NCBI GenBank assembly: GCA_025362795.1
Contig: JANYFE010000081.1
Span: 1 to 35,375, forward strand
Source: Rhodobacterales bacterium
GTDB taxonomy: Bacteria; Pseudomonadota; Alphaproteobacteria; Rhodobacterales; Rhodobacteraceae
Direction of reading: 5' to 3'
Length of the DNA stretch: 35,375 nt
Shown here piece after piece: positions 1 through 35,375 of this stretch. A model generated the notes under the pieces. The model saw nothing but the letters and a program-made list of their open reading frames with translations, did no database searches and was not told where the DNA came from. The position numbers and the translations under genes are program-made. Positions within the stretch are counted from its first letter, which is position 1, and every line of letters begins with the position of its first letter.

Positions 1-2
1 GT

Positions 3-134
3 CAGACCGAACTGAACGACGTGGCGCGACTGATGAACCAGCGCCCCCGAAAAACGCTCGGATGGAGAACGCCCGAGGAAGCCATGGCCGAGGAACTCGC
101 GGCCTTCAGATCAACCGTTGCACTTGAAATTTGA
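3..134 (+). CDS. IS30-family transposase, C-terminal end (cut by window edge)
   Basis: An open frame enters from the left edge and ends at TGA 132-134, giving the last 43 residues of a protein. The segment LMNQRPRKTLGWRTPEEAM is the typical C-terminal tail of IS30-type DDE transposases, where the NxRPRKxLGxxTPxE motif follows the catalytic core. The catalytic residues lie outside the window, so it cannot be seen whether the element is intact. It marks the left edge of the accessory region and is a plausible vehicle for past rearrangement. The family call rests on this tail only. Confidence 0.75.
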   Translation, partial: QTELNDVARLMNQRPRKTLGWRTPEEAMAEELAAFRSTVALEI

Positions 135-213
135 ATCCAAGAAGTACTGATTTACGCGGTCACATACGGCGGCGCGGATTGGATCAGGCGGACAGGCGCA
201 CGCAGCCGCTGAT

Positions 214-759
214 CTACGCAGCGCTCTTCCATTTGATAGGGGTGAGGTAAACAATGCTTTCACCGACATTGACCATCACTTCTCCGTCCTGAATATTGAT
301 CTGCAGCTTCATCGTGCGGTTCGCCAGCTTGGCCAGTGCGCCGGTGTCCTTCTCGGAAAAACCGATCACCTGAAGGTTCTCAAAGCGGGTGGTGCTGCCT
401 TTGATCTTGTCCCACCAAATATCGGCCGTCCTGCCGCCATAGGGATAGACGATCACCTTGTCAGCCTTGCTGCAGGATTGACGCATCACCTTCTCGCTGG
501 GGAGGCCAAGGGCCACCCACACATCAAGCTCGCCGCTCAGGCTTTTCTGCCAGATGTCTGGCTCATCTTCCGTGGAAATCCCTTTGGTCATTTCCAGGTT
601 CTCATGGGCATTCAGGGCAAAGGCGATGATGCGCACCATCATCCGCTCATCGGTTTCCGAGGGGTGCTTGGCCACTGTCAGCTTGTGGGTCTCGTAATAG
701 TGGCGATCCATGTCCGAGACCGACAGCTCGACTTTGTAAATGGTGGCATTTTGCGCCAT
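214..759 (-). CDS. yaeQ: YaeQ family protein
   Basis: A 181-residue protein, the usual size for YaeQ. It shares with Escherichia coli YaeQ the start pattern (ATIYKVELSVSDMDR), the block HPSETDERMMVRIIAFAL, the DEPDIW segment, a LWxxLGLP-type stretch, YGGRTADIWW, and the NRTMKLQ..IQDGE block near the C-terminus. The family has a PD-(D/E)xK nuclease-like fold. Its cellular role is unsettled; overexpression was linked to suppression of transcription-elongation defects in enterobacteria. ATG 757-759 is the start. It is divergent from the gene starting at 967, with about 200 bp between them. This is an ordinary chromosomal gene and may mark where core genome meets the island. Confidence 0.9.
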   Translation of the reverse strand: MAQNATIYKVELSVSDMDRHYYETHKLTVAKHPSETDERMMVRIIAFALNAHENLEMTKGISTEDEPDIWQKSLSGELDVWVALGLPSEKVMRQSCSKADKVIVYPYGGRTADIWWDKIKGSTTRFENLQVIGFSEKDTGALAKLANRTMKLQINIQDGEVMVNVGESIVYLTPIKWKSAA

Positions 760-810
760 GATCTGTCCCAGTTCCCCAAAGGATGGTGCTGCTTACTGCG
801 TTTGCTAACC

Positions 811-834
811 TTGGGGAAGCGTATAAGGCCCCAA
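811..834. promoter_or_regulatory. Small dyad in the yaeQ/967 divergent gap
   Basis: TTGGGG (811-816) and CCCCAA (829-834) form a 6-bp inverted repeat around a TATAAG hexamer (822-827). The gap 760-966 must hold promoters for the divergent genes on both sides. This is the only symmetric element I noticed there. It could be an operator or chance; no convincing -35 box accompanies it. Confidence 0.2.
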
Positions 835-966
835 ACATTGGGACCGATCTGGCGTCGGCGTCCCTCCCTTCGCTGCCGCGTCTTCCCTTTCCTGCGATCT
901 CTTGGGATGGACTGATGTGATCTCGTTCGGTAACTCTAGGACCGGATCTGCGTCGAGGGGCATTTT

Positions 967-1644
967 TTGAATTTTCAGGCCATTGCTGCACAGCTTGAGT
1001 TCTTGGCGTGGAGAGACGCGCAGTTGGCGGCAATTTCCTCGCAGCTGGAAAAAGCCTTGCCTGCTCTGCTGGATGAGCTGGCCGAACATGTGGAAAGTGC
1101 AAGCATTGTCAATCTGGTCCGCTCCACCATTGCACTGAAATCGTCGGCTGAGGCCATAATTCAGCGTTGGTGCGCTGACCAGCTTGTAAAGGCACTCGGC
1201 CGCGCTGAGGCCGATCTGGATCAAACCTTGCTGCAGCTTCCGGGTAAAGTGAACCTCGACAACGATGTATGGGAACAAGTGACGAAAGCCCTGCCCGCTA
1301 TAGCTGGCGTCGGTCTGATCGGGGCCTCACTCGCCGCGATTCCGACCGTGATTTCCTTCGCCACCGTTAGCACAAGCGTCTTGGCGTTTTGGGGGACGTC
1401 CGCAATCAGTTGGCCACTCTTTGCCTTGGGTGCCGCAGGAATAGGTGTTGCGACCCTTACAGGGTCTCAGTCGTTGAAATTCGCCAAAGATAAGGCCCGG
1501 CAGAAGCTCTGCCTTCGACTTCATCGAGAGGCCGGTCGCCAAGTGTTTGGAATTGGGGAAAAACCTGGCGCCCGATGCATGCTGAGTGACATACAGGCCG
1601 CTATTGTCCAAGCGGGCCGGAACCGAATTCAAGGAGCAATTTGA
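967..1644 (+). CDS. Unknown protein with Gly/Ala-rich membrane segment (module gene A)
   Basis: A 225-residue protein read from a TTG start at 967-969, with GAGGGG at 955-960 as ribosome-binding site 6 nt upstream. Residues 1-105 are mostly helical and amphipathic. Residues about 108-167 are strongly hydrophobic and rich in Gly, Ala and Ser (AIAGVGLIGASLAAIPTVIS and what follows), enough for two membrane passes. The C-terminal 55 residues are basic. No catalytic motif is visible. Its TGA stop (1642-1644) overlaps the ATG of the next gene, so the two are translationally coupled. The composition is visibly less G+C-rich than the helicase genes to the right, which suggests separate acquisition. 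I do not recognise the family. A membrane-acting partner in a toxin or defence pair is possible but unproven. Confidence 0.6.
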   Translation: MNFQAIAAQLEFLAWRDAQLAAISSQLEKALPALLDELAEHVESASIVNLVRSTIALKSSAEAIIQRWCADQLVKALGRAEADLDQTLLQLPGKVNLDNDVWEQVTKALPAIAGVGLIGASLAAIPTVISFATVSTSVLAFWGTSAISWPLFALGAAGIGVATLTGSQSLKFAKDKARQKLCLRLHREAGRQVFGIGEKPGARCMLSDIQAAIVQAGRNRIQGAI

Positions 1645-2666
1645 TGATATTGTTGCGCGCTGTTCCGCCAGAACTTGTCCAAGGGGTCGCCTCTGGCCTC
1701 TACAAGGTTACGGGCTCCGTCGTCCGTGACGTCGCATCGGGGCGCGGCATTGCCTTCCTTCAAGAAACCGGAATGCTGCAAACCATCCTCAACAGTGTGA
1801 TGACCAGCGGCGGCAACCCCATCGTTGGTTTTGCAAACCTCGGTCTTGGTGCCGCAAGCGTCATCCAGAACCAGCAGATCAAATCTCGCTTGGCGGAGGT
1901 TCAATCTTCGCTGGCTCTGTTGCAGAATTTGCAAATAGGGACATTGGTAGTTTCGGGCCTGGGACTTGGGGTCTCTGTGGCTGGCTTTGCCGTCATGCTG
2001 AAACGTTTGAAGGGCATTGAAGTCCACTTGGGCACCATTGAAGCCAAGATTGATCATGTTACCAAGGATCGCCGTTCCGACGATATTCGCATGATTTTCG
2101 CCGATGTTGGGACGCAATTGGACACCGTGGACACGCTGTCTGGTCGGTCAAACAAGGTAAGCATCGCTGAGGCTGCTGAACAGTCACTTGCGACGTCGGC
2201 AGGGCGCCTAGAGTCTCATTTCCAGCAGAAGTCCGACACTATGCAGTTGGGGGCGATTACAACTGCAGATATGGATCTGTTGTGGTCATTGGCTGCGGCG
2301 ATCAGGCTGTGCCATGAGGCCGGGTTGCGCGCCCTATACAGCATCGATGAACTGGAAGCTGCAAAGCAGTTGGCTGAACGGCGTGCACAACGCTTTCTCA
2401 ATCTCAGCCAGGCGCTCACCCCTGACTCCCTCGCGCGGCTCTGTGCTCAAAGTGCTCAAGACGCCGTATCCTATGCTGAGGCACGACGTTTAGCGCTGCC
2501 TCAGGCCGAAGTTTTGGTGCACGGGCTGCGTGACAGCGTTGCATCGATCAGCTCGCAGTCTGAGTTGGCCCAGAACCTGATCGCCAATCAGATTTCCGGG
2601 CCAGCCTACCTGAAGGACATTGCGGACGAAAAGGAAGAGCCCCTCCTCATACTTCCGACTGCTTGA
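1644..2666 (+). CDS. Unknown protein with hydrophobic hairpin and coiled coil (module gene B)
   Basis: A 340-residue protein. ATG 1644-1646 overlaps the upstream stop (TGATG), and AAGGAG at 1631-1636 is a good ribosome-binding site. Residues 55-72 are Gly-rich. Residues 76-96 (QNQQIKSRLAEVQSSLALLQ) form a heptad-like helix. Residues about 97-118 (IGTLVVSGLGLGVSVAGFAV) look like a membrane span. A second short heptad helix follows (about 119-140). The C-terminal 200 residues are predicted helical without recognisable motifs. The coiled coil, glycine-rich span, coiled coil layout resembles membrane-inserting or pore-forming proteins in general, but I see no homology that would name it. It is clearly one operon with the gene at 967. 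It ends before the convergent SNF2 gene, with a MITE-like repeat in the gap. Confidence 0.65.
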   Translation: MILLRAVPPELVQGVASGLYKVTGSVVRDVASGRGIAFLQETGMLQTILNSVMTSGGNPIVGFANLGLGAASVIQNQQIKSRLAEVQSSLALLQNLQIGTLVVSGLGLGVSVAGFAVMLKRLKGIEVHLGTIEAKIDHVTKDRRSDDIRMIFADVGTQLDTVDTLSGRSNKVSIAEAAEQSLATSAGRLESHFQQKSDTMQLGAITTADMDLLWSLAAAIRLCHEAGLRALYSIDELEAAKQLAERRAQRFLNLSQALTPDSLARLCAQSAQDAVSYAEARRLALPQAEVLVHGLRDSVASISSQSELAQNLIANQISGPAYLKDIADEKEEPLLILPTA

Positions 2667-2679
2667 AGTCTTAACATTA

Positions 2680-2778
2680 GGGCACCTCGATAAATTCACG
2701 AAATCCAACAAAATGGCGCCTCAAGTAACTGATTTTATTTGAATCATACTTCGTCTGGAGCGATAAATAGAGGTGCCC
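2680..2778. repeat. MITE-like element, 99 bp, 9-bp inverted ends, ATTA duplication
   Basis: GGGCACCTC (2680-2688) and its exact reverse complement GAGGTGCCC (2770-2778) bound a 99-bp A+T-rich segment. The similarity extends inward to about 13 of 16 positions (GGGCACCTCnATnnAT). The tetranucleotide ATTA lies directly outside both ends (2676-2679 and 2779-2782), as expected for a 4-bp target-site duplication. There is no coding capacity. It sits in the convergent gap between the gene ending at 2666 and the SNF2 gene ending at 2868. It is most likely a non-autonomous derivative of an insertion sequence; the parent family is not identifiable here. Confidence 0.6.
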
Positions 2779-2867
2779 ATTAGTCAGTCCCGTCCTTCGC
2801 GTGTCTGCTGCCGACCACTTCGCCGAGACGTATGGTTCTGGCATGTGGCGTACCTCTCGCTACACTC

Positions 2868-5800
2868 TTAGCCGCCTTCAGGCGCGACAAAGCGTAGGCT
2901 CACATGCATCAGGCTGCGCGGATGGGACTGAATGGCTGCGGCAATGGCCGCTCCGGTAAGCTTGATGCGCGTCTGGGCCATAAGAACGGCCAGCGTCGCG
3001 CGGCGTTCGTCGGCTTCGACCTGACCGCGCAGGGCATTGACCATGCTTTGGTTGTCCACCCTGCCGCGCGCCGCAGCGCGGTTGCGGAACACTTGGGCCA
3101 GCGTCCCGCTTTCCGCTTCGATCACTTTCTTGCGGGCGGTCCATGCCGTTATCGCGTTGCGCAGATCCTCGCTTCGCAAACCCCTCAGCTCGGCGTCGAT
3201 CGCGCTGACGTGTTGGCTGCAGACCGCCGCCGCCGGAGTAAGCAGTCTTTGCATCCGGCCTTGAATGCGGTTTTTGTCGTCCGGATCGGGCCTTGCGCGC
3301 AGCAGCATTGCGGTCTGTCGTTGATCAAGCGGGTGCCAGCCTTCCTTGGTCAGGACCGAGGCCATGGCTGAAAATCGGGTGGGCATCAGGGATTGCATCC
3401 AGCGGTGGTCGGCGGCAAGGCCTTCGTCCAGCCGCGCCATATAGCTTTGCCGAGCCGTGGCTCCGAACCAATCGAGGGCCGCGGCAAATTCCTTTGCAAC
3501 CCCGGAATGCGGCGATTGGAGGGGGTAGCTGGCCGCAAGAGTGACCACAATCGGCTGACCGTCCCAAGCCAGCGCCGGATGGGTTGCGCCGACCCTGATA
3601 ACCAACTCGCCCTGCGGCTGGACGGAGAAGTTCGGGCCGCCGAAGCCCAGCCAGCCTTGGCACAGCCCGTCGTGAATGCTGTCGCCATGGTCAAAGAAAC
3701 GCAGGTCGCGCGTTTGGGTGCCGGCGGCATTGAACTGCACAAAGCGGTGGGGCGGCACCGCCATATGTTTGCGCCGCACCAGCAGCGCCACCTTGTCATC
3801 CCATTCGTGGCCTTGTGCCATATCGGTCAGCAGGAAGGGCGGTTCGGTTTTTCCAGACGCATACCAAAAGCCCGAATACCGGCGCGGCGGATCGGATTTG
3901 TCGGGGCGGCCGGGTTCATAGAGAAAACCGCCCGCTTTGGCGCAGGCACCCAGCCAGTCGTCATTCGCCGCTTCGACCCGCTCTGCCGCGCTGGTCTCCT
4001 GCTCATCGGCAAGATGCAGGCGATCTGCGATGTCGCCGACGCGGTCCGCCAATGCCTGCACCTGCGCGCTGGACAAAGGCGCGAAATGGTCAAGGTGCGA
4101 GACAAGGCCGCGTCCGGCCCATGTTGCATTCAGGTCGGACAGGCGTGCCAAGGCTGCGCCTTTGCCGGTCTCGGGACGGGTCAGAAGCTGGGCAATCAGT
4201 TGGTTGACCTCGGCCCAGATCTCTTCCGAGACCGGAGGCAGGGGGCGGTCAAACACCCCCAGCGCGCCAAGGGCGTTTGACAGCCCCTCTTCTGGCGAGC
4301 CGCGCATGACCAGCCGCCAAAGGCGGATGCGTGCGGGCATCTGCTGGCCACGACGTGCGGCACGGATCGAGGCCTGGCTAAGCCGGTCGATCCGCCCGAT
4401 CAGCTGATCCACGGCCTGCGGGTCCCAGGGCATGCTGTAAAAGATCATGTTGCGGGCGCTGTGTTGAAGGTTCAGCCCGGCTTGAATCCAGTCGCCGATC
4501 AACAGGATGCGCGCGGGGCCCTGAACAAAGGGTTCGATCGCTTCTTGCATCGCGCGGATGTCTTCAAAGCTGCTTTCGCTGGCCGCCGTGGTCCGGCGCA
4601 GGGCCGCGATACCGTATTGGGCCAAGTCAGGAAAGTAGCGAGGCAAGACGGTTTGCAGCATGTCGATGGTGCCCGCATCCCCCGCCACGATGACAATCTT
4701 CTCCGGCGCGCGGGCGGGTTTCCCGGTGTTTTCGCGGTCCTTTTCGGCACCAAAGATGCCTGCAAGAATGTCCGTCAAAGCCTCGAGCCGGGAATCTCCG
4801 AAATCTTCCAACGCGTCTTTGCGCACCTGCACCATACCCGGAACCGTGCGTTCCAGCCGGTCGATGGCGTCGCGCACCGAGCGGCGCGAGCGTAGCAAAC
4901 CGCGCACTGTGGTCCAGAGTGCGGCATCAAGGCTGGTGCCGCTTCCCCCATCACCTCGGGTGCGCCCTGCAATAAGCGTCTGGATCAACCTCAGACGGCC
5001 GATTTCTGAGGCAGTCGGGTCAAACAGGCACAGTTGGTTTTCGCGGGCAGGGAAATAGGCCCCCCAATCCGCCCGTGTCTGCCGGGTGATGCGCCGGGTC
5101 AGCGCGTGGCAGCGGTAAGTGATGGCCCCTTCGTTGGAAAGGTCGGCCGAGGGCAGGCCAACCAGCGCCTGCGCGGCTTGCAGTTCCCGTTGTTCGATAA
5201 AAGCCGCGGCGGACAGGCCCACATCTTGGGCCAGACGGGCCTTTTCCGGCTCCAAGAGCCTAAAGATAATGTCGCGCCAAACCGGATCGCCCAGCCGCGG
5301 CGTGGCCGACAACACCAGCAGCTGGCGATAGGCCGCTTCGTCGTTGCGGCTTTCGTCAGCCTTTTGGCTAAGGCGGTCGAGCACTTCGCGCGGCAGGGAT
5401 TGCGGCTCGTCGATCAACAGCATGTGCTGGCGCACCGGGTCCAGCCAGTCGGGATGATCGGCAATGTCCCGGGGCCGCAGCAAAAGTGCGCTGGCCGTGC
5501 GGTGGCGCGCGGCGGGATGGTCATTGTCGGCGCGCTCAAGCCCGGCGGCCCCGGCCTCAAGCCAAGCCTGCATCCGGGCGCGGTCGGTGTCATCGACGAC
5601 ATGGCCGAGGATATGCCCCCGGGTCCAAAGCTCTTCGTGCCACTGCGCCAATAGGCGTTCGGGAGCGACAATGGCGGTTTGATGGGCGGGGTCGACGCTG
5701 CGCAGCGCGTTCAGCACCATGATCGCTTGAATGGTTTTGCCAAGCCCCACCTCGTCGGCGATCAGATGTCGAATGCGCTGATCCGACAGGATATGGGTGA

Positions 5801-5945
5801 CGGTGGCCAGTTGGAACGGCAAGGGTTCGGCGGCGACGCCAAAGGTCGCCCCCATGGCCAGCGCCCCGCGCTCGGCCCTGCGGCGCAGGGCATGGGCGGT
5901 GGCAATGAAGACGTGGTAGGGATCAAAGCTGTGCAGATCAGACAT
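2868..5945 (-). CDS. SNF2-type helicase, DrmD-like
   Basis: A 1025-residue SF2 translocase of the SNF2/RapA type. The Q-like block PLPFQLATVTHIL (41-53) precedes motif I DEVGLGKT (64-71, Lys70). Motif II is LLIDEPQSLP, with Asp179-Glu180 kept but DEPQ in place of the usual DEAH. Motif III is LSATPR (212-217). Motifs V-VI are seen in IQAGLNLQH and QLIGRIDRLSQ, so both RecA lobes are intact. About 450 further residues have no recognised domain. Class 1 DISARM systems encode an SNF2 helicase (DrmD) of similar length beside DrmA and DrmB, and here both are 6 kb away, so DrmD-like is the best label; direct orthology is inferred. Its ATG (5943-5945) overlaps the upstream stop by 8 nt (ATGTCTGA), so translation is coupled to the 1031-aa gene. 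Confidence 0.85.
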   Translation of the reverse strand: MSDLHSFDPYHVFIATAHALRRRAERGALAMGATFGVAAEPLPFQLATVTHILSDQRIRHLIADEVGLGKTIQAIMVLNALRSVDPAHQTAIVAPERLLAQWHEELWTRGHILGHVVDDTDRARMQAWLEAGAAGLERADNDHPAARHRTASALLLRPRDIADHPDWLDPVRQHMLLIDEPQSLPREVLDRLSQKADESRNDEAAYRQLLVLSATPRLGDPVWRDIIFRLLEPEKARLAQDVGLSAAAFIEQRELQAAQALVGLPSADLSNEGAITYRCHALTRRITRQTRADWGAYFPARENQLCLFDPTASEIGRLRLIQTLIAGRTRGDGGSGTSLDAALWTTVRGLLRSRRSVRDAIDRLERTVPGMVQVRKDALEDFGDSRLEALTDILAGIFGAEKDRENTGKPARAPEKIVIVAGDAGTIDMLQTVLPRYFPDLAQYGIAALRRTTAASESSFEDIRAMQEAIEPFVQGPARILLIGDWIQAGLNLQHSARNMIFYSMPWDPQAVDQLIGRIDRLSQASIRAARRGQQMPARIRLWRLVMRGSPEEGLSNALGALGVFDRPLPPVSEEIWAEVNQLIAQLLTRPETGKGAALARLSDLNATWAGRGLVSHLDHFAPLSSAQVQALADRVGDIADRLHLADEQETSAAERVEAANDDWLGACAKAGGFLYEPGRPDKSDPPRRYSGFWYASGKTEPPFLLTDMAQGHEWDDKVALLVRRKHMAVPPHRFVQFNAAGTQTRDLRFFDHGDSIHDGLCQGWLGFGGPNFSVQPQGELVIRVGATHPALAWDGQPIVVTLAASYPLQSPHSGVAKEFAAALDWFGATARQSYMARLDEGLAADHRWMQSLMPTRFSAMASVLTKEGWHPLDQRQTAMLLRARPDPDDKNRIQGRMQRLLTPAAAVCSQHVSAIDAELRGLRSEDLRNAITAWTARKKVIEAESGTLAQVFRNRAAARGRVDNQSMVNALRGQVEADERRATLAVLMAQTRIKLTGAAIAAAIQSHPRSLMHVSLRFVAPEGG

Positions 5946-8900
5946 GGGGCATCATCCTGTCCGCCGCAGCACGTTCGGCCCGGCCCAGTCGCAGCGCGAC
6001 ATAGCGAATTGCCCGTGCAGTGTGGCGATCGGACAAGAGCCGCGCCAGATGGTCACGCCAGGCTTCGGTTTCCAGCAGTTGGTTGGGGGCAAGCCACAGC
6101 AGCAGTCCGCTCTTCAGCACCTGTGGTCCGACCCAGTCGATCCCGGCGGTTCGGCTGATATCCATGTGGCACCGGGTCAACAGGCTGACCAGATCATCAT
6201 CGGACAGCCGGGCATAGGTCGTCGCTTGCAAGGCTTCCCGACGGCTTTCGGGCAAGATCAGGTGCCGGAATGGCGACTGCGCTTGCAGGGTCCAGCTGCG
6301 GTCTGACAGTCTTTGCCAGCGATCGGCGGGAGAATAAGCATCGCTTTCCCCAAGCATTGGTTCGCCGCGAAGTTCAAGGCTTGCCGACAGATCGGCATAG
6401 GCCGCATCCACCGCTGCATCTAGCAGCGCCGCCTCTTCTTCGGTCAGCGCCGGTCCGGGCGCGCGATCAGATGGTTTGAAAGATGCCAACGCATGAGCAA
6501 AGCGTTGGGTCAGGGCATCTAGCAAGAGTGGCTGGTCTTCATGCGCGATCTGGGGAAACTCGGGGCCCAAGGCCAGCCCATCGGCCGCAGCACCTTCGGC
6601 CATCTGGCGGGCAAGGCTGTCGGGGCGGCGGCGGTCCTGTGCTTCGGCGGACAGCCAGTCTTGGCCACAAAGGGCTACAAGAAGGCTGTCTTCAAGAAAC
6701 CGCACAATCTCCGTGCGCCGCGCATCAACCAGAAAGCTTGACGCCTCGGCCGACGTCCAGGCTACCAGCGCCTCGCAAAGTGTTGCCAGCCCGTGTTTGT
6801 CGCCAATCGGATCAACCGAACGGGCCAAAGCCAAGGGCGCGGGCTGGGCTGACTGACCGAAAAGCAGGGCCTTGCCCTCGATCAACCCAGCCCGCAGAGC
6901 CGCAAGGCCGGGCACATCGGGCAAATAAAGCCGAATGTCGTCCACAGCTTCGGGATGTTTGGCACCATCTTGGCTCAATAGCGGGGCCAGCGCCCGCGCG
7001 CCTAGACCCGGCCCGATAATCGCCCCATCCCTAGTCGTATCTTCGTCCCCATCTTCTTCGTTATCAGCGCGCCAAGCGATTTGCCCCGGTACGCGGTCTA
7101 GCTCTTTTGGTCGCCGGGGCAGCGGGAATGTAAACTCTCCCAGCCCGGGCACTTTGACGGTCAGGGTCCACCATGCCTCTTCATAGGCGGCGGCCTGATA
7201 GGCCGCGGCGCGCAGCTCTTCCAATTCGGGGGCGGCAAAGGTCAGGCGGGCGGGCAGGCCAGGCAGGGCGAAGTCTTGGCGGGCAAGTACTGCACCGTTG
7301 CGGGCCAAACCGATTTGCAAGATGACCGGGCCAAGCACAACCGGACTTGCGAAAGACAAGACCAAGGCCCCCGACCTCAGGTCAGCAAGGCTGGGCTGCT
7401 CGGGACGCGCATTGCAGGCAAAGGCACGCGGGGCAGCGGATGGGTCGGAGTAGGGAACGATTTCCCAGGTTTCCGCCAAGCCGCTGACCTGTCCGCCTGC
7501 CTGCAAATGCAGCGCGATGGCGCCGTCAGAGGCCGGCAGAATTGCAACATCGCCAAGCGCCATGACCGTCTCCACGCTAGCCGCGGTCGCGCCGGGTTTG
7601 CCAAGGCTGACCTGCAGTCCCTCACACATCGCCCGCAGGAAAAGCGGCGTGTCGGCGGGGGGCATCAGGCGGGTGCCGTCACGGACGATTCGACCCGCAC
7701 AGGCAAACTCGGCCAGATGCGAGTTGGCCAAACGCACCCCCGCTTCGGTCAGGGCTATGCGGCAGGTGCTGGCCTCCGCCACCCAGGCCAAAATGCCGTT
7801 TGGGCAGTCCAAAACCTGCGCCCCGGCGGGCCTTGCCGGGCCGTCCGGGCGGTCTTGCAGGATTTGCAGCACCTGCTCGCCGGGGTGCACCACATCGTTT
7901 CGGCCAAGCGCCGCCAAAAGCCCGCCTGTTTCGGCCCAGCGAAAAACCGAGGGCAGTGCGGGGGTCAGGGCCGCCAGAAGATCTTCCGCGCTGTCAGAGC
8001 GGCCTGAAAGATGAATAGTGGCGGGCGCAAACGCGCGCCCGATGTCGGGCAGGGCCAGGATGGCCCCCTGTAGAAAGTCGCGCAGAAACACCCGAGTTTG
8101 GGCCTGCCCTGCAATGGTCAACAGCGCGCTTTGGCTGTCGGGGACCGCTTCGCCTGACTTGGGCCCCTGCAGCCAAAGCCCATTCAACACGGGTATGCCC
8201 CCACCATCACCCCCAGTCCGGGAAAAGACCGAGACGGAGGCCAGCCACGTCGCTCTTGGGGGCATTGCGGCGAATTTGCGGGACGGGTTGCGCAGCACGC
8301 GGCGCGCCTGACGCAAGACCTGGCGGCATTCGGCATCCATCCGGATATCCCGCCCGATCCGCGCCAGCGCCCGGGATTCCAGCCGGGCCGCACTTTCCTC
8401 GCCAGTCAGCAGGCTGCGCCCCAGGGCAATGGCCAGCGTCCGGTCTTCCAGCCAGTCCGACAGCCGCCCGGACCACAGCCCCCCGGCGATGCCGACCAGC
8501 CGTTGGTAGAACTCGTCGTCTTCAAGACCCAGTCCGCCCATCTGCGCCACCTTGCCAAGCGCGGCGGCCAAGGGGCGGTGTATTTCCAGCGGCGCCAGCG
8601 CGTTGCGGATCGGCCAAGCGATGTTGCTGTAGTTGCGGGCCCAATCGCTGCGGTGTGGCTTGGGCGTGCCAAGCCGCTGGCTAAGCCGTTCAAACAGCGC
8701 GCGGACGGCCAAACGATCGGCCCCTGATATCACCACCCCCAAATCGCGCGACAGACGGGGCCAGAATTCGGTGCCCGTGCCGCGATAGCCATAGCCGGTT
8801 TCGGTGATCGCCACGGCGAGCGGCAGGGTTGCATTGGGCCAGCGCGCCGGTGCAATGCCTTCTATCCGGGCATGTGTGCCGACCAGGCGGAGCATTTCGG

Positions 8901-9033
8901 CCAAAGCCTCCGGGTCGAGCCCATGTTCGATAAGGAAGACCGGATCGGTGCTGCGCTGGCTGCGCAGGGCCTGAAATTGCGCAACAAGGGCGTGGTCAAA
9001 CTGTCTGAGCAACTCTAACGCAGGACCAAACAT
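5938..9033 (-). CDS. Large unknown protein coupled to the SNF2 helicase
   Basis: A 1031-residue protein from ATG 9031-9033; an in-frame GTG at 9037-9039 would add two residues. No helicase, nuclease or methylase motif is visible. Near the N-terminus, ETGYGYRGTGTEFWPRLSRD (about 78-97) and YSNIAWPIRNALAPLEIHRP form conserved-looking aromatic blocks that resemble, in style only, large uncharacterised proteins of defence islands. The middle (about 280-620) is rich in beta-strand-like segments. An acidic patch (DNEEDGDEDTTRDG) follows, then a helical C-terminus. Its stop overlaps the start of the SNF2 gene by 8 nt, so the two products are probably made in fixed ratio and may form one complex, for example a target-recognition subunit loading the translocase. 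That role is inference. The gene is divergent from the helicase-DrmA-DrmB operon. Confidence 0.8.
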   Translation of the reverse strand: MFGPALELLRQFDHALVAQFQALRSQRSTDPVFLIEHGLDPEALAEMLRLVGTHARIEGIAPARWPNATLPLAVAITETGYGYRGTGTEFWPRLSRDLGVVISGADRLAVRALFERLSQRLGTPKPHRSDWARNYSNIAWPIRNALAPLEIHRPLAAALGKVAQMGGLGLEDDEFYQRLVGIAGGLWSGRLSDWLEDRTLAIALGRSLLTGEESAARLESRALARIGRDIRMDAECRQVLRQARRVLRNPSRKFAAMPPRATWLASVSVFSRTGGDGGGIPVLNGLWLQGPKSGEAVPDSQSALLTIAGQAQTRVFLRDFLQGAILALPDIGRAFAPATIHLSGRSDSAEDLLAALTPALPSVFRWAETGGLLAALGRNDVVHPGEQVLQILQDRPDGPARPAGAQVLDCPNGILAWVAEASTCRIALTEAGVRLANSHLAEFACAGRIVRDGTRLMPPADTPLFLRAMCEGLQVSLGKPGATAASVETVMALGDVAILPASDGAIALHLQAGGQVSGLAETWEIVPYSDPSAAPRAFACNARPEQPSLADLRSGALVLSFASPVVLGPVILQIGLARNGAVLARQDFALPGLPARLTFAAPELEELRAAAYQAAAYEEAWWTLTVKVPGLGEFTFPLPRRPKELDRVPGQIAWRADNEEDGDEDTTRDGAIIGPGLGARALAPLLSQDGAKHPEAVDDIRLYLPDVPGLAALRAGLIEGKALLFGQSAQPAPLALARSVDPIGDKHGLATLCEALVAWTSAEASSFLVDARRTEIVRFLEDSLLVALCGQDWLSAEAQDRRRPDSLARQMAEGAAADGLALGPEFPQIAHEDQPLLLDALTQRFAHALASFKPSDRAPGPALTEEEAALLDAAVDAAYADLSASLELRGEPMLGESDAYSPADRWQRLSDRSWTLQAQSPFRHLILPESRREALQATTYARLSDDDLVSLLTRCHMDISRTAGIDWVGPQVLKSGLLLWLAPNQLLETEAWRDHLARLLSDRHTARAIRYVALRLGRAERAAADRMMPHV

Positions 9034-9036
9034 AAT

Positions 9037-9066
9037 CACCCAAATCTGTTTGAGTCAGTTTGGGTG
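9037..9066. promoter_or_regulatory. Operator-like dyad between the two divergent transcripts
   Basis: CACCCAAA (9037-9044) and TTTGGGTG (9059-9066) are a perfect 8-bp inverted repeat with a 14-nt centre. The symmetry extends inward (ATCTG against CAG) with one extra base. The left arm touches the start of the minus-strand gene. The dyad covers the place where its -10 region or transcription start should lie if TTGACA at 9080-9085 (minus strand) is the -35. This geometry fits a repressor or autoregulator that could control both halves of the locus. No regulator gene is apparent in the adjacent genes. Confidence 0.5.
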
Positions 9067-9085
9067 GCGCGCGGAAACTTGTCAA
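9057..9085 (-). promoter_or_regulatory. Candidate promoter for the minus-strand pair
   Basis: The minus strand reads a perfect TTGACA at 9085-9080. After a 17-nt spacer comes a poor -10 (CAAACT, 9062-9057). The position, about 25-50 nt before ATG 9033, is right for the 1031-aa protein and SNF2 pair. The weak -10 and its overlap with the dyad suggest regulated or activator-dependent expression, which is inference. Confidence 0.35.
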
Positions 9086-9156
9086 TAAGCTACGAAAAAA
9101 GCTTGATTTTCGCCCATGGGCTGTATCCAGTGCATATTGTTCCCGCACTCGCCGGT

Positions 9157-9179
9157 CAGCCCGGCCGAGGCCGGGGCTG
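9157..9179. promoter_or_regulatory. G+C-rich hairpin in the leader of the helicase operon
   Basis: CAGCCCGGCC (9157-9166) and GGCCGGGGCTG (9169-9179) pair over 10 base pairs with one bulged base and a 2-nt centre. It lies 23 nt upstream of ATG 9202. Neither strand has a T-run after it, so it is not an ordinary intrinsic terminator. It may be an mRNA leader structure or a second protein-binding dyad. If the earlier GTG at 9064 is the true start, it would be inside the coding region. Confidence 0.35.
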
Positions 9180-9201
9180 GTATGATATTGTTTGGCGGTC
9201 G

Positions 9202-11730
9202 ATGCATTTTCACAAACTCCTTGGTCCTGTCCGCCCGCAGCCCGAATTTGAGGCTGAGACCACAGCACTTGAACGCATGATGGCAGCTTTGGCCCAGTCG
9301 CGTGCCCCGGCGACGCCTGATATGGCCGACGCGGTTTGCGCCTATATCACCTCTGCGCCCTACATGCCTGTAAAGGAAGCCACCGCATGGTTGGCAGGGC
9401 TGCTTGGCTGGCACGAGGCCTGGCGCAGTCGCGCCGCGACGATTGCGGATGAGATTTTGGCGGCGCTTTTGGCGGTGGGGGTGTTTGGCACGGGCGTGGG
9501 GTTTGGCCATTTGCTTTTGGTGCCACTTGCGCCGCGCTGCGTGCTGGTGCCGGGTGTTGGGCCGATCCATCTGGCCCCTCGTCCCGTTGCGACAAAGGCT
9601 GGACAAAAAGCGGACCAGCAGCAGGGCGCGATTCCTGGCGGGCTTTTCAAGGCGGGGGATGTAGGCGAAGAGGTGATCTCTTTTGCCGATGCAATCGGCT
9701 TGCCGCCTTTGGATCAGGAGATGCTTGACGCCTTGTCCGGGACCATTGTGCTGGCCCGCGCCGGGGTGGTGTTGCGTGATCTGGCCGCGGATTGGCAAAA
9801 GCGTTTGGTGATCTTGTGCTGCGGTTTTGATACGGCGCAGGGCTTGTGGCGGATGGACGCCACGCGGGCGGCGGCGGTTCTGGCTTGGGCGGGCCTTGTG
9901 CCCGATATAGAGCCAGGCAAAGCCCAGGATCCTGATCAGGCCTTGGTCATTTCCCTGCCTGTCGATCGGCGCGTCATCGTGACCGCGGGTCCGGGCAGCG
10001 GCAAGACCCACGTGGTCTGCCAGCGCCTTGCACAGCTTTTGGATGCTGGAACCGCGGCACCTCGGATGTGGCTTTTGTCCTTTACCCGGGTCGCGGTGGA
10101 GGAACTGCGCGACCGGATTGCCGCTGCAATCAACCGCCCCGACGAAGCCCGCGCGCTGAATGTTGCGACCTTTGACTCCTTTGCCAACCGTTTGCTGAAT
10201 GCAACCCTGCCTGCTGGGGCCCAACGCCCCTCAGGTCACGATGCCGCGGTGCGCGCGGCTTTGCAGATGCTGCGTGATCCGCCTGCCGCTGTGACCGGCT
10301 TTGTTGCAGGCCTTGCCCATGTGGTGATTGACGAAGCGCAGGATCTGCGGGGCGACAGGCTTGAGCTGATGCGGGCCTTTCTCGAGCTTTTGCCTGCCGG
10401 TTGTGGGGTGACGATCCTAGGAGATGCGGCGCAGTCGATCTATGGGTTTTCGACGAGCCCGGTGGGGGATTCTGCTTTACACAGTTTGCTGGACCCAATG
10501 CCCAGCTATGCGACAATGACGCTTGGCACCGATCACCGGACCCGCAATCCTGGGCTGGCGGACTTTTTTGTCGCAACCCGTGCCACTTTGAATGCCAAAG
10601 GGCAAAGCGGGCATGAGATCTATGCCCTCACCCGCCAAAGCATCGAGCGCTTTGCAACGCCCGCGCCACGCGGGGTGCTTGACCCGGTTTTGCCTCCCGG
10701 GCAGGGCAGCATGGTGCTGTTCCGCGGGCGGCACGCAATCTTGTCGGAAAGTCATCGGTTGATGCGGGCCGATGTCGCCTTCCGGTTGCGCCCCTCGGGG
10801 CATGGCGATTTGATTCAGCCTTGGATTGGCGCAGCTCTGGCTGGGTTGCCAGGCCGCGCAATGGTGGCTTCGTCCGAGATCGCGGCGCGTATTGAAGGGG
10901 TGCAGGCCGTTCTTCAGGGCCGAGATCTGGATCAGCTTTGGACCGAGTTGAACCACCTTGCGGACAGCCCCGGCGCGCAGTTGGACATGTCACGTTTGCA
11001 ACGGCGGCTGGGCCAGTCGCTGCCACCGCGCCTGTTGCGGCGGTTTCTTGGCCATGCGGGTCCGCTTTTGGGCACGATCCACGGGGCCAAGGGGCTAGAG
11101 GCCGAAGATGTACTGTTGATGCTGCCCTATGCGCCGCCAGATACGCCCTTTGCAGGCACACAAGTCCGCACCAAGGCCGATCCTTTGGAAGAGGCGCGGG
11201 TTCTGTATGTCGGGGCAACGCGGGCCAAGTCCAAGCTTTACATTGGCAGCCAAAGGCCAAGCCATATGCAAAAGCTGGCTGGCGGGCGGTTGTGGCGCGG
11301 TTACACCGGAGATTTCAGCGTCGAGATTGGGCTTGCGGGCGATGTGCTGCCGATCCTTCCCGCCGCTGATCCCCAAACCCGCGCGGCGGCCTTAATGACT
11401 GCCGCCGAAGCGCTGGCTGCACCTGGCCTTTCGCCCAAGGCGGTGCCTGGTGTTGCCTTGCTTGATGAGAAAAACGGGGCTTGGGCGATTTATCGGGCCA
11501 ATGCGCAGGGCCTTTCCATTGGTCCGCCGTTGGGGCAGCTGTCACCCGAGGCGGTGGCCGACATCGCGCGGATTGCAGGATGCGACGTGGCTGCTCTGCC
11601 GAGCCGGATTGGCGGTTTCTTCCTGTCCGGGGCTGCGACCTGCACCTGGACCGATGGTGATGACAGCGGCATCGCCTTGGTTCCCGTGGTGTGCGGCCTT
11701 GCCTCAATTTCAATGGAGGGTAATTCGTGA
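9202..11730 (+). CDS. UvrD/Rep-like SF1 helicase, first gene of the DrmA-DrmB operon
   Basis: 842 residues from ATG 9202. The frame stays open back to GTG 9064 (46 more residues); ATG is preferred because the extension runs through the hairpin and dyad and lacks a ribosome-binding site. Residues 1-250 have no recognised domain and seem extra compared with plain UvrD. The helicase follows: motif I GPGSGKT (263-269, Lys268), FTRVAVEELRDRI (Ia), motif II VVIDEAQD (Asp377-Glu378), motif III GDAAQSIYGF, IHGAKGLEAEDVLLM (motif V), and LYVGATRAKSKLYIG (motif VI). It should be an ATP-driven 3'-5' translocase on single-stranded DNA. Its stop overlaps the DrmA start (GTGA), so it is co-translated with the DISARM core. 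About 90 residues after motif VI look accessory. Confidence 0.85.
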   Translation: MHFHKLLGPVRPQPEFEAETTALERMMAALAQSRAPATPDMADAVCAYITSAPYMPVKEATAWLAGLLGWHEAWRSRAATIADEILAALLAVGVFGTGVGFGHLLLVPLAPRCVLVPGVGPIHLAPRPVATKAGQKADQQQGAIPGGLFKAGDVGEEVISFADAIGLPPLDQEMLDALSGTIVLARAGVVLRDLAADWQKRLVILCCGFDTAQGLWRMDATRAAAVLAWAGLVPDIEPGKAQDPDQALVISLPVDRRVIVTAGPGSGKTHVVCQRLAQLLDAGTAAPRMWLLSFTRVAVEELRDRIAAAINRPDEARALNVATFDSFANRLLNATLPAGAQRPSGHDAAVRAALQMLRDPPAAVTGFVAGLAHVVIDEAQDLRGDRLELMRAFLELLPAGCGVTILGDAAQSIYGFSTSPVGDSALHSLLDPMPSYATMTLGTDHRTRNPGLADFFVATRATLNAKGQSGHEIYALTRQSIERFATPAPRGVLDPVLPPGQGSMVLFRGRHAILSESHRLMRADVAFRLRPSGHGDLIQPWIGAALAGLPGRAMVASSEIAARIEGVQAVLQGRDLDQLWTELNHLADSPGAQLDMSRLQRRLGQSLPPRLLRRFLGHAGPLLGTIHGAKGLEAEDVLLMLPYAPPDTPFAGTQVRTKADPLEEARVLYVGATRAKSKLYIGSQRPSHMQKLAGGRLWRGYTGDFSVEIGLAGDVLPILPAADPQTRAAALMTAAEALAAPGLSPKAVPGVALLDEKNGAWAIYRANAQGLSIGPPLGQLSPEAVADIARIAGCDVAALPSRIGGFFLSGAATCTWTDGDDSGIALVPVVCGLASISMEGNS

Positions 11731-14700
11731 GAGATGACACCGCACGCCAGTTAATCGTCAACCGTCTGCATGAAGATCTGATTGGCCCGCTGGACGGCGC
11801 GCAGGAGATTTTTAATGACCGGCCGACCGACAGGTATCTGACCGGAATGCTGTTCCCACCCCGCACCGCAATCGCCCAGATCGAAAATGACGAGGCCGAG
11901 GCGGCAGGCGTTGATAGCGATACGTCGGTCCAGGACGCCGCAAGTCCGTTTTCATCAGCTCTGCGGCCGTCTTCTGCCGGGCTGTCCTTTGCGGTCATGG
12001 CTTTGGGGGCACGTCCGGCGGCCGTCGATGTCTTTATTTCAGCTGGGGTCTACGTTGCCGCTGACGCTGCTTTGGGGAAGGGCAAAGCGGCGACTAAGGG
12101 GGCGAGCAAGGTGGAAGGCCGGGCCCGGGTTTGGCACCGCGCCGAGGTCACCTTCGAAGACACTTTGCCCATCGGCGAGATTGCCGCTAAAGGCGGGGTG
12201 CGGCGTTTGGACGGTGCAGCACTTGGCATCAATGGGATGCAGCTTTACATCCGCGCCGCCCAGATTGCCGGGGGGCCGGTCCTGGTGACCTTGGCTGTGT
12301 CAAATCTGCACCTGATTTCCAGCGGCACTGATCCTGACGAACAGGTGTTTTTTCAGGTCCAACTGATCGCCCGCCCGGCACCGGGGACGCGGTTCTGCGA
12401 AAAACCCGCTTCCTTGCGGCAAGTCGATGTCGAGGACGACGACCTTGCCGCCGCCGCGTTGATCTATCGCGATGTACGCGACTATGTGGTGGGCCATACT
12501 TGTGCCGCGCGGTTCGTCGAAGAGGGGGGCGAGGTCACGGAGTTGGGCACCGACTGGCTGCCCACGGCCATTGTGCGGAAACCGCGCGAAACTGGCGATC
12601 CGATCTTTGACGCGCTGACCAAAGCCGGGCAGGGAGAGGGACAGGATGGGCCGCTGGATGCCAAATGGCTGTCAGAGGCCCCAGCTGATCAGATGCTGGC
12701 CGGGCTTGCCCAGCTTGTGGCACTGTATGAAACTTGGATCGATGCCGAGGGGGTCAAAGGCCAGGCCCTGAGAGACCCTGCGTTGCGCGCCCGGTTCCTG
12801 GTGCACGCGGCCACTTGTCATGCCACTGCGGGACGTATCCGGGCGGGTATTGTCCTTTTGGGCCATGATCCCCATGCCTTGGCAGCGTTTAGGCTGGCCA
12901 ATCGGGCGATGTGGCTACAAGACCGCTGGAAAAAGGACCGCCAAGACCGCAAGGACCGGCTGACTTGGCGGCCCTTTCAGCTGGCTTTTGTGCTGTTGAC
13001 GCTTTGTTCGGCCAGCTCGGGCACCGATCCTGACCGCGAAGTGATGGACCTGCTGTGGTTCCCAACGGGGGGCGGCAAGACTGAGGCTTATCTGCTATTG
13101 ACCGCCTATGTGATCTTCCTGCGACGGTTGCGCGCAGCGGGTGGGCCTGAGGGGGCCGGGGTCACGGTTTTCATGCGCTACACCCTCCGGCTTTTGACGA
13201 TCCAGCAGTTCCAGCGTGCCGCGGCGGTGATCCTTGCCTGTGATCTGTTGCGCAGAAGTTCCGACCTTACGGGCGCTATACAACTGCCCGGCCATTTTGC
13301 CACCGATGAGCCGATTGCGATTGGGTTGTGGGTGGGCGCGGAATCCGTGCCCAACAGACTGGCCGAAGCGATTGAGGCCCTGACCCGCGAAAGTCTCGGC
13401 GATCAGCCTGCCTCAAACCCACGCCGCCTGACACGCTGCCCCCAGTGCAATGGGTTGCTGCATTGGGCGGCGAATGACGCCAAGACCGACCTGCAGGTGA
13501 CCTGCCGCAGCGCGCGCTGCAGCCTAGCAGGCGCGCCCTTGCCGGTGGTGACGGTGGACGATCTGATCTATCAGCGCCTGCCCGCCCTGATGATCGGTAC
13601 CGCAGACAAATACGCCCAACTTGCCCGAGAGCCGAGGACGGGAAAGCTGTTCGGTCTGGGCACGAACCACGCCCCGCCCGACCTTATCATACAAGATGAA
13701 TTGCACCTGATCTCGGGGCCTTTGGGCACCATCTCGGGGCTTTATGAAATCGCCATTGACGAGTTGTGCAGCCATCAGGGCAACCGGCCCAAGGTTATCG
13801 GTTCAACGGCCACCATCCGCCGCGCCGAAACACAAATCCGCGCCCTGTTTGACCGCAAGGCCGCGCAGTTTCCGCCGCCCGGTCTGGACCACGGCAATTC
13901 GGGGTTTGCCGCCACCGATGAAAGCGATCCAGGTCGGCTTTATGTTGGTGTTACCACGACCGGCCGGTCGGCCAAGTTTACCTTGCAGGCGGTCATGGCC
14001 TCTTTGATGCAGGCAGCTGCCAACTCACAGATTCCAGCAGCACAGGCAGATGGCTATTGGACACTGGTAGCCTATTTCAACGCTTTGCGGGAACTGGGCG
14101 GCGCGCTGACGCTGGCGCGCGACGACGTTGGCCGGTCAATCAAGCAATATGCCCAAAGGAGACCCGATGAAGATGAGCGTGAGCTGCCGCCCCCGGTCGA
14201 ACTGACCAGCCGGATCAGCGCGTCCCAGATCAACGAAATCCTGGACCGGCTGGATCAGCCGCGCGGCCATGCCGATTGTGTGTCGACGGTATTGGCCAGC
14301 AACATGATCTCGGTCGGCGTCGATGTGGCGCGGCTGGGGGTGATGGTGGTCAACGGTCAGCCAAAGACGATTGCCGAATATATCCAGGCCACCAGCCGGG
14401 TCGGGCGCGCCGCCATTCCCGGGTTGGTTGTATCGATTTGCAACGCCAACAAGCCGCGCGACCGCAGCCGCTATGAAAGCTTTCAAAACTGGCACCGTGC
14501 GCTTTATCGCGATGTCGAGGCAACCGGCGTCACCCCCTTTGCCGAACGCGCCCGCGAACGTGCCTTGCATGCGGCCTTTGTCATCTGTGCCCGCCACTTG
14601 ATCCCCGAGCTGCGCCACAGCCCTTCGGGCGCGATGGCGGTGCGACCCGAGCTTGAGGAGATCCTTGGTCGCATCGTGGCACGTGCGCGCTCGGTTCAAC

Positions 14701-14930
14701 AAAGCCCCGCCGAAACCGCAGGGGCCGAGGGAGAGCTACGGACCTTCCTTGATCTTTGGGTCAACCGGCCGGACCTGACCGAATACTGGGACAAGTGGAA
14801 GAACAGCCTGCTGACTTCTGCCGAAGAGGCGCAGGACAAAAGCCGCACGGCTGGGCTTTTGCCGCGCCCGACCCCCAATTCCCTGCGCTCGGTCGAGGCG
14901 TCAACAGCCTTTGCCCTGCGCGACTATTGA
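11727..14930 (+). CDS. drmA: DrmA, DISARM SF2 helicase
   Basis: 1067 residues from GTG 11727, overlapping the upstream stop by 4 nt, with GGAGGG at 11715-11720 as ribosome-binding site. Motif I is WFPTGGGKTEAYL (Lys451) and motif II is LIIQDELHLISGP (Asp657, Glu658, His660). A GSTATIRRAE block is motif III. Motifs V-VI are SVGVDVARLGVMVV and ATSRVGRA (889-894). A four-cysteine segment (CPQCNGLLHW then CRSARCSL, roughly 571-595) may bind zinc. The TGGGKTEAY, DELH and TSRVGR signatures are those of DrmA. In characterised DISARM, DrmA works with DrmB on invading DNA and the complex is stimulated by single-stranded ends. Here DrmB follows directly. About 430 residues precede motif I, as is usual for the family. 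Confidence 0.88.
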   Translation: MRDDTARQLIVNRLHEDLIGPLDGAQEIFNDRPTDRYLTGMLFPPRTAIAQIENDEAEAAGVDSDTSVQDAASPFSSALRPSSAGLSFAVMALGARPAAVDVFISAGVYVAADAALGKGKAATKGASKVEGRARVWHRAEVTFEDTLPIGEIAAKGGVRRLDGAALGINGMQLYIRAAQIAGGPVLVTLAVSNLHLISSGTDPDEQVFFQVQLIARPAPGTRFCEKPASLRQVDVEDDDLAAAALIYRDVRDYVVGHTCAARFVEEGGEVTELGTDWLPTAIVRKPRETGDPIFDALTKAGQGEGQDGPLDAKWLSEAPADQMLAGLAQLVALYETWIDAEGVKGQALRDPALRARFLVHAATCHATAGRIRAGIVLLGHDPHALAAFRLANRAMWLQDRWKKDRQDRKDRLTWRPFQLAFVLLTLCSASSGTDPDREVMDLLWFPTGGGKTEAYLLLTAYVIFLRRLRAAGGPEGAGVTVFMRYTLRLLTIQQFQRAAAVILACDLLRRSSDLTGAIQLPGHFATDEPIAIGLWVGAESVPNRLAEAIEALTRESLGDQPASNPRRLTRCPQCNGLLHWAANDAKTDLQVTCRSARCSLAGAPLPVVTVDDLIYQRLPALMIGTADKYAQLAREPRTGKLFGLGTNHAPPDLIIQDELHLISGPLGTISGLYEIAIDELCSHQGNRPKVIGSTATIRRAETQIRALFDRKAAQFPPPGLDHGNSGFAATDESDPGRLYVGVTTTGRSAKFTLQAVMASLMQAAANSQIPAAQADGYWTLVAYFNALRELGGALTLARDDVGRSIKQYAQRRPDEDERELPPPVELTSRISASQINEILDRLDQPRGHADCVSTVLASNMISVGVDVARLGVMVVNGQPKTIAEYIQATSRVGRAAIPGLVVSICNANKPRDRSRYESFQNWHRALYRDVEATGVTPFAERARERALHAAFVICARHLIPELRHSPSGAMAVRPELEEILGRIVARARSVQQSPAETAGAEGELRTFLDLWVNRPDLTEYWDKWKNSLLTSAEEAQDKSRTAGLLPRPTPNSLRSVEASTAFALRDY

Positions 14931-14946
14931 ATGTGAGTGTGCCCCC

Positions 14947-16803
14947 ATGACCGGAATCGGCAAGATCAGACGCAGCCAGGTGATCGGTACCTACGGCCCT
15001 GGCGCGATCATCGACTTTCGCAGCCCCGAAGGCGCGCCGATTTCGGCGGTTTCGGGTGGGCTTGAGCTGTGGGAAGAAGCAAAACTGGACCATCGTCAAC
15101 GCATCCACGAGGTGCGGTTGCAAGCCAGTCTCAAGGTGGATTTCTTCCACCAGCCGCCGGTGGGAAAATACAAGACCGCTGCCAGGGACGCCAAGGGTTA
15201 TGCCATCGAGGAAGACCGCGAACTGCCCGCCGTCCGTTTCCCCGAATGGTGTTTCTGCCCGTCCTGCGATCGTCTGAAACACATCCGCGACTGGGTCAGC
15301 GATCCGGCCAAGCCTGACCGTTGGTGCCCGGTTTGCTCGGGGCAAAAGGGCAAGCCCAAGCGGCAGTTTGTTGTGCCCGTGCGTCTGGTTGTTGCCTGCG
15401 AAGCCGGGCATCTGGACGAGTTTCCTTGGGATCGTTGGGTTGGCCATGCCGAAGGCTGCAAGCGGCGCGATCTGAAACTGGTCGGCGAGGCGGCCGGTCT
15501 GGCTGGCCTCGTTGTGAAATGTGACGGCTGCGGGGCCGAGAAATCCCTGGCCAAGGCTTACGGCCCCCATGCGCTCGAGCGGATCGGCCAAAGTTGCACC
15601 GGCCGCCGCCCTTGGCTGCCGCTGGCCCACCGCGAGGCCTGTGGCCATGCCGCCGCCGTCATCCAGCGCGGCGCGTCCAATGCCTGGTTTCCCATCGTGG
15701 AAAGCGCCATTGACATCCCGCCCTTCAGCGATGAATTCACGCAATTCATTCGTCAGGAACAGTATTGGAAGGCCTTCAAGGCGCTGGGCGATCCGGCTCA
15801 TATCCGCGGCGTGATCGAGGATAACGAGTTGATGGAGGAATGGCACGGTCCCCCCATGACCCTGCGCGAGATGGAGGCGCAGATCCGCCGCATTTTTGAC
15901 CGCGATCAACAAGGACCGGAAACCGACCTGCGCGCCGAAGAATACGCCCGGCTCGTCGCCCCTCCGACCCAAGGCGTCACGGACCGCAACTTCAAGATCG
16001 AGGTCGAGGCCATCCCGGATGGGCTGGCGGGGTTTGTGGGCCACCTTGTTCGGGTTGAACGCCTGCGCGAGGTGCGGGTTCTGACCGGTTTTACCCGCCT
16101 GACCGCGCTGGGCCAGGAAAGACAGGCCCGCGAACCAGCCAGCCTGTCTGGCAGCAAGAAAAAAAACTGGTTACCCGCTGTCGAAGTATTTGGTGAGGGG
16201 ATATTCGTCACCCTTGACCTTGTGCGCCTGCGCGAATGGGAGCAGTGGCCTCCGGTGTGTGCGCGCATCGCGGCGCTGAACGCGCAGCTGGAACAGGCGG
16301 CCAAAGCGCGGGGCGGAACGCCGGTGGCCCCTTGGCCACTGACGGCCCGGCGTGTCCTGATCCATACCCTATGTCACGCCGTCATTGACCGTCTGTCCCT
16401 TGACTGCGGCTATTCCAGCTCTTCGGTCCGCGAGCGTCTCTACTCCGGGCCCGAGGGCAGCGACATGGCCGGGTTCCTGATCTACACCTCGGCCCCCGGC
16501 GCCGACGGCACACTGGGCGGCTTGTCGCGCGAAGGGCGCGCCGAACGCTTTGGCGCGACCCTGCGCAAAGCGATTGACGACACGCGCTGGTGCTCATCTG
16601 ACCCCTTGTGCTCGGACGGGCTGGCGGCCCTGTTCGACAGCGGCAACCACGCGGCTTGTCATGCTTGCTGCTTCCTGCCTGAAACCGCTTGCGAGCATTT
16701 CAATCAATACCTTGACCGCGCCTTGGTGACCGGCACGCCCGAAGAACAGTCGCAACCTAGCGAAACGTCTCTCTCCCTTGCATTCTTCCCGTCAGGATAT
16801 TGA
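14947..16803 (+). CDS. drmB: DrmB, DISARM zinc-ribbon and DUF1998 protein
   Basis: 618 residues from ATG 14947, 16 nt after the DrmA stop. The first residues, GIGKIRRSQVIGTYGPGAII, are the hallmark N-terminus of DrmB. Cys104, Cys107, Cys127 and Cys130 form a zinc ribbon. CEAGHLDEFPWDRW (from Cys151) and CDGCGAEK add further zinc ligands. The C-terminal DUF1998 region includes HTLCHAVIDRLSLDCGYSSS, RERLYSG, a DGTLGGL turn, and the cysteine cluster CSSDPLC with CHACCFLPETACEHFNQYLD. DUF1998 often sits at the end of SF2 helicases; in DISARM it is on this separate protein, which partners DrmA. I read it as the second half of a bipartite helicase complex. Confidence 0.88.
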   Translation: MTGIGKIRRSQVIGTYGPGAIIDFRSPEGAPISAVSGGLELWEEAKLDHRQRIHEVRLQASLKVDFFHQPPVGKYKTAARDAKGYAIEEDRELPAVRFPEWCFCPSCDRLKHIRDWVSDPAKPDRWCPVCSGQKGKPKRQFVVPVRLVVACEAGHLDEFPWDRWVGHAEGCKRRDLKLVGEAAGLAGLVVKCDGCGAEKSLAKAYGPHALERIGQSCTGRRPWLPLAHREACGHAAAVIQRGASNAWFPIVESAIDIPPFSDEFTQFIRQEQYWKAFKALGDPAHIRGVIEDNELMEEWHGPPMTLREMEAQIRRIFDRDQQGPETDLRAEEYARLVAPPTQGVTDRNFKIEVEAIPDGLAGFVGHLVRVERLREVRVLTGFTRLTALGQERQAREPASLSGSKKKNWLPAVEVFGEGIFVTLDLVRLREWEQWPPVCARIAALNAQLEQAAKARGGTPVAPWPLTARRVLIHTLCHAVIDRLSLDCGYSSSSVRERLYSGPEGSDMAGFLIYTSAPGADGTLGGLSREGRAERFGATLRKAIDDTRWCSSDPLCSDGLAALFDSGNHAACHACCFLPETACEHFNQYLDRALVTGTPEEQSQPSETSLSLAFFPSGY

Positions 16804-16807
16804 TTTT

Positions 16808-18487
16808 ATGGCAAAGATGGTTCCGTCCGAGATACCAGAGCTTTTGCTGGCCGACCCCAAGCGACGGGCAGAACGGCATGTATATCAATCGCTTGACCGT
16901 GAGTTGGGGGGCGATTTCACCGTCTATTGGTCGCGCCCCTGGCACCGCTTTCGTCCTGACGGCACAGGCCGCGATGGCGAGGTTGATTTCGTTGTGGCCC
17001 ATGCAGATCTAGGGGTTCTGGCGATCAAGGTTAAGGGCGGCACGGTGTCTTGCAACGATCAGGGCCAGTGGGTTTCGGTTTCGGGCAGCGGCACGCCCTA
17101 TAACCTTAAGCGCAGTCCAGTGACCCAGGCGATGGAAGGCAAGCACGAGCTGAACCGCAGGCTTAAAAGGCTCGCGGCCCTGTCAAGACGGACCCTTAAC
17201 ATGTGTCATGGTGTGGTTCTGCCCGACAACAGCCGCCCCACGAAAGACCTGGGCGCCGACGCCCCGTTGGAGCTCTTTGCCTTTGGCAATGAAATTGGTG
17301 CGGGTAAACTGGGGGACTGGGTGCGCGAGGCGCTGATGCGGGGTGCCAAGGCCTGCGATCCGCTTGGCCCTGAGGGCATGAGGGCGCTCCACGAAATCAT
17401 TGCGGCCGAATTTGAACTGCGTCCGCATCTGGCCAGCGCGCTGGCCCATGACATGAAGAAGATCGAACTTCTGACCGCCGAACAGGCTTATGTGTTGGAA
17501 TCGCTGGCTGGAAATCCGCAAATGGCCATTGCCGGGGCGGCTGGCACTGGCAAGACCCTGCTTGCGCTGGAAAAGTCCATGCGTTGCGCCAAAGCAGGCG
17601 ATCGCACCTTGCTCACGTGCTTTAACAACGCGCTTGCGGCGCATCTGAAGGGACTTGTCGGCGAGGTAGAGAACCTGACAATCGCCGGGTTTCATGAACT
17701 TTGCGGCAAGGTGGCCCATCAGGCCAAAGTTTCGGTGCCCGATCTCCAAGGCCCGGTATTCTATAGCAAGACCCTGCCCAATGCGTTGGAACAAGCGATG
17801 CAGGCCCGCCCTGACCTTGCCTATGACGCGATCATAGTCGATGAAGGCCAGGACTTTGACCGCGAATGGTATGACACCCTGCGGCTGTCTTTGAAAGACA
17901 TGGACGCCAGCACATTCCATGTCTTTTTTGATGACAACCAGCGGATCTATGGCGGCGCGCAAAGCTTTGTCGATGAACTGCCAAAACTGTCGTTCCGCTT
18001 GATCCGCAATCTGCGCAATACCCGCGCGATTCACCGCTGCCTGACTCCCTGGTATGACGCGCGCGGCGCGATTTCGGCCGGGCCCGCCGGGCAGCCCGTC
18101 GATTGGATCGAGGTCAAATCCAAAGAGCAAGCCTATACCAACGCCAGCGCCTTTGTGGCCGATCTTATCAAGTCCGCGCAGCTGCAAGCGTCAGATATCG
18201 CGATCCTGACCGGGGGCGCACGCGATAAATGCGGGCTTTTCTCCCACGCGCAAATCGGCGGTGCGGTGCCGATCTCTGCCTCGGACCTGCGCGGTAAAAA
18301 CCGCATCTGGTGTGACACCGCGCGACGTTTCAAGGGTTTGGAAGCGAAATGCGTGGTGCTTGTCGATATCGATCAGCTGATTGATGATGAACTGATCTAT
18401 GTCGCCCTAAGCCGCCCGTCGCTTTTGCTTCGGGTGATCGGCCTGCCTGCGGACATATTGCGGCTAAAGGGCGGGTTAGGCAGCTAA
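16808..18487 (+). CDS. NERD-domain SF1 helicase with altered nuclease motif
   Basis: 559 residues from ATG 16808, 4 nt after the DrmB stop; a TTG ten codons earlier is less likely. The N-terminal NERD (nuclease-related) domain shows AERHVYQSL (21-29) and RDGEVDFVV (55-63, Asp60). The expected IEVKGG is here IKVKGG (73-78), so the acidic residue of the ExK pair is Lys74. The helicase part has motif I GAAGTGKT (243-250), motif II IIVDEGQDF (Asp345-Glu346), FFDDNQRIYGG, NLRNTRAIH, RFKGLEAKCVVLVD and LIYVALSRP, all apparently intact. It would be an ATPase/helicase whose NERD part may bind but not cut DNA. It is the last gene of the operon and converges on the C5 methylase 16 nt away. Confidence 0.82.
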   Translation: MAKMVPSEIPELLLADPKRRAERHVYQSLDRELGGDFTVYWSRPWHRFRPDGTGRDGEVDFVVAHADLGVLAIKVKGGTVSCNDQGQWVSVSGSGTPYNLKRSPVTQAMEGKHELNRRLKRLAALSRRTLNMCHGVVLPDNSRPTKDLGADAPLELFAFGNEIGAGKLGDWVREALMRGAKACDPLGPEGMRALHEIIAAEFELRPHLASALAHDMKKIELLTAEQAYVLESLAGNPQMAIAGAAGTGKTLLALEKSMRCAKAGDRTLLTCFNNALAAHLKGLVGEVENLTIAGFHELCGKVAHQAKVSVPDLQGPVFYSKTLPNALEQAMQARPDLAYDAIIVDEGQDFDREWYDTLRLSLKDMDASTFHVFFDDNQRIYGGAQSFVDELPKLSFRLIRNLRNTRAIHRCLTPWYDARGAISAGPAGQPVDWIEVKSKEQAYTNASAFVADLIKSAQLQASDIAILTGGARDKCGLFSHAQIGGAVPISASDLRGKNRIWCDTARRFKGLEAKCVVLVDIDQLIDDELIYVALSRPSLLLRVIGLPADILRLKGGLGS

Positions 18488-18503
18488 GCGGTCAGTTTGC
18501 CCG

Positions 18504-20057
18504 TTACGCTTCGTGGGTGTCCGCTTTTGTGAGAGATGCGTAGATCAACGCTGCGATCTGGCGTGCCAAGAACGGTGGGACTGCATTTCCAACCTGGACG
18601 TATTGCTGTGTCCTGTTGCCGAGGAACAGGTAGTCGTCCGGGAAGGTTTGCAGCCGGGCGGCCTCGCGCACTGTCAGGCTGCGACACTGGACCGGATCAG
18701 GATGAATGAAGTAGTGCCCGTCTTTGGAGATGTGGCTGGTAACGGTTGTTGCTGCCTCATGGGACAACTGAACCCGGAAACGGTCGCTGAAGATACCGCT
18801 GTGCCAGTTCTTGTGGTCGGGGCTGAGCGCGAGGGGAAAATCTGCCGCCTTCGGGCTGTACTGGCGCTTTTCACCGAAGACCGCCGCGAAAAGGTAGCGA
18901 CCGAGATCTGACGCCATGTGCCCACGCGTTTCGTGCTGGGCAAGGGCCTGCAGTTCAGGTCGTTCGAGCCAACGCATCAGGTCGTCGTTGGAAGTCCCGT
19001 AGCATGCGGGCAGGCTCGCGTTCGCGCGATGCCCGGGCGAGCCTTTTTCCATGCGCTTCACAACATTGAGGAAAGCTTCCTTGAGAGCCTCATCTCCACT
19101 GTTCTTGGAAATGCTGGCCAGGATGTTTCCAGCCTCAACAACCTCGCGCTTCCAAGCAGCTGCGGAATCGACTGCGCGGCTGATACCGCTGCGAAGGGGC
19201 GGCATGTTTCCAATCGTTTCGCCGACTGTGCGTCTTGTGCCCGTGATACGAATGCTGGCGCCCGCCATTCGGTTGGCAAGGTCCGACCTGATGCCAACGA
19301 TGATGACCCGATGGCGGCGCTGTGGCACTCCAAAATCTTCGGCACGCACGATGAAGTCGGACGGCTTTTTCGGCTCCAGCAGCGTCGCCTTGCCGTCCGA
19401 AAGACGGATCGCCCGGAGTTCATAGTGGTGTGCATGCCCGGTGCCTAGCGAGGTCAAATCCTCCATCAGCATCTCGAAGACCATCCGGCTTTCGATTGTC
19501 GATGACAGCATGCCCTTTACGTTTTCCATCACGAAGGCGGCAGGGCGAAGTCGGTCCAGCACGCGGATGTACTCGCGGAATAGATAATGCCGCGCGTCCT
19601 CTTCCGGCACATATCCTATCTTTCCGTTGGCGCGGGCGCGCCCGACCAGCGAATAGGCCTGGCAGGGAGGGCCGCCGATCAGGATCGTGTCGTCGAAGTC
19701 TTTTCTCAGGCGGGCGATAACGCTATCGATTGCTTCGGCGGCAGGCTCAGTACCCAGTTCAAGGCAACGAGCCTCACTTGTGGCGTGATCCCACACAGCC
19801 GCGTCAACCGTAGACCAGTCCGGTTCTGCTGAATGGTCAGCATGGAAATCGACGTAAGCCTTCGGCATAGTTCCATGCCTTTCGGCATAAGCCCGAACAA
19901 ATGCGCGAAGGGTCAGCGTCCTGTGCGCCGATGTCTCCTTTTCGACCGAAATGCCGATTTGAAACGGAAAGTGCTCGCCCACACGCAGCGAAGCAAAGCC
20001 CTCACCCAACCCACCAGGCCCGGCAAACAGATCGACTATGCCGAAAGTGGCGGGCAA
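18504..20057 (-). CDS. C5-cytosine DNA methyltransferase, possible DrmMII counterpart
   Basis: 517 residues. The start is TTG 20055-20057, supported by GAGAGGA on the minus strand (20071-20065), 7 nt upstream. Motif I is DLFAGPGGLGEGF (9-21). Motif IV is GGPPCQAYS with nucleophile Cys132. Motif VI is MENVKG (Glu178). Motif VIII is PQRRHRVIIVG, and motifs IX-X end in QVGNAVPPFLARQI. About 110 residues between motifs I and IV are longer than in small enzymes. It transfers methyl groups to cytosine C5; the recognition sequence cannot be read. Class 2 DISARM carries a C5 methylase for self marking, and this gene lies against the DrmA-DrmB operon, so that role is plausible. No partner endonuclease is adjacent; a Vsr gene is divergent from it. 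Confidence 0.9.
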   Translation of the reverse strand: MPATFGIVDLFAGPGGLGEGFASLRVGEHFPFQIGISVEKETSAHRTLTLRAFVRAYAERHGTMPKAYVDFHADHSAEPDWSTVDAAVWDHATSEARCLELGTEPAAEAIDSVIARLRKDFDDTILIGGPPCQAYSLVGRARANGKIGYVPEEDARHYLFREYIRVLDRLRPAAFVMENVKGMLSSTIESRMVFEMLMEDLTSLGTGHAHHYELRAIRLSDGKATLLEPKKPSDFIVRAEDFGVPQRRHRVIIVGIRSDLANRMAGASIRITGTRRTVGETIGNMPPLRSGISRAVDSAAAWKREVVEAGNILASISKNSGDEALKEAFLNVVKRMEKGSPGHRANASLPACYGTSNDDLMRWLERPELQALAQHETRGHMASDLGRYLFAAVFGEKRQYSPKAADFPLALSPDHKNWHSGIFSDRFRVQLSHEAATTVTSHISKDGHYFIHPDPVQCRSLTVREAARLQTFPDDYLFLGNRTQQYVQVGNAVPPFLARQIAALIYASLTKADTHEA

Positions 20058-20124
20058 ATCAGTGTCCTCTCGAATTCAGATCATTGGCTGTATACCAGGT
20101 CCGACAGATGAAGCCAGGAGGCAA

Positions 20125-20616
20125 ATGACAGACATCGTCGACAGCCAGACCCGCTCCCGCATGATGTCAGGGATCCGTGGAAAGAACACGAAGCCCGAAC
20201 TGGCGCTCCGTCGGTCCCTTCACGCGCTCGGCTTGCGCTATCGTCTTCACGCGAAGGGCATTCCCGGCAAGCCGGACATCGTGATGCCGAAGTACCATGC
20301 CGTCATCTTCGTGCATGGTTGCTTCTGGCATCGCCACGCAGGCTGCCGCTACGCCACGGTTCCGGCAACGCGCCCCGAGTTCTGGGGGGCCAAGTTCGAT
20401 GCAAATGTGATGAGGGATGTAGCAGTTCAGTCCGCTCTTCGGGAGGCGGGCTGGCGAGTCGGAACTGTCTGGGAGTGCGCCCTTGGGACCGAGACCTCCG
20501 TTGCGCAAACACGGGAGATGGTGGCGGCATGGCTTCATGGCAGTGACGCTGTACTTGTGATCGGTGAGGTGGAGGCCCGAAATGCGCCATGCCCCAAACC
20601 TGATCATGCGTCGTGA
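20125..20616 (+). CDS. vsr: Very short patch repair endonuclease (Vsr), first copy
   Basis: 163 residues from ATG 20125, with AGGAGG at 20116-20121. Conserved Vsr blocks are SRMMSGIRGKNTKPELALRR (active-site-type Glu), GKPDIVMPKYHAVIFVHGCF (Asp and His), FWHRHAGC, FWGAKFDANVMRD and GWRVGTVWECAL. Vsr nicks 5' of the T in T:G mismatches made when 5-methylcytosine deaminates, so it normally accompanies a C5 methylase. Here it is divergent from the methylase at 18504-20057, with a 67-bp gap that must hold both promoters. All key residues seen in Escherichia coli Vsr (Glu25, Asp51, His64, His69) have counterparts. Confidence 0.93.
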   Translation: MTDIVDSQTRSRMMSGIRGKNTKPELALRRSLHALGLRYRLHAKGIPGKPDIVMPKYHAVIFVHGCFWHRHAGCRYATVPATRPEFWGAKFDANVMRDVAVQSALREAGWRVGTVWECALGTETSVAQTREMVAAWLHGSDAVLVIGEVEARNAPCPKPDHAS

Positions 20617-20968
20617 TACTAGATCTGGGATATGCGTGGCATGCACTGGTTGAACGGTCGAGTGCAATGAACATTGAGCCATGACCGAGGTAGTGGCCGA
20701 TCTCGGCACAGGCCGGACGCGATGTTGTCGAGCATGCATCGCAAGAAAGCGAGGGTCCGTCAGAAGCTTCTGGTGTCATGTCCCACCTGAAGATCGAACT
20801 CTGCAACGCCCAACCAAGCACGACCAGCCTCGCGCTAATCGAGATGAGGTCGATTTGAGCGGGGTCATCACAAATCACTGATATTGCTTAAATTTAACTA
20901 CAATCACAGGCGCCACAGAGCGATGATGTTTGAACGAAGGTTATGCAACTCACCCACGGAGAAATTCC
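20617..20968. other. Intergenic stretch after vsr
   Basis: About 350 bp without a supported gene. Short frames on both strands lack ribosome-binding sites and resemble nothing. An A+T-rich patch at 20881-20904 ends in TACAAT (20899-20904), a fair -10 hexamer for the small genes starting at 20969, but no good -35 is at the right distance. GGAGAA at 20958-20963 is the ribosome-binding site of the next gene. Confidence 0.4.
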
Positions 20969-21196
20969 ATGACTGCCCGCCGCGTGACGCAGAATGACAA
21001 AGCCCTCGACGCCTTCATGACCACCAAGTTTCAGATCGACGCGATGCTAGAGCGCCTGAAGGCGCTTAGTGACGATCATTTCGAGACCCACCCCGACGAG
21101 ATCAACTGGGGCCATGTTGGCTCCCTGAACCACTACGCCAGTCTGCTGCGCCAGATCACCGACAGTGCCTTCAAGGAGGGCGAACATGCCGATTGA
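20969..21196 (+). CDS. Small hypothetical protein upstream of DUF3489 gene
   Basis: 75 residues from ATG 20969, with GGAGAA at 20958-20963. It is hydrophilic and helical: TKFQIDAMLERLKALSDDHF is an amphipathic helix, and a second (SLNHYASLLRQITDSAF) follows. No signal peptide or catalytic motif is visible. It overlaps the next gene by 11 nt and heads a three-gene unit ending in a DUF3489 protein. Such trios are common in alphaproteobacterial mobile regions, but the function is unknown to me. Confidence 0.7.
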   Translation: MTARRVTQNDKALDAFMTTKFQIDAMLERLKALSDDHFETHPDEINWGHVGSLNHYASLLRQITDSAFKEGEHAD

Positions 21197-21410
21197 TCCC
21201 GCCCAGCGCCACCAGATCGAACAGGACGCGATCACCGCTATGTGGGAGGCCGCACGCCGCACCGCCTGCGACCACGCCATCGCCCTGTTGCGCGAGATCG
21301 CCAGTCGCGAACGCGATGACGATGACTACGTGATCATCGGGACGGATCCCGACGGTCACAACGATCAGATGTCGCGCATCGCTGCCTTCCTTGCAACGCA
21401 CGACAGATAG
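21186..21410 (+). CDS. Small hypothetical protein, acidic
   Basis: 74 residues from ATG 21186; GGAGGG at 21175-21180 inside the preceding gene is a good ribosome-binding site. It has an amphipathic helix (QRHQIEQDAITAMWEAARR), an acidic turn (ERDDDDYVIIGTDPDGHND) and a short C-terminal helix. The 11-nt overlap upstream and the next ATG directly after its TAG indicate one operon. The function is unknown. Confidence 0.68.
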   Translation: MPIDPAQRHQIEQDAITAMWEAARRTACDHAIALLREIASRERDDDDYVIIGTDPDGHNDQMSRIAAFLATHDR

Positions 21411-21965
21411 ATGAACCCCGCCATGACCAAGCTAACCGAAACCCAGACCATCATCCTCAGCGCAGGGGCGCAGCGCCTCAACAAAATCGCCCTGCCATTG
21501 CCCAAGGGGCTGGCCGGTGCGGCGGCGAAGATGGCTGTCACGAAGATGATTGAACACGGCTGGCTGCAGGAGGTCGACGCCAATGTGCGCCGGAATGAGC
21601 CGCTCTGGCGCGAAACGGGCGATGGGCACGGTACCACGCTGGTGGTTACGGAGGCAGGATTGCTCGCCATCGGGATCGAACCGGTGGTGGTAAAGACAAG
21701 CGCGGCGAACTGTGGCGTTGCCAATGCCAAACCCGAGGTGAAACACCCTACACTGCGCACAGGAACAAAGCAGGCGCTGCTGATCACCATGTTGCGGCGG
21801 GCCGAAGGAGCCACGATGCCGGAGATTATCGCCGCGACGGGGTGGCAGGCTCATAGCGCCCGTGGTGCGATGTCGGGCGCGCTGGGCAAGAAACTCGGGC
21901 TGGCGGTGGTTTCTGCAAAAGAAGATGCTCGGGGCAGGGTGTATCGCATCGGCCAACCAGCCTAG
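21411..21965 (+). CDS. DUF3489 domain protein
   Basis: 184 residues from ATG 21411, immediately after the upstream stop; ATG 21423 (MTKLTETQ) is an alternative start. The N-terminal half is winged-helix-like (LTETQTIILSAGAQRLN; MAVTKMIEHGWLQEV; TLVVTEAGLLAIGI). The C-terminal third (TKQALLITMLRRAEGATMPE then ATGWQAHSARGAMSGALGKK) is the DUF3489 pattern: a helix-turn-helix followed by a wing that ends in RGRVYRI. DUF3489 proteins are usually small DNA-binding proteins near site-specific recombinases and DUF2924 genes in alphaproteobacterial mobile regions. No recombinase is present here, so this may be a remnant of such a cassette. Confidence 0.85.
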   Translation: MNPAMTKLTETQTIILSAGAQRLNKIALPLPKGLAGAAAKMAVTKMIEHGWLQEVDANVRRNEPLWRETGDGHGTTLVVTEAGLLAIGIEPVVVKTSAANCGVANAKPEVKHPTLRTGTKQALLITMLRRAEGATMPEIIAATGWQAHSARGAMSGALGKKLGLAVVSAKEDARGRVYRIGQPA

Positions 21966-22192
21966 TGTTTGGTGATCCAGCCTGCGGCGCGGACGGTGGG
22001 TCATGCTTGCAAACACACCCTGGAAAAGCAGTCTGCAGTTCGAAGTGGTCGCATTGCGGCAGGGCGGCAGGAAGCACCTGCCAGATCCGAAAAGCAACTC
22101 GCGGCTGAAATCTGAGGCTTTCGAATCCCGGTGACAAGGTTATCAATAGCTCGGAAGCCCTTGTTGGCCTTTGGAATTCGGATGCTCGACGT

Positions 22193-25100
22193 TTGACCTT
22201 TGACCCCGCCCCTTTCCTTGCAGCTTGCGTTTCGATTGATCTGGAGGTCGATCCGAAGTCTGCGCGGATCTTTGCCTTTGCGGCGGTGTGGGGTGAGCAG
22301 GCGCTGGTTCACAAAGGATCTGTGCTGGACCCTGCGCTGGATCGGCTGGAGGCGCTCTGCGATGGGGCGGCGCATCTGGTTGGCCACAATATCCTTCGCC
22401 ATGACCTGCCGCATCTGGTGGCCAACCGGGCGCGGCTGGCGGGGTTGGGGGCGGCCCCGATAGATACGCTGTGGCTGAACCCCTTGGCCTTTCCGCGCAA
22501 TCCTTACCACCATCTGGTCAAACACTATCAAGATGGGCGGCTGCAGGTCGGGCATGTGAATGACCCCGAACAGGACGCGCGGCTGGCGCTTCAGGTGCTG
22601 GCGGATCAGATCTCGGCCTTCACCCGGTTGGGGCAAGAGGCGCCAGATGCATTGCTGGCCTATCACCATCTGACGACGCGGGGCGAAGCCTCGGCCGGGT
22701 TCGATGCGCTGTTTCGGTTCCTACGCGGTCCGGCACCCGGTGAGGCCGCAGCCCATGCCGCCATCCGTCGCTTGCTGGACGGCCGCGCCTGCGATCATCG
22801 GCTGGAGCAGACGCTGGGCCGCCTGTCTGACCCGCGCAATGGCTGGCCGATGGCCTATGCGCTGTCATGGATTTCGGTCGCGGGCGGAGACTCGGTCATG
22901 CCGCCTTGGGTCCGGTTGCAGTTTCCGCAAGCGGGGCGGATCGTGCGGCATCTGCGCGACACCAACTGCGGCGATCCGGGTTGTGCTTGGTGCGCGGAAA
23001 AGAACAACCCCAACGCCGCGCTGGAACGCTGGTTCGGCTTTCCATCCTTCCGCCCGCAGCCGGTTGATGACATGGGCCGCCCCTTGCAGGAGCGGATCGT
23101 GGCCGAGGCGATGGCGGGCAAATCGGTGCTGGGCATCCTGCCCACCGGCACAGGTAAATCGGTCTGCTACCAGATCCCGGCGCTGTCGCGGTTCGACAAG
23201 ACCGGGGCGCTGACAGTGGTGATCTCGCCGCTGGTCGCGCTGATGGCCGATCAGGTGCAGGGGCTGGCGCGGGCGGGGATATCCAGCGCGGTCACTGTGA
23301 ACGGCATGCTGTCGCTGCCCGAGCGGCATGACGCGCTGGAAAAGGTTCGGATGGGGGATGCGGCGATGCTGCTGATCTCGCCCGAGCAGCTGCGCTCACC
23401 GTCCATTCGCACCGTCCTGCAACAGCGCGAAGTCGGGCTGTGGGTGCTGGACGAGGCGCATTGCGTCAGCAAATGGGGTCACGATTTCCGGCCCGATTAC
23501 CGTTATGTCAGCCGCTTCATCAAGGAGTTCTCAGGCGATAGCTCAGCGCCGGTGCTGTGCCTGACCGCTACGGCCAAGCCCGAGGTGGTGCGCGATATCC
23601 GCGACCATTTCCAGACCCGCCTCGGGGTGGACCTGACGCTGCTGGATGGCGGGGCGGTTCGAACAAACCTGTCCTTTGCCGTGCTGCCTACGCAAAAGGC
23701 GACCAAGCTGACCGACATTCTGTCTGCAATCGAGGCCAATCTGCCGCCCGAAGGCGCATCCGGTGCTGTGGTCTACTGCGCCACGCGGTCGGCCACGGAA
23801 AAGGTGGCCGAGTTCCTGAAGGGGCAGGGGCTGGCGGCGGATTTCTTCCATGCCGGGCTGCCGCCCGACCGCAAGCGCGATGTGCAAGAGGCGTTTCGCA
23901 CCGGCCAGTTGCGGGTGATCGCCGCGACCAATGCGTTTGGCATGGGCATCGACAAGCCCGATATCCGGCTGGTCGTGCATGGCGATATTCCGGGGTCGCT
24001 CGAGAATTACCTGCAAGAGGCAGGTCGTGCGGGGCGGGATCGCGCGCCCGCCAGTTGTGTGCTGCTGTTCAGCCCCGAGGATGTGGAGCGGCAATTCTCG
24101 CTCTCGGCCCGGTCACGTCTGGCAAGGCATGAGATCGGTGCGATCCTGAAGGCGCTGCGGCGGATGGAGAAGCACAAATCTGGCGAGGTGGTGGCCACCC
24201 CGGGCGAGATCGTGCGCGAGGAGAAGGATCAGGAGTTCGAGCGCGACAAGACCACCGACGACACCCGCGTGAAAACCGCCGTGGCATGGCTGGAGGAGGC
24301 GACGCTGCTCAGCCGCGAGGAAAACCGGGTGCAGGTGTTTCCGTCATCCCTGCGCATCAGGTCGGTTGATGAGGCGGCGGCGATCCTGGAAAAGGCGCAG
24401 ATCACCGGGGTTCGGCGCACCCAACTGATGGACCTTGTGCGCCATGTGATGAACGCGCCGGTCGATGCGGGAGTTTCGACGGATGACTTGACCGGAGCCT
24501 GCGGCTTGTCAGGGCGCGAGTTGCACCGGGCCTTTGCTGATCTTGAGGTTCTGGGGATCGCCAGCAACGACACGGGCATCACGGTCTATGTTCATCTTGG
24601 GGTCGAGGATGCCTCGGCCCGCCGTCTGGATCATGCGGTTCGGATGGAGGCTGACCTTATAGCCATGATGCAAGAGGCCGTGCCGGATGCCGAAGGGTCC
24701 GAGGCGCAACCTTTGAATCTGACCGAGACTTGTCAGGCCTTGCGCGACAAGGGCCATGCGCAGGTGCGCCCCGATCTGGTGGAAACCATTCTGCGCGGGA
24801 TGGCGCAGGACGGGCGTGATCAGGATGGCGGCAGGGGCAACCTGACTCTGCGCAAGGTCAGCCGGAACACGATCTTCGTGCGGCTCGAACGGTCATGGCC
24901 TGTGGTCGCCCGGACTGCTGAACTGCGGCGGCAGGGGGCGGTGGCGCTCTTGGCCAATCTGACGGGCAAGGTGGCCAAAGGCACGCGCGGCAAAGACATT
25001 CAGGTCGAAACCACCCTCGGCGCTATGCTGGATGCGCTGAACGGTGACGCGCTGTTGCGGGCGGAGGTCAAGGACATGACCCGCTTGATGGACCGCGCGC

Positions 25101-27301
25101 TGCTGTGGCTGCACGAACAGCAGGTTGCCACCTTGGGCCGGGGCTTGACGGTGTTTCGACCGGCGATCACGGTGCATCTGAACCCGAAGGGCGGAACCTT
25201 TACCGTTCAGCACTTCGCACCCCTCGAAGAGCATTACGGCGAGACAACGATCCAGACCCATGTGATGGCCGCCTATGCCGAAAAGGGGCTGGAGGCGATG
25301 GATCAGGCGCAGCGACTTTCCGAGGATTACTTCGTGCTGGACCGCGACGCTTTTCTGCGCCGATGGCTGCCGGGGCGTGGCACGGAAATCCGGCGGCAGA
25401 CCACCGGCACCTCATGGCGGACAATTGTGGATGCGCTGGACAACCCGGTTCAGGCCGAGATCGTGCGCGATGACCGCGAACAGACCAACGTGCTGGTGCT
25501 GGCCGGGCCGGGATCTGGCAAGACGCGAGTGTTGGTGCACCGGATCGCCTACCTGATCCGCGTGAAACGCGAGGACCCGCGCGGCATTCTGGTACTGACC
25601 TACAACCGCCATGCCGCAGCCGAGATCCGCGAACGCCTGCGCCGCCTGATCGGGGATGACGCGGCGGGAGTGACGGTGTCGACCTGCCACGCGCTGGCGA
25701 TGCGGCTGATGGGGGCGAGCTTTGCAGGCGATCACGAGGGCCCGCGCGATTTTGACGGCATCGTCATGCAGGCTGTTGCCTTATTGCGTGGCGATGGTCT
25801 GACCAAACCCGAGGCCGAGGCCCTGCGCGAGACGCTGATTCAAGGATATCGCTGGCTGCTGGTCGACGAATACCAGGACATCGGCCCCGAGGAATACGCC
25901 CTGATCGGCGCCGTGGCGGGGCGGTCGCTGGAGGATGACCTGCGCATCAGCCTGTTTGCCGTGGGCGACGATGACCAGAACATCTACGCCTTCGCCGGGG
26001 CCAGCATCGACTTCATTCGCCGCTTTGAGGCCGGCTATGCCGCCAAACCGGTCTGGCTGACGGAAAACTACCGCTCTTCCGCCCAGATCATCGCGGCGGC
26101 CAATGCGGTGATCGCACCCGCCGCCCGGCGCATGAAGGCAGGCCATGACATCACCGTGAACCGCGCCCGTGCCAAGGCGATGCAGGGGGGAGATTTGGCG
26201 GCGCTGGACCCGGTGGCGCAGGGGCGCGTTAGCCTGCTGGATGCGGGGGGCGATGCCGCGCAGGCGGTAGCTGCGCTGGACGAACTGGTACGCCTGTCCA
26301 GGCTGGACCCGGATTGGTCCTGGCGCCGATGCGCCGTGATCGCCCGCGACTGGCGGCGGCTGGAACCCGTTAGAGCCTATGCCGAGGCCCAAGGTACTCC
26401 CATCGACATGGCCAACGAAACCATGCCCAGCCTCTGGCGCCTTCGCGAAATGCAGGGCTTCATTCGTGCCCTGCTGGCTGATCGGACCCAGCTGCTAACG
26501 ATTCCCGATCTGGTCGCCATCCTGAACGCCCAACCGCAATCACGCTGGACCGACCTGATCGGCGAGGGCATTGGCACTTTGGCGCGTGAATTGGTGGAAA
26601 AGGCCGCCCCGGTGCCAGATATCATCCAATGGTTCGGCGAATGGGCGCGGGACGTGCGGGGCGAACAGCGCGGGCTGCTTCTCATGACCGCCCACCGTGC
26701 CAAGGGGTTGGAGTTCGACCATGTCGCGATCCTGAACGGCGGCTGGGACCGCCCCTCACGCGGCGAGGATGCCGACGCCCCACGCCGCCTGTTCTATGTC
26801 GCGATGACGCGGGCGCGGTCCACGCTGACCGTGCTGACCGACGGACCGCACGCCTTCGTGCAGCCCGGTGACGCTGTCCTTTCCCGCCGCGTCACCTCTG
26901 ACGCCGCCGCCCTGCCGCGCGCCCGCCTGCGCTATGTGCCGCCGGACCCAAAGCTGGTGGACCTATCCTTTGCCGGACGCCTGCGGCCGGGCGACCCGTC
27001 GCTGGCCGCCATCACCGCCGCCAGCCCGGGCGACCCGGTTCAACTTATCCGCGATGGCGACCGCTGGCGGATCGACAACGCCCAAGGCCAAACCCTTGCC
27101 CGCCTGTCCCGCGCCTTTGCCCCACCTGAAGGCACCACTTTCCTGCGAGGTGAGGTCGCGGCCATCCTGAACTGGCGGCGCGAGGATGGGGACGAAGAGT
27201 ATAACCACCTGCTCCGCCGCGACGAGTGGGAGGTGGTCTTGCCTGAACTGGTGTTCGAAGCAGGGGCGCAAGCTGTCATGGCGGATCTGAACGGTAGCTG
27301 A
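22193..27301 (+). CDS. Giant fusion: DEDD exonuclease, RecQ helicase and UvrD helicase
   Basis: 1702 residues. The frame opens at 22109 and the first usable start is TTG 22193, needed to keep exonuclease motif I. Residues 1-140 are a DEDD exonuclease-like domain: SIDLEVD (Asp16, Glu18), GHNILRHDL (64-72, Asp71) and DPEQDA (Asp128). The RecQ part has LPTGTGKSVCYQ (Lys322), LDEAHCVSKWGHDFRPDY (Asp420-His423), TATAKPEV, NAFGMGIDKPDIR and EAGRAGRD. A long linker follows (about 620-1085). The SF1 part has GPGSGKTRVLVHR (Lys1110), LLVDEYQDIGPEEY (Asp1225), VGDDDQNIYAF, TAHRAKGLEFDHV and FYVAMTRARSTL. All motors look intact. It should unwind DNA with two 3'-5' motors and trim with the exonuclease, in repair or in destroying invading DNA. 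It stands alone, with no coupled gene. Confidence 0.9.
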   Translation: MTFDPAPFLAACVSIDLEVDPKSARIFAFAAVWGEQALVHKGSVLDPALDRLEALCDGAAHLVGHNILRHDLPHLVANRARLAGLGAAPIDTLWLNPLAFPRNPYHHLVKHYQDGRLQVGHVNDPEQDARLALQVLADQISAFTRLGQEAPDALLAYHHLTTRGEASAGFDALFRFLRGPAPGEAAAHAAIRRLLDGRACDHRLEQTLGRLSDPRNGWPMAYALSWISVAGGDSVMPPWVRLQFPQAGRIVRHLRDTNCGDPGCAWCAEKNNPNAALERWFGFPSFRPQPVDDMGRPLQERIVAEAMAGKSVLGILPTGTGKSVCYQIPALSRFDKTGALTVVISPLVALMADQVQGLARAGISSAVTVNGMLSLPERHDALEKVRMGDAAMLLISPEQLRSPSIRTVLQQREVGLWVLDEAHCVSKWGHDFRPDYRYVSRFIKEFSGDSSAPVLCLTATAKPEVVRDIRDHFQTRLGVDLTLLDGGAVRTNLSFAVLPTQKATKLTDILSAIEANLPPEGASGAVVYCATRSATEKVAEFLKGQGLAADFFHAGLPPDRKRDVQEAFRTGQLRVIAATNAFGMGIDKPDIRLVVHGDIPGSLENYLQEAGRAGRDRAPASCVLLFSPEDVERQFSLSARSRLARHEIGAILKALRRMEKHKSGEVVATPGEIVREEKDQEFERDKTTDDTRVKTAVAWLEEATLLSREENRVQVFPSSLRIRSVDEAAAILEKAQITGVRRTQLMDLVRHVMNAPVDAGVSTDDLTGACGLSGRELHRAFADLEVLGIASNDTGITVYVHLGVEDASARRLDHAVRMEADLIAMMQEAVPDAEGSEAQPLNLTETCQALRDKGHAQVRPDLVETILRGMAQDGRDQDGGRGNLTLRKVSRNTIFVRLERSWPVVARTAELRRQGAVALLANLTGKVAKGTRGKDIQVETTLGAMLDALNGDALLRAEVKDMTRLMDRALLWLHEQQVATLGRGLTVFRPAITVHLNPKGGTFTVQHFAPLEEHYGETTIQTHVMAAYAEKGLEAMDQAQRLSEDYFVLDRDAFLRRWLPGRGTEIRRQTTGTSWRTIVDALDNPVQAEIVRDDREQTNVLVLAGPGSGKTRVLVHRIAYLIRVKREDPRGILVLTYNRHAAAEIRERLRRLIGDDAAGVTVSTCHALAMRLMGASFAGDHEGPRDFDGIVMQAVALLRGDGLTKPEAEALRETLIQGYRWLLVDEYQDIGPEEYALIGAVAGRSLEDDLRISLFAVGDDDQNIYAFAGASIDFIRRFEAGYAAKPVWLTENYRSSAQIIAAANAVIAPAARRMKAGHDITVNRARAKAMQGGDLAALDPVAQGRVSLLDAGGDAAQAVAALDELVRLSRLDPDWSWRRCAVIARDWRRLEPVRAYAEAQGTPIDMANETMPSLWRLREMQGFIRALLADRTQLLTIPDLVAILNAQPQSRWTDLIGEGIGTLARELVEKAAPVPDIIQWFGEWARDVRGEQRGLLLMTAHRAKGLEFDHVAILNGGWDRPSRGEDADAPRRLFYVAMTRARSTLTVLTDGPHAFVQPGDAVLSRRVTSDAAALPRARLRYVPPDPKLVDLSFAGRLRPGDPSLAAITAASPGDPVQLIRDGDRWRIDNAQGQTLARLSRAFAPPEGTTFLRGEVAAILNWRREDGDEEYNHLLRRDEWEVVLPELVFEAGAQAVMADLNGS

Positions 27302-27350
27302 CGTCCGTGCGCAGGCGTGGCATTGGCCAATCCATAACGGATCGAAAAGG

Positions 27351-27511
27351 GTGGCTTCCGCTGGCTGGATTCCGGCCAAGGTGGCTTCCGCAAAGTGGAT
27401 TCCCTGGCTTCCGCAAAAGAATCCAGCACGCCAAGATCGTGATTAAGTAAGTCATTGATATATTGTAATTTACTGAGATGGCTTCCGCGAAGTGGATTCC
27501 GCCTGGATTCC
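27351..27511. repeat. Cluster of TGG(C/A)TTCC direct repeats, mostly paired 14 bp apart
   Basis: The octamer TGGCTTCC or TGGATTCC occurs eight times in the same orientation, starting at 27352, 27366, 27382, 27396, 27405, 27479, 27493 and 27504. Three pairs (27352/27366, 27382/27396, 27479/27493) have C then A and are exactly 14 bp apart, giving a composite unit of about 23 bp (TGGCTTCCGCnnnnTGGATTCC). Spacing between units is irregular, so it is not a CRISPR array or a simple satellite. It could be an iteron-like protein-binding array, recombinase arm sites or a decayed short repeat family. Confidence 0.7.
27445..27475. other. A+T-rich core with AGTAA/TTACT ends inside the repeat cluster
   Basis: Within the repeats, the run AAGTAAGTCATTGATATATT and the following GTAATTTACTG is strikingly A+T-rich for this genome. 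It is bounded by AGTAA (27446-27450) and TTACT (27470-27474). Its look (GTCATTGATATA) resembles cores of tyrosine-recombinase attachment sites, and the flanking direct repeats could be arm sites. No integrase gene is nearby and no second copy was found in the window, so this is a low-confidence suggestion. Confidence 0.25.
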
Positions 27512-27606
27512 CCGGTGAAACTGCCTGTCGCTAGCGAAATGCCGCGCTGCGCCCCCCCGCATACAAACAGGGCCGGGGAGGAACCATGCCAAGGGGGTGG
27601 GGCCGA

Positions 27607-27640
27607 AAAGAAAGCGCCCGAGAGGATAACCTCCGGGCGC
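27607..27640 (-). terminator. Intrinsic terminator for the exported-protein genes
   Basis: On the minus strand, GCGCCCGGAGG (27640-27630) pairs with CCTCTCGGGCGC (27625-27614) around a TTAT loop. The stem is 11 base pairs with one bulge. TTTCTTTT (27613-27606) follows at once. This is a textbook rho-independent terminator. It lies about 95 nt beyond the stop of the 27735-28217 gene and should end the transcript of the minus-strand genes to its right. Confidence 0.85.
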
Positions 27641-27734
27641 AAATCTTCGCGATTCAATTCATGCATAAATGGGGGCAGCGTTTTCAATGGGTTGCTGGAC
27701 AATCCGTGCCCAAGGATCCAGTCCAGAAGTGACC

Positions 27735-28217
27735 TTACGGCGCGTAGAGAGAAAAGACGCCCCCTTCGAAAAGGTACCATGCTGATTTGCGGGCATCATT
27801 CGTAACAAAGGGGTAGAGCACTTGACGACGAAACGGGTCGCCCTTTCCCTCGCAGGTAACCGGGTGAACGAAGATCTTGGAGGTTGAAAGCCGTATTCCG
27901 TCTTCCTCCGCCTTGAATAGTGCAAATTCGGGGTTGGCGAAGAAATCCTCCGGTTCATAGGTCGTGTAGGTGGAAGACATCCCGGCGAAATCGCAGTTGA
28001 AGAAAACGCCTTCGGCAAATCCACGGTTGAAGGTCTGCGACCGTCCTATCACGTCAGTTGTGCTGATAAACCAAGGCTCGCCTGAGAAGCCGACGACCGA
28101 CCATGTCGTATCGATGAAATCAGCCCTTGCTGCAGAGGCAAATGCCAAGACCAAGGGAAGGGCGAGCGCGAAACGCGGGACCGTGCCCTTGTCAGTATTT
28201 GAAGGTCGAAGTGCCAT
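27735..28217 (-). CDS. Exported protein of unknown function
   Basis: 160 residues. ATG 28215-28217 overlaps the end of the upstream gene by 26 nt. The N-terminus has a basic stretch, a hydrophobic core (FALALPLVLAFASAA) and an ARADF cleavage site, a classical signal peptide for Sec export, although the n-region is long. The mature part, about 128 residues, is rich in aromatic residues and contains only two cysteines (FFNCDF and PVTCEG), which could form one disulphide. No enzyme motif is seen. It is co-transcribed with the small exported protein upstream and followed by a strong terminator. It is likely periplasmic; the role is unknown and nothing links it to defence. Confidence 0.72.
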   Translation of the reverse strand: MALRPSNTDKGTVPRFALALPLVLAFASAARADFIDTTWSVVGFSGEPWFISTTDVIGRSQTFNRGFAEGVFFNCDFAGMSSTYTTYEPEDFFANPEFALFKAEEDGIRLSTSKIFVHPVTCEGKGDPFRRQVLYPFVTNDARKSAWYLFEGGVFSLYAP

Positions 28218-28515
28218 TTGCCGCCTCCGTTTCCATAGCGATGCAGCCCTCTAGAATTGAATATGATCCGCCGCTTACGCGGCCAACCTCATCACAATAT
28301 GATTGGACCCGACTTGGTATAGCGCTCCATCGCGCCTTTAGCCCATTGTAGGCGGTCTGTTCCATGTCAACGCAACCGTTGTAGATCATTGCTGATCCGC
28401 CACTCACATCGGATACAGTCTGACAATAGCCCGCGACGTCGTAGCGTGGGACGGCATCAGCGAAGGCGGGCGATGCGATGGCCAACAGTATTATCGCATT
28501 GAAAACTGCATTCAT
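28192..28515 (-). CDS. Small exported protein with two YC-SGGS-GC-ME repeats
   Basis: 107 residues from ATG 28513-28515. A signal peptide (VFNAIILLAIASPAFADA) is followed by two copies of a repeat of about 35-40 residues, with the shared pattern YC..V..VSGGS..I..GC...E..A.N. The first copy has VSGGSAMIYNGCVDMEQTA and the second VSGGSYSILEGCIAMETEAA. Each repeat carries two cysteines placed for an internal disulphide. Similar small periplasmic proteins are common in alphaproteobacteria and uncharacterised. Its stop lies inside the start region of the next gene, so the two form an operon. Confidence 0.75.
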   Translation of the reverse strand: MNAVFNAIILLAIASPAFADAVPRYDVAGYCQTVSDVSGGSAMIYNGCVDMEQTAYNGLKARWSAIPSRVQSYCDEVGRVSGGSYSILEGCIAMETEAANGTSTFKY

Positions 28516-28617
28516 TCAAATTCCCCTATCAGTCCCATGAAGCAAAGCAGGGCAGTTCGATCTTTCCATGTCGAGATGACGGCAAACTGCTGGCAAGAGC
28601 AGTCCAACTCAGCGCTG

Positions 28618-28642
28618 GCGCTGACTCCGTTATGGTCAGCGC
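28618..28642 (-). terminator. Hairpin directly after the exonuclease stop
   Basis: GCGCTGAC (28618-28625) and GTCAGCGC (28635-28642) form a perfect 8-bp stem with a 9-nt loop, directly beyond the stop codon of the minus-strand exonuclease gene. No T-run follows on the minus strand, so it may be a weak or factor-assisted terminator or an mRNA 3' stabiliser. Confidence 0.4.
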
Positions 28643-29653
28643 TCACCTCGCGCGGGTATCTGACATAAGGCCCTTGAACTCAGTTTCACCCATTATCCGG
28701 ATCGGATGGCCCGCTTCGCGCATTTCCTCTGCTTTGCGGTGCTTGCTGCTCTTAACATGACCTCCAAGCACGGAAAGGTCCTGGTCGCCCACGATCAGGT
28801 GGGTTGTCTGTTTCGTCACGCCCGCTTTTACTTCCATGCCAAACTTGGCCGCGAGGTCTGTCGCCTCTTCGCGCGAAATGCTCAGGCTGCCGGTGAACAC
28901 TGCGACCGCACCGGCGAGTGGCCCGGAGGGATTTGCCGGAGGCAACGGCTTTGTCGCAAACCGGCTTTTTGATAGAGGGAGGACCAGTTCGTCAAACGTT
29001 ACGGCCAGCCGAGTTTCGGCATGGAGCACTACCAGTGCTGCGGCGCGGGCATCTTCACCGGCATCGTGATGGTGAAAGTGTAGGTTGAGTGTGCGCTTGA
29101 GGTTCGCGAGCCCGTGACCGCCGTTCCCCTTCAACTCGGGCCATGCCCGCCTCGCAATCGTGACGCTGTCGCTCCAGCGAAGGTCTGGTTGGGGGATGCC
29201 GCAGAAACCACAGGCTGCGTTTACTGCCTGCTTGTCGAAATTGCTGTGTTGGACGAGATGATGCCGTGTGAGCAACGGCAGCAGCATACCCAAAGCATCA
29301 GGGAAACGGGGGGCATCGGTCACATGATTAGGTCCGATTCCATGAAGTTGGATGTTGAATGGGTCAAATCGGGTGCCGGGATTGACCAGCATGGAGAAGG
29401 TCTGGATCTGATTGTCGGCCTGCACATAGGCCAAGCCGATCTGGCAGATACTGGCCACATCGCTGCAGGCGGTTTCAACATCCAGCGCGATGAAGCGGAA
29501 ATTGCCGTCGGGCACCCGGTGGACATGGGGGAATGTTGGCCGGGCCTGTGTGCGGACGATTTGGGGTGACCGGATCTCGGGTTCGACTAGTAGCGGCTGG
29601 CTTCGTTGTGGCGGTTCGGGGGAGCGGCCGAAAAGCCAATCAAAAAGCGCCAT
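28643..29653 (-). CDS. DnaQ-like exonuclease with C-terminal BRCT domain
   Basis: 336 residues from ATG 29651-29653 (MALFDWLFGR). The frame is open further upstream to 30337, but that part lies opposite the methylase gene and is not coding. The exonuclease has FIALDVETA (Asp58, Glu60), LHGIGPNHVTDAP, LVQHSNFDK (Asp140) and HHHDAGEDARAAA (His and Asp201), the DEDDh arrangement of DNA polymerase III epsilon. Residues about 240-336 are a BRCT domain: LAGAVAVFTGSLSISREEA, a TKQTTHLIVGD strand and SSKHRKAEEMREAGHPIRI. Exonuclease plus BRCT proteins of this kind are probably DNA-repair nucleases. It is divergent from the EcoRII-type methylase. Confidence 0.87.
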   Translation of the reverse strand: MALFDWLFGRSPEPPQRSQPLLVEPEIRSPQIVRTQARPTFPHVHRVPDGNFRFIALDVETACSDVASICQIGLAYVQADNQIQTFSMLVNPGTRFDPFNIQLHGIGPNHVTDAPRFPDALGMLLPLLTRHHLVQHSNFDKQAVNAACGFCGIPQPDLRWSDSVTIARRAWPELKGNGGHGLANLKRTLNLHFHHHDAGEDARAAALVVLHAETRLAVTFDELVLPLSKSRFATKPLPPANPSGPLAGAVAVFTGSLSISREEATDLAAKFGMEVKAGVTKQTTHLIVGDQDLSVLGGHVKSSKHRKAEEMREAGHPIRIMGETEFKGLMSDTRAR

Positions 29654-29867
29654 TGGTAAATTCTCCGAAAATTCAAACCGCTGACCGGCTGATTCCGGTG
29701 CTCTCTTGCATTCAATAGCACATTTGCAGTCCGTGCGACCCTTGAGGTGTCGCTCAGTGCTGGACGTAGGGGTCGGACTTGCCCCCAGCGGACTTTCACC
29801 GGCCTTTTTTGTGCGGCGGTTTTTGCTGTTTGTTTGTGAATTGTTCTTGTTCAGGGGCTCAAGTTCA

Positions 29868-29878
29868 GACACTGTGTC
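29868..29878. promoter_or_regulatory. Probable autoregulatory operator of the EcoRII-type methylase
   Basis: GACACTGTGTC is a perfect 5+1+5 palindrome, extended with one mismatch to TCAGACACTGTGTCAGA (29865-29881). It lies 55 nt before ATG 29933 of a methylase with an N-terminal helix-turn-helix. The GACA-N3-TGTC geometry matches, from memory, the operator bound by the related M.SsoII methylase. It is a good candidate for the site where the methylase represses its own gene. Confidence 0.5.
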
Positions 29879-29887
29879 AGAAAAAGT

Positions 29888-29908
29888 CCCCCCGGCGCTG
29901 GCGGGGGG
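29888..29908. other. G/C hairpin before the methylase start
   Basis: CCCCCCG (29888-29894) and CGGGGGG (29902-29908) form a 7-bp stem with a 7-nt loop. On the plus strand it sits in the methylase leader, close to the ribosome-binding site, and could limit translation. On the minus strand it is followed by ACTTTTTCT, so it also resembles an intrinsic terminator that would stop antisense transcription. The two readings cannot be separated here. Confidence 0.45.
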
Positions 29909-29932
29909 GCGATGCTGGGAGAGCGAGCAGAT

Positions 29933-31162
29933 ATGACGGATTTCGGGACGCTGTTGCAGCAGGCGGGTTGGTCGGTGCCGGATGCAGCCAAGATACTGGG
30001 CTATTCCGAAGGTCACATCTATCGCTGGAAACGCGGAGAGGAAACACCCCGTGATGGCGTGCTGCACCTCCTCCGACACGAGATCGGCGCACTGACCCAG
30101 TCTCACACTGATAGCGCCTTCACTTTTATAGACCTCTTTGCTGGCATCGGCGGGTTGCGCAAAGCCATGGAGGGTGCGGGCGGGCGTTGTGTGTTCACCT
30201 CGGAATGGGACAGGTTCGCCCAGCAGACTTATCACGCCAATTTCCCCGACAACCGGCCAATCGCCGGAGATATTCGCGAAGTTGAAGCCGCCGATATCCC
30301 AGATCATGATGTTCTGGTGGCTGGCTTCCCTTGCCAACCTTTCTCGATTGCCGGTGTCTCAAAGAAGAATGCGCTCGGACGGCTGCATGGGTTTCTTGAT
30401 GAAACTCAGGGAACGCTGTTTTTTGACGTGCTGCGGATCCTGATGCATCACCGGCCTCAAGCCTTTCTGCTGGAGAACGTCAAGAACCTCAAAAGCCATG
30501 ATCAGGGCCGCACATTTGAAGTGATCTGGCGGGCTCTGACGGACGAACTGGGCTACACGCTGGAAACCCGGATCATTGATGCGGCGCATTTTGTGCCGCA
30601 GCATCGCGAGCGGATTGTGATCGTTGGTTTTCGCCAAAAGACCGGCTTTTCGTTTGATGACATGCAGATGCCTCGTCGTGGCAGCCGAAGGATGCGCCAT
30701 GTGCTGCATCCCGAAGATGGCACCGAGAACCCGGAAAGCCATTTCACAGTTGGCCCGGATGCGCGGGTGAGCGACAAGTACACGCTGAGTGACAAGCTCT
30801 GGCGGTATCTCCAAGACTACTCGGACAAGCATAAGGCCAAGGGTAACGGATTCGGCTTCGGACTGGTGGATGGCGACAGCGTCGCGCGCACCCTTTCAGC
30901 ACGATATTACAAAGACGGATCGGAAATTCTGGTTAGTCGCGGTGAAGGTCAGAACCCGCGTCGCCTGACGCCACGCGAATGCGCAAGGCTGATGGGCTAC
31001 GACCCAACTTTCCGGATCCCGGTATCCGACACGCAGGCTTACCGGCAGTTTGGCAACTCGGTCGCGGTTCCTGTCTTTGCTGAAGTGGCCCGGCTGATGC
31101 GCCCGCACATATTGGCCCTGAAGAGTGGTGTTCAGGAGCAGCCTTTGTCCGCAGTTGGCTGA
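29933..31162 (+). CDS. dcm: Dcm/M.EcoRII-type C5-cytosine methyltransferase with N-terminal HTH
   Basis: 409 residues from ATG 29933, with GGGAGAG at 29917-29923; an ATG seven codons earlier is possible. Residues 4-50 form a helix-turn-helix ([20 protein letters not shown]). The catalytic part has motif [15 protein letters not shown], motif [14 protein letters not shown] (Cys134), [20 protein letters not shown], motif [33 protein letters not shown] and [14 protein letters not shown]. The block around [11 protein letters not shown] and the HTH are typical of M.EcoRII, Dcm and M.SsoII, so CCWGG-type recognition (inner cytosine) is likely but inferred. It forms one operon with Vsr and the EcoRII-like endonuclease; its stop overlaps the Vsr start by 8 nt. 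Confidence 0.93.
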
Positions 31163-31628
31163 CGTCCATGACGCTGCCACGCGTAGCCGGAACATGGCGG
31201 CAATCCACGGCAAAAATACGAAGCCCGAGATGCTCCTGCGGCGTGCGTTGCATGCATGGGGTTTTCGCTATCGGCTGCATGACCGTCGATTGCAGGGGCG
31301 GCCTGATCTGGTCTTTCCAAAGTACCACGCTGTTGTTTTTGTGAACGGATGCTTTTGGCATGGACACCAATGTGACCAGTTCCGCTGGCCGGATAGTCGT
31401 GAAGAGTTCTGGCGGGCAAAGATTGGCGGAAACGTTGCGCGAGATGGAGTGAATATCGCGGCGCTTCAAGGCGTCGGCTGGCGTGTCGGTATTGTTTGGG
31501 GATGCGCGTTGAAGGGCAAGGGACGCCTTGGAGTGGAAGCAGTGGTTGACGCCATCGCGGGATGGCTATCCTCTGAAGGCCGCGATCTTGTCGTGCAAGG
31601 CGGGAGCCGCCAAGATGCCAGCATGTAG
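31155..31628 (+). CDS. vsr: Very short patch repair endonuclease (Vsr), second copy
   Basis: 157 residues from TTG 31155, which gives [14 protein letters not shown] and aligns exactly with Escherichia coli Vsr (MADVHDKATRSKNM, 156 residues). The TTG start is therefore well supported although upstream GTG codons are in frame. Other blocks are [46 protein letters not shown] and [14 protein letters not shown]. The position of the active-site His64 of E. coli Vsr is Asn here (FVNGCFW instead of FTHGCFW), and the WEC of the GWRV block is WGC. Some homologues share the Asn, so loss of activity is not certain. It overlaps the methylase stop by 8 nt and should repair T:G mismatches at that methylase's sites. 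Confidence 0.9.
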
Positions 31629-31643
31629 GCCCGGGGTGAGTGG

Positions 31644-32882
31644 ATGAAATTCGGTCAGCTTTCTGATCTCTTTGCAGGCGCTGGAGCCAAACACCTGAGT
31701 GAGGTTGAGGTGAACCGCCTGCGCTCAAATCAGCACGAGTTTCAGGGGGTGGGAGGTTTTCGCGCCTTTCTTGGAACGCCTGCGGAAAAGGTGACATTCC
31801 CGGCTACGTTTTATTGGCTGGATGACGATGACGACATACGACCTGAACGGTTGAATTCCTTCTGTACCTGGAGCGATGTGCGCCGTGGCAAGGTCGGACG
31901 GAGCGCGGAATACCATCTCTACTATTCGGCCGAGTCCGAAGCGGTAGTGCATCGTGCGCGTGCCGGTGATCTCCTTGTCATCGCTAGGACAAAGGATGAC
32001 CGCCTCTTGGCAATGCTGGCACCGGCTGATTCGACGATCGGTGCACAGCTTCTTTGGTTGTTTGGCCTTGACCTGCTTTCCGGTCGACCGGACGCAATTG
32101 AACTCGGCGCAGAAAACAGTGTCAGTCTCGGGCTTGCTGCACGGTCTATTCTCGAAGACTTGGGCATCGAGGCCGAAGAACCGCAGCCAGATGCGCTTGG
32201 TTTGCTGCTTGATACCTTTGGCCTTCGGTTTCCCGGCACGGTCGCGTTCTCCGAATTCGCCCGCAGCACGTTGACTGGCATTGATCCGCGTGCGGCGCCG
32301 GATGAAGCGCTCGTGGCCTGGATGGAGCACGAAGAGGCGCTGTTCCGGCACATGGAGCGCCACGTCGTGGCGGAACGGCTGGCGAACGGTTTCATGATGG
32401 AAGGTACGGCAGACGTCGACGGTTTCCTGTCCTTCTCATTAAGCGTGCAAAACCGCCGCAAGTCGCGCGCAGGCTGGGCATTTGGTCATCATGTCGAAGC
32501 GATCCTGCAGGCGCAGGGGTTGGACTTTAAACGTGAAGCAACTACTGAGAAGCGCAATGCAGCGGACTTCCTTTTTCCTGGCGAATTGCAGTATGCGGAC
32601 CTGGCATTCCCCGCTGACCGGTTGGCGATGCTGGCGGTCAAAACGACATGCAAGGATCGCTGGCGTCAGGTGCTGGCAGAAGCGAACAGAATTCCTGCCA
32701 AACACCTGCTCACTTTGGAACCCGCGATTTCCGAGACCCAGACCGCCGAGATGCAGGCTCAGAGCCTAAAACTGGTTTTGCCTGCGCCACTCCATGCCAC
32801 ATACCGCGAAGCGCAACGGGCTTGGCTTATGAGCTTGAGAGATTTCATTACACTGGTTCAGGGGCATAAAACCATCGCCTGA
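31644..32882 (+). CDS. EcoRII-like type II restriction endonuclease
   Basis: 412 residues from ATG 31644, about the length of EcoRII. The N-terminal half (to about 260) corresponds to the EcoRII effector DNA-binding domain. The C-terminal catalytic domain has RRKSRAGWAFGHHVEAIL, NAADFLFPGELQYADLAFP, and LAVKTTCKDRWRQVLAEANR followed by KHLLTLEPAIS. Asp308 and Lys333, 25 residues apart, fit the PD-(D/E)xK pair; the usual Pro before Asp is Ala. EcoRII-type enzymes are type IIE and need more than one site. With the Dcm-like methylase and Vsr immediately upstream it completes a restriction-modification operon, probably for CCWGG. Its 3' end overlaps the convergent phage-type gene by 25 nt. Confidence 0.9.
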   Translation: MKFGQLSDLFAGAGAKHLSEVEVNRLRSNQHEFQGVGGFRAFLGTPAEKVTFPATFYWLDDDDDIRPERLNSFCTWSDVRRGKVGRSAEYHLYYSAESEAVVHRARAGDLLVIARTKDDRLLAMLAPADSTIGAQLLWLFGLDLLSGRPDAIELGAENSVSLGLAARSILEDLGIEAEEPQPDALGLLLDTFGLRFPGTVAFSEFARSTLTGIDPRAAPDEALVAWMEHEEALFRHMERHVVAERLANGFMMEGTADVDGFLSFSLSVQNRRKSRAGWAFGHHVEAILQAQGLDFKREATTEKRNAADFLFPGELQYADLAFPADRLAMLAVKTTCKDRWRQVLAEANRIPAKHLLTLEPAISETQTAEMQAQSLKLVLPAPLHATYREAQRAWLMSLRDFITLVQGHKTIA

Positions 32883-33544
32883 TGTGGTCGGGGCGACCAC
32901 GGCCGCACCTTCGGCATCGCCCCAGTGACCTCGACTTCCCGCAGCATCCCGCCCGCGATCAACCCATCCCGTACCCAGTCCAGCGCTTGCCACCAATCGT
33001 CATAGCCGCGCCGCGCGGATGCGATCTGCTCTGGATGCGGTCGCCAGGTCACCGGGCATGCGAGAACTTCGACACTGCGCCACTTGCCGCGGGTCAGCAC
33101 GCATTCGGTGCCAACTACGATGGTGGTGGATCGCTCGCCATGCTGGTTGCACTTGGTTTCCACCGGCACGCAGCGTGGAATGACGCCGGGGAGCCAGTCC
33201 GGCGTCATCCCGGCGCGCGCCAGTTCGGCGACATAGATCGCCATGCGCTTGCCACCCAAGCTGTCGGGCATCCCGGCCAAGGTCGCGGCCACGATCTCCG
33301 CATCCTCATGGGTGTAAGACTGCGATTTATGGCCGCCGCCATCCACTTTGCACCCAAGTCGCGCGCGCTGGATCAGCACGTATTCCATGCCAAAGCCAAA
33401 CCCTTCATCGTCAATATCCCGCCGCACTGGCAGTTCCAGCTGCGCCTTTTCCACCCGGAACGCCCATTCCAGGATCGCCTGCACGCCCAGCGCGCGTTTC
33501 ACCCTTACGCCACCGGCGCGTCCGATCCGTCCCTGCATGCTCAT
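32858..33544 (-). CDS. Phage-type hypothetical protein
   Basis: 228 residues from ATG 33542-33544. Visible features are a helical middle (SYTHEDAEIVAATLAGMPDS), a segment TRGKWRSVEVLACPVTWRPH, and a C-terminal part with ARRGYDDWWQALDWVRDGL. I do not recognise a named family. The gene follows the phage-type methylase on the same strand, as in early regions of alphaproteobacterial prophages. Its stop lies inside the end of the EcoRII-like gene (25-nt tail-to-tail overlap), which suggests the restriction operon was inserted right at its end. Confidence 0.7.
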   Translation of the reverse strand: MSMQGRIGRAGGVRVKRALGVQAILEWAFRVEKAQLELPVRRDIDDEGFGFGMEYVLIQRARLGCKVDGGGHKSQSYTHEDAEIVAATLAGMPDSLGGKRMAIYVAELARAGMTPDWLPGVIPRCVPVETKCNQHGERSTTIVVGTECVLTRGKWRSVEVLACPVTWRPHPEQIASARRGYDDWWQALDWVRDGLIAGGMLREVEVTGAMPKVRPWSPRPHQAMVLCP

Positions 33545-33556
33545 GGCAGCATTCCT

Positions 33557-34844
33557 TCAAAGAGGTTCATCTGCGCTGGGCCCTCCGGTCCATCCACCGG
33601 TCGCCAAATCCAGGGGCCCGAGGCCATGGGCAGCCGCGAGAGTGCGCCACGCATGCGCTGCTGCCAGAGGGTTCGAGCGGGTGAACGCCACGGGTTCGAG
33701 AGAGCCCGCGAGGTCCGTTGCCGAGCAGGCGCAGAGCGCGTGACCGATGGGCCAGCCCATCAGCCATCCGACGAAGAGCGGGTTCAGCCGCCGCCGCGCC
33801 CGGGCTTTCAAGACCCTGCGCGACACGACACGCCCATGCGATGCAATCATCGAAGCCCACAGCGGGCGCGAGATCGGGGCGTGATGCGAGGGCTGCAGCC
33901 CATGCGGTGTGATCGCCGGGGCCGGGCGGGTGAAGCCCTGCTCCGCCCGATAGTGCAGGATATCCATCCGGCTCTTGCCATCGGCCCGGGTGATGCTGGC
34001 CGGACTGCTGCCCTTCCAGTTCTGCGCCGCCGGTGTCGGCCATTGCGCTGCTTGTGCACTCAGCTTCGGCTCGCCCCGGCTGTTGATCTTGCCGCGCAAC
34101 CGATCCATCTGGTCGTCGGCCATCGGCGTTTGCCATTGGGCCGCCTGCGCTGGCAGGGGTGGCATCCCGCCCGAGCCATAGCTCTGGCCCGGCCCACCCT
34201 TCGCGCCGTCCGTTGCCTTCGGCGTCGACCAGTTGGTGATGCCCAGCGCCAGCGCCTCGGCTTTCCGCGTGAAGTCGCTGTTCCCGGCCGGGTTGTAGCG
34301 ATCCGTGCCCGGATGCAGGCTCATCGGTGTGGGCCAGGATGAAGATGCGCAACCGCTGGTGCGGCGCACCGACTTCTGCCGCAGAGAACAGGCCCGCCGC
34401 AGGTGTGTAGCCCATGCGCCAAAGTTCTCGCAGCACGGATTCAAGGCCGAGGGTGACGTGACCGGCGACGTTTTCGAGAAAGACCCATTCGGGGGAACAT
34501 TCCCGGATGACGCGGGCGACTTCTGGCCAGAGGTGCCGTGGATCGTCGGCGCCGCCACGCTTTCCGGCGGCGCTGAAGGGCTGGCAGGGATATCCGGCGA
34601 GGACGATGTCGAAGGCACCTCGGAAGGGCCGGGCATCGAAACTGCGGAGATCGTCCCAGATTGGGGCAGGTGCGAAATACCTTGCGCGCTGGGCGGCGAT
34701 GAGAACGGATCGGGGCCAATCTTCCCACTCGACATAGGCGCGGGTGTGGAAGCCGGGCTCGGCGAGCATGACGCCCAGATCCAAGCCTCCGCCGCCTGCG
34801 CAGAGGGACAATCCGTGCCGGGGACGTGACACCATGCCATTCAC
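33557..34844 (-). pseudogene. Phage-type C5-cytosine methyltransferase, frameshifted
   Basis: The first about 170 codons from GTG 34842-34844 encode a clear C5 methylase N-terminus: SLCAGGGGLDLGV (motif I), GYPCQPFSAAGKRGG (motif IV), VFLENVAGH (motif VI) and PHQRLRIFILAH (motif VIII). After that, this frame turns into low-complexity nonsense. The +1 frame instead continues with WPTPMSLHPGTDRYNPAG, NWSTPKATDGAKGGPGQ and, near the end, LNPLFVGWLMGWPIGHALC, typical of the C-terminal half of phage methylases. The switch falls at about 34310-34350, where one stretch reads ILAHTD in one frame and WPTPMS in the other. A small out-of-frame deletion is the simplest explanation. It starts by GTGA overlap with the upstream gene. 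Confidence 0.75.
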
Positions 34845-35375
34845 CGCACCCCCCGCTGCCGAAGGCGTTCGGGGGTGACAAGGCCACGGGCCAGCATGGC
34901 ATCACGGATGGTGTTGCTGATCACGCTCTGGGGCAGGTAGCCATCTGCGTTGACCATCCTGGCGTAGAACGCTGCCTTTTCGTCATCGCTGAGCGGAAGC
35001 TTCACGTCGCACTTGCGCTGCCGCTTTGTCTTTTTGCCGTTGGCGTTGGCCGTTGCAGTTATCGCATCGCGCTGGGCGGCGCGTTCCATTAACCGATCGA
35101 GGGCTTTGGGTCCATCGGGCGGATTGGGATGATTGCCGCGGCTCTCGGTGGCAATCTCAATGATCCGATCTTCGCTAAGCCCCAGATCATCCCGCCAGCG
35201 CTGGACATGGAGCCGTGCTGGCGAACCCTGCCACCAAGCTGGCAGGGCGGCATTGGCGGCGAAGCCCAGCGCGTTCAGCAGCTCTGCGAAAAACCGATCA
35301 AAATCGGAATCTCGCGCTCGCGCATCCTCCTCCTCCTCCTTTACAGGTTTACTTAGGGGTTCTCTTACAAGGTTA
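34841..35375 (-). CDS. Phage-type protein, N-terminus beyond the window
   Basis: The frame ending at TGA 34841-34843 is open through ATG 35089 all the way to the right edge, giving at least 177 residues (from about REPLSKPVKEEEEDARARD onward). The internal ATG at 35089 is therefore unlikely to be the true start. The C-terminal part is basic then helical (KKTKRQRKCDVKLPLSDDEK; LPQSVISNTIRDAMLARGL). The run FDRFFAELLNALGF and RLHVQRWRDDLGLSEDRI upstream looks like a replication or DNA-binding protein of a phage, but I cannot name it. It is coupled to the methylase pseudogene by a 4-nt overlap. Confidence 0.65.
   Translation of the reverse strand, partial: NLVREPLSKPVKEEEEDARARDSDFDRFFAELLNALGFAANAALPAWWQGSPARLHVQRWRDDLGLSEDRIIEIATESRGNHPNPPDGPKALDRLMERAAQRDAITATANANGKKTKRQRKCDVKLPLSDDEKAAFYARMVNADGYLPQSVISNTIRDAMLARGLVTPERLRQRGVR

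Follow-up and report, generated by a model that had tools for sequence, protein, structure and literature searches.

Class 1 and class 2 of the DISARM defence are reportedly those defined by Ofir et al. 2018. According to Bravo et al. 2022 (PMC9142583), the DrmAB of Serratia loads on 5′-overhang/ssDNA intermediates and is damped by methylation, and DrmC appears to be non-essential. An EVE-like domain sits N-terminally on class 1 DrmA according to Bell et al. 2025 (PMC12458937). In their description ARMADA keeps its genes in a strict order; its methylase is PglX-like, its YprA protein is fused to a Vsr-type nuclease, and its UvrD-type helicase bears a RelE-like domain. Druantia type I-like loci (e.g., on pNWAT01 of Nitrosococcus watsonii) are arranged as DruA - ~955-aa protein - DruD - DruE.

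The window analysed here is a stretch of 35,375 nt from a Rhodobacterales bacterium (GCA_025362795.1, contig JANYFE010000081.1, positions 1-35,375, forward strand). Its locus consists of two divergent arms, SNF2 and UNK2 on the minus strand and UvrD-DrmA-DrmB-NERD/helicase on the plus strand, with a C5 methylase and a Vsr gene beyond them. All genes named in a preliminary description of this DNA are present where it had placed them, and their families were checked by HMM. UNK2, entered there as an unknown protein of 1031 aa, is also present, and its length is corrected to 1033 codons counted from a GTG start.

2868..5945, minus strand: SNF2/RapA-type helicase, 1025 aa (P0001; PF00176, PF00271)
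5938..9039, minus strand: UNK2, 1033 aa (P0002), proposed sensor (45 homologous loci; AlphaFold2 model)
9040..9201, no strand: probable divergent promoter region between the arms (from ORF starts in the window and in locus L011)
9064..11730, plus strand: UvrD/SF1A helicase with DruD-like N-terminal domain, 888-aa ORF (P0003; PF00580/PF13361)
11727..14930, plus strand: DrmA, YprA-family SF2 helicase, 1067 aa (P0004; PADLOC, NCBIfam, 7s9v_A)
14911..16803, plus strand: DrmB (DUF1998/MrfA Zn-binding), 630-aa ORF (P0005; NF038324, PF09369, 7s9v_B)
16778..18487, plus strand: NERD nuclease domain with SF1 helicase, 569-aa ORF (P0006; PADLOC)
18504..20057, minus strand: C5 cytosine methyltransferase, 517 aa (P0007), exchangeable partner (PF00145, PADLOC DrmMII)
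20038..20616, plus strand: Vsr mismatch endonuclease (P0008), companion of the C5 methylase (TIGR00632, PF03852)

Within each arm the ORFs, taken at their longest, overlap by 4-26 bases. The region 9040..9201 is probably a divergent promoter region, provided that UvrD begins at an internal Met at ~9202, a start suggested by the ORF start of a 94%-identical relative.

As in DISARM, DrmA and DrmB are separate genes and a DNA methylase is often nearby. P0004 matched the PADLOC DrmA (E 6.9e-208) and the solved DrmA 7s9v_A (E 2.9e-133), and scored 871 bits (E 1.2e-261) with the NCBIfam model DISARM_DrmAS (NF038325), below its cut-off of 950; the best PADLOC match to DruE reached only E 0.003. Residue 6 of P0004 pairs with residue 136 of 7s9v_A, so that ~130 residues at the N-terminus of this solved Serratia protein have no counterpart, and by the same alignment P0004 lacks the N-terminal EVE-like domain of class 1 DrmA. 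P0005, the separate gene after drmA, scored 496 bits with the DrmB model NF038324 (over the cut-off of 240) and matched 7s9v_B (E 5.1e-85) and PF09369. Differently from DISARM, three proteins are added, namely UNK2, a UvrD helicase (PF00580, E 3.1e-25) with an additional N-terminal domain of ~250 residues, and the NERD helicase (best PADLOC model E 2.9e-49).

The SNF2 helicase had been taken as a class 1 feature, a reading that its scores do not bear out. P0001 (PF00176, E 2.8e-8) is, judged by its model scores, not specifically a DrmD, because it reaches 87.6 bits with the DrmD model (NF038317, cut-off 610) and slightly more, 101.8, with that of DpdE (cut-off 500); its DpdE, BrxH and DrmD matches are all weak and well under the NCBIfam cut-offs. 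The lack of a nearby PLD nuclease was upheld: none of the four PLDc_2 matches of the genome is located on the window's contig and, among the matches listed for 34 relatives' genomes, none lies within ~15 kb of UNK2, with contig ends hiding some of the flanks. DrmMI (a PglX-like adenine methylase) had no Pfam match among P0001-P0008, P0009-P0012, P0014 and P0015, and DrmE none in PADLOC for P0001-P0008 (among the best 25 matches for P0001, P0003 and P0007). ARMADA type II, as Bell et al. 2025 present it, resembles the locus in combining a YprA helicase, a RapA-like helicase and a GajB/UvrD-like helicase. Unlike in ARMADA, Vsr is a separate gene here, DrmA and DrmB are separate ORFs, and no PglX was found among P0001-P0008. 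As tested, neither a named DISARM class nor another YprA system fitted the set, in keeping with the earlier suggestion of an undescribed DISARM subtype.

In the scan for UNK2 loci, based on one genome per species, 45 loci were found, 32 of them DISARM-like. The preliminary description had proposed to look for its six-gene order around drmA/drmB in other genomes. Five core genes do recur in the order SNF2-UNK2 / UvrD-DrmA-DrmB, kept in 27 of the 32, and SNF2 follows UNK2 in all 32; the sixth gene, the NERD helicase, is absent from one clade (10/32) which still keeps the five. With the same order in tens of genomes, the gene set is not due to chance. The order is also conserved on the plasmids L002, where SNF2 reaches the end of the record, and L003, and on the viral contigs L067, with six genes, and L068, with five, NERD not being found.

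When the six proteins were compared pairwise by distance matrix (18-34 loci per pair), r was 0.956-0.994, a height reached in 0 of 999 permutations. L001, L014, L043 and L045 were set aside from this comparison, DrmA sequences under 900 residues from both the matrices and the DrmA tree, and the family sets were used without low-scoring UNK2, SNF2 and NERD rows and, for L029 and L043, without their UNK2 and NERD rows. One clade of the DrmA tree has 33 rows, 31 of them UNK2-associated, and the three class 1 DrmA fall outside it. Sequence comparison shows that SNF2, UNK2, UvrD with its DruD-like N-domain, DrmA and DrmB travel together, often joined by the NERD helicase and often with a C5 methylase in the vicinity. 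The locus is thus best read, with reasonable though far from full confidence, as a conserved and horizontally moving anti-phage system, an undescribed DISARM/YprA-helicase variant with a swappable candidate sensor.

UNK2 had no match at E<=0.01 in PADLOC, Pfam, NCBIfam or PHROGs, four libraries for which it could serve as a recognisable marker gene in annotation. The AlphaFold2 model (mean pLDDT 77.8, pTM 0.51) predicts a helical N-domain (residues 5-250), a beta-rich and partly Ig-like middle (264-721) and a helical C-domain (751-1028). The middle is the least conserved part, and distant members are 25-30% identical against 47-54% for DrmA. Homologues are patchily distributed (5 out of 295 genomes of the family). 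UNK2, with its fast-evolving middle, is proposed to be an infection sensor, and as such would be a concrete candidate for infection sensing in DISARM beyond DNA ends and methylation.

In Druantia type I-like loci, the ~955-aa protein at the position of DruB/DruC is a homologue of UNK2: hhalign gives 99.95% across 745 columns, hmmsearch a best E of 3.9e-48 in one direction and 1.6e-39 in the other, and tblastn E 1e-12. UNK2 has no similarity to canonical DruB and DruC, for which those of P. putida pKF715A were taken (hhalign <2%). These Druantia loci differ from ours in having DruA and no SNF2, and a DruE that is a fused YprA helicase in place of separate DrmA and DrmB; the neighboring DruD only weakly resembles the UvrD N-domain (best E 0.002; hhalign 43-67%). 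A closer counterpart, homologous to that domain, is the stand-alone DruD-like protein of four hybrid loci, L007, L041, L042 and L044 (best E in hmmsearch at Z=100, 3.9e-20 one way and 5.2e-17 the other), which itself gives only 1.5-2.7% with DruD in hhalign. The hybrids, for which no name was found, share with our locus the UNK2+SNF2 pair, the NERD helicase and the DruD-like protein, and have a large DruE-type or unclassified helicase instead of UvrD-DrmA-DrmB (DruE1 E 1.9e-270, the test covering L044). The link to Druantia, the more telling side of the locus, lay outside the view of the preliminary description.

The predicted layout of UNK2 also parallels that of DruH (YjiT family), the sensor of Druantia III, in which helical ends surround an Ig-like middle (257-748). 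In PMC13192584, DruH is reported to diverge faster than its partner DruE, as UNK2 does relative to DrmA. Kinship is nevertheless an unproven candidate: UNK2 lacks any PADLOC match and is not significantly similar in sequence to YjiT of E. coli (hhalign <3%), and one of three profiles beats all 60 shuffles (27.7 vs 25.5, collinear over residues 21-139), whereas two do not.

A more tentative proposal, possible but held with less than even confidence, is that UNK2 founded a sensor family swapped among YprA-helicase defences (DrmAB, DruD/DruE and the hybrids), with DruH as a far relative. If so, DISARM-like and Druantia systems would have more than the helicase in common: the layer that senses infection would be shared too, and the UvrD N-domain/DruD would be its adaptor. 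The locus itself adds, next to ARMADA, a second link between DISARM and Druantia, and the DrmAB, DruE and hybrid contexts offer a natural swap set for testing the candidate sensing layer.

The same contexts can be read differently, as independent modules that merely lie side by side: a DrmAB-UvrD-NERD core, an SNF2+UNK2 pair and a C5 methylase/Vsr cassette, the divergent promoter being their sole link. In the hybrids the pair adjoins NERD and a large helicase, either DruE-type or unclassified (DruE tested on L044), UNK2 alone stands beside DruD-DruE elsewhere, L004 and L005 carry the core without UNK2/SNF2, and in the chimeric L045 two cores are joined to a single UNK2+SNF2 arm. Yet in nearly every assigned context UNK2 adjoins a YprA-family helicase (the exceptions are L019, where no DrmA was found, and L014, which has lost it) and thus looks like the partner of that helicase. 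Furthermore, inside DISARM-like loci its distances agree with those of DrmA (r=0.980) and UvrD (r=0.994), and their UNK2 form one group in the UNK2 tree (support 97), so that independent modules seem unlikely.

For a coupled system with UNK2 as sensor, a mechanism may be envisaged as follows. The C5 methylase would mark host DNA, and UNK2 would sense infection through a DNA-protein state or through a phage protein, the kind of trigger that has been proposed for DruH of Druantia III. It would then license DrmAB, which would load on 5′-overhang/ssDNA intermediates and be damped by methylation, while the UvrD and SNF2 translocases, docked via the DruD-like domain and UNK2, would strip or unwind phage DNA. 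The NERD domain, where present, would cut it; where absent or, as in the window, mutated, host or neighboring nucleases could finish, just as DrmC seems dispensable in DISARM.

This mutation bears on whether the window's copy is a decayed, inactive remnant of a system that is real elsewhere. Residue 84 of P0006 is Lys, where all 23 aligned relatives keep the Glu of the ExK motif. In addition, large lesions are seen in two close relatives, L012 and L014; they are possibly assembly faults, L012 coming from a metagenome and L014 containing 1406 N. On the other hand, the remaining ORFs match those of relatives in length, the Lys may be a sequencing error, and the NERD nuclease may be dispensable, given the five-gene clade that lacks this helicase altogether. 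Decay is doubtful as well.

Very improbable is a plain class 1/class 2 DISARM relative, with SNF2 as DrmD, P0007 as DrmMII and the rest as decoration: it would suit the clear DrmA and DrmB, the presence of SNF2, the match of P0007 to DrmMII and the apparently non-essential DrmC (PMC9142583), but P0001 fails the DrmD models, DrmMI was not found among P0001-P0008, class 1 DrmA lie outside the clade, and SNF2, UNK2 and UvrD are constant neighbors where the methylase is not.

The C5 methylase, previously counted as a class 2 feature of the unit, is a weak one. P0007 (PF00145, E 4.6e-45) matches the PADLOC DrmMII (PDLC02649, E 6.5e-85) but general type II methylase models too, and is convergent with the UvrD-DrmA-DrmB arm, not co-operonic. 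It is regarded as an exchangeable neighbor, because it is 72-75% identical in relatives whose DrmA is only 49-50% identical, the comparison of neighbors and identities not including the genome of L026. Of 31 genomes, 20 have a C5 methylase no farther than 14 kb away, against 0.47 expected by chance, the limit having been set after the distances were seen and the gene counts for the estimate merged by hand. The Vsr gene (P0008) matches TIGR00632 (E 9.2e-41), and a second cassette of C5 methylase, Vsr and EcoRII is located ~9 kb beyond the first.

The gene set at 2868-20616 of the window (G000:C72:1-35375, 35,375 bases, source genome of 3.84 Mb) forms two divergent arms in the ORF calls:

Leftward arm: UNK2 (P0002, 1033 aa), then an SNF2 helicase (P0001); the pair overlaps by 8 bases.
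Rightward arm: UvrD (P0003), DrmA (P0004), DrmB (P0005) and a NERD-SF1 helicase (P0006); successive ORFs all overlap.
Beyond the NERD-SF1 helicase: a C5 methylase (P0007, convergent), then Vsr (P0008, divergent).

Family searches upheld the gene names of the preliminary description for all proteins except P0002, which gave no match in the four family libraries searched. The locus contains the DrmA and DrmB families, four helicase-type ATPases and one conserved protein without a family name. As judged from sequence, the system is real and recurring and represents a new DISARM/YprA variant that has a putative role in defence. The earlier proposal of an undescribed DISARM subtype, mixing class 1 and class 2 genes without the PLD nuclease, is partly supported, and no description of the gene set was found among the matches listed in the open-access DISARM, YprA, NERD and Druantia literature. 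According to Bell et al. 2025 (PMC12458937), where ARMADA, BRIGADE and TALON are defined, many DISARM-like classes remain uncharacterised; the gene set may be listed without a name in the supplements of that paper.

A profile built from P0002 and three plasmid relatives was scanned against one genome per species (84,980 species) and recovered 45 UNK2 loci. These are 32 DISARM-like loci, three hybrid loci (L041, L042 and L044), seven Druantia-like loci (L046-L049, L051, L052 and L055, sorted by gene order and ORF length, with PADLOC on L047 only) and three placed in no class (L050, L053 and L054). The six-gene order initially described recurs as a five-gene arrangement, SNF2-UNK2 divergent from UvrD-DrmA-DrmB, in 27 of the 32 DISARM-like loci; the NERD helicase is present in 18/32. 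Counted in the 27 are L036, whose drmB, located next to a contig end, has a short ORF of 468 aa, L029, with its NERD helicase broken into two ORFs, and L045, with one additional UvrD. Outside the 27 are L043 (internal deletion of UNK2), L012 (DrmA stops at residue 605), L014 (deletion across UvrD/DrmA/DrmB, with 1406 N within the locus), L024 (cut by the contig end) and L019, where DrmA and DrmB were sought in the locus and not found. At L043 9974-11015, the UNK2 middle (residues about 239-910) is gone and the other four genes seem full length.

The system is also carried by the plasmids L002 (with SNF2 cut by the edge of the record) and L003, and by two viral contigs, one with six genes (L067) and one with five, where no NERD was found (L068). 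The UNK2-bearing system is rare. UNK2 homologues occur in 5/295 genomes of the family, 4/385 of the class and 3/398 of the phylum, the window's own genome being included each time; in the other three genomes of the class sample, two homologues precede DruD and one is a fragment. DrmA matches at E<=1e-60 were found in nine of the 385 class genomes, and among these UNK2 occurs in the window's genome only.

Compared pair by pair, the six proteins have distance matrices with correlations of 0.956-0.994 (18-34 loci per pair, shared descent uncorrected), values reached by 0/999 permutations. In the DrmA tree of 44 proteins, with a midpoint root as drawing aid only, a starred clade of 33 includes 31 UNK2-associated DrmA. 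The remaining two (L004 and L005) belong to a UvrD-DrmA-DrmB-NERD core without UNK2 and SNF2, and all three annotated class 1 DrmA (L071, L074 and L075) are located outside the clade. L045, a chimera of both arrangements, groups with the UNK2-less L005, so that the UNK2 label represents two changes on the tree, not one. This natural chimera suggests that the two arms can be exchanged. At L045 2211-9843, the UvrD of UNK2 type stands ahead of another UvrD-DrmA-DrmB set, which is of Shinella type. On plasmids, DrmA-DrmB are also accompanied by different partner sets, and therefore the UNK2 system is one variant of several.

The NERD helicase was not found in 10/32 loci within the 2.2-2.7 kb searched beyond DrmB, and these group as a single roseobacter clade in the DrmA tree; four more (L012, L019, L024 and L036) are counted neither way. 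The window's NERD motif has Lys where 23/23 aligned relatives have Glu, and for this reason the nuclease of this copy is probably inactive, barring sequencing error. In L022 (445-2157), an AIPR/AbiU-type gene occupies the expected NERD helicase position, and in L002 (15069-15671, an Azospirillum plasmid) an annotated DarT-type ssDNA ADP-ribosyltransferase lies immediately 3′ of the NERD helicase.

In Druantia type I-like loci, the gene just ahead of DruD and DruE encodes a ~955-aa protein that is a homologue of the UNK2 found in DISARM-like loci. The two are matched by hhalign (99.95%, 745 columns), by hmmsearch in both directions (best E 3.9e-48 and 1.6e-39, Z = 100) and by tblastn (E 1e-12). 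A component common to Druantia and the DISARM-like system is unexpected. In L047, DruD (E 1.7e-149) and DruE (E 0) were identified with PADLOC, and in Nitrosococcus watsonii pNWAT01 an annotated DruA precedes the ~955-aa gene. The canonical DruB and DruC in the equivalent slot of P. putida pKF715A showed no similarity to UNK2. In the UNK2 tree, a branch with SH-aLRT 97 sets the 33 DISARM-like rows apart from the rest, and one with 100 does so for the 8 Druantia-like rows. In the hybrid loci, UNK2 and SNF2 are joined by a NERD helicase, a protein of ~340 aa and a large helicase, which in L044 matches DruE1 (E 1.9e-270). The ~340-aa protein is homologous to the UvrD N-terminal domain (best E 3.9e-20 and 5.2e-17; hhalign 96%, against under 2% for the UNK2, DrmB, SNF2 and NERD profiles in the same comparison), and only weakly similar to true DruD (E 0.002-0.08, hhalign 1.5-2.7%, PADLOC E 0.0074).

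In the AlphaFold2 model of P0002 (40 sequences; mean pLDDT 77.8, pTM 0.51), two helical domains, N-terminal (5-250) and C-terminal (751-1028), flank a beta-rich middle (264-721). Conservation is highest in the N-domain and lowest in the middle, and structural matches are Ig-like sandwiches, a common fold, mostly at residues 538-644. This layout resembles that of DruH, to which a 2026 preprint (PMC13192584) ascribes a likely sensor role in Druantia III, helical ends, three Ig-like domains in the core (257-748), nuclease activity and a divergence exceeding that of its helicase. The same contrast applies to UNK2 (25-30% identity) and DrmA (47-54%). Profile comparison of UNK2 with E. coli YjiT gave under 3%; one of three profiles beats all 60 shuffles and two do not, and the alignment is collinear over residues 21-139. 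Going by layout and divergence, UNK2 is by analogy a probable sensor, and kinship with DruH is considered only as a possibility.

In the proposed mechanism, UNK2 would be the sensing component, docking would occur via the UvrD N-domain, phage DNA would be processed by DrmAB, UvrD and SNF2, and cutting would be due to NERD or a host nuclease. Serratia DrmAB, whose subunits belong to the same families as the window's DrmA and DrmB, has been shown to be autoinhibited, to bind ssDNA with a 5′ overhang and to have an ATPase lowered by 5-methylcytosine (PMC9142583).

A C5 methylase lies <=14 kb from UNK2, a limit picked once distances were known, in 20/31 DISARM-like and 0/3 hybrid genomes, against a chance expectation of about 0.47 (maximum 5 in 200,000 simulations). 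The P0007-type methylases of G006, G016 and G017 show 72-75% identity and the respective DrmA 49-50%, whereas in G001 the values are 91% and 97%; this discordance indicates methylase exchange. Going by these comparisons, the C5 methylase is a partner of the system and no fixed member of it.

Vsr, scored except where the methylase sits at the edge of the sequence, adjoins a methylase in the window, L003, L014, L019, L022, L033, L034, L079, L080 and L082, and in L081 it does not. Vsr enzymes act in repair alongside C5 methylases, so an effector role for Vsr is unlikely. An EcoRII- or MvaI-type endonuclease accompanies the methylase and Vsr in L003, L019, L033 and L034, where all three are located beyond SNF2 instead. 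In the NERD-less roseobacter clade a cassette is convergent with drmB. Its order in L079 (1-8001; L021 is from the same genome) is C5 methylase, Vsr, an ORF of 542 aa that by eye resembles GHKL/MutL, an ORF of 282 aa, an SNF2 protein and an EcoRII-N protein of 144 aa; for the SNF2 and EcoRII-N proteins the scan covered L021 only. By eye, similar ORFs are present in L023, L026, L038 and L043, and six genomes share a methylase about 12.6 kb away from UNK2.

A tRNA-Gly called by ARAGORN within uvrD (10663-10736) is probably false, since it has no Rfam match at gathering score. The same island encodes a 1702-aa fusion (22193-27301) of an N-terminal stretch, a RecQ helicase, for which DpdF is the nearest PADLOC model (E 2.6e-113), and a UvrD helicase; a relative of this fusion is close to the system in L014. 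An ORF with exonuclease (RNase_T) and BRCT domains (28643-30337) lies between this gene and a restriction-modification cassette (29912-32882, roughly 9 kb away from the system) that comprises another C5 methylase, a Vsr gene (31125-31628) and an EcoRII-type endonuclease. Two small neighbouring ORFs at 967-2666, the second matching JukB (E 3.7e-14, 50.9 bits), are possibly a further defence module.
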